A stretch of 64,000 nucleotides of DNA from assembly GCA_017506865.1 (NCBI GenBank), contig JAFCMP010000152.1, positions 62,001 through 126,000 of the forward strand. Reading direction: 5' to 3'. This document shows positions 1 through 64,000 of this stretch, piece after piece; the first letter of the stretch is position 1; every line of letters starts with the position of its first letter. The translations under genes were made by a program, and so were the position numbers. The notes below the pieces were generated by a model that saw only the letters and a list, made by a program, of their open reading frames with translations, had not been told where the DNA came from and made no database searches. The stretch is from Tribonema minus. Its lineage: Eukaryota; Sar; Xanthophyceae; Tribonematales; Tribonemataceae.

Positions 1-24
1 CAGCGCGCTAGCGCTAGCGCTCAC

Positions 25-1303
25 CGGTATAAGCGCTGGCTGCAGCACCGCCTCCACCGCCGCGAACCCCTCCTCGACAAAGTCGAGGCTCCAGGGCCAC
101 GCGGCGTAGTCGCTGCGGCGGCCGCGGATGTAGATGCACGCGTTGATGAGCGTGCTGCCGCCGCCGCCGCGCCCCACGAATGTGAGCGAGCGACGCCCCG
201 CAAGTTGAGGTTGCGGCGCCGAGAAGTGGGGGTCGCAGAGGGGCCACCCCCTCTGCAGGTTGCTGAGAAAGCTGGCGGGGGCCTGGATGCCGGGGTCCCT
301 GCATGCGGTGGCAGTTGAGGATGAAGGAGCGTCATCATGTGGAGTTGAAGTTGAAGCTGCGGCTGAGGCGGCGCGCGCAATGCGTTGTGCGTCGCCGGCG
401 CCGGAAGAGACTGGAGTCGCGTGCACGGCAGCTTGTGAGTGCAGCACCTCAACAAGCGGTAGGCGCTGATTGTGGTGTTAAACCAACGCATCGCGGTAAC
501 GAAGCCTGCGTCACCAGCAGATGCGTCTTCGTCTTCAACATTGTTAAAGAAGACTCGTACTTGCACTCCGTCTCCCCCTCCCTCTTTCTGAACAGGCAAG
601 TGGAGTGCATTTGCGCCCTCTCTCTTCATGACCAGAATCACCGGAGGTAGGCAGTCTATTGCACTAAGCTGACTCAAGCCTTTGCTTACTTGCCGTCCTT
701 GCGCATATTTACTGATCCATAGCTTCAAGTTGGCCAACCACTGTAGTTGATGGTGCTCAGGCAGCTGCATGATGGCCAACTCACTACTTCAACAAAGTCC
801 TTGGAGTTTGACAAAGGTGAGCGCAAAGGGGGTACACTTCCGCCCTGTTGATACCTGACACATTCACTGATGCTTGCGGGTCTTGCAGCTTGAGTGTCAG
901 ATGATAGACGTGGCGGTGCGAAACATGAACTCGCAATCCTGCGATAGCTTTACAAGGGTGACATTAGCGCAACCTCACGCACTGAAGCTTGGCTGAAGAC
1001 ATGCGGCAAATGGCCGAGCTGTGGCGGATGATAGAGGCCCCGCAAGCATAGCAAAATGTACAGACAGTTGATCGCAGACCCACACTAGCGCAGGTACTCT
1101 TGGCAGTATTTTGAGACACTGCAAGGAAACCAGGAGCACCTGAATGCATCGATGCTGCCATCGGTGAGCAGGACGACTTTCGCCCCCTGCCGCACCAGGC
1201 GAGAAACGAATGCGCAGCCAGCGGCCCCAGAGCCGACGACAAGATACTCGCAGTCCAGCACGATGTCCTCAATGTCAGGCGCGGATGCTTCGGTGGCCGG
1301 CAT
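25..1303 (-). CDS. GMC-family FAD-dependent oxidoreductase, 5' part (partial)
   Basis: Glucose-methanol-choline oxidoreductases use FAD to oxidise alcohols such as choline or sugars. Two exons are clear. Exon 1 (1303 down to about 1140) starts at the ATG at 1303-1301 and carries the Rossmann FAD motif GxGxxG (VVGSGAAG, G24/G26/G29). A later exon (252 down to 25) carries the GMC signature: a PQ-containing stretch, then VGRGGGGSTLINACIYIRG and DYAAW, matching the family's PRGKxLGGSSxINxxxYxRG...DYxxW. It is preceded by CAG and ends in CCG|GTGAGC. Exon 1 ends in phase 2 and the second exon starts in phase 0, so at least one short exon between 252 and 1140 is unresolved. The substrate domain and C-terminal His lie beyond the left edge. 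Substrate cannot be predicted. Confidence 0.75.
253..1139 (-). other. GMC gene intron region with an unresolved internal exon
   Basis: The codon phases of the two recognised GMC exons do not join directly, so a small exon should lie here. An open stretch at about 480-779 on the minus strand reads well (VILVMKREGANALHLPVQK) but shows no GMC motif, so I do not assign it. The plus strand at 343-353 carries the recurrent TTGAAGTTGAAG intron word. Confidence 0.4.
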
Positions 1304-2560
1304 CTCTGATAGCTTGGCTGTTGTCAAAGGTGTTCTTGTATGCTGCAAAACAGCAAGAGAAAGACAACACAGTGCATAATGGCGAGTCAGTAAATGGCCA
1401 CTGTGACCTGTTTCACGTTCATGCAGACTGTGAGGCCGGGCAAGCATCTACTGCACGGCGGAGTCACCTCACCTGCGCGTTAGAGGCTTCACTTGCTTGC
1501 TGTGAGCTGATCAAACTGCGATGCGCAGACATGCGGACTATTTCTTTGGCCGGGGGGGAAGCCGGCCTTAGTCTAGTTTAGTCCATTTATTCTTGATGAA
1601 AATATCCTCCCTCCCACTTGTAAAGCTGGCTAGGACGGCGGGCGTTCGCTTGCGTGTGCTAGTGAACCAGGCTGATAACCTCCGGTCAACTCAAGCGCGC
1701 CTGCACAATTTATCACAGTGCATTTGTCAAAGTTATGGTATACTGTGCCGTGTGGGGTATGTTGTTTTGTGTGTGGTGTGCCAGTGAAGTAGGCACCCAT
1801 GCGTGTATGGCATGTAGGTGTGCAGCGAATCAGGCACAGATAACCTCCGGTCAAGTCAAGCGTGTGTACGGTTGGTATATGTGGCAGGTCATGTATGCAG
1901 GTTGAGTGGAACTATCCTGTGCGATCTGTGCGACAGCCGCTGACAAATGCGCCATCCGGCATCTGCTGCTCGACCGAATGGTGCTCATTTTCAAGGCAGA
2001 GCATGTAATGCATGCTACTGACCCCGCCGTGATTGGCTTAACGGTGCTCACTCTGTCCTCGGCTGCTTTGCTGCTGGCTGCTGAGCGGGCAGCTGTAAAG
2101 CTCTCCTTGGTGAACTGCTGCTGCTGCTGGAAGGCAGCGCAAGCAGCATCGCAGCAGTGAACCTAGCCAGAGGCTGCGTGTCTACTATCTGCGATATGCC
2201 AAGGCTGAGAGCCAAGGCTGAGAGCGCACCTCGGCCTCTCCCAAGGCTCTCCCTCAACGATCGCTTGATTCCACGGTGAACTGCTGCTGCTGCAAGTCAG
2301 CGCAAGCAGAATCAAACAGTAGACCTACCCAGAGGCTGCGCTGTGTATGTCTCTATCGATACGCCAACCTTCGAGAGCCAACGGAGAGCTGCTGCTGCGT
2401 GCAGCTCTTGACACACAGTGTCCTCTCAAGATAAAAAAGCGGCGGAACTCAATGTGAAAGGTGCGAATAACCCTAGGACTAGGGTTTGGCTGGGACCAAT
2501 CAGATGGCTAAAGGGTACATACTTTTTAATACAGCATCCCTAAGCAACGCGGGCGAACTA
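1304..2560. other. Intergenic, no gene recognised
   Basis: No family-like ORF is visible. About 20 bp (AACCTCCGGTCAA and flanks) is shared between about 1676 and about 1848. It lies upstream of the GMC start and so should hold that gene's promoter, but no TATA or other element is clear. Confidence 0.4.
2104..2400. repeat. Diverged tandem duplication, unit about 170 bp
   Basis: The segment beginning GTGAACTGCTGCTGCTG and running through AGCGCAAGCAG and CCAGAGGCTGCG occurs at about 2110-2180 and again at about 2275-2345, with the flanks also similar. Confidence 0.6.
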
Positions 2561-2589
2561 TTAGGCGCGCGCCCCACGCGCAGCCTCGC

Positions 2590-4345
2590 TTGCGCTCGGC
2601 TGCGCTTGGGGAACGCCCGCCGACAATTAATTTCTCGACAACTACTACTGTATCAGAGGCAACTACTGTATCAGAGGCAGCAGCAGCGGCAGCACATGTT
2701 GCACCTCAAGCGGCATCGGCGGCATCACTAGCTGCAGCATCACCAGCAGCTGCTGCGGGCATAGGTAACACAGCTGCTCCAGGCCCTACTAGGGCTGCTG
2801 CAGCACCTGCAACAGGAGCAGCGGCAGCAGGCGGCGCCGTAACCGTGTCGGCTGCGACAGCGGCGACGGCGGTGGCAGCGGCCAATGCGGCAGGCGCTGC
2901 ACTAGCACCTGCGGCAGCAGCAACACCAGCAGCAGCAACAAAAGGCGGCGCAGCTGCTCCAGCGCGCGCAGCAGCGGCAGCCATCAATGCAGGCGCTGCA
3001 CGCTCCACACCAGCAATGCTACAAGGCGCAGCAGCAGCAGTGGTGGCGCGCCTGCCCCTCATTCGGACGATCGCCACAGCTGCCGCATCCCTGCGTGCAG
3101 CAACAGGCGACAAGCTGGAACATATGCTGCCACCAGCGCTCATGCATCAGCAGCAGCAGCCACATATGCAGCAGCCGCCGCCGCGGCCGCCAGCAGGTGG
3201 TGGCACCGGTGCGGACGCTGCTCACGGTGTACTTGACGTCAGTGCTCTGCAGTTGCAGTGTAGCCTGAGGCGCCTCAATCAGAGTGCGCTTGCAGATGCC
3301 GTCGCTTTTGAGATTGCAGATAAAAGTGGAGGCGGACCTGCAACAGCTGCCGCAGGGGACGCAACGCACGCAAGCACTTGCTCGATTCCGGTCGCAGCGC
3401 CACATGCACTCGATCGGCATGGCATTCCTCAACGAGCCCATGTACTCCACAACGGCTTCGTTCGATGGCCTATCCTGGCAGCTGGCCGTCAAACGCGCCA
3501 TCGGAGTAGAGGAGCAGACGGCAGGCTGCAAGCTGTGCGGGAAGTCGCCGGGCGGCACCCTGCATGCACGTCTGTGTCAAGCGCCACGCGTCAAGGCGCA
3601 CGACACCATCGTCCAAAATAGCGTCAAGAGGGCCACGCAGCGCATCCTGCGGCAATACCTCAAAACGGGACTGGTGGACGAGGACTACACGCCGTTTCTG
3701 GGATCCGCCGGGTCGCCGGGGAGTCGCAGGATGGACATTGTGCTGCCTGCCGACGCCTTCCCGGTGACCGGCTACGACGACCCGACACGTCACCTACCGC
3801 TCATGGTGGACGTCACCTGCTTCGAGGCACAGGTGGCGTCGCGGGCGGCGAAGACTGCAGCAGACCCCGAGCGCTGCTGCCGCGACCAAGAGGCCGCCAA
3901 ATTATCCCACTATTCTGGTCATTATGACCAGAATTGCTACAAACTTGCCACTTTGGCAATCGGGTCTTTTGGTACCATCGGGGAGCAGGGGCGGAAGCTG
4001 CTGGAGGCTGTGGCGACGGAGTATGCCAGCAGGATGTCAGTGCCCGGAGGAGCGCGCCCTAAAGCTCTCAAGGGCATCGCCCTGGCGCGCTTACGCTCGG
4101 CACTGTCGGCAGCGCTCCACATGGCGTACTCTGGCCGTGTCATGACACACATGGCAGAATCCAGGGGGAGGGGGCACATGGAGGAGGACGTAGGGGAGGA
4201 TCCCGAGATGCCATTTGGCGGCGGCGGCGTTTGAGTGGTTGTCGTTGAGACACTTTCAGAAGTCACACGACATGCAGATTCCGTACAGCAGCATCAAGTT
4301 AGACCATCGTCTGGGCTTTTTCGCGCCCTGAGCGAGAATTAATAA
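2590..4345 (+). mobile_element. 5'-truncated non-LTR retrotransposon (restriction-like endonuclease class)
   Basis: The 3' part of a LINE-like element. It has an Ala-rich low-complexity open frame (2590-3621), then in another frame the conserved C-terminus (3284-4234), then a short 3' UTR with GGGCTTTTTCGCGCCC, a possible small hairpin, and AATTAATAAAAAGTAC. The C-terminus has the arrangement seen in R2/NeSL/CRE-like elements: CCHC knuckle followed by a PD-(D/E)xK-like nuclease. No reverse transcriptase motif is visible upstream, so the copy is 5'-truncated or very decayed. A similar 3' tail without the ORF lies at about 35183-35228. Confidence 0.7.
3284..4234 (+). pseudogene. Retrotransposon C-terminal CCHC knuckle plus restriction-like endonuclease fragment
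   Basis: The 316-residue open frame has CxxC-x8-H-x3-C at residues 82-98 (CKLCGKSPGGTLHARLC). Nuclease-like residues follow: D151 in RRMDIVLPAD, D176 in MVDVTCFE and K206 in QEAAKLSHY. The tail IGSFGTIGEQGRKLLEAVA resembles the block that follows this nuclease in algal and oomycete retroelement proteins. In such elements the nuclease nicks target DNA for target-primed reverse transcription. The first ~25 residues are probably not the true reading: upstream homology seems to continue in the 2590-3621 frame, implying a frameshift near 3285-3400. It is a remnant because the polymerase is missing. A 23-bp palindrome sits inside at 3912-3934. Confidence 0.72.
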
Positions 4346-4349
4346 AAAG

Positions 4350-7300
4350 TACTCCTGGACGTTGTGTCCTATCATGTGCTTACTGCAGCCCCCATCATGG
4401 ATTGTTGTCCTGCCTTGGGGTTTTAGCTGTAGCATGTGCAACGAAGTCTGGGAAATCAACTTGGATGTGGCCGGGCTTTAGCCACGGACAAACATCAAAG
4501 CGGACAGAGCCTCGGCGCCCGTAAATTGCAGGCTTTCCATCTGGTAGGCCCAAACAAACATGTAGCACGGCACGCTCTGATTTCGAGTCGAAGCAGTCTC
4601 GTCACCACCTTGAAGTCCAGGACGCAGGTATACGGTGTGCAACTTGATGTTGCTGATCCCATCGTGGCGCGGTCACTGTGCCCCAAGCCCATGAGCATCA
4701 TCACCTCCATCATGTTCTTGCCCAGGACGCATGCAGTGCCGCCGCCATCCCCCCTTGCGCTGACGGCGGCAGAACCGCTGCAGCGGCAGCGGCGGGCGCC
4801 AACTTCAAGTTGAGTTGAATGCACGGAGGCTCGTGCAGCAGTGCGGCTCGACGCCCTCATGCAGCCGCCGTTTGAGCTCAGCGCCCGTGCAGCCTGTCAG
4901 CAAGACCTCTGCATCAAGGGCACTAAACTGCGGCTTTGGGACTTCTTGCAGACGGTCAGCGCCGCTGCGCCTGCAACTGGCGACTGGCTGCAGCATGTGG
5001 CGCTGGCGTCAACGCGACGCCGCCGCAGCAGATGGAATATGGCATGCGCCCAGGGTGCACGATGTCCCGGCTGGCGGCGCTGCCGATGCAATGTGCATTG
5101 GCGCATGGCTCGAAGAGTCACGAGTCGGAGCCGCGCGGAAGATGACACGGGAGGAGAGCCTCAGAGACTGCGGCCGGCACGGTGACTTGAAGTTGCGCGA
5201 GTGGCGGTCGGTCTGTGTCCGACAGTCAGTGAGGTGACTGGGCGTTAGACACAGTGATGGAGATTGCGGTAACTTGAAGTTCGCTGATTGGCACTTTCAA
5301 TGTCGTTAGGTCACCCACGACCCGGCCCCGCCTAGCGTACAGTAGTCCTGTTGAACGATGCGATCTGTTCCATATGCGAGATCTCACATGACTCATGAGC
5401 GATATGACCGCTGCTATCAAACTTGCAGAAAGTGAGCACATCACCCCCACTGGCAGTGTAGCTGCCAGCCTGGATTATTTCTTTGCGCAACAGCGCGCGT
5501 ATTGCTCCTTGCAACATGCGTCATGAAGCGCCAGCGGGCAAGCCCCCTGGGGGGTCCTCATGGACAGCTCCAATGCTGCTGGCGTGCCAGCATACAGCTG
5601 GTGTGACATAAGCCAGATGCGGTGAGGCTCTGGGGCACATGCTGTCGATGTCGTGTGGCATCTTCAACATTCAGGCGTCTCGCACAGCAGCACATGCTCG
5701 ATTGAAGAAGTGTCGGGCTGATGACTGCTTGCGCTAGACCTCTTCATGCTGCTGATGCTGACATCACATCATATGCTACCCGTCACTGACTGAAGCAGCT
5801 TGCATGTTTTACAGACAGCCTGAAGGTGCATAGCAGTGGTGTTGGTCAATTACATCAAAGGGTGCGCGCCAAAACTGCGCACTTGTCTATGTGCTTGTGG
5901 TGGGGTGCCATGACGTGCTGGCATTCGAGTGACCATGGCACCCGGAGAAGCAGAGGGTTGCTACATCCTCGCCGTTGTCGACCACATTGCTGAGGCGCCT
6001 GCAATAACTGGCAGAGCACCCATGTCAGCGGCCATCCGCACCTGTGAGGCCCTGGCAAGTCTGTCCGTCCATGGCATGAAAATGGAGTCAAGGCCCCTCT
6101 CTCAAAGCAGCATTTGTTGATGTTGGGGACGGGACACATTGCAAAGGCAGCGAACAAGGCACGCACGAGACAAGTGCGCGACCGAATGCACTGGCCTGCA
6201 GGTAGTACTTCAAAATATCGCTGCACTGTGCCTAGTGCAGCACAGTTTCACCGGTGGTCATTATTGTCTTTCAACGCTGCCCAAGAACAACGCTGCCCAA
6301 GAAATGCCACTCGCTACAGTCACTCTTCAGTAAGCTTATAGGGAATGCTTGATGGGGAACAAGTGGCGCCGCTGTTGCAGTAATGCTCCACCAATCCGTG
6401 CAGAACTTTCTCGGTCTGTACCCGCTGTACGTCGGCCATGCTGAAAAGGGCTCGCGACTCCTGCACGGTAGAACCTACAGCAACGTGGCTGATACCCCAG
6501 ATACCCCAAATCGATGCAGCTTTAAAAAGCTCACAAATGGCAGAGGGGCACCAGCACTATATATATGTGAACCCGACAAAAGCGCCCCTTGCGAAGTGTC
6601 GCCGGCAAGGGCGAACACGCGGCGCTAACCACCTAGATTTACATTTCAAGTTGAAGTGCTGCAAGATACGGCACCCACAGCCGCACGGCATGTGGCCCGC
6701 GAAGTGCCTCTAATAGCGCAGTGCTTCAAGGAACGCTGCAGGGGATACATGGCTGCTCCTCTGGTGGCTCTGGGCCAGGGGTCATCCCCGGATCTCTGCA
6801 ACGTAGCAGAGCGGCCATCAGCGCGGCACAACACAGCAGACAGTCCCAGAGGGTGTGAGCATTTTGAGTTGAGATGCTTGCCCACAACATATCAATGAGT
6901 GTGGAAGCGACGTTGGTGCGCGCGTCAGAGTCACCGCGTCGTGCGGTCTCTGCGGAACTGCCGTGCTGCTGACACGCGCAACGGCATGCTCGCGCTACCG
7001 ATACAACTTCAAGTTCAGAGGGCGATTGGTGAGCCTCACAGCGCAACGCCGCGAGCTAGACGGCGTCAGACTGGTGCTGAATCGCATTCCAACCCTGGCA
7101 GCCAGCACCTCAGGGGCTTCCAGGGGCGATGCTCAGAAGTCGAGCGCTGTCAACCACTTGAAGCGCTGTTGATTGCAATGGTGCAACATGTCGTGTCTAA
7201 GCAGATGCATGCCCGCAACAGTCACTCGAACAGCAGAGTGGTGCTCCTGACGGTTCTTCAGCCACCCAGTCTGTGGCTCCGTGCGTGCGTTGCCTACTGC

Positions 7301-8150
7301 AGGGCGGCATGCCTTTCCATAATAATATTGACCAAGCACAGAGACTATACCGACACTGCGTACATTAGGATTTGGGGTTAGGATTAGGGGTAGGACAAGG
7401 GTCACAGTTAGGGTTAGGGTTAGTGCTCACTCAGCACGCGCGTACCTCACCACAAGGCAATAAGCGGTGGACGTGGCGCTCAGGGAGGGTTGTAGATGCA
7501 TGCGGCTGCGGTGCTGCTGCTCAACGCCTCAGCAGTAATCTTAACACCAAACTTGGAGTTATGTACTTCTATGCTGGGCAGGCGCCATGTACAGGTTGTG
7601 AGCGTGCCGTCAAATCCTTGTCTGCCGCGCAGCGTGCCCTGCGCAATGCGGCCGTGAACGCCGCATGTGCCTGACAGTGCTCAGCGCTTTGAGCAGCCCA
7701 TGCGGACCACGAAAAAATGCAAACTGAGCCTGTGGCACCATCAGCCGCAACTTACAGAAGTCCAAGGAGCAGCGGCTGCCCTTGGGCCTGTGCCTCTGCA
7801 TTTATTGCGTGTCGCGCTGATTCACAAAACAGCAAAACCACGCACACCACCACGCCGTGCGGCAATGTTTGTTGTGCAGCAGTGCTCAACTCGTGCAGCT
7901 GCGTAATACGGCTCTGCGGCACCCCTGCACTTTGCTGCCGCCCAGGCAAGCTGCCACTTGATCAGGAACTTGACAAATATGCCCCGAGCACAGCAAGCTG
8001 CTCCACGCCTTTCAGATGCGAGGAAAATGACCATGGCAGCTGATACTGCAAGCCGCCAATGCAGCAACAGCTATCGTCATGCACCAAAGTGGTTGGCGGC
8101 TTCGTATATGTACTGCAGTACTCAAAACTTCAAGTTGAAGTGACTTCCTC
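4350..8150. other. Region between the retroelement and the kinase; kinase last exon probably here
   Basis: No known family was recognised. Two overlapping open stretches at 4436-4996 look somewhat protein-like on the minus strand (LGKNMMEVMMLMGLGHSD; VPKPQFSALDAEVLLTG) but equally on the plus strand, so no call is made. The kinase exon ending at 8153 is in phase 2 and needs a further exon, which should lie in this interval. Palindromic TTCAAGTTGAAG words occur near 6644 and at 8127-8141, and telomere-like blocks at about 7368-7425. Confidence 0.35.
7368..7425 (+). repeat. Interstitial degenerate TTAGGG block
   Basis: GGATTTGGGGTTAGGATTAGGGG followed by GTTAGGGTTAGGGTTAGTG, a diverged telomere-type repeat. 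A similar patch lies at about 8288-8330. Confidence 0.7.
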
Positions 8151-8152
8151 AC

Positions 8153-10495
8153 CTGTACTGCTCGGCCCATAGCAGCTCGAAGCGGTGCAGCAGGTCCGCG
8201 AGGGCCGCCGGCGTAAATGGTTTGCTGCGGCGAAACGGCAGACCAGACGCGCAACATGCTTTAGAGTGCGCGTAGACGCTGCAGCGAGGGTTGCGATAAG
8301 GGTTGGGGGTAGGGCCTAACCCTAGCCGTAAAAGGTCAAACGCCGCTGACTGGCATGCTAGCCATTGGAACTCAGCACTACATGTTCAACCAAGGCAGCT
8401 CCATGCTGTCGCGCAATGTGCCCATTGCCGCGCCCGACAATGAAAGTGTCGCGCTCTCTCTGGTTTTGGGTCATGTGTGTAAACCACTGCAGGCGTTACC
8501 AAAGTATGCCAGTGGTCGTTGACAGTTAAGCAAGCGCATTGGTTGAAGACATCTTGCAGCTACGACATCTTTCCGCTAAAAAAGTGACACTAGAGGTGAA
8601 GACTGCACCGTCTTGGTTGCAGCTTGAAAGCTGAGAACTAAGGCTGGAGAGGGCGCCGTGATGCCGGCGAGGGTTGAACGCATTTGAGGTGAAAAGTCGG
8701 GCTTGCGCACACTTTTCTTAAGCGTCATCATGGAGCGTCACCAGGATAGGAGAGTCGCGCGTGTGGGCTAGCACATTGCACTGTACTCTGGTTACTTCAG
8801 CTTGTGGGGCGGACAACCTATTCCGCACCACGTGATATACTAAAAGCTTGCACACAAAAGTCATTTTGACTGATGGATACGGTGGTGTTGTTTGACTCGT
8901 GGCCAATTGCTGCAGCAGCGGCGACCACGGTTACTGGTGGAAGGCACTTGTGGCTAACCATCCCTTGTCACCTAGAGCTCTACGATCTTTTGATTCGTTT
9001 TCATTCATACAACGTACTTCAGAGGTATACTACAGTATGCTCGTGTTGAGCTCGTGCAACTGTACCAATGCATAGCACACGGGCAAACAGGACAGCCAGA
9101 AGGTGACTCACACACTTTGTCGTGAAGCCGGAGAGGAGTACGGCGAAGGAAGGCGAAGAAAGGTGAAGGAAGTGGTATCTGCAGCAAAGCCTGCGCGTGC
9201 CAGCCTGGGATTGCTGCAAGTGACCTCACTAAAAGTACGAGTGAACTCACTGATGAAAGTACAAGTGAACTCGCTGACCTGCGGTACTGGTCCATGCCTG
9301 CCTGCAGCCCATCCGCAATGTCGGTCTCGCTGGCGTTGGCGCTCACGCCGATGATGTGGCGGCGCCCGCGACGGTGCTGCGCCTCAAACTTGCGGTACGC
9401 GCGCGTGCACTCTATGCCGCTGAGCCGTGGCATGAGGAAGTCCTGCGGGGGGGAGGAGGGGGGGGGATATAGCGGCAAGGGGTTTAGGCACTGGACCTGA
9501 CACACAACTCATTTAGTGGATGACACGCAATTCATGTAGTGGGCTCGGCTCGGAAGGAGGCAGTGAGCAATGTGTGAGTGCTTCCCCTGGAGTGCAGTCG
9601 CGCACTTGCAATGAGGTCGGAAGGTACACCATATGGAGCACTCTCTCCGGTGCTAGCCTCAAACTTCAAGTCTGAGGCACTCGCACAAACGCGCACGCCG
9701 CAAGTTCCCACCACTCAACTCTAACCCTAATCAGCAGGTTCTGCTCATCCCATACACAGCAGTGTTTCGATTCACCCTCAGTCGCAAAAGTAACTGTCAT
9801 CCGAGAGTTCCTGCTGACATTGAATTACCAATCTACCGAACTTTAGTACAGACCTCGACGGCGTTCATGCTGAAGCACAACCATTTCATACTATCAGTAA
9901 TCTGTAGCTGCGGTTCCAATTTCTGCAGGATCTTGAAGTTGCAGCCGTCAGCCATCGCAGGTTCAACGTTGCCCAGTGTTTGCAGCAGTTGCTGTGCACC
10001 AGCAGCAGCAGCGCCAATAGCAGCAGCAGCAGCGGCAGCGGCAGCGGCAGCAGCCCCGCAGCAGTGGCAGCGGCAACAGCAGCGGCGGCAGCCTCGGTAG
10101 TGGCAGCAGCAGCTGCTGCAGCAGCGGCAGCGGTTGCGGCAGCGCCAGCGCCATCGCCACCGTCATCGCCTCAGCAGCGCAAGCGAAGGTGCTGCAGCGG
10201 CAGCAGCGGCAGCGGCAGCAGCAGCGGCAGCGGCAGCAGCGGCGCTCACCATGAACACGAGCGGCTGGCGCCCGCTGCGCAGCAGCTCCAGGCCCTCGCG
10301 GCCGTCGTGCGCCGTCACCGCGCGCCAGCCGTTGGCCTCCAGCAAGCGCGCCATGAGGCGGCGGATCACGCCGGAGTCGTCCACAACTACGGCCTCGCGC
10401 AGCAGCGGCACCGCCGCGGCGGCGGCGGCGGCGGCGGAGTGGTCTGCGGCGGCGCGCAGCGTGCGCAGCATCGGGCAGCAGGCACCTTTAGAGGG
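8153..10495 (-). CDS. Receiver (REC) domain exons
   Basis: Exon 10 (10495-10250) has AVVVDDSGVIRRLMARLLEA, with the acidic pair D626/D627, and ends QPLVFM. Exon 11 (9442-9279) starts DFLMPRLSGIECTR; D670 is the phosphoacceptor. It continues HIIGVSANASETD and GLQAGMDQY. Exon 12 (8224-8153) begins SKPFTPAALADLLHRFELLW, giving the conserved Lys725-Pro. All three REC signatures are therefore present and the domain looks active. A poly-Ala run (GCN) lies upstream of the REC start. Confidence 0.85.
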
Positions 10496-13400
10496 CTAAC
10501 TGAATTTCAATGTCGCTGCTGCTGAGCTCAGAGCCGAGGGTATGAAGCGGTTTCGCAGGCAGGCGGAGGTAAAGATGACAGCGACCGCTGTGGGCAGCAG
10601 TGGCGTTGCCGCTGCGGCGCCTGCGATTCCGGGGCTTTGTCGTGTGCGGCGGTGCCCCATCGGCGGCCCAGAAATAGTGACTGAACGCAATATGCATGGC
10701 AGCGCTCAGCACAGGACGCATGGCAGCGCTCAACCTTTGAAATAGGCAGCGCTCAGCGACCTTCACTAAGGCAGCAAAACAGTCGCATGACACAAGAGGC
10801 ATCAGCGCCTGTGCAGTGTCTCTTGCAGCGATTTGATGCACCAGTGTCCACGCTCCGCCTTACTTCACAGTGCGGGCACTGCATGCAACGGCGTTAATAG
10901 TATAATGTCCATCACTCCACCTCCAGCCGATGCCCAGAAACCTGCTGCAAACGTTGCTCATCTGCTCATTCACCTGCACTCCTGCGCACTCGTATGGTGG
11001 CATCGTCATCGGCGGCCAACGCGTCGGGGAGCGACGCCGCGGCTGAGTCCGCCGTAGACCCTGGGGGGCGGCTGCTGGCACGGCGGCGCAGCAGCGGCAG
11101 AGCAGGGCAGCAACGCAAGTTTCAGCACCTAGTCCATGCGTTCACATCGAATGCACCAGTGATTTCAATCTGCATGTCAACGCTCAGCAGTTGTGGCAGC
11201 GCCCAGGGGGCGGCGGCTGGCACGGCGGCGGCAGGGGGGGGTGGCAGAGTGCGGTAGCAGCGTGAGTTAGGGTTGGGGTTGGGGTTAGCGTGAGTTTCAG
11301 CGCTCGGCACACAAATTGACCCCCTGAATGCATCAGTGATCAGAATGGTGTGCGTTGGCGCACGAGCAGCACGTCAGCGCTCAGCAATTGCATGTCAACG
11401 CTCAGCAACGCAATCAGCCACTGAATGAATTGTGCACTCTGCGCGCCACACCACACCTAGGGCTAGGGTGAGGGCTAGGTTAGGGTAAGTATAGAGCCCT
11501 CGCGTGCTGCGACAGGGCTCGAGCGCTCCGGTTCAGCGACACATTCGGAGCGCTGATGCGCCTGCCGCCTCCTGAGCGCTGACACGTTGAGCGCCTCTCC
11601 GCTCGTGCCGCGACGCCGCAGACGCAGGAGCGACGCACAAGCACCCCCGGCCCACTCCATTCGTGCCCTCGTCGAGAGCTGCGCACGTCCTGCGCGCCGA
11701 CGGCTGCTTGCATCGTCGGCGGCGCCGCTCACATCGGTGCGACAGGGCACTTCTCACCAATTTTTATCCAACTGTCAGGACAGGGCACTTCCAACTGTGT
11801 CAAAAGGTATGCGCGCACTATCTGGTGTCAGACTTTTAAAATCAGATGGCCAGTATCCCTGCCTCACAACGCAGCATCCGCGCTTTTGCACGCGCGCGAC
11901 GGCGCGGCGCGAGCGTGAAAACCGCACTGCAGCGTGGCGCTCGCCGCGCACCTTGCCTGCTCGCCCAGAGCTGCGCGCGTCCCGCGCAGTGTCCGCGTGT
12001 CCGTGCGCGTGGCGGCGCGACACGAGTGTAAAAACCTCTCCGAAGCACCTCGCGCGCCGCGCTACGCGTCCGCGTGCTCGCGCGCGGCGGTGCGACACGA
12101 GAGCGCGCAAAACCGCTCTGAATCAAGGCCCGTACCATGCACCGCTGCACAAGCCGCCCTCACCCACGCCACACGCGCCCGCGCCCAGAGCTGCACACCT
12201 CCTGCAGGCCTGGGCGGCTACTGCGCGTCGGCGCCGCCATTCAACGCAGCGTCCACGCTTGCGCGTGCGTGCGGTGTTGCGGCACGCGTGAAACCGCCCT
12301 GCAACGCGCGAACCGTACCTGCTAGCCGCTGTGGAGCCGCGCCCCCGCGTGACGGACTCCGCCTCCAATGCCGCGCGGCTCGCGTCCGTCGCCAGGCTGT
12401 CCTCGCGCGCGCGCCGCAGCAGCGGGTCGTCGGCATTGGGCGCTGCCGCTGCGCCGCTGCCGCCGCCGCTGCCGTAGTCTGGGAACTCGAACCAGACGCA
12501 CGCGCCGCCGCTGGCGCCGCCGGGCCGCTGCGGGCGCGCGCTGAGGCCGCAGGTGCCGCCGATCGCGCGCACGTTGCTGGCCACTGTGAAGAGCCCTAGA
12601 CCTGCGAGTTGTCACCATGCACACATAGGGTCGTTGCTGTCAGTTGTGGTGCCGGTTCTGGGACGACAGTGTTTGAAAACCAAGAGTAGGGGAGGGGAAT
12701 CTGGACTTGTTTCGATGATGCGCCTGGCTGGGGTGAGTGGATTACCGCAACTAGGGCGGCGGGCTGCGGCAAAAAAGAGGCTGCATGTCATGCGTCTGGA
12801 TACGATGTTGACCGCCACACACTGCCCGCTGTGCACAGCGGGCAGAGACCTACACAGAACAGGCTGCACGCGGGTACCCTAACCCTAACCCTAACCCTAA
12901 CCCTAACCCTAACCCTAACCCTAACCCTAACCCTAATCCTAACCCTAATCCTAACCCTAACCCTAACCCTAATCCTAACCCCAACCCCAACCCTAAGGCA
13001 TGCTAAAAGCAGGGTGCAGCAGGTGGATGCCGGCGTTGCAGGACGTAGGGGTTAGGGTTCGGGTTACAGTTAGGGTTCCGGTTAGCGTCAGGCTAAGGTT
13101 AGGGGTCCGGTCAAGGTTGGCATCATGCGTCAGCTGACACGCCTATGTGGCGCAGGCAGTGGAAGCCCCTCGGGGCATGCGCACATAGGGTTAGGATTAG
13201 GGTTAGGGTTAGGGTAACCCTAACCCTAACCCTAATCCTAACCCGAAGCCCAACCCTAAGGCATGCTAAAAGCAGGGTGCAGCAGGTGGATGCCGGCATT
13301 GCAGGACGTAGGGGTTAGGGTTCGGGTTACAGTTAGGGTTCCGGTTAGCGTCAGGCTAAGGTTAGGGGTCCGGTCAAGGTTGGCATCATGCGTCAGCTGA

Positions 13401-16400
13401 CACGCCTATGTGGCGCAGGCAGTGGAAGCCCCTCGGGGCATGCGCACATAGGGTTAGGGTTAGGGTTAGGGTTAGGTTAGGGTTAGGGTTAGGGTTAGGG
13501 CGACGGCTTTATGCTCCCACTTCTCGAAGCGAAGCGCAGGGGGAGGTTGCGGCAATGACCAGCCAGTTGCATTGCGTCAGGCCGTCATTCAGTGCAAGGT
13601 GTGCTTGCGGTACTGAGCACTGCAGTGAGCTGCCGCATGCTTTGCGCTAGGTCGGCGTTCAGAGCAGGACAGGGCGATCTGTCACGGCCCACATGATAGC
13701 CTCAGCAACAACGGGCAACTGATTTTTGTGTGATTTGATTCACGTGCGCGGCTCCATCCCCCGCGTTCATGGCGAAAGTCTGCGCACGTGCGGGCAGTGG
13801 GCCAAGACTCCCAGTGACGGCAGTCCAGAATGCAAGACCCGCCATGCGTGGCACTGGAGCCGCAACTTCAACTATGAAGTCGCAGGCACAACACGCTTCA
13901 CATACACACCGTAAGAGTCGCCGGACCCGCTGGCCGTCACAAATGGCCTGCGGAAGAGGTTGCCGCCGTCTGTCAGCTTCTGAGCAATGCCGCAGCCGGT
14001 GTCGTGCACCTCCACCTGCGCCGTGCAATGTCATGCATGATGGTCAGCACGTATAGTCACAGCACTCAGCATCACGTGTCACAGCATCAGCATCACGTGT
14101 TGCATCGCTCAGCGTCATGTGTCGCAACGCTCAGCATTACGTGTCACGACGCTCAGCACCGCATGTCGCATCGCTCAGCATCACATGTCACAGCGCTCCG
14201 CATCACACACCGCGTCACAACATTGCTCAACAGCACCTGTCACAGCGCTCAACATCACATGTCTCATCGCTCCGCATCACATGTCACAGCGCTCGACACC
14301 ACATGTCACAGTGCTCAGCACTGCATATGGCTCAGCGTCATGTGGTACAACGCTCAGCACCGCATGTTGCAGCGCTCATCATCATGTGTCATAGTGCTCA
14401 CCATCACAGGCCACATAGCTCTGCACCACACGTCACATTGCTCAGCATCACAGCGCGCTGCATCACATGTCACAGCGCTCAGGTCACGTGTCTAATGAGA
14501 GGTGTCGATGCGCGTAGGCTGTCAACTTCAGGTCTTAGCTCAGCGGCACCTGTAAACTCAAGTGTGAGTTGAACACATCCACGCATTCGCCGCACTCGGC
14601 AGCCTGGGGGTGACCTCCGCAGAGTGCGCGGGCCAGTTTCTGAGCATCGAACAAGCAAGTCAAGCTGGCGCAGCACGAATGCTTCCCTTCCCTGAGTTAG
14701 CGCAATGGCAACATCCAATAATAAAGCAGCCAATCTGCTGAGGGTACTTTGCCATCTCTGCTCTTGCAGAAAAACTCAGTGACGAGCGCCGTCCCCCTTC
14801 CTCTAATTGGAGCAGCGGCTGCTTGACCCAAATGACTCCGATTCTGACTCATGGCTTCGACTCGCCTTGACGAAGCAGATTTGCAGGCGCACGCTCGCGA
14901 CGGGCAGCACCATGACTTTGACTCTGACTCATGACTCTGACTCACCTTGACGAAGCAGATCTGCTGGCGCACGCTCGCGCTGAGCAGCACCGTGATGCAG
15001 CCCACCTCCGTGTGCCTGGCGGCGTTGGTGAGCAGGTCGATCAGCGCGTGCCAGACCACCTGCGATGATTGGGGGGGGGGGGGGGGGGGGGAAGCGCTGC
15101 TTCAGCGACACGCACGCAGCAAGTTTGAGCGCTGACTACCGGTTTTTGTGGCGTGACGGCCGGGAGCAAACGGATGTCAACCGCGGCGGGCGCGATGAGC
15201 GCTGCTTCAGTAATGCACGCACAGCGGGTCTGAACGCTGACAACCGAACTCCGTGGCGCCGAGGATGTGGATCAGCGCGTGCCAGACCACCTGCGACGAC
15301 GGGGGGGGGGGGGGGGGGAGCGCTGCTTCAGCGACGCGCACGCACAGCGAGTCTGAGCGCTGACTACCGAGCTTCATAAAACTTTGTGTGTTGAGGTGTG
15401 ACGCGCAGGAGCAAACAAACACCACCCACGGCGGCGGCAATGAGCACTGTTTCAGGGATGCACGCAGAGAAAGACTGAGAGCTGATTGCCGAAGCTTGTT
15501 CTCTGCGGCGCGATGTGCAGGCGCGGACCAATTTTTCCACCTGTGCCGAGGATGTGGACGAGTGCTGCTGCGGTGATGCACCTGCAGAAGTTCTGAGCAC
15601 TGACGGAGTCTCTTCTGGACATCGCCGCACACGAGAGCGGATTGCACGTGTGCTGGCCCGCCAATGCTCGACCTCGGCGGCGTGTGTGCGACGGCCAGGA
15701 GCAAACGGGTATCCACCGCGGCGGGGGCGATGAGCGCTGCACGCACAGCAGGTCTGAATGCTGACAACCGAACTCCGTGGCGCCGAGGATGTGGATGAGC
15801 GCCGCTTTGCGCGACGCACGCGCACAATGTCTGAGCACTGAATGGACTTTGTTCTTTATGGCGTAACGCGCGAGAGCGAACGGCACGTGTGCTGGCCCGC
15901 CAATGGTCGACCTCGGTGGCAATGCGCAGCGTGCGCCACGCCGCCTGCGGCCATGCCGCTGCATCGCGTTCATTGCACAGGCCCGTGAGCCACCTACTGA
16001 GGTCGGCTGTTCTGCGAGCTGAAGGCATGCATGGTCGAGAGGGCTGTGTGTTTTTGTCATCTGCCGATTCACTACGTCTGATAATCTCAGGCAGGCTCCA
16101 CTGCTGTGTGCACACAGCGTGTGCCTTTTGCGCCCGCAGCTGCTCCACCGCGTGTGCTCGGCCGTGGTGGCGGCGGGAGCAGCGGCAGCGGCAGCAGTGG
16201 CGGCGGCAGCGGCGGCGGCGGCAGCGGCGGTAGCGGAAAATGGGCGCATTCATCCACAAGCTGGTTGCAGAGTTTGTTTGGTCGGCCTCAATGCTTGCGC
16301 GGAGTGTATCGTCACGGCGTGTGCAGCATGGCGAGCGCTGCCGTTGGAGACACAGCTAACATCACCGCATGACGGAGGGCTGGTCGCTATTGACCTTGAC

Positions 16401-17916
16401 CCTAACCCCAACCCCAATTCCAATCCCAACCCTAAGTCAAGCATAGAATCTCCTTTGCTGCCGGCGAGGAAGAAGCGACGGTTGGCGCATGCTTCGCGTC
16501 ATCTAGACAGCTCACATCACTGCAGAGGTCTGGTCGTCGTGCAATGGGCGTGGCGAGCATAGCAGCTCATTCGCTGCCAGCGAGGGAGAAGCGACAGTCA
16601 GCGCGTGCTTTGCGTCTTGCAGAACGTATCTGAACAGGGGTAACATACACAGGCAGGCCTGCTGCCGCATGCAGTGTTACCTGATGATCGGTGTACAAAT
16701 TCAAGTTCAAACAAAATCACCTGGTGACCCGTGTACACCGTGTCCGGCAGCCGAACAGTGTGCGCGGGCGCCTTAGCGTCTTCCGGTGACACCTGCAGAG
16801 CACGTGGAGCGTCACCGAGTAAGTTACAGTTGTACTGAGCGCTGACTAGGTACTCGTAAGATGAGCGCTGCCTTGGCGTCCCCCGGCGACACCTGCAACG
16901 TGCGCGGAGCATCGCCAAGCACACGCAGCCTCTAGAGAGTCGTGAGCAAGTTCAATTCTTGACAGCAAATGTTCGTGCATAGTCGGTGAACGCTGGCTTC
17001 TTGCAAGGTGAGCGCTGCCTTGGCGTCCCCTGGCGACACCTGCAGCGCGCGCGACGCATCTCCGACAAACGCTGTCACTAAAGTGCTGAGCGCTGGCTCT
17101 CGCAAAGCAAGCGCTGGCTCCTCGCAAGGCAAGCGCTGCCTTGGCATCGCCAAGCGCAAGCGGAGCATCAGCGCGCAGCACAGTCATTGCTGAGCGCTGA
17201 CTCTTCACAAGGCCAGCGCTGCGCACGTTGCCACAAGCACTGCCGGTGCCGCGCCGGGCATCCGACACAGCGCGGCCGGCAGCAGCGCTCAGGATGGCCA
17301 CGGCAGCGCTCTGCACGCTCATTCACTGGCCACAAACAGCTGCATGGCAAAGTCAGCCTCTGCCTATGGCGACACAACCGCAGCGGCAGATGTGCTCTGC
17401 ACGGAGGCGGCAGCAGCGGCAGCAGCATCAGCGTCAACATCAGCAGCAGCGGCAGTTGCAGGACCAGCAGCAGCAGCAGCGGCAGCGGCGGCAGCAGCAG
17501 CGGCTCCGCGCACGCTCACTCACCACCAGCAGCTGTATCGGCACGCGCAGCGCGGGCAGCCCGCGCATGAGCTTCGCGCACTGCGTCGCGAGCTCGAGGA
17601 CCCTGGTGGCATACAGCACGCGCCCCGCACCCGCTAGGCACCCCACCCCCCCCGCCCCCCCACCGCCCCCCCCCCTCTCCCCCACGTCGCCGTCGTCTTC
17701 GTCCTCTTCGTCAGTGTCGGCGTCGTCATTGTTGTGGTGACGCTCAGCAACCGCGCGCGACTCGCTGATGGCCTTGGCGATGGACCAGCTCATGGCGTTC
17801 GCGCTGAGGCGCAGGTGGGAGAGGACATCGAGGGCCGTCGCCTGCGCCGCAGCAGAGAAAGGGAAGGGGAGGGGGGTTGACAGCGAGGGGGGGGGGGAGG
17901 GTTGAGAACAAGGGGT

Positions 17917-17950
<34 letters not shown>

Positions 17951-20900
17951 AAAAACCGACAGAGATATTGCTGAACGCGCGGCTTCGCCCACCGTGTACC
18001 TTTGCCATGGATGAGTTTGGACGGTCAACGGATGGCACAATCTGTGGTCGAGCAGTGCTCAGTGCTCACTGGCCGCGGGAGCTCAGCTGCGGCAGCAGCT
18101 CTGCCCGCATCGAGGCTGTTAAAGTTAGCGACCCTGCCGCCACGGCGCTGGCGGGGCGGCTGCGGCTCTCGAGCTTTGTGTGCCTCAAAGTTGGACAGCT
18201 CCACAGACGCTGTGCAGGGCTGAGACAAGGGAGGGCCTTGCGCTACTCTAGATAGCCGGCCAGGACACGAGGCCGCCTCGCCTCATGGCGTTGGAAACCC
18301 AGCGCATGTACCGTTGTCACATGCGGACGGCCCAGCCTTCACCGCTACGCAATGTGTTCTCCAATAACCAGTTCTGGTCTCTCCAATTTCTTCCTTGTCT
18401 TGGCTTGCTCTTGATCTGAGTAGTGCCAGCTGCATCTGATTTTCTGTAGCACGCGTGATGTCTCCTGGCAACACTCCGAGATAGGGCAGTTGAGCGCTGG
18501 TGCTCGCCCGCGGCGGCTCCGCGCGCGGCATCGGCAGCGGCGGTCCGCGCGCGCCGCCGCCGCCGCTACATCTGCTCTTCTGTAGCGATTTAATTTATCT
18601 TTGCAATAGTTTATGCGGCTGTCGCTGTAGTCTTTGCGAAATGGCACAGTCGAGCGCTGCTGCTCACGCGCGACGGCTCCTCGAGCGCCGCCGCTGCTAC
18701 ACCTGTTTTTCTGCAGCAAAGAAATGACTTGCAGTAGTCGCCATAGCCTTTTCGAGAAAGCGCAGTTGCTCACCCGCGATGGCTCCTCACGCGGCGTCGC
18801 CGCCGCTGCCCCGCGCGCGCCGCCGCCACCGCCGCCGCCGCCGCCGCCGCCGTCCGTGGCGGCAGCTTCGCGCAGGATGCCGAGGCACAGGTCGAAGCAC
18901 GCCATGGGCGTGCGCAGCGCGTGCGCCGTGGAGGTGATGTAGCTCAGGTGCTCGCGCCGCAGCTCGCGCCGCAGGTGCAGCTCGCTCATGGCCAGCGCAG
19001 CGAAGTCCGCGAGAAACTCGGCCTGGGGGGGGGGGGGGGGACTGAGGCGGTATGAGGAGAGCTGTTGCGGCGCAGGGAGACACGCGTGTGTACATGTGTA
19101 CTTCTATGATAGAGTACACGTGTACGCCAGTGCCACAGGTGCAGCTCGCTCATAGCCAGCGCCGCAAAGTCGGCCAGAAACTCCACCTGTTGTGTGTGTG
19201 TGGGGGGAGGGGGAGAAGGCGTGCACATTTGTGTGTCAGCTGTTGCATACAGCAGCTGCGCGGTCACCTGCCTTCCCGACTAGAGGCAGCATGCCACGTC
19301 TTGATCCCTACTGCGCACACAGGGTTGCCCCCCCCCCCCCTCGCAGCCTGAGTGCTCAGTCCCTGCGAGGCATACACGGGGCGCAGCGCACCCCTTGCCG
19401 TTGGCAGCCCCATGCACACCAGAGGTTTCCTAATCCTGCCCTCCCCTCCACTCAGCCAACTACGCTTTGGGGAGGGGGAGAAAATCACCAAGATGCTATT
19501 TTGGCAAGTGAGCATCATGCCTATTGCGATTCCAAGTTTTTCCATGTCTCGTATATACCAACACTATGGGTGAGCGCCGTGCCTGTCGCGATCCAAATTG
19601 TTCTATTATGCCTCAAACACACCGATACTATACTGTCCTTCAATAGCAACTGACTAGTCTGCTGACTAGTCATCTTCAATAAGCATGTGACAAAGAATGT
19701 ATGCGCCGCGTGCTCGCGCGTCTGCACGCGCACAGCGCGCTTCACGCCCACCTTCGTGGCAGGCAGCGGCTCCACGCGCGGCGCCACGTCCATCACGCAC
19801 AGCGCGCCCACAGCGGCCCTATTTAGCCTATAATCTTTCTATTTCGACCAACATTCTATTGTTCTTTAACGACTAGCAACTGAGCAAGAATCTTCAATAG
19901 GCCGATGGCTAAGAGCGTACGCGCCACATGCTCGCGCGTCTGCCACAGCGCGCGCGCGCAGCGCGTCTCACGCCCACCTGCGCAGCATCCAGCGGCTCCC
20001 CTCGCGGCGCTGTGTCCATCACGCACAGCGCGCCCACAGCAACCCCGCTCCCAGGGTCCAGCAGCGGGGACGCGGCACAGAACCGCGTGCTCGCGCCCCC
20101 CGGCAGCGGATGCTCAGCGTAACCGCCGTCGCCAACCGTGTCCAGCACGACGTGTGCCACATGAGCTCGTGGATGTCGGATGGCGTCCTCTATGAGGGGG
20201 ATGCCACGGGGGCTCTGTAGGGGAGATGAGGGAAGGGGGGATGGGGGCGGGGGAGGGGGGTGGGGGGGGGGGGGGGCAAGTGATCGAGCGTTGCTGTTCG
20301 CGTCACGCGTACGAGGAGTGTGGGTGCGCATCGGGGCGTGGCGTGGGGGGTGCTGCGCGCGTGGTTGAAGGGGGGGAAGAGCAGTGCGAGCTCCGTGTGG
20401 AGCAGTGGTACGCAGCGATGCAGCTGGCAGCAGTGCTCTGTAGCACCATAACAGTGCGACCGCAGGGCAAAGAACTGAAGGACAGATTGCGCCGCAGATC
20501 GCGCCGCGAAAGTTGCAGTGCGGCAAGCGACGCTGCGATCAAGCTGCTGCCGTGGCAGTCTCCTTCAACTTCATCTACTTAAGTCCATGAGCATGGTGTC
20601 ACAGGTTGTTTACATGACGCACGCCAGGGGGCTGCAAGCCAAGGCGGCTGAGAAGCCTGTGCGCCATTTTCCACCGCTCATGTGCTCTTGCATCTGCCGT
20701 TGCGGCTGACTGCGTTGCAAGGTTTTGACATGCTCGGCTTGCGCGACATTCACTGCGTTGCTGTTGACACGTGTGTAGCGTTTCAGACAAAAATCTGTAC
20801 AGGTGACTCAGGAATGCCCAGATAGCAGCAGACTGCATGCACAACCTAGATGCTCTTCAGCATCACCGTCAATGTCTGATGTGTCGCTGAATGCACACAG

Positions 20901-21166
20901 GGGTCACGCACCGACTGAGGCAGCGCTGGCAAGTCGACTGCTCCAGGCCCTACCCAGCTCAGCCAGATGATCTGGTCTTCCGTGACAGCACACAGTGCCG
21001 CAAGGGGCATGTGCAGCACCCTCGCGGCCATAGCGACCACCCTGTTCAGGCCTTTTCCCCCAGGGCGTGGTCGAAGCACTCCTGCTGTCTCATAAACACG
21101 CGCAGTCCTGTCCCTTTCATCGTCCCCAGCCACTGCGCAGTGCTCTGGACACGTGTCGGGTTTCAT
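8153..21166 (-). CDS. Hybrid sensor histidine kinase (GAF-HisKA-HATPase-REC), C-terminus incomplete
   Basis: Two-component phosphorelay kinase: it autophosphorylates on His and passes phosphate to its own receiver Asp. Exons on the minus strand, 5' to 3': 21166-20867, 20214-19978, 19022-18774, 17841-17524, 16792-16721, 15059-14946, 14015-13910, 12601-12319, 11071-10990, 10495-10250, 9442-9279, 8224-8153. All junction phases join without a stop, giving 747 residues so far. The start is the first in-frame ATG (21166-21164), just before the GAF homology. No membrane segment is seen, so it should be soluble. The last exon ends in phase 2, so a short exon is missing. The exon 9 and exon 10 boundaries (10990-11071; TTAG acceptor at 10496) rest mainly on phase. 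The ligand of the GAF domain is unknown. Gene span is about 13 kb, and nearly every intron carries copies of an exon edge. Confidence 0.82.
12319..14015 (-). CDS. Kinase exons 7-8: G1/G2 boxes of the HATPase domain
   Basis: Exon 7 (14015-13910) carries VEVHDTGCGIA, with the G1 Asp at 435, and LFRRPFVTASGSG. Exon 8 (12601-12319) carries YGLGLFTVASNVRAIGGTCG, the G2 region across a phase-1 junction, and then ACVWFEFPDYG, the end of the fold. The donor at 12318 is AGCAG|GTACGG. The 1.3-kb intron between them contains the largest telomere-repeat block of the window. Confidence 0.82.
12877..13500. repeat. Interstitial telomere array with a duplicated 190-bp unit, inside a kinase intron
   Basis: About 120 bp of near-perfect CCCTAA repeats (12877-12996) are followed by a unique-looking unit (12998-13190). 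Then come TTAGGG repeats meeting AACCCTAA repeats (13187-13250), a second nearly identical copy of the unit (13260-13453), and a final TTAGGG array (13450-13500). Both units start GGCATGCTAAAAGCAGGGTG and end GCATGCGCACATAGGG. The strand of the telomere word flips at each unit. Confidence 0.9.
14052..14480. repeat. Minisatellite of about 21-22 bp units in a kinase intron
   Basis: About 20 diverged copies of a CATCACATGTCACAGCGCTC-like unit lie between the N-box and G1-box exons. The copies are contiguous, without spacers. Confidence 0.85.
14862..14918 (-). repeat. Copy of the 3' edge of kinase exon 6
   Basis: CGCCTTGACGAAGCAGATTTG and its flank repeat the 3' end of the exon ending at 14946, including the donor position, about 75 bp further into the intron. 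Confidence 0.65.
14946..16792 (-). CDS. Kinase exons 5-6: N-box of the HATPase domain
   Basis: Exon 5 (16792-16721, residues 369-392) encodes VRLPDTVYTGHQ, which precedes the N-box. Exon 6 (15059-14946, residues 393-430) encodes VVWHALIDLLTNAARHTEVG, with N404 in the ATP/Mg-binding position, then a beta strand ICFVK. The junction CAG/GTGGTC is in phase 0. The intron between them (about 1.7 kb) holds telomere-like and minisatellite DNA. Confidence 0.8.
15065..15920. repeat. Tandem array including copies of the 5' edge of kinase exon 6
   Basis: A copy of the acceptor and exon start (GTGCCAGACCACCTGCGACG, then a long G-run) lies at 15280-15320. Blocks such as GGATGTGGATGAGCGC, CGCGAGAGCGAACGGCACG and CACCGCGGCGGGCGCGATGAGCGCTG recur between 15110 and 15900. 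Confidence 0.65.
16855..17165 (-). repeat. Acceptor-side copies of the edge of kinase exon 5
   Basis: GGCGTCCCCNGGCGACACCTGCA-type segments with CCTTGGCGTC recur near 16873, 17020 and 17140. Each repeats the start of the exon whose acceptor is at 16793, with its CTGCAG and the upstream GACGC. Confidence 0.6.
17524..17841 (-). CDS. Kinase exon 4: second DHp helix with an acidic insert
   Basis: Residues 263-368. It begins with LDVLSHLRLSANAMSWSIAKA, has a very acidic insert (DDADTDEEDEDDGDVGE) and a Gly run, and ends with RVLELATQCAKLMRGLP and VPIQLLV. It lies between the H-box and the N-box, so it probably forms the second DHp helix. The acidic loop is not typical. It is bounded by CAG|GCGACG and CTGGTG|GTGAGT, both phase 0. 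Confidence 0.7.
18490..18715 (-). repeat. Donor-side copies of the edge of kinase exon 3
   Basis: Segments GCTCGCCCGCGGCGGCTCCG (about 18506) and GCTCACGCGCGACGGCTCCT (about 18663) repeat the end of the HisKA exon and its GTGAGC donor, each with the GCCGCCGCC run. Confidence 0.65.
18774..19022 (-). CDS. HisKA dimerisation/phosphoacceptor exon
   Basis: Residues 180-262. The helix LADFAALAMSELHLRRELR leads into YITSTAHALRTPM, a recognisable H-box with phosphoacceptor His213 followed by LRTP. The exon begins directly after a G-run on the plus strand (a C-run in the sense strand) and ends TCGCGG|GTGAGC. A Gly/Ala-rich tail encoded by GCC/CGG repeats follows. Part of both exon edges is duplicated in the flanking introns. 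Confidence 0.82.
19133..19188 (-). repeat. Acceptor-side copy of the edge of kinase exon 3
   Basis: A 55-bp near copy of the start of the HisKA exon, from GTGCAGCTCGCTCAT to AAACTCCACCTG, lies about 150 bp upstream in the sense direction and keeps a usable CAG. Confidence 0.8.
19735..19813 (-). repeat. Donor-side copy of the edge of GAF exon 2
   Basis: It repeats the end of the exon at 19978. The sense reading GALCVMDVAPRVEPLPATK then GTGGGCGTGA matches the true exon's GALCVMDTAPRGEPL...Q then GTGGGCGTGA. Confidence 0.85.
19978..21166 (-). CDS. GAF sensor domain exons of the hybrid histidine kinase
   Basis: Exon 1 (residues 1-100) has the GAF first half: LNRVVAMAARVLHMPLAALC, then VTEDQIIWLSWVGPG and the SVRDPCVHSA stretch, matching the family pattern of an SFC..A segment. 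Exon 2 (residues 101-179) has GIPLIEDAIRHPR, STRFCAASPLL and GALCVMDTAPRGEPL, the usual GAF ending. Both exons are bounded by phase-0 sites: ACG|GTGATG after exon 1, CAG|AGCCCC before exon 2 and GCGCAG|GTGGGC after it. No chromophore-binding Cys context of phytochromes was recognised. Domain call is strong; ligand unknown. Confidence 0.8.
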
Positions 21167-21533
21167 CGGCGTCGCACAATGACGGGACGCCACGCAGCAT
21201 CACACTGCACACTAGCGTGCGCTGCGAGCATGTGTCACTGCTGTTGAAGTTGCCGTTGTCGGCCGTTACATCCGGGGGTGGGGGCAATAAGGGGGGGTTG
21301 GCCAGGAAAATATCGAGGGCAGAGCAAGGTTTTTGGTTTGGGGCTGCATGTGTTGAATTGCAAAGGTCAGTGCTAAAGTTCCCTTCAAATAGCACATGAT
21401 CTGCACAACTGGTGATGTCCACCGTCATTACGTTTGAAAGCCACCTCGGCGCTATCATGATGGTAAATGACGCAGAGAGTGCCGACGCTTGGTGTACGAT
21501 TTTGACATGGTGCTGGAGCTGCAGCTCTCGCAC

Positions 21534-21574
<41 letters not shown>

Positions 21575-21878
21575 ACACACCCTGCTATGCTGTAATTAGC
21601 AACTCGGGGGATTCCCCGAGATACCCCCCGGGGGCACCAGAAACTGCCATTCTCGAAGGGTCAGGAGACCCTGCCGCGCACGGCTTAGAGGACGAGGCAC
21701 ATCATTCATCGTAGATATTGCAATCACTGCCAGGCCTGCAGCTTGCGTGTGGCCTCCGCACCTGACGCTGGCAGTAGAGGGAGAGGGCTCGTGAGAAGCC
21801 AGGCAGCTGCCTGCCCCACTTCTGCCTGCTGCTGGTGCTCCTCTGCTGCAGGTGCAGGAGAACTTTTGGTAGCAGACA
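21167..21878. promoter_or_regulatory. Divergent intergenic region between the kinase and RING/phosphatase genes
   Basis: 712 bp lie between the two predicted start codons, which point away from each other. A bidirectional promoter is the simplest inference. No TATA box is evident. It contains an (AC)n microsatellite and a CCCCCGGGGG-type palindromic patch near 21625. Confidence 0.45.
21533..21580. repeat. (AC)n microsatellite
   Basis: About 22 CA/AC dinucleotides with one CAT interruption, in the divergent promoter region. Confidence 0.95.
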
Positions 21879-22571
21879 ATGGAGGCTCCCAAGGCCCCTG
21901 CGAGCCTCTCCATAGCCACAGCCACCGAGCCCGCCCCCGGGACCAACTGGAGGGAATGCCCCAACTGCTATGAGACCTACGACTACTCGAGGGACGGCGA
22001 CAAGGATAGGCTGCCGAGACTGCTCAACTGCGGGCACCTCGTCTGCTCCTCCTGCGCCGGAGAGCTGTGGCTGGACTGCGCCCTGTGCTGCCCCACCTGC
22101 CTGGAGATGTCTGCCTGCAACAGCGCGGAGGACCTGCCAGTCCCCGTGGCGTCCCCCGTAGGGTCCCCCACCGCTGCCTCCCTCTCCCCCCACAGTGCGA
22201 GGGCGCCCGTAGACGAGGGGGAGAGCTCGGGCACCCCCTCCTCCTCCCCCGGAGGCTCGCAGCAGAACAAGCTGTCCAGCTTTCTGAGCGCAGGGGGGGG
22301 AGGCTCGGGATCCAGCCCCCGAGCCGCGGATGCCTGCAGCGGCAGCACGGTGGCGGGCGTGGACGCGGTGGCGGCGGCGGCGAGCGCCGCGCACTCGCGC
22401 CAGCTCAAGTGCATCGTGGAGCAGTGCGCGGCGCGGCGCACCGCGGGCAAGTACTTCTGCGAGCACCACGCGGAAAAGGGGCGGCGCGTGACGTGGAAGA
22501 CGACGGAGCGGCTCGTGCAGCGCTACGAGGGGGTCTCGCACTACCGCCTCAACACGGGCGGCGTGGAGCAG
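21879..22571 (+). CDS. RING-finger exon (first exon of the fusion model)
   Basis: It starts at ATG 21879 and encodes 231 residues. Near the N-terminus [12 protein letters not shown] ... [17 protein letters not shown] ... CCPTC gives the C3HC4 spacing of a RING finger, the zinc fold of many ubiquitin E3 ligases. A Ser/Pro/Gly-rich linker follows, then a second Cys/His cluster ([21 protein letters not shown]) that may be another zinc site. It ends GGCGTGGAGCAG|GTGAGC, phase 0, with no stop. If it is a separate gene, its 3' exons were not found. Confidence 0.75.
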
Positions 22572-25500
22572 GTGAGCGCGGCAGCGGCATGGCGCAGCCG
22601 ATGCGTGCGCGTATTTTGTTCGTTTTTTGCTCGTACAAGAACTTTGACCCTGACCAAGGGCGGCGGCGGCGGCGCGGCGAAGCAGCGCAGCTGATGCGCG
22701 TGCGTGTTTTGCTTGATCTGTGTTTGTGTGGCAGCAGTGCGGCTCAGTGTAGCTGATGCGTGTGCATGTTGCAGTTTTGCCCGATATGTGTTTGTGCAGC
22801 GGCAGCGCGGCGCAGCAGCGCAGCTAATGCGTGTGCATGTGTTGTCCGATTCCTTGTTCGTACTAGAACTTCAACCCTGGCGGCGGCGGCGCGGCTCAGC
22901 AGCGCAGCAGCGTAGCTGATGAACGTGCATGTTTTGACCGATCTGTGTTTGTGCGGCGGCGGCGCGGCGCAGCAGCGCAGCTAATGCACGTGCATATTTT
23001 GCCCGATTCGTGCTTGTGTACCAGAACTTGAAACCTACCCGCAAGAAAGCACGTGCGCGCCGCTCACGGACACTTGGGCGGTTGGCTCTGGCTATGTCGT
23101 GGTCGGGTGCACCTCGCATGTAGGTTGCAGTCAGTTACGGCATATGTCACTGCTCGAGGGCACAGGCGGGCGGGCTTTAACGCTGCGGCACCATGCAGGC
23201 ATCCCTTGCACTTGCCCTTGCATTTAGTCATTGCGCCGTGGTTTACTTGATCTCAGTCGCCTCGTGTAGTGGGCAGCGAGCTCTGCATCCGGCGTCAGTG
23301 AGCAGGCTGTCTGATGGATTGTGCGTTGCGAAACGGGTGGACTGCATGCGCATTTCCTCAAAATGCGTGTGCTTCTGGCCGTGCACCGTATGCTGCATGC
23401 GCGCCGCCGTTGAAGTTTTCACTTTTTAACAGGTTAGGGGGGGTGTTGAAGTTGCCAAAAGCTGATCGCTGATTGCGCTCACTTCTGAACAGCACGCGCG
23501 GAAGGAAGGCGATAGGTGAAGGGCGGCGCACCTGCAGCTTCTTCAGAAAAAACACCTTCCTCAAGATTTGCCATCGCCTCTTCGCCGTGCTCGCGCATGC
23601 ATCATCGCTCAGCAGCGTGAAACAGTCATCGCGAACAGCAGCGCGTGCGCGACTGCAGCACGCATGTACGCTGTGGGCAGCTCCCCTGAGTCCGCCTATC
23701 GGCACCTGCGCGCCGCCTGCGCTGTCTGCGCTCGCGGTTCATGCGGAACGCGCCAGGCCCTCGCTGAGCAATGAGCATCGCGCGTTCGATGCGCGCAGCG
23801 CGAGCGCTCGCCTTGCCAAGCCCCCCCTTCGTGCCCCCCCGCACACGCATTCGCGTCACGGGGTACGACCGCATCTGTCGCCTGAGGTGGCACGCAGAAA
23901 AACCGCAACGAGCGAGCCCGCGCCTTCATTGCCGAATGCTCATGAAGTAGGAGTTGGATCGTATGCTGGTGGTCACGCACTGCGCTCGGTGTCAACAGCC
24001 CCCCCCCCCCCCCCCTGCTCATCTGAGCCCTAACCCTCGTTACCGCAGGGCGGGTTGTCGGCAGCCCCCCCCCCCCTGCCGCTCCCTCTAACACAAACTT
24101 CAACCCTCATTGCTGCAAACTTTTACCCTCACTACCGCACGGCGGGCGCCTCGCGGAGGAGCTCGGCCGCGAGCCGTCGCTCGACGCGCTGCACCCCGAG
24201 TGCCCTCTACGACACACTTCAACTCTCACTACCGCAAACTTCAACCCTAATTAACGCAGGGCAGGCGCCTCGCGGAGGAGCTCGGCCCGGAGCCGTCGCT
24301 CGACACGCTGCACCCCGTCAAGCTCGCGGAAGTGTTCCGTGTGCAGGAAAAGGTCGCCATGGGCGGCGCCATGTGGCTCATCGCCCCTTCTGGCGCAAAC
24401 TTCAACTCTCAATACCGCTAACACAAACTTCAACCCTTATTGCCGCAGGGCGGGCGCCTCGCGGAGGAGCTGGGCCCCGAGCCCTCGCTCGACACGCTGC
24501 ACCCCGTGAAGCTCGCGGAGGCGTTCCGTGCGCAGGAGAAGGTCGCCATGGGCGGCGCCATGTGGCTCATCGACCAGGGCATCCGCGCGCTCGCGCGCGA
24601 GCCCAACGTGCTGCGCCTAGACGCCCCCGTGCGCGTCGTCGGGGACCTTCACGGCCAGTTCTTCGATCTGCTGAGCATGGTGGAGATGTGCGGGCTGCCG
24701 CGCGAGGGGGAGCCCGGGGGGTTCCTGTTCCTGGGGGACTACGTGGACAGGTGCGTGTGCGCGCGCGTGCTTAGATCAAGTTTAAGTTTTGTTGGGGGGG
24801 GGGGGGGCGACCTGCACGGCCAGTTCTTCGGCCTGCTGAGCATGGTCTAGATGTGCGGGCTGCCGCGTGAGGGGGAGCCCGGGGGGTTCCTGTTCCTGGG
24901 GGACTACGTGGACTGGTGCGCGCGCGCGCGCGTAGTTCAAGTTGAAGTAGAGGGTGGGGTGGGGGGGGGGAAGGTGGTTGTGGTGCTTGAGCGACGGCTG
25001 GCGTGCTGTGCGGGCATAAGTTGAAGTGCACACTGTGAGGTGCGCACTTGCGCCTATCTGTAAATTCTAGTAATGTTGAGGACAGAGGGTGCGTCACCGA
25101 GCAGCCTGACCTGGTATACCTCCATGCTAGAGTGTGGAGACAATGAGCCACTGCCATTGCGGGACAGTGAAGACAGTGTTGGATTCACCGACGTGCATCT
25201 ACCAGGTGTGATGAGACAGTGCTCAGCAGCAAATGGTGTGGCAGCGCTCGGCAAAGTGTTTACGCAACAGCAGTCGCTGCTGTCACGTCTACAGCGTCCG
25301 TCTGGAGCACCTGCGGGCTGTGAGTCGTAGCCTGTCTTGGCATGTATGTTTAATGCGTAATGGATTACGCTCAGAAGGGGGGGGGGGAGGGGTGCACAGA
25401 GCATCATCTGGGGAAGATCTCAATGGCGAGCTCACGTGCGCTGCGCATACCCTACAGACCCTGCACGCACATCCTCACTGACGGAGATCAACGCGCGCTG

Positions 25501-28500
25501 CTTGCAGCGAAGCACGTTGCGTGTCCCGCCAGCGCTAACTCTAACCCTAAACCGAACCCTACAACGCCGCAGCTCGACGCGCTCCGGCCTCACAGAGTCA
25601 CGCTGACAGACGCGTGCCCGCTCGCACCGTGTCACGCGTCATTCGCTAGAGCACTGTCGACGCTCACTGGGCGCGCCGCTGCTCGTGGGCGACAGGCGCA
25701 TGCCCTATCCTCAACCTTAACCTCAATTTCTAAGCCCTAGCCTCAATCCTAAGCCCCAACCTCAATCCTAAGCAAAGCACAAATCCACCCCCCCACCCCC
25801 CTTACCGTGCATCCGCTCCGACCCTTACCCTGATCCTGAGCCCCCCCCCCCCCCGTCTTTCTCTCCCCGCAGGGGCGCGTACTCGTGCGAGGTCATGCTG
25901 TACCTGCTCTCGCTCAAGCTGGCGTACCCCAAGCACGTGCACCTGCTGCGCGGCAACCACGAGTGCCGCTCGCTCACGGGTCACTTCGGCTTCAAGGCGG
26001 AGTGCAAGGCCAAGTATGGACTGCCGGTGTACTACAGGTGAGCGCTGCTGCTCATAGTTGAAGTATCGTGTTGAAGTTTACTGTTGCGGGGCTTCAAGGC
26101 GGAGTGCAAGGCCAAGTACGGCCTGCCGGTGTACTACAGGTGAACGCTGCTGACAGGTGAAGGAGTATGTTGTGCTGTAGATGAGCGCTGCTGCCGCGCG
26201 CAAAGAGCGCTGCTTACAGTTGAAGTAATATGTTGAAGTACCTTGTTGCTTCAAGGCGCAGTGCAAGGCCAAGTAAGGCCTGCCGGTGTACTACAGGTGG
26301 GCCTCACAGTTGAAGTAACATGTTGAAGTTTTTTGTTGCGGGGCTTCAAGGCGGAGTGCAAGGCCAAGTACGGCCTGCCGGTGTACTACAGGTGAGCGCT
26401 GCTCTCACAGTTGAAGTACCATGTCGAGGTTTATTATTGTGGGGCTTCAAGGCGGAGTGCAAGGCCAAGTACGGCCTGCCGGTATACTACAGGTGAGCTC
26501 ACAGTTGAAGTAACATGTTGAAGTTTATTGCCAGTGTACTACAGGTGAGCGCTGCTGCTGCGCAAGTGCTGCTCACAGTTGAAGTAGCATGTTGAAGTGC
26601 TGGAGGGGGGTAAAACTGTCCACGTGCAATTACAAGAGTGCCTACTGACAGTTGACGTCATGTGTTGCAGTTTCTTGTGCAGTAGGGTGTGAACCTGTAC
26701 AGCCGCAATCATGTGCGCAGCGTGCAGGCATATGCCAGGTGCGGGACGGGAGATGATGTCACGAGCAGTATCACCCCCTCGCAGTCCCTGGCGCACCGCA
26801 AGTCCGGTCGGTGCTGTGCCGAGCAGGTGCTGAGCACTGCAGCGTAAACCGCCAGGCAGCACGCATAATCGCCTCATGCGTGTCAGCATGCAGCAGGAGC
26901 AACAACAGGGTCAGGGACAGGATTAGGGTTAACCCTAACCCTAACCACCCCTGAGCTTGCCATCTCCGCGCAACAGCGGCAGCAGCGCTCAGGCGGCCCC
27001 GCGCCGTGTCAGTGCGCTTCGCGTGCGGCTGCCGCTGTGCGCCGTGGCGTCGAGCGACGCTTGTTGCTAGGCACAACCAGATACGTCTTTGGGTCAATGC
27101 AATTGCCTCCAAGCAGTGACTGCCAAATCAGAGCATTTTCCTTGCGAGCGCAGCGGCCTCGCACTTGAGCCGTGACCTCGCAGCCCCGCGGAAATGTAAC
27201 TGCTGACTTCGCCCTCCGCCGCGGGCGCCGCGCCGCTTCAAGCAGTCCCGTGCGTGTCTCTCGTGAGGCAGCCTCTTGAATGAGCCATGCATTTCCAACT
27301 TCAATTTCTACCCTAACCCTACTCTCGTGCCAGGGTTCCTGCGCCTGCTGCCTGTTGTGACCCGACGCGACGGGCGACATCGGGCGCTACCTGTGCCAAT
27401 ACAGCAGCCGGTCGTCTGTTCTCTGACGACTCTACATACCTACTTCAACCTATGCTCCCTACTTTCAAACCCTAAATCTAACCCTACATCCTCACCCCAG
27501 GTTCCTGCGCCTGTTCGAGGAGCTCCCGCTGTGCGCCGTCGTCAGGAGCGACGCCGGGCGTTACCTCTGCGCGCACGGCGGCCTCTCACCTGAGCCGTGA
27601 TGACACTACCTACTTCAATGTCAACTTCAACCCTAACCTTACCCCCTCATCTTTAACACCGCAGGTTCCTGCGCCTGTTTGAAGAGCTCCCGCTGTGCGC
27701 CGTCGTCACGAGCGACATCGGCCGCTACCTCTGCTGATGCCCGCAGCCTGTCACCTGTGCCACGAACACTCCCCTATTTCTAACTTCAACCCTAACCGTA
27801 ACGCCTGATCCTCGCCCCAGGTTCCTGCGCCTGTTTGAGGAGCTCCCGCTGTGCGCCGTCGTCACGAGCGACGTCGGCCGCTACCTCTGCGCGCACGGCG
27901 GCCTCTCGCCCGACCTCGCCTCCATCGAGGAAGTCGACGCGCTGCAGCGGCGCGGCGAACCCCCCATGAGCGGCCCCCTGTGCGACCTGCTGTGGGCGGA
28001 CCCCGCAGACGATCCGGGGTGCTGTCCGCCGCCGGGGCGCATGACGACGGCGGAGCTCGGGGCGCTGCTCGGCGCGCAATTCGCGCCGAACCGGCTGCGC
28101 GGCTGCAGGTGAGGGCCATGCTTGGGGGGTTTTGTGTGTGTGAATAGGGGGGGGGGGGGGGTAGGTATCACATACTGCTGTGGGCGGACCCCGCGGACGA
28201 TCCCGGCTGCTGTCCGCCGCCGGGGCGCGTGTCGACGGCGGAGCTGGGGGCGCTGCTCGGCGCGCAATTTGCGCCGAATCGGCTGCGCGGCTGCAGGTGA
28301 GTTGAGGCGACCTTGTGGGGGGGGGGTGTATGCTGCGCAGCTGCAGGTGAGCGAGAGCAGCGATGTGGAAGTTGGGGGGTATGTAGGTATCACCTAATAC
28401 TGTGGGCAGACCCTGCGGACGACCCCGGCTGCTGTCCTCCGCCAAGACGGCGGAGCTCGGGGCGCTGCTCGGCGCGCAGTTTGCGCCAAACCGGCTGCGC

Positions 28501-31500
28501 GGCTGCAGGTGAGAGGGTGCGACGATGCTCGGGGTGAGTGTGTATGTTGGGGGGTATGTAGGTGCGGCGCGTGCTCTGGGGGGGTCGTGGGTCCCGTCTT
28601 GCATGCGCGTGCATCACAGCAGACACATTGCTCGCTGCTGCCGCAACAACGTACTGACTCTGCCCCCCCCCCCCCCTGCCCTTCCCCCCGCATGCCCCCC
28701 CCCCCCAACGCGCAGCGTGAGCTTCGGCTACGCGGCGGCGGTGGAGTTCCTGGAGCGCAACGACCTGCTGTGCCTCATCCGCGCGCACGCCGTGCAGGAG
28801 GGCGGCTACTACCGCCACTTCGAGGACGCGCACCAGCGCCACCACCAGCAGTGCTCCACAGCCGAGGCGGGCGGCGCAGCTGACGCGGCAGCAGCAGCGG
28901 AAGGGGAGGAGGCGGCGGCGGCGGCGCCGCCGCTGTCGGAGGCGGTGCTGCGGTCGCGCTCGCTGCCCGCAGTGATCACCGTGTTCAGCGCGCCCAACTA
29001 CTGCGGGCGCTACGGCAACAAGTGAGTGCCGCCGCGCGCGCTAACCGCCGCCGCCGCATCGCGTGCGTCCGTCGCACGATTTCAAGCGGAACGCTAACAT
29101 CGAACGCCTCTGTCCGGCAGCGCGCGAACGTGCCACCTCACATGCGTCGAAGCTGAGACTCCAAATCTCCACGCGCTAACCCCGGTTCCGCCCCCTCCCC
29201 CCTGGCGCACATGCAGCATCTCAGCACCTCGCGCATTGAAGCCGATACATAGCTCCACCGTCGCTAACGCCAGCTCCGCTGCCCCCCCCCCCCCCCCCCC
29301 CCCCCCCTTTGCCAGGGGCGCGATCCTCACCCTCGAGCGCGGCGCCGTGGAGCCCGTGGTGCGCCAGTATGATCGCATGCCAAACGTTGACATCGAACGC
29401 CTCTGTCGGCAGCGCGCAAAAACGCGCCACCTTGCACGTGTAGAAGCCAAGGTGCAATACCTCCGCATGCCCTAACACCCCCTTTCCCCCCCCCCCTTCC
29501 CCCTCCCCCTTGTCGCGCGCCAGGGGCGCGATCCTAACCCTCGAGCGCGGCGCCGTCGAACCCGCCGTTCGCCAGTACGACTGCGTCCCGTCCCCCGCGC
29601 CAAAGGCCGGCGCCGACGCCGCCGGCTCCGACATCCTCCTCACCGCGCTCATCGAGGCGTGCCCCTACATGCCGTCCACGTTCCGCGACTTTGTGCTCAC
29701 GGCCGTGCGCATGGGGCCCGCGCAGCAGCCGCTCGGCGCCAAGAGCGAGGCGGCGGCGGCGGCGGCGGAGGCGTGCCACGCGAACCGCGGCGCCGTCGCG
29801 GAGCGCCGCCGCGCGCTGCAGGAGCGCGTCGCGCGCGCGGAGACGCGCGGCGCCGCCGCCGCCGCGGGCACGTTCCCCGCGGCCGTGGGTGAGTCGCCGC
29901 TTGCGCTTCGCTGTTGCTTTTTTGAAAATTGAAGTTGCGGAGCGCTGCTGCCGCGCGCTGCAGGAGCGCGTCGCGCGCGCGGAGACGCGCGGCGCTTCCG
30001 CCGCGGGCACGTTTCCCGCGGCCGTGGGTGAGTCGTTGCTTGAACTGTGCCGCTCGAACGTGAAAATTCGCAAGCATTGTTGCGCGCCGCAGGAGCGTGT
30101 CGCGCACGCGGAGACGCGCAGCGGGCACGTTCCCCGCGGCCGTGGGTGAGTCGCCGCTTGCGCTTGCTTTTGAAGTTGCCGTTTGAGGTGGTGGAGCGCT
30201 GCCGTGCGCTGCAGGAGCGCGTCTCACACTCGGAAAAAGCGCAGTAGCGAAGCCACAGGTACATACCCCTGCGGCAGTGTCAGATGAGGCGCCGCTGGCG
30301 CTGGTGGAGTGCCAGCGCTGCCGCCTCAAGGTTGTGCTTGCGCCGAGAACGCTTTGGGCAAGCGGCTGCTGCGGAGGAGTGGAAAGAAACGTGATTTGCG
30401 GCGACCTCTGGAAGCACGGCATTGGAAGAATTGCTTGCCAGGCGACACGCGCTCACCTGCTGCACGCTGCTGCTGCGCGTTCCGCATCGCAGGCGCCGCC
30501 GGCGCGGGCGACGGCAGCGGCGCCATGACGACGCACGCGCTGTATCAGACCATGGCTGCGAACGACAGGATCAATGAGAGGCACCCCGAGGCGCTGTTCG
30601 AGGGCGCAGAGCCAAAGAAGCTCAACCGTAATGGCAGCATGGTGAGTCACACTTGAAGTTCTGCCGTATGGTGAGTCACACTTGTCGCTTTGCTGTGCAA
30701 GGGCGTGGAGCCCAAGAAGCTCAACCGCAACGGCAGCATGGTGACTCACACTTGAAGTGTTGATGTTTGAAGTGTCGCTGTTTGAGGGCGCGGAGCCCAC
30801 GAAGCACAACCGAAACGGCGACATGGCGGGTCGCACTTGAAGTGTCGCTGCCGTGCCGGCTGCACAGCGTGTGAGAGCGTGGTGCGGTGCATGATAGGCC
30901 CCGCAACTGACATGTCGCTGGCATGAACAGGGCATGGAAAATTGATGGTTGAACGGCGCGCGATAGGCGGCACTTTTAGGGCCAGGGTTTGGGTCAGCGT
31001 TCACTGGGCTGCAATGAGGCACGCCGCCGCTGCCCAGCAAATCTGACAACAGGTGCGACGATTGAATCAACAGATGCGGGGGCGAGTTGCGCGGCAGGCC
31101 GCGCCAACTGCCGTTTGCTGCAAACCATCACATGGACGACGCCAGAGTGATGTCTCGCAGTGGAACGATGCCGGCAATGCTCTACGGGCGCTGCGGCGTC
31201 GTGCGTGGAGCATTGCCAGCATCCTTTCACCGGCATTGTGATTTTGCTGACTCCTAAGTAGGTACGCACCTGCCTCTGTACGTGCTGCTGGCGCTCAAGC
31301 ACACCCATCGTCAGGAGCAAGCTGACCGATGCCGCATCTACACACCATCTCCCCCCCCCCACCCCCCACCCCCCCAACAGCACGAGCTCCAGCGCAAGCT
31401 CAGCAACGTGCAGGCCATCACGCGGCGCTTCGAGCAGCAGCAGGAGGAGGGCGGCAGCAGCGGCGCCAAGCCCGACGCGACGCCCGCGAGCCCCGCCACT

Positions 31501-34500
31501 GCCACCGCTGCGGAGCGCCCCCCCGCGTCACGTTCGGCGCTGCGACGTCATCGCCAGGCTCGCGGGGGCCGGGGCGCCCAGCGCACTCTGTCCCCGGACG
31601 AGCGACGCGCATGTTCTTCACCAGCGGCGGCATCCCCGGCGGCGGCGGCGGCGGCAGCGGCGGCAGCGGCAGCGGCAGCACCGCCGCGCCGCCGGCGGCG
31701 CCGCCGTCGCCGACGGACGAGCCGGCGCAGTCCAAGGAGGAGAAGGGGGGGTGCGCGGAGGTGCCGCCGACGCCGCCGCTGTCGCCGCTGCCGCAGCCGC
31801 CGGAGGAGGTGGCGGCGGCGGCGGCGGCGGCGGCAGCGGCGCCGCCGCCGCCCGCGCAGGAGTCCACCGCCGCTGCGGCAGCTGTGGCTGTGGCGGCAGC
31901 GCTGACGCTGCAGCAGCTGGAGTGCAGCGACGAGGGCGCGGTGGCGGCGGCGGCGGCGGCGGTGCTGCGCGGCGGGGCGTCCTCCGAGGCGGTGGCAGCG
32001 GGCGGCGGCGGCGGCGGCGGCGCACGCGGCCACTCGCGCACGTACACGCCGCTCGAGGCGTGCAGTCACAACAAGAAGTACGTGGCGAGCATGCAGAAGA
32101 GCAACAACGCGGCCAAGGCGACGCGCTCTGCGCTGTTCAGCGTGCTGCCGCCGGCGCTGTCGCCGACGATGAGCGCCGCCGCCGCCGCCGCCGCGAGCGA
32201 GAACCGCAAGTCGCTCGCGCACAACTGGCGGCAGCGGCAGGCGGGCGCGGAGGCGGCGCTGTCATCGTCGCAGGTGCGCGTCGCTGCTTGGCGCATGCAG
32301 CCGTGTTCTGAATGTATGTGTTTGAAATTAGCAGTTCCGCAGGCGCCACTGATTGGCGCATGCAGCAGGGGTCTGAACGCACGTGCTTCAATTCAGCAGT
32401 TGTGCATTCGCTTTGGGACGTGTCCATAGAATGGAGCCGATCGCTGCGCGCAACTGGCGGCGCACACAACGTGCATGCGCGGCAGCGGCGCTAGCATGGA
32501 TGCCTGCGCAGGCGCCTTCGCGCGTCTGCTGCGCGATGCACTGCAAGAGCACTCAGCAGCCAGAGTTGATTTCTTCGAGTCAAGGACGTGCGGCAGTGCT
32601 TCACGTAGCTTGTCGCTCACATGAGCAGCAGCGCTGTGCCTGCGCCAGCGACGGCAAGAAGCCTGCTGAAGGCTATGAAGACTCAGAGTCAGAGTCATTC
32701 ATTGCGTGACTCTGAGTATCTTGAGGCGTCAAAGCCCTCTGCAATGGCCCTTACACAAGGTGTTGCAAACAGGACCATGGCGCCTCTCTCTGACGTATCT
32801 TGGTCCCCTCAATTCCCGCGTCAATGCTCCCCTTGCACGTGACATGGCAATCAGCCCATTTTCCCTCTGCACTGCCCCCCCTGCACGTAATACCGCAATG
32901 AGCTCAGTTCCCCCTGCAACGCCCCCCCCCTACACGTAGCACCGCAATGAACTCATTTCGCTCTGCAACGCCCCCCCCTGAACGTAGTACCGCAATGCGC
33001 TCAGTCCCCTCTTTAACGCCCCCCCGTGAACGTAATACCGCAATGAGCTCAATTCCCCCTGCAACGCCCCCCCTACACGTAGCACCGCAATGAACTCATT
33101 TCGCTCTGCAACGCCCCCCCCTGAACGTAGTACCGCAATGCGCTCAGTCCCCTCTCTAACGCCCCCTCCACATACACGTTATATTGCCAAACAGGACGGT
33201 GGGACGCCGGATGCGCAGCAGCACGAGCGCCACCACTCCGATGGCACGCCTCAGCAGCAGCAGGAGCAGCCCGTTTCTCTCTGCACCCCCCCCCCCTGCA
33301 TGTCATACCGCAATCCCCTCAATTCCCTCTCTAACGCCCCCCCCTACACACACTTGATATTGCCAAACAGGACGATGGGACGCCGGACGCGCAGCAGCAC
33401 GAGCGCCGCCACTCGGATGGCACGCCTCAGCAGCAGTCTGACGGGGGTGACGTCAGCAACAGCGGCCGCGGCGGCACGCGCCCCGAGAGGGAGGAGGACC
33501 TGTTCTCAGAGGTACGTGCATGTATGTGTGATAATGCGGTCATGGGGGTGCGGAGCACTGTGCATGCGGCGTATGTTGGTGTTTCTATGTACTCAGTAGG
33601 AAGTTCATATGCATACTAAAATGTACGTCATGGGTGCTGACCTGTATGCATGCAAAGTATGTAAAGTATATGTGCGTGTTCACAGTGGACCGTACCATAT
33701 GTACGTGCTCACAGACGGATGCTGGCATATGCATGTTGCAGATGTGTGCGTGTATGTTCGCAAGCGTCATCAGGCGTAAACATGTACGCATACGCTTTCT
33801 CACAGGCATCTACATGTGAAGCATGATTATGATGTACCTTGAAAGTGCCCAAGCAATGACAAGATGGGGCTTCGCACGCCAATAACGAACCACGCGGAGT
33901 CCCGTCATTCAACCTGATCACCATGTGTTCGATTGGCAGCCCGCGGCACCTGCTTCGACATCACAGTGCTGAACTTGAACAAAGCATGTTGAACTTCAAG
34001 AATGACTCTGCCTCTCTGTGTAGCATGGCGGTACCATGCCCTGCGCCCACTCTGCCGCTTCCGTTCCGGCATTGAGCACTTTGCTTCCGCCCACCATCGC
34101 GGTGCAATGAGCAAAGTCACTTGTTTGACGCAAGAAAATCTGATATTAATGCAATCCAAAAAGCCAAACGAACTTCAGGCTGTGATGTTTGTTTCCTGTG
34201 ATTTTAGATTTAGTCCAGCTCAAAGCCTCCAAGAAGTGGTGACAAACCAGAGAGCATCTGCGACTTACCAATGCTGAGCGTCAACCCTCTCTTGCGCCGC
34301 GCTGCCACTGCCGCCGCCGCAGAGGGAGATGCAGGGCCTGAAACTGCTGTTTGCGCTGATGGACTACAACGACACGCAGTACATCGACGCCGACGCGCTG
34401 CAGCAGTACGCCGGCGAGCACGACGACTTTGCGCAGGTGACGCTCCTTCTTGAAGTGTGAAGTTCAAACTGTTTCACAGGGGCACTACTTGCGTTGCTGT

Positions 34501-36071
34501 CCTCCTTGATTGCGCGGTTCAAACTGTATTGCGGGGGGGGGGCTTGTTGCATTGTTGCGCCTGCGTGCCGCGGTGGCGTGCCTGTATGCGTGCAGGGCTC
34601 GGCGCGTCGGCCCTGCTTTGCCGTGACGTAGAATGCCAGTGCGTCGATGCCAGTGGACTGGTTAATTTACACTGGCACGTCCGTGTCTTCATGTTGCTGT
34701 GACGCCCGGCCATTGCAGGCAGTCAGACCTGCCGCGCCGCTGATGTGCAAACGCGCATCCGAACAGCGCAAGCAATCGCTCTCCGACAACAATTTTTCTG
34801 TTGCACATAGCGGGTGCATTCTGGTTGACACGTTCATCTGTTGTCTTGCGTTATACTTCGAAGTATGAATGTACACTTTAGTGTAATACTACGATGCTCG
34901 AGACATGCACCGTCGCGCGCTGGACTCCCCAACTGCGTCCAGCAAGCGACTCGCACTCGCCTGACTTCGACGGTTTTGCCTGAGCACTGCCGCTGAGCAC
35001 ATGATACACGAGCGCATGCGCCGTGCGACCGAGACACGACAGGCGCGTGAGGTGGAGGCGTGCATCGAGGCTAACCCTGAGTAGTGAAGTACCTGGCGAT
35101 ATTGTTTACATGTGATCGGCAATGCGCATTGAGACACTTCCCATTGAGCACGTGTAGACTCTGGTAGCAAGTCATGGACATTACCATCTGGGCTTTCTCA
35201 CGCCCTGAGTTTGAGAAAAAATAGTACATGCGCTGAGCACTGATACGCACGTACACGCTGTGCAGGCGCGTGAGGTGGAGGCGTGCATCAAGACTAACCA
35301 GTAGTGAAGAACATGCGCTGAGCACTGACACACCTACACGCGCGCTACGCGACGTAGGCGCGCAAGGTGGAGGCATGCATCAAGGCTAACCCTGAGTAGT
35401 CAAGTACATGCATTGAGCACTGACACACTTACGCGCTACACAGGCGCATCGAGGCTAACCCTAAGTAGTGGCTAACCCTAAGTAGTGTAAGACATGTGCG
35501 GAGCACTGACACACTCACACGCGCGCTACGCGACACAGGCCGCGCGAGGTGGAGGCATGCATCGAGGCTAATCCTGAATAGTGAAGAACATGCGCTGAGC
35601 ACTGACACACTTATACGCTACACGCAGGCGCATCGAGGCTAACCTAAAATACTGGCTAACTCTAAGTAGTGTAAGACATACGCTGAGCACTGACGCACTT
35701 ACACGCGCGCTAAGCGACGCAGGCGTGCGAGGTGGAGGCGGGCATCGAGGCTAATCCTGAGTAGCGAGCGACATGCGCGGAGCACTTACACACGCTACGT
35801 GCAGGCGCCGGGGCACCTGCAATCACCGTGCTTGGCCCACTCCGCTGAGCACTGACACACTTGCGCGCGCACTACGCAGGCGCGCGAGGTGGAGGCGTGC
35901 ATCGAGGCGGTGGACGTGGACGGCGACAACCGCATCGGGCTCATGGACTTCATGTGCTTTGCGCTGCGCCTCAAGAACGCGTACGACATCAGCCTCGCGC
36001 AGGGGCGCCAAGAGCGCCTCAACCGCGAGGTCGCGGAGAAGGTCAAGCTGCAGATGGACGGCGCGGAGTGA
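21879..36071 (+). CDS. Predicted RING finger - calcineurin-like phosphatase - EF-hand protein
   Basis: Exons: 21879-22571 (RING), 24449-24750, 25873-26037, 27821-28108, 28716-29021, 29524-29888, 30493-30641, 31381-32273, 33371-33511, 34323-34436, 35880-36071 (TGA). All junction phases agree, except that exon 31381-32273 needs one extra base inside it. That gives about 1202 residues. The phosphatase core is PP2B/calcineurin A type: it should remove phosphate from Ser/Thr using two metals, under Ca control. Its first exon has no start codon of its own, and the RING exon upstream has no stop before a good phase-0 donor, so joining them is the simplest reading. The 1.9-kb intron between them could still hide a gene boundary. 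The core from 24449 on is strong; the RING link is moderate. Confidence 0.72.
22600..23035 (+). repeat. Tandem repeat of about 85-100 bp in the RING-phosphatase intron
   Basis: Four to five copies of a block reading TGATGCGTGTGCATGTTTTG, then CCGATCTGTGTTTGTGCGGC, then GGCGCGGCGCAGCAGCGCAG. Two copies include GTACTAGAACTTCAACC-type words. Confidence 0.8.
24132..24400 (+). repeat. Two acceptor-side copies of the first phosphatase exon
   Basis: GGCGGGCGCCTCGCGGAGGA occurs at about 24141 and GCAGGCGCCTCGCGGAGGAG at about 24261, before the true exon at 24449. The second copy runs on for about 120 bp, through CACGCTGCACCCCGTCAAGC to GGCGCCATGTGGCTCATC. Each is preceded by a CTNCCGC(A/C)-type tract and an AACTTCAACCCT word. 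Confidence 0.9.
24449..29888 (+). CDS. Calcineurin A-like Ser/Thr phosphatase catalytic core exons
   Basis: Signature motifs in order: [11 protein letters not shown] (metal ligands D and H) and GDYVDRGAYS across the 24750/25873 junction. Then [20 protein letters not shown] (RGNHE), [11 protein letters not shown] (metal His), [24 protein letters not shown] and [20 protein letters not shown]-x-x-Q..GY and LTxxFxFKxEC favour PP2B over PP1/PP2A. A 40-residue Ala/Glu-rich insert precedes the SAPNY block. The CnB-binding helix after ILTLERG is poorly conserved. All catalytic residues I can check are present. Confidence 0.88.
24803..24930 (+). repeat. Donor-side copy of the first phosphatase exon
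   Basis: It repeats CGACCTGCACGGCCAGTTCT through CTGGGGGACTACGTGGAC, the last ~125 bp of the exon ending at 24750, after a G-run. It has an in-frame TAG (ATGGTCTAG) and a damaged end, so splicing into it would truncate the protein. Confidence 0.92.
26085..26545 (+). repeat. Five donor-side copies of the RGNHE exon's 3' end
   Basis: GGCTTCAAGGCGGAGTGCAA through GTGTACTACAG|GTGAGCGCTG is repeated near 26091, 26250, 26340 and 26441, with a short last piece near 26530. It follows the true exon end at 26037. Spacers carry GTTGAAGTAACATGTTGAAG. One copy has AAGTAAGG, making an in-frame stop. Confidence 0.95.
27330..27745 (+). repeat. Three acceptor-side copies of the exon starting at 27821
   Basis: CAGGTTCCTGCGCCTG (with GGGTTCCTGCGCCTGCTG as the oldest-looking) occurs at about 27331, 27500 and 27663 before the true exon at 27821. 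Each runs through GCGCCGTCGT..GAGCGACNTCGGCCGCTACC. Spacers carry AACTTCAACCCTAACC. The unit is about 160 bp. Confidence 0.95.
28160..28508 (+). repeat. Two donor-side copies of the exon ending at 28108
   Basis: CTGTGGGCGGACCCCGCGGA through CGGCTGCGCGGCTGCAG|GTGAG is repeated at 28170-28298 and 28400-28508. The reading frame is kept in the first copy (ATCCCGGCTGCTGTCCGCC). A short CAGCTGCAGGTGAGC piece lies at 28336. Confidence 0.95.
29316..29378 (+). repeat. Acceptor-side copy of the exon starting at 29524
   Basis: GGGCGCGATCCTCACCCTCG through CGCCAGTATGA is an almost perfect copy of the exon's first 60 bp, behind a 27-base C-run and CCAG. It diverges after CAGTATGA. Confidence 0.95.
29935..30235 (+). 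repeat. Three donor-side copies of the exon ending at 29888
   Basis: CTGCAGGAGCGCGTCGCGCG through TTCCCGCGGCCGTGG|GTGAGT is repeated ending at about 30028 and about 30147. A partial copy lies at about 30205-30235. Each keeps the donor. Confidence 0.93.
30690..30830 (+). repeat. Two donor-side copies of the exon ending at 30641
   Basis: GAGCCCAAGAAGCTCAACCG..GGCAGCATG|GTGACT (about 30709-30745) and GAGCCCACGAAGCACAACCG..GACATG|GCGGGT (about 30792-30828) repeat the exon end. Confidence 0.9.
31381..32273 (+). CDS. Low-complexity linker exon with an apparent single-base frame break
   Basis: It begins at CAG|CACGAGCTC in phase 0 ([20 protein letters not shown], a likely helix) and ends TCGTCGCAG|GTGCGC in the phase needed by the next exon, but in a different frame. 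The credible frame changes near the C7 run at about 31518-31524. One more C there would join QQQEEGG... to [12 protein letters not shown]... and on to [21 protein letters not shown] very short intron is the alternative. The middle is Ala/Gly/Pro runs. No domain recognised. Confidence 0.6.
32835..33345 (+). repeat. Intronic minisatellite of about 55-57 bp units
   Basis: At least six copies of a CCCCCCCCTGAACGTAGTACCGCAATG-like unit with GCTCAGTCCCCTCTCTAACG. The last copies flank a duplicate of the next exon's start (33181-33260). Confidence 0.9.
33181..33262 (+). repeat. Acceptor-side copy of the exon starting at 33371
   Basis: TATTGCCAAACAG followed by GACGGTGGGACGCCGGATGC through CACGCCTCAGCAGCAG repeats the true acceptor and about 65 bp of exon, 180 bp upstream. 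Confidence 0.95.
33371..36071 (+). CDS. C-terminal exons with two EF-hand-like segments
   Basis: Exon 33371-33511 is a Ser/Asp/Gln-rich linker (47 residues). Exon 34323-34436 has [19 protein letters not shown], an EF-hand shape with a poor loop (Ala at position 12). Exon 35880-36071 has [20 protein letters not shown], a good EF-hand loop (D1, D3, D5, I8, D12), a basic helix and stop TGA 36069-36071. In ordinary calcineurin the EF-hands are in a separate subunit, CnB. Here they seem to be in the same polypeptide, as in PPEF/PP7-type enzymes. Confidence 0.7.
35035..35765 (+). repeat. About seven acceptor-side copies of the last (EF-hand) exon
   Basis: Copies of CAGGCGCGTGAGGTGGAGGC and GTGCATCGAGGCTAACCCTG followed by AGTAGTGAAG(A/T)ACATGCG CTGAGCACTGACACACTTAC recur at about 35040, 35270, 35360, 35443 (short), 35538, 35628 (short) and 35723, before the true exon at 35880. 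After GAGGC each diverges into TAACCCTGAGTAG, adding stops. Confidence 0.95.
35183..35228 (+). mobile_element. Short copy of the retroelement 3' tail
   Basis: ACCATCTGGGCTTTCTCACG CCCTGAG...GAGAAAAAATAGTAC closely matches the tail of the retroelement at about 4303-4350 (ACCATCGTCTGGGCTTTTTC GCGCCCTGAG...AATAAAAAGTAC). Both keep GGGC..8 nt..GCCC. It may be a very short 5'-truncated insertion in the phosphatase intron. Confidence 0.6.
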
Positions 36072-37535
36072 GGGGGCAGCGCTCAGCACCAGGGGGGAAG
36101 GGGGGGGGGGGGGGGGCGCGGGGGGCATACGTGCCCGCAAGCGCGCGTTCACTCCGCGGTTTGTACGGGGGGGGGCGGCGGAGAGTCGGCGCGCGCTGCC
36201 GCTTTGGCGAAGCGCTGATGCTCAGCGGCGGGGGCGATGGCCTCAGTGGCCGGCGGTCGCCGCGAGTGCGACTCAACGCCAGCGAGTGACTCGCGAGTTG
36301 CCGCGCCGAGTGAGTCATGCTGTCTGCCGCACCCGCGTAGCGCGTCTCTCCCAGTGACCCCATTGCTAGGGCTAGGCGGAGCGCTGCCCCTCACTGCCTT
36401 ACCTACCCCCGAGTAGTGCAGGCAGGGCGGGGGCGGGGGGGCGGGGGGGGGGAGGGCACCGTGGCCGCCGCAGCCGCAACACACACCTATAGCGTCACAC
36501 GTTGCAACCATGCCGATGTGGAGTTTTATGTGTTTTGAGTTTATGTAGTGGGCAGCGGCCACCGGGGTGCCAAGCGAGTCTGTCTCAGCTCATGAGCGGT
36601 CTCTCTACTCGGTGTGCCAAGGGGGGGGGGGGATCGGGTGCGCGAGCCCCGCACATTCGTGCAGCAGCGCTCGCCAGCTTGACTCGGTGACGAGCGACTC
36701 TGCATTTGGCTTCAGGGCGGCCGTTGTCTCAATTCCCACGATGCCGTCGCACGCGCGGCGCTCGTACTGCGCAGGGGGGGGGGGGCGGCGCACCTGGCCC
36801 TTCCCAAATTAGAGAAGAAAAAGTCAGCACACATACTCAGGTGCCATCGCGTTACACTCCTAAAGCCTAGGCATCGCTGCGCCCATCCTCTGGTGGTGAG
36901 ACGGGGGAGCACAGTGCGCAGCACACGCCGTGCACCCTGGTCCAGAACCAGCAGGCAGGCACGCATTTCCACGTACGTGCGACAGTGTTTCTGTCTTTGG
37001 GCTGACAACGGGCACTAAATATATTATTTGTCGCCGTGCATGGTGACCGTTGTTGCTGCTGAAGAGCTTTTGTTGTTGTGCACGGCAAAGGCAAATGTGT
37101 CCTGGCATGGGAACTTGAAGCTTCTTGGTGTGCATGTTGTCGATCCCTTCCTTGCAGAGTTCAGAAGCTGTGCCATGTTGAGGCCTGCCATGTGATGCAT
37201 GCAAGCCATGCGTGTGCTGGAGTCTGTATGGCTCGTGCGCCGCTTGGTCATGTCTGCCTTATTAGCCACAGAGTCTCTTCTAAAATTGGAGCATACATGA
37301 GCCTGTCCCACAAAAACTAGCCCTCTGGTGCTCTACGCATACCAACGTGATCACGATGCATTGAGTGATCACTCATGAGGACAAAGTGAGAGCCAAGCCA
37401 GGCTGGCTAGCTCGTGCTGGCTTTCTGCTGCAATCAGCCCCAACTACGGCATTGTTGTGATAGTCAGAAGCAACAAATTGCTTTTTGCAATCGCATTCTG
37501 CAGCAGCAGCCACCACTATCAGCCTGCAGCCTCTA
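36072..37535. other. Intergenic between phosphatase and SWI3 genes
   Basis: 1.46 kb with G-runs at about 36100-36118 and 36430-36455 and the 14-bp palindrome TGAGTGATCACTCA near 37363. No ORF looks like a gene. It should hold the phosphatase 3' UTR and the SWI3 promoter. No clear AATAAA was seen. Confidence 0.4.
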
Positions 37536-39325
37536 ATGGATAACGGCCGGAGCAAGACTTATGGCACAGAAAGTGGCCATGCGCATCAGCAGCGCCATGA
37601 TGTGAGCTCGCCACTAGACCACAGACGAAGCAGCAGCGGGAGGGAGCGCCAGCGAGGACAGCGCGACAGTGGCGGTGGCTGGAGAGGCGGCGACTCCAGG
37701 AGTGAAAGGGACTCTGCACGGAGGCAGCAGGATTTTGACACGAGGTGAAATGCTGGATTGATGTTGCTGCAGCTGTTGGTGCGGCGCAAAACCGGGTACA
37801 TTATGCTAACTGCAACTTGGCGCACACCGTGACCACATTCCGCAGTCTGTAGGTATCTCTCAGCATCAACTGTTATAAGATTTGTACGTTTTGCTGAAAG
37901 AAGACATTGCCCGCCGCGTGCAAAGAGCAGGGGTGCGCGGATTTGGCCATTTTTGGCTCCCTTTCCAACATCAGGCCTGGCAGTCGCTCGTATTTGTGTC
38001 ACTCAGTTCACCATGCAGGAGTGCGTGCGAAGTTGCCTGAGATATGCTCGGGAAAGAAGAAACTTGACATGCGGCAAAGTTCAGTCTGTCCTGCAAGTAC
38101 TCCACCACTGCAGCGACAGATTGACAAAGATTGACAAATATGGCAGTTGGAGTCTCAAGTGCACTTCAAAGTACACATCTGGCACGCGGCGCACTGCTGC
38201 ATGCGGCCACTGAGTGAATTAGGGCCTGATACTCATCGCTGCCTTTTTTGGCCATGTCAAAATCACCTTGACACCCCTCCCTTTTTAGACGCTCCGAACA
38301 CGGCCACCGCGGCGAGGAAAAGGAGAAGTCATCGCAGCCGCGCAAGGGCGAAAAAACCAGCGAGAGCGGCAGCAGACGCACTCATCGCGACCGTTCCGAG
38401 CCTCGCAGTGACTCAAAACGCAGCCGCGACGACGCAGACAGGCACAGCAGCGGCAGGGATGAGGGGGGGCGGCGCGAGAGGCGGGACTCCATGGAATCTG
38501 GGAGGGAATCTGGGAGCAGAAAACGGGCGCGGCGCGAAGAGTGTGATGCGCCGCCGACTGCTGCTGATGACGAGCAGGTGGGCGGCGCGTGAAATGGCTG
38601 TTGCTAGTGCAGGTGTGCCGCTGTTGCATCACAGGCGACATGCGATGTGCGCAGTGCCACTTGCGATGGGCGCCGCCCCTGCTGCGCGGCGTTCTCAGTG
38701 GCGAAGGAGTGAGACCGCCGCCGTTGCTGGCAGTGTTCGGAGGCGGCTCAGTTCTCCTTCTTGTTGAGGACGTCCAACGCGGAGTACAGTACATGCCCTC
38801 GAAGAAGCAGCGTCTCGCTTGAGGTTGTTGTTGAAGTTGCATTGCGGTTGTCAGGCACTGCGATTTCGATGGGTAGCTGCGCCAGACACCCATGCGGCCT
38901 AAACATCAACACACCTCCGCGCCAGCAGTTTATGAAACACCCTGAGGCACGGAGCCCTGCCTATTCATATGTGCATCAGTGCCTCACGTGCTGTACTTGC
39001 TGCGTACGCTCTGTCGCGTTGCCGCTCGCAGCAGGAGCCGCCGCGAACGCGCCGCTCACATCACACGCCACATTCTCCACAGCCATCCAATTCCGAACTG
39101 TCAGGGGAAAAGCGGCGGCGGCGGCGGTCGGAGCATGGCGATGACGAGGGGGAAGGGCATTCAGGGGGGGGGTCAGGGGGCACAGAAAGAGCGGGCCAGA
39201 AAGCAGTGGGCCACAGCAGCATGAGCCAAAGTCCAGACAGTCGAAGAGAGGGCAGCTTGCCTGCTGAGGAGGCTGATGAACACTGTGGGGGGAGTGGTGA
39301 AACGGCGGCAGCGGACGGCGATCAG
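37536..39325 (+). CDS. Arg/Ser/Asp-rich N-terminal exons of SWI3
   Basis: Exons 1-3 (residues 1 to about 264) are dominated by R, S, E, D and H: for example SSSGRERQRGQRDSGGGWR, DRSEPRSDSKRSRDDADRH and EKRRRRRSEHGDDEGEG. There is no predicted fold. The composition resembles RS domains of splicing regulators, with probable nuclear localisation signals (KRARRE; KRRRRR). SWI3 orthologues I know do not start this way, so either this is a lineage feature or these exons belong to a separate gene; phases favour one gene. Confidence 0.65.
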
Positions 39326-42300
39326 GTGAGATACCACTGCTCTAAAGACAGCTGTGGTGTTTCGATTCTGCGGCCGATGTTTGCTGATGTCTGCGTCGCT
39401 TCTGGCCGCATGCTCCGCTGCACATCTGTGGGGCGTACACGCTGTGCGTCATCCTAGCCGCCGCCATTGCCGGGAAGCGCCAAGCGCTAGAGAGTTCCTG
39501 CAGCTGGTGGCGTGATTCTCAATCAGCTGCGTAGTATCTTTGCATGCCGTCTCGTATCCTGTAGCACCATCACTGACCGCGGCGCTTGCTTGTGCCGGGT
39601 GCAGCCGCGCATCGCCAACGGCGGCACGGAGGCGCATGTCGGCGGCTGCGATGGTAGCAGCGCGCAGCATGTTTCAGCAAAAGACGTACGGCAAAGCGGT
39701 GACACAGCCCACGGGCAGGCATCCTTGGCCACACACGGCGGCGCTGCTTCAAACGGCGCGCACTCCACAGGCGAAAACGAGGGTGTCACTGTTAATGGAC
39801 GGCTCACCGACGATGAAAGAGGGGAGGGGGGGGGCGCGGGGAGCGGCGGTGCACCCGCCGCAGCTGCTGCAGCCGGCGCGGCAGCGGCAGGTGGGCGGGA
39901 CGGCGAGCAGAATGGGTCGGGCAGCGACGGCGGAGACAGACGCTCTGCAAGCGCAAAAAAGCGGCGGAAAGGCGCGCCCGCGGCGGCACCGCCAGGAGAG
40001 CCCGCAGAAGCAGTGGGCCGCAGTGGCGAAGGCGGCCCAGCACCTGCCGCGGCGCGTGCGGACGCGCCGTCGCCGGGCAGCGTCCAGGCTCGACACGCTT
40101 CAGAACGGGCAGGCGCTGAGGAGCGAGATGGCAGCAGCGATGCGCCTTCACAGCGTAGCGATGCTGCTGAATCCATGCGCGCGGAGCCAGACGCGGAGGG
40201 GGGGGCGACGCCGGCAGAGGCGGTGACGGCGGCGCCGGGGGCGGCGGAAGGTGCGGTGGCGGCGGCAGCAGGGGCGGCGCCAAACGCGGCTGCGCCGGCG
40301 CCGGCTGTGCGGTCGCGGAGCGCTGCTGCCATTCACGCTCTGTTCAAAAAAGCAGATGCGGTGCCGCCGAAGGCAGAACCGCCACCGGAAGGTCGGGCGC
40401 AGGCGGGGGCAGCGATGCGGGGAGAAGCGGCGGAGGGGCATGGGGAATGCGCTGGTGACACGGCACAGGTGTGCAGCGCGGCGCCGCTGCCGCCGCAGCT
40501 GCCGCGGCCGCGGCCACGCTCGCCGTTTGTCGCATCGTGCGCGGAGCAGTGGTTCCGGGAGGAGCGCGTCAGCGGGTTTGAGCGGCGCATGCTGCCGGAG
40601 TTCTTTGACGGGAGAAGGTGAGCGCTGCTGCGCACTTGTGCCAATTTCAACTGCGTCCCTGTGCCAGATGACTTGATGTGATGTAGCCGCATGTTCAGAG
40701 GCGCTGTTGCATGCCGTCTGGACGGCGCAAGCTGTTGTCGATTGAAATTGGACTGTGCAAGTCTCTGCAGATCGATTGCGAGTGTAACGTTCAACTGGCG
40801 GTTGGCAAACTTGCAGCGCAGAGCACTCCACTAAGTAGGGTGCAGCATGTCGCTTGGGCAGTGTGCGCTGCATTCAATGCACACGGACTGCAGCAGATTC
40901 TTGATTTAATGCAGTAGCGCCAAGCAAGACTGCACAGCAAGACTGTGTCTTGCTACCAGCTGCTGCGCGAGTTGAAGTTGAACCTCCGAGCTGCGGCAAT
41001 TCGCCAGCGGTGCAGCTGCAACGGACGTGCACAGGTGCGTTTTGAACAGAATAACAACCCGTGGTGGATGTGCTGATGGCCGCTGGCACGGACAAAGCGC
41101 GCTGCTGTCCTGCCCAAGCATCATTACCACAGCCAGTAGGGCATCACGGAAACAGCGCAGAGGCGCTGACGTCGCCGCAGGGCCCTGCACCGCGGTGCAG
41201 AAGCAGCCCATGACTACGCTGCGACACCAGCCATGCAAAGCTGAATATATCTGGCCTGGCGCGCGCTCACTGCTGGCGTGCGCGCCGCCTGTGTGCGCCG
41301 TGGTCACCGTACACGCTACTCCGACGCTGGTGCTGTTTCCGCTGCAGCAGAGGCAGTCTAAGCGCTGCGTTTGTGCGCCGCGGAAAGTCGCGCAGTGGGT
41401 GCGCGCGCGCTGGCAGCACTGTTGCATACAATACCTGCACGGCCTTACTCAGGTGGTGGTGCGCGCGCGAGTTGATGGCGCGTCAGCTCGCTGCTGGTGC
41501 TGCCTACGCACATGTCAACGCTCAGCGCAGCCCGGACGCCGATGTCGCACTGCAGACCCCTGTGAGACGCCATGTGCGGGCGTGAATGCACTGACGGCGC
41601 GCTGCTGCACTCCGACGCAAGTCGCCGCCGCTGACATTGCCTAGCGCAGCATGGCGTGCGGCTGCTGCCGCCGACATCTTGTGTCACTGCTGAGTGCGTC
41701 TAGGACGCCAGAGACATGCTGCAGGCCATGTGCGCGTGCGTGGCGCTGGCGGCGCGCCGCGCAAACGTAGCCGCCGCCGCTGCCGACGGCGGATTGCGCT
41801 GCGCTATTGCCGCCTTTCACTGTCGTGCGATTCGGCTGGCCCTCCCTGAGCCACGAGCCTCCTTCTGGGCCCAAGGCACGGCGCCTCCCGAGCCTCAGAT
41901 AGCAGCAGCAGCAGGTCCACAGCTACACACACATTGGCGTGGCTAGCGTGGTACTCGTGACACGCGTATGCACAGTCACCATAACGCGCGCCCCATCCGC
42001 CAGACAAATACATGCCCCCATGTCTGATGTCGGAGCGCTGCTGCTGCCCGCTCCCCCCCCTTCTCCCCCCCCCCCGCGCCGTGCAGCGCGTCCAAGACGC
42101 CCGACTTCTACCTGCAGGCCCGCAACTTCATCGTGCAGCTGTGGCGGGAGCGCGCGGCCCGCGCAGGCGCCGACGGCGACGCGGCGCGCCTCACAGCGAC
42201 AGAGTGCAGAAAAAGGTGCGTTGCCCGGGAAGCAGGTGCAATTTCAATTTCAACTTCAATGATGATGTGGGACGTGCACTTAGGGTCGGAGCGCTGCGTG

Positions 42301-45300
42301 GTGGTTCGCGCTGCTGTCTGAGGATCGCTGCCAGAGCTGTCCACATCTTCCTAGGCGCTGAGCACTGGTCGGTGCCTTCTGGCCTCCTTTGGCGGCGTTG
42401 CGGCGCGGAGTTGCAGCGCGGGCCTGCAGGGAAAGGCGCACGGGTTGTCACATAGGGGCGTGTGCACAAGAAGAGTGGCATCATCAAACCATATGCCCGT
42501 AAGGTGCTGAGCACTGGGATCGGGGGGTACACTCTGGCCTCTTTTCGGCGGCGACGTGACGCGCGGGATGCAGCGCTTAGCAGACCACAGCAGCGATGGG
42601 CGGGTTGTCATGTGGGCATGGTTATACAAAGAGTAAGCGGAACCGTCGCTCCCACCCACAGAGTGCGCAGAGCGCAACCGGAGTGCACACAGCGCAACGC
42701 GTGGGTCCGCTGTCGCGCAGGCGTGTGGGCCGAGCCTTGGCTGAGGGCTGCGTTGCGGACTGAGGATCACTCCAAGTAGTTGAGATTGAGAGGCCTGCAC
42801 CAGCGCGCTGAGCCTCTGGAGCTCGTCCCACTGGCTGGTGTAGCTTGCGAACCGGGGGCACAGCTAGTTGAATTTGGCGCTATGTACAGCTGGTTTGCCC
42901 GCACCTGACGCAGCAGTCGAACGCGGCAGCAGGTGAGATACTGGCCTATTTGGTCGCTGCTGATTACGCTCCCTTCTTTGTCTGACAGCTTGACCTACGC
43001 GCTGCCGCAGTGGTGCGAGCGCTGCTGCCGCCGCTCGCCTGCGCTCTGTGTCACGCGTCAGCTGCAGGTGCAGCTCGCGCCCATGCAGCAGCGTCCCTCC
43101 GCGCAGGCGCTTGCTTCGTGCCTGGTGTCACTTGACGTGTATTTGGGCTGCGTTTCACTCTTCAACTTCAGAACGCACACAAAGGCCTTTATAATAAATA
43201 GGGACAACACTCACTGTATCACACTCGTTAACTTCAGAACGCGCTGATGGGGAAGTACTAGTAGTAACTTCAAGTTCACCTCCTGACGGTACGCGCCTCG
43301 TCAACTTGATGTTTGCAGACTCGCCGGCGACGCCGGAGCGGTGCTGCGCATCCACGAGCTGCTGGAGGCGTACGGCGTGATCAACTGCACGCCCGCAGGG
43401 GCAGCAGGTGCGTGCTACGGTCAAAAGAAAGGGGGTAATGTGTTGAGCGCAGCCGTGTGTTGGCGGGGGGGGCACAGCTTGTTTAAGTTGAAGTTTCTGG
43501 GTGTATTTGAGGTGCAAATCAGAAGTGTGGGGTGTCGCCATTTCGAACACAAGCACTCAGGTCTTGTCGAGTGGAGGCGCCCATGCGCTCTCAACGGTAC
43601 AGTCCGTTAGCAGTTTGTCTGTATGTGAATGTCAAAAACTTGAAGTGAGGAAGTGAAATACTCGAGTATTGAGTTTGCAGCATTTGGGTCTCAGTATCCT
43701 ACTGGCTGCATGAAGTGTGTGTGCCGTCACCAAGCTGCACATTCGCAGGGGCACGAGCAAGTCATACGGCTCTGTCAAGCTGGTTCTTGAAGTTGGCGCT
43801 TGTGAACTTGGCAGGGCTGCGTGTAATGATGAACTGCACATGGTGTGCCTTTGGGCGACTGTTGAGCACATGGGATAACGTCATATGGCAGAGCAGCGAC
43901 GCGCGTCTGTTCACTCAAGACCTGCTATGGCGCCAGCGGCGTGCACCACGATCCCTGACACAGTTGATGTATATCAATACTTGTGCTCTATTGCTCAGCA
44001 GCCGCCCCCCAGGCCTTCACAACGGCTCCCACAGGCTCATCAGCACAAACTCGCGCTGAGCATCATCAGCACGCATAATTGGCTGAGTGCCGACCTTCGC
44101 GTTCCATACCTACGTATTCCCGCAGCGCCGGCCGGCAACGAGGCCATCGTACCCGCCGGCCGCCCCGTGTGCCCCCTGCCCCCGCCCCCTATCGTGCGTG
44201 GTGACCAGTGGCGCGAGGGTCCCCGTGGCCAGTCGCACGGGGGTACCGGCGATCGTGCGCCTAGTTCGCCACTGGACGATGGGGAGCGGCTCGTGCGATT
44301 GGCGGTCAAATGGGCGGGGGACTGGGGGAAAGGTGAGGGGATCTTGGGGGGTGGGGTGGGCGGGGGGGGCTTTTCTGCCGAGCGTTGCCTGGTGTGGTGC
44401 GCGACGCATGTAGTGCATGCCGCTGCCGTTTTCTGCATCAGCGCTGTGCGTCTTCGTGCCTGCGTCCATGGCCGGAAAGGGTTGCAGGGCGCTTTCTGCC
44501 GTATGAGAGACCTAGCCGACTTCAAGCACTTGAAGTCACTGACGTCTGTCGCGCGCGCCGATGTGGTCCAGCATACGCTCTTGTGCGGCACGGCTCGACC
44601 TCGCGAGTGTTGACCGGTACGTTGAGAGATTGCGCTGATAAGAGTTTTCAAAGCTCCAAGGCTGGTATTTGCTGGTGCAAGCACAAGCACCCGATGAGCA
44701 CATACTCCTGTGAGCACATGAGCGCCAAGTGGCATGGCGGGTGTGACCCCTGAGCGGCTGCTGCTGCGGCAGCGTGCACTGTGCATATAAATATATGCGC
44801 CTGTAGGCAGCGGGCACAGTCAGCAGCTGCATGGTCATTTGACTGGGTCACACTGCGTTACGAAGTATCTCTGCCCGCGTACAGTACCCCTCGCACACGC
44901 CGCCACTACTCGCACTGCGCTTCAGCAGCACCGGCGCCGCAAGCTGCGGCCTCACTCTGAATCATGAGTCAAATTCACGAGTCACTTGCTCTGGTCCCGC
45001 CGCAGTCGCCCAAGAGCTGGGCGCGGATGCGGACCCCGCTGCGTGTCTGCAGCGCTTCATGATGCTGGCATTGGAGGAAATCTTCCGACAGCAGGGGGCG
45101 GGGGGGCGGGGCGCTGTTGAGGTGAGTGCAGTCATAGCGATTGAATGCACTTCTTAGTTGAAGTACAGCTGCTGCCGCAGTCTGGCGATGTCAAGGTGCT
45201 ATGAGTTGTACTTCTTGACGCATCTACTACAAACCGTTGCATTTGGTGTCAAGGGGTACAGCGCACTGTCGTGCTGTTGTGATGGAGGGGTGTGCTTAGG

Positions 45301-48300
45301 GTTAGGGTTAGGGTTAGGGTAACCCTAAGGGTAAGGCGGTGGTGACGCACATGGACATGCCATGCAAAAAAAATATGGCGCATGCCACCCTGGCAGTGCC
45401 TTTCTGCAGTTACCATGTGCGTAGTGGGCACCTCTGCTGAGCTGAGCCGCAGAGCGAGCATTATGCGCCAGCGCACAGATGCACGCCCAGTACAACTGAC
45501 TGATAAGTGCGCATCGCTCAACAGCTGCCGCTGCCTGCTGCTGAGCATTCTCTCCTTTGCTGTGTGCGGCGCGTCACATATCTGCAGTGGGGGCGACTTG
45601 TGCCGTGACCTGAGACTCGACTCACGACTCTTCAGACCGCCGCCGCACTGCGCACCAGCTTCCTGCTGCGTGTTACGGGTTCGATAAGTGTCAAGTCAAG
45701 TCCAGTCGCATCTCCATCAGCTAAATCTCATTCCGACTCTAATTGCTCCCCACACACATTGCCGCAGCACGGCGATATTACGCGGGATGCGCAGCGGCGG
45801 CCGCAGGCAGCAGCAGCAGCGGCGGCGGCGGCGGTGGACGCAGATGCGGAGCACGCGCCGGCGCTGCTGCTGGCTCAGGCGCTTGTTGAGCGCTGCCATA
45901 CGCAGGTGTGTAATGACTCAGGAGTCATGGGTCTTGAGTCATGATGACAGCATCATGCTGTGTACAGATCGCCAGTCCCATGTGCTGCCTGCGGCGGTCG
46001 CGCATGTGGTATGCACTGCAGCATTCAGCGCTGTAGGGTGAGAGGCGTGCGTGTTCTATCTTGTATTTGCCATGCCTGACCAAGAAGCTGAGCGCTGAGT
46101 CTGGCTGCAGTGAGCATCGTGTGTTTGTGCAACATGCAAAGACGTGGAATTTTGCACCAGTTGGCTTGTTTCTGCTTGCATGAATCTTGCACAAACTCTG
46201 TCTCCTCAGAACCAAAGGTTGTGTATATATACACAGGACTTTATAAAGCCGGCTGGTCCGGGATGTGGAGCATCCGGCTCGGCCGGCCGCATGCTGTGAC
46301 ATTGTCAATGTGGAGGCAGAGCGTACAAGGCTTCTCAGCACCACTGCGCTACGCTGCCGCAGGTGCTCGCCTCAGCGGTGACTGCTGCCCTGCAAGAGCT
46401 GCAGCCGGCGCCGCCGCCGCCGCACCGCACAGCAGCAGCGGCAGCAGTGAGCAGCAGCAGTGATCCACTATCAGGCCACTCACAGCATGCCTCAGCAGAG
46501 CCGCAACAAAAGCCTTTGCCCACCGTCGACGGCGATGGCCCTGCTAGCATGGATGTCGATACAGATGGGCCAGAAGCAGCGGCAGCGGCAGCACCGTCGC
46601 TGGCGGCTGCGGCTGCGGCAGCAGCGGCGGCAGCAGCGGCGGACGATGGGCGGCCCAGTGCGGAAAGTGCAGCCGGTGGAGCTGGTGATGAGGTGGTGGC
46701 TTGTGCGCTGGGGGCGGCGAGCGCGGCAGTGCTGAGCGTTGTGGCTGCGCAGGCAGCAGCGCTCGCCGAGGAGGAGCGCATGGAGGTATGTATGTAGTGT
46801 GCATGTACTTCAAGTAGCAGGTGAATGCAGGCAATAGGCGTAGCAAATCGTGAAATTTGTGCTAAAAGAGACCTGGGTATCAGCATCAGTGATTTATGTG
46901 CGCCATTTGGTGACCGGCATGTACCCACAGCACACAGCTATAGCAAAGTACTTAGCTGGCTCTGCCAAAAGTATGACAGAACCAGGATTGCCTGCTGTCC
47001 CGTGGCCGCGTAAAAGCAGTGCTTTGTGTACTACATGAGGTCGAAGAAGGTGTTTTTTTGCGAGGAAAGAGTTCTATGCAGCGTGACTACACTCAGTGAC
47101 AGCGCTCACGTGGCAGCAGCGCATACCGTCGCTGGCTGATACAACAGACACTGAGTACGCTCAGATGCCTGCAGCTTAGATTAAAATGTTTCGTTCCGCC
47201 ATGCGACATCAAATTGCACCGTGTAGCGAAGTGAGGGTGTCGCATGTATTGATTGCAGAGCTTGTCAGTGGCAATATTGATGGGCGTGAACAAGTCGAGA
47301 TGCTCAACACATGGACCGGTTTGGTTGTCCTGTCATGATGGAATGACGCTGTACAAAGTGCTCACGCGTACGCCATTGCCATAAATCAGGGCCTCCCCCT
47401 CTGCTACAGTCTGCGCAGCGCCTGCATTGAGCACTGGGACTGTGTGGGTGGCTCGTGCAGTTACACCCAGGGTTGGCAGTTACGCTCACGGTTGGCAGTT
47501 ACACTTAGCGCCCCGACGACGCTACAACTGTGTAGGCACACCTGCGGAGGCAGTGCTGTGTCGCGCGTACAGTGGCAGTTACATTGAAAAAACACACGTG
47601 CTGTGTTCACCAACGCTCAAGCAATGGCTGCGTGTTGGCTTACTTCACTTCAAGTACGTCGTTTTCAGGCAGCTTATGCTTGCCCCCGCGCTCCTGCTCG
47701 CGCACACAGGTGGCGGCCCTGATGGGAGACCTGCTGGAGGTGCAGCTGCAGCAAGTGGAGGCGCGTGCGCAGGAGCTTGCCAAGCTGGAGCAGCTGCTGG
47801 AGGTAATACTAATACACGTAAACTTCAACACCTACGCCCAACGTTTGACAGTTGACCTGAGTCGCGTGATGGTGCTTTTTAGAGGACGTAAACTTCAACT
47901 CTTACGCCCAACGTTTGACAGTTGCCCTGAGTCGCGTGATGGTGGTGCCATTGAGTGGCGCTTTTTGATGCCGCCCTGCGCTCTTGTCACCTCTGGCGAC
48001 AGAGCCACAGCCGTGCGGGTACCTGCGCTGCGATCGCACTTGCGCATCTTGCGCTCCCGTCCGTGTATGCCGACATGTACTCCTGTGAGGCGTGCACTTG
48101 TACATGCTGAAGTTTATGCGTGCGTGCGCGCGTGCTTGACACCACCCGGCGCCTCCGTCGCCCAACCAATTGATTCAGAAACGCGCTTGTGTCAGCTCTA
48201 CAGCATCCTTGCCCTAAAAGCCAACCCCAATCCAAACATGTCTTCTCCCATGCACACAAGTCGACAGCCCGCAAACATAGCAATTTTCGCACGGTTCATC

Positions 48301-48584
48301 CCGACAAAACGATCGCTGTGTGCGACCGTGACACAAGCAAGTGTTCAGGAGCACATGCATTACAAGTCCCACAGCGATCATCGCGCGGACCGACAAACGT
48401 ACGCTCTCGGCAACACATTCTGAACCAGCGCCGTGTGCGCCGCACGCAGGACGAGATGGACGCGATCATGGCGGAGCGCGCGTGCGCGTTGGAACACGGC
48501 GCCAGCGCATGGGCCACGGCGCAACTGTCTGCGCCGCTGCCGCCGCGCGCGGACAGCAGCGGCGGCGCCGCAGCGGGCACATGA
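37536..48584 (+). CDS. SWI3/SMARCC-type SWI/SNF chromatin-remodelling subunit
   Basis: Core scaffold subunit of SWI/SNF-family nucleosome remodellers in the nucleus. Exons: 37536-37744, 38289-38577, 39032-39325, 39605-40617, 42087-42215, 43319-43407, 44126-44332, 45006-45121, 45768-45905, 46363-46785, 47710-47802, 48450-48584 (stop 48582-48584). The sum is 3135 nt = 1044 residues plus stop and every junction phase agrees. Order: Arg/Ser/Glu-rich N-terminus, Ala-rich linker, SWIRM, SANT-like, Ala-rich region, C-terminal coiled coil. The start ATG (37536) is the first in-frame ATG after a CTGCAG, so an earlier exon is possible. Length is close to human SMARCC (about 1100). Few exon-edge copies are found here, unlike the neighbouring genes. 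Confidence 0.85.
39605..43407 (+). CDS. SWIRM domain exons of SWI3
   Basis: The long exon 4 ends with FREERVSGFERRMLPEFFDG. Exon 5 continues SASKTPDFYLQARNFIVQLW...LTATECRKR. Exon 6 reads LAGDAGAVLRIHELLEAYGV INC. Together this is the SWIRM helix bundle (ERRxLPEFF, KTPxxYxxxRNFI, DxxxxLRIHxFLexxGxIN), which mediates protein and DNA contacts. Joins at 40617/42087 and 42215/43319 fall inside the domain, in phase 2. Confidence 0.9.
42345..42615 (+). repeat. Tandem duplication, about 125-130 bp, in a SWI3 intron
   Basis: CGCTGAGCACTGGTCGGTGC..CTGGCCTCCTTTGGCGGCGTT..GGGTTGTCACATAGG and TGCTGAGCACTGGGATCGGG..CTGGCCTCTTTTCGGCGGCGA..GGGTTGTCATGTGGG are diverged copies. Confidence 0.75.
44126..45121 (+). 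CDS. SANT-like domain exons of SWI3
   Basis: Exon 7 ends with PLDDGERLVRLAVKWAGDWG and exon 8 continues KVAQELGADADPAACLQRFMML. The pattern (D-x-E-x2-L/V..W..DW-x2-VA..LG....C...F..L) matches a SANT domain following SWIRM. The first conserved Trp of SANT is absent (SPLDDGE), so the histone-tail surface may be altered. No ZZ finger is seen between SWIRM and SANT. Confidence 0.8.
45294..45335 (+). repeat. Interstitial (TTAGGG)n meeting AACCCTAA
   Basis: Four TTAGGG units followed directly by AACCCTAAGGG, inside a SWI3 intron. Confidence 0.9.
45768..48584 (+). CDS. C-terminal Ala-rich and coiled-coil exons of SWI3
   Basis: Exon 9 (DITRDAQRRP, Ala run, PALLLAQALVERCHTQ) and exon 10 (VLASAVTAALQELQP ... 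ALGAASAAVLSVVAAQAAAL AEEERME) resemble the ALGAAAxxAKxLAxxEExE block of SWI3. Exon 11 (MGDLLEVQLQQVEARAQELA KLEQLLE) is a clear heptad coiled coil used for dimerisation in this family. Exon 12 encodes DEMDAIMAERACALEHGASA W and a Gly/Ala tail to the stop at 48582. Confidence 0.82.
47815..47945 (+). repeat. Tandem 66-bp duplication just after a SWI3 donor
   Basis: GTAAACTTCAAC(A/T)CNTACGCCC AACGTTTGACAGTTG(A)CCCTGA GTCGCGTGATGGTG occurs twice. The unit begins with the AACTTCAAC word but does not include the exon itself. Confidence 0.92.
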
Positions 48585-50215
48585 CGGTGCTGCCGTCCAC
48601 TAGTAGACGGCTCGGCTGCATTCGCACGCGTCTCGTCGCACGATGCTTCAACTCAGCGCCCCCGCATGTGCGGCAACGGTTTCGCAGCCCAACGGCAGTT
48701 TGGAATCATGACGATCAAGCTCAACCGGCACGCGTTGCACTGGGAAGGCCCTCAGACTGAGAACTGCGCCTGTTGGTGCACAGGAAAAGCGATGCAGTTC
48801 CCCCACGCCGGCGGGCGGCGGCGCCGCATGATGCGCTTCTGCGAAGCGCGCACGGCGGTCATGACGTCAGTACCGACTGAGGCCACTACGGTGGCAGTGT
48901 TCAGTAGATTCCGAGGCGTGTGCCTTGCCTGTTGCGATCAGCCACGGTTCAACACGACTCGCGGTTTCCGCCATTGTGCCGTCTTCATGATTTCCGTCCA
49001 ACTGTTTATCCCCCACTCCCCGAGCTCCCTGTGCGCAGTGCTGCAAGTAGCAGTGTGACGAATGCTGAACAGATGCTCTGCCTTCTGGCATTTGGACTGC
49101 CCGGCAATCCATGTGCACGTTGCGTGGCAATGGCAACTTTTTACGTCTGTGTGAGCAGGCATGGCGATTGCATGGCATGGCTTCAAAGATGTCTTTGTTT
49201 TGTGTCAAGGGAACTTGGTCAATGTGCAAATCGCAACCAGACTACTTTATCGACTGTGGGCGGCTGCCCTTTGTATGGCAGTAGCATCTGCCATTGTGCA
49301 GAATTGGTTGGTGGCAATCAAAGAAAGCAGGAAACCATGTTTGTGCAAAAACTCGAATGCAAACAAACAAGCACACAGCAGAGGAATTTCGTGCAAAACG
49401 TCTGATAGTGTCTCCATGCAGCAGTGCGTTGCATTATCCTTGTGATGTAAAGAGCAGCCAATCTTGGCGGGCCTGTGCAATATTGACATGTGTTTTGACA
49501 CAAGCTACATTTGTCGATGGTAGGTCCTGCTTGGCGAATCAGAGATATAAGCTGCAACAGCACATGAAGAGAGGAACGTGTCAGTGGTGTGACACTGCAT
49601 GATGTAGCACAACTGAAGTTGGCAGGCACACCGGATTATGAAATTCAATCATGTGCTTACATCTGACATTGCACACCGTAATTTTTGGTCAAGCGCGCCA
49701 GACACCATTGGCGCACAATGGCGACTTGCGTGATGCTGCATTCACAAACATGTGAAGTCTCTGCGCTTGAGTGCGCAAGCGCCGAGAGTGGCTTTTTGAA
49801 TGGCATTTTCAATGCTGCAAGCCCAATCTGCATCCCCCATTGCTACGCATACAGACAGGTTATTTGTGACCATGTCTGCAGACACAAAAAACTGCGCACG
49901 ACCAAGAATGGCTTCACGAAGAGCAATGCCATTGATTAGTGACAACGCGCGTGCACACTTGAAACGCTCGCCAGACACTTGCCGAGGCCCAAAGCGTCAT
50001 TGCACCGTTTGACGGCATGGTGAACGCTTGCCACGCACACGAACACGTGCAGACGCACAGCGGCCAAGCAAGCCACTGTATCATGTGCTGGCACGTCGTA
50101 ACCCAACCCTAACCCTAAGCCGAAGCGCACATCGGCTGGTTCGCGACCTCCGGCTTGCAGCACACCGCCAGGAGGCGCCAAGAAGACAAGTCAGTGTCAG
50201 CAAGCCCAAGTAGTG
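48585..50215. other. Intergenic between convergent SWI3 and SKI2 genes
   Basis: 1.6 kb that should hold both 3' UTRs. The part at about 48900-49950 is visibly less GC-rich than the rest of the window. Small ORFs on both strands show no family features. A telomere-like patch lies at about 50100-50118. Confidence 0.4.
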
Positions 50216-52713
50216 TCAAGTAGTCCCCACTCGGCAATGTCGTTCGGAGGTGGCCGGCAATGCGCATTCGGACGCTTTGTCACAATGCACATGTGGATAG
50301 AGGCTGCCAGCTACCCAAAAAACATTGCGCCGTGAGAGAAATTGATGAAAAACAGCACTGCCCGCGCACACATGCAACCGCGGAGACGACAAGAAAGCCT
50401 CCGCGCACACGCACCTGGCGCAGAAGATGACGCCGCGGCGTATCAGCTGGCTCGTGGCCTCCATCTTGCGGTACAGGGTGGGGTCGCCGACGACGCGCGC
50501 CGCGTTGCGCACCTCGCGCAGCAGCTCGTCGAGGCGTGTCACCGTGCGTACTATCGTGCCCTCCTGCACGAGCGTGATCTGGCAGATCTGGGGGGGGGAG
50601 GGGGGGCGGGCGGGAGGGCAGCATGAGAACCCTCAGACCAGCAACCGTACGCTCAAACGAGCGCTGTGCTCAGCCGCCGCGCCGTCACGCTCACACTTGC
50701 GCACAGTTTGTGCTGCGCCGCGCGCGTGCAGCAGCACTCGCCTCTGCGAACGACACACCACACTTCATACCCCCCTGCCAAAACACCTCGTCGAAGCAGC
50801 ACAAGCACGCGCAAAACACGCCCTCTGCGCCACGCAGCGCATGCGCAGCAGCGCTCACGTCCGCAAACAGCATGCCCCACACCTGATGCCCCCCTGCCCA
50901 AGACCCCCTCAGACACGGCAACCGCATGCTTCGCCACGCGCTGTGCTCACACGCGCGCTTTCACGCTCAAACGCGCTGCCGCCGCGCGCGTGCGCAGCAG
51001 CGCTCGCCTCTGCAAACGACACACCACACCTCATACACCCCCCCCCCCCCCGGTGCCAGACTCCTCGGCGAATCGGTGTCAGGCACTTCGTCGAAGCAGT
51101 AAAAGCGCGCTCAAAAGACGCCCTCCACGCTGCGCAGCGCACGTCGCAGCAGCGCTCACCTCCGCAAACGGCACGCCGCATTTCATGCCGGCCCCCATGC
51201 ATGATGCCGCCTCAAAAAGCGACCATACTCTGTGCTCAAACCACGCAATGTCGCGCCCTGACAGGCGCGCGCATTGCGCTGCGTCGCGCACATCGCAGCA
51301 GCGCTCACCTCCGCGAACGGCACGCCGCGCGCCCAGTCGTACACCACGTCCACCAGGCCAAAGTTGAGGTTCTGCGCCGCGAAGTCGTCAGGTGAAGTTG
51401 GCAGGCCGTGCGCAGCCTGCAGCGCGCCGAGCCCGCGCGCGATGCCCTCCACGCTGGCGCGCGCCGCTTGCAGGCGCGGCGTCAGCGGCGGCTGGTTGTC
51501 GCTGCGCTCCTGGAAGACGAGCGCCGAGAGGATGCCTGGGGGGGGGGGGCAGGCGGGGGGGGGGTGTCAGCAAGGTTCCGTTTGACGCGGGGGCGATTTT
51601 TGATTTATTATGAAAAGCGTAAAAACGCGATAGAAACCATGAAGGACCTGAACAATAATAGTTTCGCTAGCTAGTGGCATGCTCGCATCGTAAGCGTAGG
51701 CGACTGACTGCCTTGCTCGGGCCTGCGATGCTAGGGGGTTCAAAAAACGTGCGCGTCCGACCTCAACGCAATTAGCACTCAGAAGACATGTCTCTTGCGT
51801 AGTGGTTATACTATGTCACAGCCACATCGAGAGTGGCAGACTACAGGCTGATGCACATACATTGTCCACACTCTCAGTTCCACACATACAGCTATGTCAA
51901 GGGTGGCAGACCTCATGTAGAAGACGCGTGGCAGACAAGCTGAGCAGTGAGTCAGTCGCCTGCGGGCGCGGCGGCATCAGCCGATTGTTGCTGCTGCGGT
52001 GGTGCTGAAGCACCAGCGGCAGCACGATTGCGGGCACCATTCGCAGCGCGGCGCCACCGAGTCATCAGATGAGTCATACATACGGGTGTGCCCTTGGCTG
52101 CGCATCAGCGCTGTCTGAGCAGCAATTGTATCAGAACCTTGCCGCATGTGTGTAGCCGCGTGTGGAACTGCTCAGAAAAAGGCCGAGTCTGTGCCTTTCA
52201 GGAAGCAACAATAGCCCTACAATGGGGCATGTGGCAGTTACATGCTCATCGCCGTTGGGCACTTGACTGTAACGGCAGTTACACTTGCCAATGTGGACAA
52301 ATAACAAAATATGTTTATCGTCCAGCAGCACACGACCGGCATCGGCCTTCTGCTGCTGCAGTCACCTCGATGTCTACCTCTGGCGGTGTACAGCAACCGT
52401 CACATGCTTGACTGTTACGGCAATTACACTTGCCAACTGACATCAACGCTCAGCCGCCCGCTCACCCGCAATCTCCGGCGGGTCGAGGTGCTGCAGCACG
52501 TTCTCAAAGACCATCTCCGTGACCACGAGCTCGTCCGCCGTGTTGACCTCGCACGCGACGCGCCCCTTGAGCTGCACCGTGTCGCCGGCGCCGTCGACGT
52601 AGCCCGCGGCGCGCAGCACGCCGAGGCGCTGCTGGAAGTCGGGGAACAGCTGGAGGCGCTCGTTGGAGGTGAGCGCGCGCACGTGCGCGATCTTGGCGCG
52701 GAGGCGTGCGCGC
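50216..52713 (-). CDS. SKI2: SKI2 C-terminal DSHCT exons
   Basis: Exon 52713-52466: [41 protein letters not shown] and PPEIA. Exon 51535-51309: [21 protein letters not shown]. Exon 50587-50415: [29 protein letters not shown] and [10 protein letters not shown]. Exon 50303-50216 begins SLY, the usual end of SKI2 (FAASLY), then adds about 26 unrelated residues before the stop. The extra tail suggests loss of the old stop. Otherwise this is a textbook DSHCT domain. Confidence 0.92.
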
Positions 52714-55700
52714 CTGCGTGGGGGTAGGTATGTATGGATACGGTTAGGGTTAGGGTTAGAGATGTCGGCACGCAGCTGTGGGGGAACGCTTTAGTACTGT
52801 TGTGGCCAACTTTAAGTTCGGATTGGAGGTGAGCGCGCGCACGTGCGCGATCTTGGCGCGGAGGCGCGCGCGCCTGCGGGGGGTAGGTAGGTACGTACGC
52901 TTAGGGTTAGGGTTAGAGGTCTCGGCGCGCAGCTGTGGGGGGGTATGCTGGTACGCTTTGCAGCCAAGGTCAATCGCAAGCAATTGCATGCACGCCGAGG
53001 CGCTGCTGAAAGTCGGGGAACAGCTGGAGGCGCTCGTTGGAGGTGAGCGCGCGCACGTGTGCGATCTTGGCGCGGAGGCGCGCGCGCCTGCGGGGGAGTA
53101 GGTATGTATGGATACGGTTAGGGTTAGGGTTGGAGATGTCGGCATGCAGCTGTGGGGGTATGTTTTAGTGCTGTTGCCAACTTTGAGTTGGGGCTGGAGG
53201 TGAGCGCACGCGCGTGCGCGATCTTGGCATGCAGGCGCGCGCGCCTGCGTGGGGTAGGCACGTATGCTTAGGGTTATGCAAATAGAGTCTTCACTTTGTC
53301 ACCCGTGATCACGCCAGGTGCCGAGCTCCTCCAGCAGGCTGGGCTGCAGTATCAGCGAATGTTAGAAGCGGCTTCAGGCAGATGGCTTTGTCTAGCGTGT
53401 GTACTAGTCGCTGTGTCAAGGCGGGTGCGGAGGGTAGGCACGCACGCTGAGGGTGAGGGATATTGGTGCCTGTGGGGAGGGCAGTGGTATAGAAGTACTA
53501 TATGTGGGTTAGGGGATGAGTTGGGATAGGCCTAGCCTGAGCCTGCGCAGCTGCGTGCGGCTGCGCCAGCTTGCAGGTAGGTTGAGGTTTGTTAGTAAGG
53601 TCAAGGTTAGCCAGCCCTAGCCAGCGTAGCCTCACATTATAGTTGTATATAGTGCGCGATCTTGGCGCGCAGGCGCGCGCGCCTGCGGAGGGTAGGTACG
53701 TACGGTTGGGGTTAGGGTTAGAGGTCTCGGCGCGCAGCTGTGGAGGTACGTCAGTACGTTGGTGAAGTTCAAGGTGGGGTTAGCCTTGCCCCGAGTTTGC
53801 ACAGCTGTATGCGACTGATGGGTAGTTAGAGGTTTGTGAGCAAGGTCGAGGGTAGCCCAGCCCTAGCCTGCGTAGCGTCATAGTGCCTGCGGGGGTGAGC
53901 AGGTGTATTAAGATTAGGGGTGGGTTAGGTTTAAGGTTTAGGGTTAGGGGTTAGGGTTGGAGTAAGCCTGGACATCGCTGGCACAGCTGCGTGCTCCCCT
54001 GCAGGGGGGGGGGGGGGGGGGGGGGGTAGGGCAAGATGGGTGCGCCGCGCAGTGAGCCTGAGATTTACGTGTACGCTTGACATGATGACGCTCAACGCAC
54101 TTGCCAGCCATATGTATACATGCGGGTCACAAATTACAGTTGTCACTGAGCTGTGAGCCTGCTGCTGGCTGCAGATCCATGTTACTTTACTCAGTGAACT
54201 ACCGCTGAATGCGAGATGGAAGAGCTGGCCTTAGGGTAAGGATTATGATAACCTAGGGTTAGCAGGGTAATAGACGCCCACGTCACAACCGAGCAAGGCC
54301 TTGGCGCGCAGAGTCACTTGAGGCGGTAACCCTAACCCTAGTTCTAATTCCTAACCCCTAAACCTGACCGGGAGGAACCAGGGAGGGGGGAAGCGACATG
54401 TACAGCAGCAATGCTGGGTCAACAGTTGTCGCACAATGCTCACACCAGCGCTACCGGTGCTCTAAGGGGTCAACGTACGTTGCGGCGCACTCTGGACGGA
54501 TTAGGGTTAGGGTAAGCTGCGCGCCACTTGACAACAAAGCTACTGCTCATTAATGGCTTGGGTCACGCCCACACACATGGCACCACCGCGGCTGTTGTGG
54601 TGCCGCAACCTAGCAATATGGTACTCCAACAAGGTAATGCAATAGTAAGGTAATTTAATGATAAGGTAAATCAAAATAATAATACTTGTACTTCGTAAGT
54701 TAATTTCTGAAGGCGCACTCACTTGGCCCAGAGCTGGTACTGATCGTTGAGCCGTGCTGAGCAGTGACACGGCGAAAGCGCGCGCTCCGCCATGACCATG
54801 CGCAGCTGCGACGCCAGCTCTGATACTTCAATGTCCGTGATCTGCGGCGTATATGGCAGTGAAAAAGGTCAGTCTGATTGCTCAGGTTGTCCCTAACACT
54901 AGTTTTAGAGGCAGCGGTTGAACCAGGTCTTAGCTCCGATACTTCAAAGTCCGTGATCTGCAGCGTTTGTGGCAGTGAAGAAAGTTCAAGCTCATTGCTC
55001 AGGAGGTCCCTAATCCTAGACCTAGATGCAGCGCATGACCCAGGTCTTGTGCTGCAGAGCCAGCAGGCTCAGCAAGTGCGTCGCAGGTAGTCACAGTGAA
55101 GCTCGACGCAGAAGAAACGCATGGAACCAGGAGCACGCTGCGACATAAGCTATCGGGGTGCCCCGGCAATTATGAGGTCAGGTCTCAATACACTGAAATA
55201 CGTACTGAGCGAAAACACACACATTACAGTACACAACAGAGATTGTGCCGGTGCGCGCGTTCCCGAGACTGCTGGCGCAGCGGCGACGGGCCACAGCAGC
55301 TGCGGCCGCTGTCATATAGGTTGAGCGCTGCTGCAGCATCAAATAAGAGGGTTTGAGTATCACCATCACACAGGCCGCATTGGACAGGCTCAGCGTTGCT
55401 GCAAAGTAATGTGAAGAACAGAGAGGGGTTGAGCATCACCATCACCTTGAGCTCCCGCGCCACGTCGACCGCCGCAAACCCTGGGCCGCCCTGCACCGGC
55501 AGCGTGCGCTCGACGTCCATCATGGCCTGCCAGAAACGGGCGGTGAAGCAGCGATTTGAGGTTTCAATCACAGTTGAAAGAGGGGGGGGGCGGGGGGACT
55601 GGGCCACAGCAATGGTGCGGAACCTGCAGTGCGCATAATGCATGCATGTCAGCGCACAGACCTGCTGATTTGAAATAACTGGAGAGATCGTCACCACAGA

Positions 55701-58700
55701 AGGCCACCATTGACAGGTGCGGAAGGAGTGAGTCTTGCGGTCGACTGAACGCCATCGCAGCGGCGTGCGCGTTGGGTGAAATTGCAGATGAAGTTGGCAT
55801 GCCTTGATAAGGGTCAGTGTATCGGTGTGCTGCGAGTAGTGACAAAGCCACTGCAGCGCTGCAGATGGACATGCGCCCGAGGACTGCCTGCTTGAGGTTT
55901 GAGTTGAAGTTGATGCACCTCCGCAGATGCTGAGTGGTAGAGCACACCAGACAAGCGCCAAAAGGGCAACGAGCTTGCACAGAATTGGAGCTCGGGCGAA
56001 GGAGGGTAGGTGTGTGATGCCAGAGACAGACTCAGCGACTTCACAGCAGCCTTCTTTGGTATTCGCACGCGATCGCACAGAGGAGAGTGAAAAAAGTTGT
56101 TGAAGCTCTGGCCAACCTACGTGACCGCGGCATACAGCGCAGTCTCCGCAACCTTGTCACCCATGCCAACCCACGGCAACGGTCTCTTCTTCGTTACACC
56201 CTTGATTAGCATTGCCATGAGGCCAGCATTGCATTGAGAGGTGCACGGCAGCAGCAGAAGCTCGATTTTGATGTCTGCGAGCAGCCGCGCGCAACGACGT
56301 CAACCATGTTATGGAGGCACGAGTTGCGGCTTCAGTTCAGGAGTACCTCGATCGGCCCCCAGTGGGGGCACGGAGATTGGATGTCAGACTTGAAGTTGAC
56401 TATTCAGAGTTGAAGTTGACACACCTTGACAGCGGCAGCCAGCGCCGTCTTCTCCGCCTTGTAGAGCAGAGCCTGGATGTCCACGCTAGATCGGGCCTTG
56501 CCCACCTCCACCACTCCCCGCAGGGGCAGCTGCGGGCGCGGAGGCGGCAGGGGGGGTTCAGGGAGATTTTCTGTTGGGTGTATCCCAATTGTTGTACCTT
56601 TGCAGACACGAAAAGGAGGACCGACGAGAATCTGAACCAGCAGAGGGAACGCGCAGTGCAGCAGCATAGACGGCAGTAGCCGTTGGCACCCGCACCATGA
56701 GCTTAAGCTGGGCAGCGCATAGCAGCCCTGCGCGCCAAGTCGGTGGTGACCTGGGCGACGAAGGCAGCTGAGCCTCTGTTGCTACGCATACGGCGTGCAA
56801 AGAGCCAGTGCTCAGTGCTCAGTCGTCGTGTCAGCGACACAAACGCATACCCATACCCACCACAGAGGAGACCATGCGCTCAATGCTAAGTCTTTGTGTC
56901 AGCGACGCGGCGAGGCGTGCGCAGAGGGGGCATACCCATACCCACCCGTGCGCTGCGCGAGCCCGCCTATGTAGCAATAGCAGTCGGGTCATCAGACACG
57001 TGCGATGCCTCTCGTCGAGCGCGCGAGCGGCTGCGGGCCACGAGCGCCATCAGCACTGCACCGCAGCGGGCGGGGCGCTGCGGACGCGCGCAGCACGCCA
57101 GCGGCGCGCTGCCTCGAACGCGCTCGCTGCGTCGCACACCCGCGGTATGTACGTCCGCCGTACACGCGGCGCAAATGCCAATGTTCAACATCAGCAGCAG
57201 CGCACACAGGACCCGCTGCGAGCGCTGCTGCGAGGGATCACTTCCGCCCACCTCGACCACGGCGTACACGCGCCCGCACGCCTGCCCAAACTCCCCCCCC
57301 TTTAGCGCAGGCTCCCCCCCTCCCCCCCCAGACTCCCCCCGCCCCCCCACGCGCCGCACCGACAGGTCCTCGAACGGATCGAACGCGGCCTTCCTGCGCG
57401 GCGGCGCGGCGCTGAGCGCTGCTGCAGAAGCGTCCCCCTGCTTCCCCTCCCCCGCCTCCGGCATCACGAACCCCTCCGGGCACAGCACGAGCGCCAGGAG
57501 CGTCCTCACGTCGTCTGCCACGGCGGCGTCGGCGGCGGCGGCAGCGGGGGCGGCGGCGTGCGGCGCGCGCAGCACGACGGCGGGCGCGTTGACAAAGCGC
57601 CGCGTGGTGACGAGCAGCGCGCGGCCGGGGCCGAGTAGAGACTTGCCGCCGCGCGCCGTTCTGCGGGGCGGGAAGGGGGAGGGGGAAGGGGGAGGGGGGG
57701 AGGGGGGGGGAGTGGTTGAGCACAATAACGTAACCAGAGTGTGTTGCAGAATGATGTCGTGATAGCACGCGCGATGATGACGTGGCCGGGCCCCAAGAGC
57801 GACTTGCCGCCGCGCGCCGTTCTGCAGTGGGGGGGGGGAGAGGGGTTGGGTGGGGAGGGGGAGGTCGTTGCGCACTTCATGATGACAAAGTCGAAGTACA
57901 TGGCTGACTGACATTGTGATGAAAATGCAGCAAGTGCTGCCGCGGGAGGTCGTGCAGGGTTGCATGCGTGTGCATGCATTTGCAGGGGAGCGAGGGAGGG
58001 GGGGCGTGGAGGTCATTGTGGCGCATGCAAGCGGATGGCATGCATCGGGTCAGCGCAGCAGCGCTCCACACGGCTGTGCATGGGCTAGAATGCTGCACGC
58101 TGTAGCAAGACTCACATGGAGCGGCGACGGATCGCAAAGCTGTCACCGGCCATACTTATGGTAGCAATGAGAATTCTATCTTTGTCGCTGTTCGACCACA
58201 CATCATGTCCAGTCATACGGCGCTTGCTTGTCACTACGATGTTAGTTGCATGCAATGCGTCCATACACAAGCAGAGCAGTGTGTGCTTCTGCTTCGCTGT
58301 GGTGCACCGCGCAGCACTTCAACAAGGCTCGCCTGCATCCAAATAAGTCGGACGCGGCTGCGACGCTCCATCTTTGTCAAACTTCAACGGCACAGCTCAG
58401 CAGCCACTGTCATGCCTGTCACAAACTTGGCCCAATCGTCACTCAGGCGTGCCTACAGTCCTAACTGTGACACTTCTTAGTGTCAGCCTAATCCTTACTC
58501 TAGTTGCTCGCTTGCCTGAATGCGTACGCGAGCAGCGCGCTGTTGAGATCTGCAGCCTGCTCGCTCAGTGCGAGATACTCTTTTAAGGCTTCTGCGTCCA
58601 CGGCGCCGCCATCCGCCTGTTGCCAGCAGCAGCGGCGGTAGTAGCAGCGGCGGCAGCAGCAGCAGCAGCCGCGGCGGCAGCGGCGGCGGCGGCAGCAGCA

Positions 58701-61700
58701 GCGGCAGCAGCGACACGCACATGGTCAGCGGAGGTCGACAATCGGGCACGATTGTAGCAGCGGCACCAAAAGCAGCCATGATAACGCTGCACAGAGTCCT
58801 CAAAATTGGAGGCAGAAGGGGCAGCGGGCAGCAGCAGCGCTCAGGTGTGTTGTGCCGGCGTCTGATTGGTCTGTACAACGGTGCGTGCACCGTCCAGCAG
58901 CGCGCGCGCCACTGACGGCTCTTGAAGCGTTTGGGAAGAAATTGAACCTCAACCCTAATCCTAACCCTGGCCCTAACCTACTCTAACCCTAAACCTAGCC
59001 CTAACGCCTGCGCGCATCCAGATATGCACGGCGCGGACCACGCGGCTGCGGCTAGGCGAGAGATAGGCTTATCGTAGTCATGATGGTAAGGCTGGACCGT
59101 GCCTGCGCTGCAGCCGTGCGCGCCATGAACCTGGGCACGGTGCGCACTAGCCCTGACCACAGTTCTGTTGGTAAAAGTGCCACGCTGCGCACATCGACTA
59201 TCAAAAGCACGCACTGCAGCAGCAACGGCGGCGGCGGCGAGCTTGTTGAGGCGCGTACACGTGCGCCATGAACTTGGGCATGCTGTGCGTTTGCTTTAAC
59301 CCTAAGGCCAGGCGTGCTCTGACCCAGGATGAGAGCCCACTCTGACCTTCAGTCAGCCAGGCAAAACGCAGGCCACGTTGTGCACATCAACGTCATGAGC
59401 ACTCACCGAGGCAGCGGCGGCGGCGCGCTTGTCGAGCCGCGCCAGCGCCGCGTCCGCGCGCGCCATGAACTTGGGCACATTGTGCGCGCCTAGCGCGCGC
59501 TGCGTCGCAAACTCGCTGAAGGAGCGCTTGATCATGTCCTCCACCGACATGTCCTCCACGCGCAGCAGGTTGAGGATCATGCTGTACTTCAAGCGGAACT
59601 GTGACTCGAGCTTCGTCGCGGAGCCCGTGAGCATAGCGCGCAGCGCCGGCAGCGGCGGCGGCTCGCTCCACGCGGTGATGAGGACCGTGCCCACCTGTTG
59701 AAGTTGGAGTCAGGAGCACACAGCGCATAGTTGAGGTCGAGGGTGGCGTCACGGCACATGCAGCACGTGAGCATTGCGGGCAGCGCCGGCAGCGGCGGCA
59801 GCTTGCTCCACGCGGTGATGAGGACCGTGCCCACCTGTTGAAGGTGAGGTCGAGGCTGGGGGCACACGCAGCAAGCGCAATCAGTGCGCACGCTGAATGG
59901 GGAACAGGCCCTGGGTGTGGAGCTTTAGCAAGGAGACTTGTGATGACAAACGACAATCAGCAGCGTCGATTGGCATGGGCGAACGCAACTGCGGCAGAGC
60001 CCTGGCTGGTAGGCAACACGAGAATTAGTTGGGCCTGCCCTGCCTGCATTGCCCCTAGCGTATGCCATGCCAAACTTGTCGGGCTTTAAACCTCTTGCAC
60101 TTTCAGGCAGCATCGCTCCTTCAAAAGCAGAAGCGCTGCCGGCGATGGAAGTTCAACAAGGATGTGAAGTCATGAACCCTCCTTGTCGAGGCCGCGGCGC
60201 CTGAGGTTAGCACCGCTGCCTAAACAAGAGTGTCAAGTTGTTACAGAAATCAGAGTTCAATCAGGGCGTGACGTCATGAAACGCGCCTCGTCAGAAATTG
60301 AAGTTCAACACGGACTTGGAATTGTTAACTTCACTTTGTCGAGGCCGCGGCGCCCCGCGCGCCCCGCCATCTGCGTGTACTCCCCAGGCAGGAGGTCGCG
60401 GAACTCGCGGCCGTCGTGCTTGCGCAGGCCGTTGAATTGAAATCGAAGTCTGATCAGACCCTAAATGAAATTGAAGTTCAATCAGGACCGGAAATTGTCC
60501 AAAACTTCACCTTGTCTAGGCCGTGGCGCCCCGCGCGCCCCGCCATCTGCGTGTCCTCGCTGAATTAGAATTGAAGAATCCATTGTTGAAGCTCAAAATC
60601 AGGACATGAAATAAGAACCTCACCTTGTCGAGGCCGCGGCGCCCCGCGCGCCCCGCCATCTGCGTGTACTCCCCGGGCAGCAGGTCGCGGAACTCGCGGC
60701 CGTCGTGCTTGCGCAGGCCGTTGAATTGAAATCGAAGTCTGATCAGGCCCTAAATGAAACTGAAGTTCAATCAGGACCAGAAATTGTTCAAAACTTCACC
60801 TTGTCTAGGCCGCGGCGCCCCGCACGCCCCGCCATCTGCGTGTACTCCCCGGGCAGCAGGTCGCGGAACTCGCGGCCGTCGTGCTTGCGCAGGCCGTTGA
60901 AGACGACCGTGCGCGCGGGCATGTTGACGCCCATGGCGAACGTCTCCGTCGCAAAGAGGACCTTGACAATGCCGCGCGAGAAGAGGATCTCCACCGTCTC
61001 CTTGAGGATGGGCAGCAGACCTCCGTGGTGGACGCCCTGCGCAAAAATCGGGGGGGGGGGGGGGGGGGGGGGGGGGGAATAGGTAGGTATAGGTGTGTGG
61101 GGGGGTAGGTATTGGTAATGCTATGCGGGGTATGTACCGGGGTCGCGAGTTGACGATGCCTCGCGAGAAGAGGATCTCCACCGTCTCCTTGAGGATGAGC
61201 AGCAGGCCGCCGTGGTGGACGCCCTGCAAGGAGCGTCAAGGCGGTACGCATGTATAGGTATTACCACACGGGGTATGCACCGGTGGCGAGTTGAAGATGC
61301 CGCGTGAAAGCACGTCTTCTTTTGGCAATTTGAGGATGGGCAGCAGGCCGCCGTGGTGACGCCCTGTGTGGAGGCGTCGAAGGGGTATGTATGGCTATTT
61401 ATTACTCTGCGGGGTATGCACCGGGTGGCGAGTCGGAGATGATGCGTGAGAAGAGCATCTCCACCGCCTCCCTGAGGATGGGAAGGAGGCCGCCGTGCCG
61501 AACGCCCTGCACGGAGGCGTCAAGGGGGCATGTAGGAATGGGTACTACCGTGCAAGCGGCGGTGTCACTCACCACGCCATGCCACAGCATCGCGTGCAAG
61601 CGCAGCGCTCGCGCCGGCGCGGCGTTGGCGGGGCCGAGGCGCCGCTAACCCTTTGAACCAAGCCGTTTGGAGGTTTGAACAACTTGAACTTATGTGGATT

Positions 61701-62958
61701 TGGTCGACTTCAACTAGTGTGGACTCACCACGTCGCGCCGCAGCATCTCGTGCACGCGCAGCACCTGCGGCAGCGCAACGTCGGCGGGGCCGAGGCGCCG
61801 CTAACCACTTCGAACCAAGCCTACTGGAGGTCTGGTCAACTAACTAGCGCTAACCCTCCAAGCCACCCCTCTGGAAGGCCGGTCAACTTCAACTAGTATG
61901 GACTCACCACGCCACGCCGCAGCATCTCGTGCACGCGCAGCACCTGCGGCAGCGCGGCGTCGGCGGGGTCGAGGCGCCGCGCCGCCGCCGCGCACGCCGC
62001 GTGCGCAGACGCCTTCTCCGCGGCGTCCGTGAAGTCAGCGCTGCTCAGCGCGTCGGCGCCCTCCTCGCACTTCTTCTTGCTGAACGAGAAGACGACGGCG
62101 GGGGTCAGCCCCTCCTTCCGCAGCCGCGCCACGAGCGCCTGCCACTGGGACTTGGACCCCTGGGTGTCGCGGCCGCCGGGCCGGGAGCTGCCGCCGCCGC
62201 CGCCGCCGCGACCGCCGCCGCGCGCGCCGCCGCCGCTGCCGCCGCGGCCGGTGGCGTTGCCTGCTTGCCGACCGCCTTGCTGAGAGGGTGCTTTCTTGTC
62301 CTGGAGGCGGCGTGGCGAGGCGAGCGTCGGCGATGCGTGAGCTTCGGCGCAGCAGCGCTCAGGCGCTGTGAACAGTCGTGGATGATGTTTTACGGATGAT
62401 GTTATACGGTCAAGCTGCCATCGGCGGAACCGTGCAGATGACGGCAGGCGTGACGGGCGTATAGCGCGCACCGCAAATTCAGCGATGGCGCAGCGTCGCC
62501 GGCGCCTCAGCCGCCCTTCCAGGCACCGCGCTTCATCAAACAGCGCCCGAACACCTGGTCATCAAACCTGCAAGAAAGAAGATTTTTTTTTTTGCCGTTC
62601 TGACGTGTGCATGCGCAACCGCTCGGACAAGTCACAGCGTGTGGTCGTAATGTACCTCCTTCGCCGCCAGCTTGGCTACCGCGGCGGCCTCACTCCCCAT
62701 TCCAGGCAGCCCTATCATCAGACAGCGCCCGCAACCCACTCATTTACGTTGAAAATGAAACATTTGGAGGCATGTGTCGCGGCGTGCGCGCGCGCGTACA
62801 AACGCTCAGCGACGTCGCATACGGAGTGACGAACGGAGTGGCAAACGCACGATGAACGCGACAAACGCACGGAGTGACAGACGCACCTCCTTTGCCGCCA
62901 GCTTAGCGGCCGCTACAGCGTGGCCCTCCGCCAGGAAGTTCTTGCGGTGGTCCATGAC
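50216..62958 (-). CDS. SKI2: SKI2 (SKIV2L-type) RNA helicase, C-terminal 846 residues
   Basis: ATP-driven 3'-5' RNA helicase that feeds RNA to the cytosolic exosome in the Ski complex. Exons, minus strand, 5' to 3': 62958-62887, 62300-61908, 61036-60800, 59694-59407, 58616-58516, 57660-57252, 56529-56425, 55526-55446, 54841-54723, 52713-52466, 51535-51309, 50587-50415, 50303-50216 (stop). The sum is 2541 nt = 847 codons, and all junctions agree in phase. It is SKI2 rather than MTR4 because of the stretch [32 protein letters not shown] between motifs IV and V, the RGG linker, and the absence of an MTR4 arch. The N-terminal region and motifs I-III are not seen in the window, so the gene probably continues past the right edge. 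Intron 5 has a GC donor. Confidence 0.92.
50725..51190 (-). repeat. Four donor-side copies of SKI2 exon 11
   Basis: GCAGCAGCGCTCACCTCCGC AAACGGCACGCC-type segments at about 50735, 50850, 50998 and 51148 repeat the end of exon 51535-51309 (VPFAE|GTGAGCGCTGCTGC). Unit about 115-150 bp. In between are CGCGC and a C-run. Confidence 0.93.
52815..53705 (-). repeat. Four acceptor-side copies of SKI2 exon 10
   Basis: GTGCGCGATCTTGGCGCGGA GGCGCGCGCGCCTGCG, the exon start with its acceptor CAG, recurs at about 52828-52880, 53040-53095, 53195-53252 and 53650-53690. Spacers carry TTAGGGTTAGGG and GTAGGTANGTACG. One copy also includes the more internal GAAGTCGGGGAACAGCTGGA. Confidence 0.95.
53700..54515. 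repeat. Telomere-like rich SKI2 intron
   Basis: TTAGGG or AACCCTAA patches at about 53706, 53935-53960, 54232-54262, 54328-54365 and 54501-54512, plus a G-run at 54006-54026. No exon was seen. Confidence 0.8.
54723..59694 (-). CDS. SKI2: SKI2 central exons (post-helicase and insertion region)
   Basis: Exon 59694-59407 has [20 protein letters not shown] and [12 protein letters not shown], conserved in SKI2/MTR4. Exon 58616-58516 ([20 protein letters not shown]) ends in a GC donor, CATTCAG|GCAAGC. Exon 57660-57252 starts with the beta-barrel segment [19 protein letters not shown] and contains [11 protein letters not shown]. Exon 56529-56425 ([20 protein letters not shown]), exon 55526-55446 ([20 protein letters not shown]) and exon 54841-54723 complete the region, which corresponds to the SKI2 insertion domain. 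Confidence 0.85.
54920..55085 (-). repeat. Acceptor-side copy of SKI2 exon 9
   Basis: CTTAGCTCCGATACTTCAAAG TCCGTGATCTGCAGCG repeats the start of the exon at 54841 (GAT..ATGTCCGTGATCTGCGGCG), about 120 bp upstream. The following GGCAGTGAA..GCTCAGG.GTCCCTAA is also duplicated. Confidence 0.85.
57780..57828 (-). repeat. Acceptor-side copy of SKI2 exon 6
   Basis: GGCCGGGCCCCAAGAGCGACT TGCCGCCGCGCGCCGTTCTG repeats the exon start at 57660 with its CAG, 165 bp upstream. Confidence 0.93.
59095..59295 (-). repeat. Two donor-side copies of SKI2 exon 4
   Basis: GCGCGCCATGAACCTGGGCAC (about 59117) and GTGCGCCATGAACTTGGGCAT (about 59260, with GGCGGCGGCGAGCTTGTTGAG) repeat the region near the end of exon 59694-59407. 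Confidence 0.85.
59755..59845 (-). repeat. Acceptor-side copy of SKI2 exon 4
   Basis: GCGGGCAGCGCCGGCAGCGGC through GGACCGTGCCCACCTGTTGAA is an almost exact copy of the exon start and acceptor, 140 bp upstream. Confidence 0.95.
60180..60728 (-). repeat. Four donor-side copies of the SKI2 motif V/VI exon
   Basis: CACCTTGTCGAGGCCGCGGCG, then CCCCGCCATCTGCGTGTACTC and GTCGTGCTTGCGCAGGCCGTT, recur at about 60625-60720, 60508-60558 (short), 60333-60436 and about 60180-60205 (short), below the true exon end at 60800. Unit about 120-170 bp. Spacers carry ATTGAAGTTCAATCAGG. Confidence 0.95.
60800..62958 (-). CDS. SKI2: SKI2 helicase core, second RecA-like domain
   Basis: Exon 62958-62887 ([20 protein letters not shown]) precedes an RGG/Gly-rich linker in exon 62300-61908, which also holds motif IV ([14 protein letters not shown]). 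Exon 61036-60800 holds [20 protein letters not shown], motif V ([15 protein letters not shown]) and motif VI ([10 protein letters not shown]) with its arginine finger. The sequence is intact. Each of these exons has edge copies in the flanking introns. Confidence 0.93.
61130..61512 (-). repeat. Three acceptor-side copies of the SKI2 motif V/VI exon
   Basis: GAGAAGAGGATCTCCACCGTC through GCCGTGGTGGACGCCCTGC recurs at about 61161-61230, 61305-61368 and 61448-61510. They lie upstream (sense) of the true exon at 61036, each with its CTGCA(G/C) and GTATGTA spacer. Confidence 0.95.
61570..61805 (-). repeat. Two donor-side copies of the SKI2 RGG exon's 3' end
   Basis: ACTCACCACGTCGCGCCGCAG CATCTCGTGCACGCGCAGCA (about 61725-61800) and ACTCACCACGCCATGCCACAG CATCGCGTGCAAGCGCAGC (about 61567-61640) repeat the end [17 protein letters not shown]. 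Confidence 0.93.
62655..62690 (-). repeat. Donor-side partial copy of the first visible SKI2 exon
   Basis: ACCTCCTTCGCCGCCAGCTTG GCTACCGCGGC repeats the end of exon 62958-62887 (ACCTCCTTTGCCGCCAGCTTA). Confidence 0.88.
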
Positions 62959-64000
62959 CTGCATGGCAGCGGCGGGGGGGGCGCATGCAGGCGGGCGGCA
63001 GCGGCGGGGCGGTGGCGCGCGTGGCGTCAGTGCGGAGCGCTGCTGCTGTTGGCAGCGTCACCAGGGTATAATGGCAAGGGAGGGCCCCGCGTGTGGTGGC
63101 GCGCCCCTGTGCAATTGGCGGTGCGCACGGCGTGCTGCTGCTGCTGGCGGCGCCAACAGGGTATCACGGCGAAGCGGAGGGGCGCGTCTGTCGTGGCGCG
63201 CACCCTGCGCGATCGGCATTGCTACTCCGGCGCGGGCGCGCTCGTCAAAAGCTCGAAAGTACGTGCTTCAACTTGCTGCGGAGGAGGCGGCTGGCGCGGC
63301 GACACCGGCGCGACGCGCAGCAGCAGCAGCGCTTGATATGCGCAATTGCGGTCCGCAGCCGCCGCGCAGGCGGCGAGAGTGCAGTCAATGTCAACGCGCG
63401 AGCAGGCGCATGGAAAGCGCCGCACTGCGCAGCTGCAGCAGTGGCGCCGCCAACGCCGGAGCGCGCAGCGGCGGCGTGCGAATGCGTGGCACCGCAGGCG
63501 GCACGCGCACGCTTCCGGGCCTGCCGACGCGCTCAACTCATCGGGTCAAATGTCCACGCCGCAAGGGGGCACAAAAAAAGCGCCGCCGCGCGCGCCGCCG
63601 CGGCCTGTGCGCGCAGAGCGATGCCGCGAGGGCCGCACCGGCCGCCACGTGCGTGTGGAGCGTCACCACTCGAACAACTGCCACTTGAAGTGGCGCGTGC
63701 ACGGTGCTGAGCGCTGTGCTCTGCGCGGAGCCATGCGCCGCGCGCGCCGGGGGGCTCCGGGCGCGGCGGCATGGGCGCGCCGCGGGGCGTATGACTCAGG
63801 ATGAGTGCTGCTGCGCGACGACTGTCGGAGTAGCGAGGCTCTTGTACGTCGGCTAGTGCATCAGTCGTGCAGGGTTGCGGCTGGCTGGTGTTGTGCAGTA
63901 CGGGGTCACAGCGTGTTCTGCACGTCATTCTGGGCGTCCCGCTATCTTCCAGCAGCTCTCCACAGCACCATTTTTTTAAATGGTCAGGGCACGCTCTGCT
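62959..64000. other. Probable SKI2 intron running off the window
   Basis: No helicase motif I-III is found on the minus strand. A block of about 115 bp is duplicated (about 63050-63165 and about 63165-63260: GTNACCAGGGTAT...GTGGTGGCGCGC). The upstream SKI2 exons should lie beyond 64000. Confidence 0.5.

Follow-up and report, generated by a model that had tools for sequence, protein, structure and literature searches.

The question raised by this locus is how introns come to hold degenerate copies of the edges of their own exons, splice sites included, and whether such copying prefers the exon-intron boundary. The window, that is, the whole stretch of 64,000 nucleotides that was analysed, is C152:62001-126000 in the 158-Mb genome (554 contigs) of the yellow-green alga Tribonema minus. 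On its plus strand, a RING-like stretch, a calcineurin-like phosphatase and an EF-hand-like end look like one gene (21879-36071); the RING-like stretch scores under the Pfam cut-offs, and the EF-hand-like end gets 17.8 bits with EF-hand_7 against a cut-off of 30 and gives no family if scanned alone. The minus strand carries an MTR4/SKI2-like helicase (Helicase_C above the cut-off, an MTR4-like stalk below it) and a histidine kinase (HATPase_c above the cut-off, a receiver-like stretch just under it). The NCBI model P0001 spans only part of the phosphatase gene. A similar order of RING-like stretch and phosphatase was judged by eye in the paralogue L019 on contig C520, and the RING and phosphatase domains are combined in some metagenomic homologues. 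The intron between GDYVDR and GAYSCEV (24750-25873) is present in the window gene and absent from L019.

In nine loci, 67 exon edges were fixed by homology, reading frame and splice consensus, with edges lacking a clear splice site excluded before counting. The terminal 50 bp of the exon were searched in at most 1 kb of the adjacent intron, and a copy had to score above 27, the value at the 99th percentile for comparisons with unrelated and reverse-complement sequence; the controls were the reverse complement and the exon 50-100 bp and 100-150 bp inside the edge. The window supplies 24 edges to the main test (19 from the phosphatase gene, 5 from the SKI2-like gene), and the kinase adds 4 to make 28. 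Excluded in the window were the RING-exon end, the start of the first SKI2-like exon and a possible upstream exon near 62889; elsewhere, the C520 acceptor after 4311, the last junction of C88 and, in the replicate described below, two edges of L044 and two of L045. Repeats are present at the excluded RING-exon end (22575-23036), and a copy is visible at the possible upstream exon.

Comparison of the window with itself gives 131 repeat pairs; 112 of these, of which 102 are direct and 10 inverted, have their copies within 3 kb of each other. The adjacent intron contains a copy of the exon edge at 16 of the 24 phosphatase and SKI2-like edges, or at 15 with the score above 34; the weakest positive edge, the acceptor at 28716, scores 28. 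The reverse complement gives 0/24, the exon 50-100 bp inside 11/24 and the exon 100-150 bp inside 3/24. Donor copies consist of the exon end and the intron start, acceptor copies of the intron end and the exon start, and there are 1 to about 7 copies per edge; the minimum spacing per family is 57-280 bp for 31 edge families and 65-476 bp for the five families touching no edge. The initial annotation had described the same make-up and the same range of copy number, and had stated that each array copies its own exon; we agree on all three, the arrays being direct local duplications that span exon-intron boundaries (Table 1). Its assignment of such copies to three genes is borne out for the phosphatase and SKI2-like genes and not for the kinase, where both edges of the receiver exon and both edges of the HATPase exon tested negative (0/4), and its count of more than 20 places is not reached among the 28 window edges tested. 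A repeat pair of 78% identity occurs at 19672-20040 in the kinase gene, in a stretch that is GAF-like by eye only.

Table 1. Working exons and copies of their edges in the window (positions counted from the first base of the window)
Feature	Position	Strand	Basis or remark
Live phosphatase exon (GDxHG..GDYVDR)	24449..24750	+	P0001 maps from first residue to donor
Acceptor-side copies (2) of 24449 exon start; one with AG, one with AC	24116..24309	+	Repeats, edge copies
Donor-side copy of exon end at 24750, with GT	24806..24969	+	87% over 168 bp
Live exon (GAYSCEV..YYR)	25873..26037	+	P0001
Donor-side array: five copies of exon end at 26037, each with GT	26090..26598	+	Repeats, edge copies
Acceptor-side array: three copies (intron end, AG, start of 27821 exon)	27297..27714	+	Repeats, edge copies
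Live phosphatase exon	27821..28108	+	P0001
Donor-side array: copies of exon end at 28108	28175..28549	+	Repeats, edge copies
Live exon (VSFGY..GRYGN), edges without convincing copies	28716..29021	+	P0001; scores 28 and 16 against threshold 27
Acceptor-side copy of 29524 exon start	29284..29365	+	Repeats, edge copies
Live exon (GAILTLERG..)	29524..29888	+	Open frame continuing the conserved protein, splice consensus
Donor-side copies (2) of exon end at 29888; a third, weaker, further on, GT lost	29981..30172	+	Repeats, edge copies
Donor-side copies (2) of exon end at 30641; second with GC for GT	30692..30854	+	Repeats, edge copies
Acceptor-side copy of 33371 exon start	33156..33244	+	Repeats, edge copies
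Acceptor-side array: seven degenerate copies (intron end, AG, last-exon start)	34990..35751	+	Repeats, edge copies
Last phosphatase-gene exon, EF-hand-like	35880..36071	+	EF-hand_7 below cut-off
Donor-side copies (2) of SKI2-like exon end at 61908	61567..61776	-	Repeats, edge copies
Acceptor-side copies (3) of start of exon at 61036	61174..61510	-	Repeats, edge copies
Live SKI2-like exon	60800..61036	-	Helicase_C over cut-off; reading frame
Donor-side copies (3) of exon end at 60800	60299..60673	-	Repeats, edge copies
Acceptor-side copy of start of exon at 59694	59785..59855	-	Repeats, edge copies
Live SKI2-like exon (VGTVLITAW..)	59407..59694	-	MTR4-like stalk below cut-off; reading frame
Donor-side copy of exon end at 59407	59179..59255	-	Repeats, edge copies

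The copying of exon edges is real and extends past the window. The nine loci together have copies at 36/67 edges, compared with 2/67 for the reverse complement, 16/67 for the exon 50-100 bp inside and 3/67 for 100-150 bp. By set, the positive edges are 16/24 in the window, 4/9 in the paralogues, 14/26 in three kinesin genes and 2/8 in two loci on C246 and C157, which were picked for repeated matches in their tables and were therefore kept out of the kinesin count. Kinesin genes were picked by exon number, and for the first three the repeats had already been seen before the edges were fixed. The replicate consists of three more kinesin loci with 20 edges fixed before repeats were computed, although overlapping query ranges in the match table had been noticed before that point for C180 and C101a; copies were found at 5/20 edges, with controls of 0/20 (reverse complement), 2/20 (exon 50-100 bp) and 0/20 (exon 100-150 bp). 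Pooling the six kinesins gives 19/46 positive edges (17 at a score above 34), the reverse complement giving 2/46 (0 above 34) and the exon controls 4/46 and 0/46, respectively. The genes vary: C516 has 7/8, C141 6/11, C180 3/8, C101b 2/6, C522 1/7 and C101a 0/6.

As far as the sequence allows us to judge, the outermost copy is the working exon. The annotated proteins P0001, P0002 and P0037 pass unbroken through the outermost copy at 8/8 copied edges that they cover; P0001 covers six edges of the phosphatase exons and follows the exons at each of them. Identity and codon analyses took the 67 copies scoring above 50 from a listing of 86 copies above 34. Differences between the live exon and its copies at codon positions 1, 2 and 3 amount to 63/1030, 52/1029 and 127/1017 (0.061, 0.051 and 0.125), and in arrays with at least two copies, 13 of the 14 sites at which the copies share a base that differs from the live exon are third codon positions; the outer exon has thus changed under protein constraint. 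Changes confined to a single copy are spread over the three positions (29, 25 and 40). A frameshifting gap is present in 14/67 copies and an in-frame stop, within the stretch tested, in 1/67.

The exon parts of the copies differ from the live exon by 0-24%, about 8% on average. Graded decay, another point of the initial annotation, was examined in arrays with three to five ranked copies (those with fewer than three were left out): exon identity drops with distance from the live exon in 10/11 arrays at a mean rho of -0.41, so the claim stands as a weak tendency. Compared with each other, the copies agree better over their exon parts than over their intron parts (identity 0.913 vs 0.840; exon higher in 12/13 arrays), and they differ at codon positions 1, 2 and 3 in 89/723, 50/724 and 91/708 sites, from pairs that are not independent. 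Plain drift predicts neither the higher identity of exon parts nor the deficit at second positions; possible causes of both are gene conversion, a faster rate of change in introns and alignment effects. At one paralogous edge, the C520 copy shares its junction with the window copies, yet at three sites diagnostic of the paralogue the copies of each gene agree with the exon of that gene; this could be read as conversion from the live exon, and we take it as a hint.

Where the copies cover the splice site, GT is intact in 31/37 donor copies and AG in 36/40 acceptor copies. Per base, donor copies retain 63/68 of the dinucleotide, 259/274 of the neighbouring eight exon bases and 193/210 of the next intron bases; the corresponding values for acceptor copies are 58/62, 223/244 and, just upstream in the intron, 183/217. 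These values give no clear indication that the copied sites are under selection, but the retention of the acceptor AG leaves room for some. Among copies that align across the site with no gap, 14/25 donors (-3 to +6) and 12/26 acceptors (-6 to +1) are identical to the live site. Splicing appears to occur only at the outermost copy, and the splicing machinery may thus be faced with near-perfect decoys. The suggestion that the copies serve as alternative splice sites is not supported so far, considering that the three annotated proteins use the outermost copy at all eight edges and that the dinucleotides are kept about as well as the neighbouring exon bases.

Profiling intronic 50-mers according to how far they lie from the edge could not tell edge families and interior families apart, since the interior is itself occupied by the copies, and family counts were used instead. 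Clustering of the repeats in 29 introns (median 811 bp) produced 36 families in 24 introns, and 31 of these families touch an exon edge (16 at the donor, 15 at the acceptor), whereas uniform placement predicts 11.5. Edge families should stay visible longer because the live exon decays less, hence the restriction to families of at least 85% identity: all 20 of them, the youngest families of the sample, are at edges, against 5.9 expected, or 8.7 with doubled detection odds. Below 85%, 11/16 families are at edges, against 5.6, or 7.7 with doubled odds (p 0.059). In the replicate loci, for which no expectation was computed, 4/7 families touch an edge and 3/7 do not; on our reading, all 3 families of at least 85% identity do so. 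The comparison proposed initially, of copies next to exon edges with those elsewhere in introns, comes out for the edges in our main sample, with the three off-edge families of the replicate on the other side.

Array sequence beyond one unit occupies 8,013 of the 27,965 bp of the 29 introns, or about 29% with all families counted, in accordance with the claim that the introns were lengthened in this way. Inverted repeats are near zero around introns in the profile of those studied. Neither G-runs nor C-runs near the edge tell copied edges from uncopied ones (p 0.33 and 0.18), and TTGAAGT near the donor is marginal (8/20 edges with copies vs 1/15 without; p 0.048, uncorrected).

Some further features of the sequence are recorded here in their own right. 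TTGAAGT occurs 30 times in the 28 kb of the 29 introns against 1.8 expected, with 29 occurrences in 5' halves, numbers that the array copies inflate; on a per-intron count, 10 introns carry it in the 5' half alone and 1 carries it in both halves, with no intron having it in the 3' half alone. Its complement ACTTCAA is enriched as well (26 vs 1.0 expected). G-runs lie mostly in the 5' halves of the studied introns and C-runs mostly in the 3' halves, so that the intron ends could pair. At 8840-9005 there is a dispersed repeat of about 165 bp, matched over most of its length at 39 other places with 91-98% identity among 40 candidates scored; a first look gave 2,493 candidates genome-wide. Interstitial telomere-like TTAGGG/CCCTAA repeats, enriched in the studied introns, lie at 12876-13500, 26907-26946 and 45296-45328 and include a 263-bp unit tandemly duplicated at 98%, and a 22-bp minisatellite (14056-14481) lies just upstream of the kinase HATPase exon. 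Outside the window, L021-L031 on contigs C223, C144, C278, C90 and C179 are kinase and helicase loci that are 91-99% identical, almost repeat-free and apparently intronless, possibly endogenous viral segments. We considered such contig pairs as alleles and rejected the idea; they look like repeated segments and not like alleles of the array-bearing genes.

We believe that these arrays probably result from recurrent short tandem duplications across the exon-intron boundary with the outermost splice sites retained. Short direct duplications with a minimum spacing of 57-280 bp would span the boundary repeatedly, and the cell would continue to pair the outermost sites, 5' and 3', on either side of the real exon, by exon definition or in a similar way. 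Because this pairing would persist, a duplication would be tolerated, its inner copy would become intron at once, and the intron would grow; graded decay would follow if most new copies are added beside the live edge. Direct tandem copies can come from slippage, from unequal exchange or from break repair alike. The likeliest molecular source, we propose, would be fill-in repair of staggered breaks or paired nicks; CST-guided fill-in by Pol alpha-primase gives tandem duplications at breaks with 3' overhangs, according to the part of PMC8355091 considered here. A signature test recovered 14 junctions only, the arrays being too degenerate to be read as fresh events; a CTTCAAG-like breakpoint motif at unit starts was promising at two edges and was dropped as not general in these junctions. 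Several points speak against this explanation, namely, the two patterns between copies that plain drift does not predict, the hint of conversion at the paralogous edge, the off-edge families (3/7) and the one gene without copies in the replicate, as well as the in-frame stop in only 1/67 copies and the acceptor AG being kept better than the upstream intron. It is tempting to go further and regard the boundaries as a mutational hot spot: the DNA of the live boundary would be broken or re-copied again and again by some process linked to transcription or splicing, new copies would be added beside the exon, and the introns would lengthen at both ends, with decoys that are locally near-identical being ignored by the spliceosome; we hold this idea tentatively and with some doubt.

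Tandem duplication could instead be uniform, with the edge excess reflecting survival or detection only since purely intronic pairs decay twice as fast. The families lying off the edges (5/36 in the main sample, 3/7 in the replicate) fit this explanation, as does the weak excess among families below 85% identity with doubled odds (11/16 vs 7.7); we nevertheless regard it as rather unlikely, considering that all 20 families of at least 85% identity are at edges against 8.7 even with doubled odds, and that the same holds for 3/3 in the replicate. A much less probable possibility is that selection maintains the copies for a role in splicing control, whether as decoys, as back-up sites or as alternative exon ends. 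Most copies do retain GT or AG, their exon parts are more alike than their intron parts, and the acceptor AG (58/62) exceeds the intron bases just upstream (183/217); however, the dinucleotides (63/68 and 58/62) are kept like the neighbouring exon bases (259/274 and 223/244), 14/67 copies contain frameshifting gaps, and none is contained in the three annotated proteins.

We give little credence to the introns being introners or some other kind of transposable element bearing splice sites. Among the 29 introns, the only matches were those linking the paralogous pair of phosphatase introns and an inverted one of 32 bp inside a single gene; the introns within 24400-29700, the paralogue aside, match the genome only in the telomere-like stretch and C-runs, in a search that skips very common words; and each array carries its own exon, against which can be set the enrichment of TTGAAGT in 5' halves and the existence of the dispersed 165-bp repeat. 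The introner mechanism had also been dismissed in the initial annotation, and both comparisons agree with it. Equally improbable, in our opinion, is the Rogers and Hellsten model, in which an intron is created by duplication of an AGGT-bearing exon segment: it likewise involves tandem duplication with splice sites, and one intron of the window gene is absent from the paralogue, but the model builds the intron itself from the duplicated segment, whereas here the introns already possess a donor and an acceptor, beside which lie copies of the upstream and of the downstream exon, respectively. As for an assembly artefact, arrays are hard to assemble; such an origin is nonetheless scarcely credible for copies whose divergence from the live exon ranges over 0-24% and averages about 8%, next to exons with the codon-position pattern reported above, in arrays on ten contigs.

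Recurrent boundary duplication resembles several known systems in part. Tandem exon duplication with alternative exons also repeats exon sequence within a gene; the Tribonema arrays differ in that only exon edges are copied and the copies drift. Intron gain by tandem duplication was reportedly described by Hellsten in 2011. The classical form of this model derives a new intron from an AGGT-bearing exon segment, and the potato RdRp case duplicated an intron-exon structure, in the portions of PMC4974935 (both points) and PMC3443670 (the model) used here. Common to that process and ours are the duplication of gene segments with splice signals and a coding sequence that can stay unchanged; unlike it, the Tribonema introns are lengthened and not created, the copies stay on the side of their own exon, the arrays occur at many edges of several genes, and the families sit at the donor (16) or the acceptor (15) of introns having their own sites. 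The small tandem duplications at repaired breaks, as presented in the same part of PMC8355091, which cites rice insertions (Vaughn and Bennetzen 2014), are short, direct and local like ours, which have the direct orientation and the short unit; the class below 100 bp distinguished there covers 10/31 of our edge families, the other 21/31 being spaced at 100 bp or more. The concentration at exon edges is a further difference, and the origin of the Tribonema copies in break repair is a proposal. Introners, in the portion of PMC9860276 considered, change introns on a large scale, as happens here; a unit shared between introns of unrelated genes, the same sequence at many sites, was not found in Tribonema. 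In the open literature, which leaves most subscription papers uncovered, we found no account of introns made of exon-edge copies.

If true, the observation would mean that an alga has a common route of intron lengthening with a preference for boundaries beyond that of uniform duplication. It would also provide naturally occurring pairs in which a used splice site is matched by one that is apparently unused, which may bear on the question of what, beyond the local sequence, makes a splice site real.
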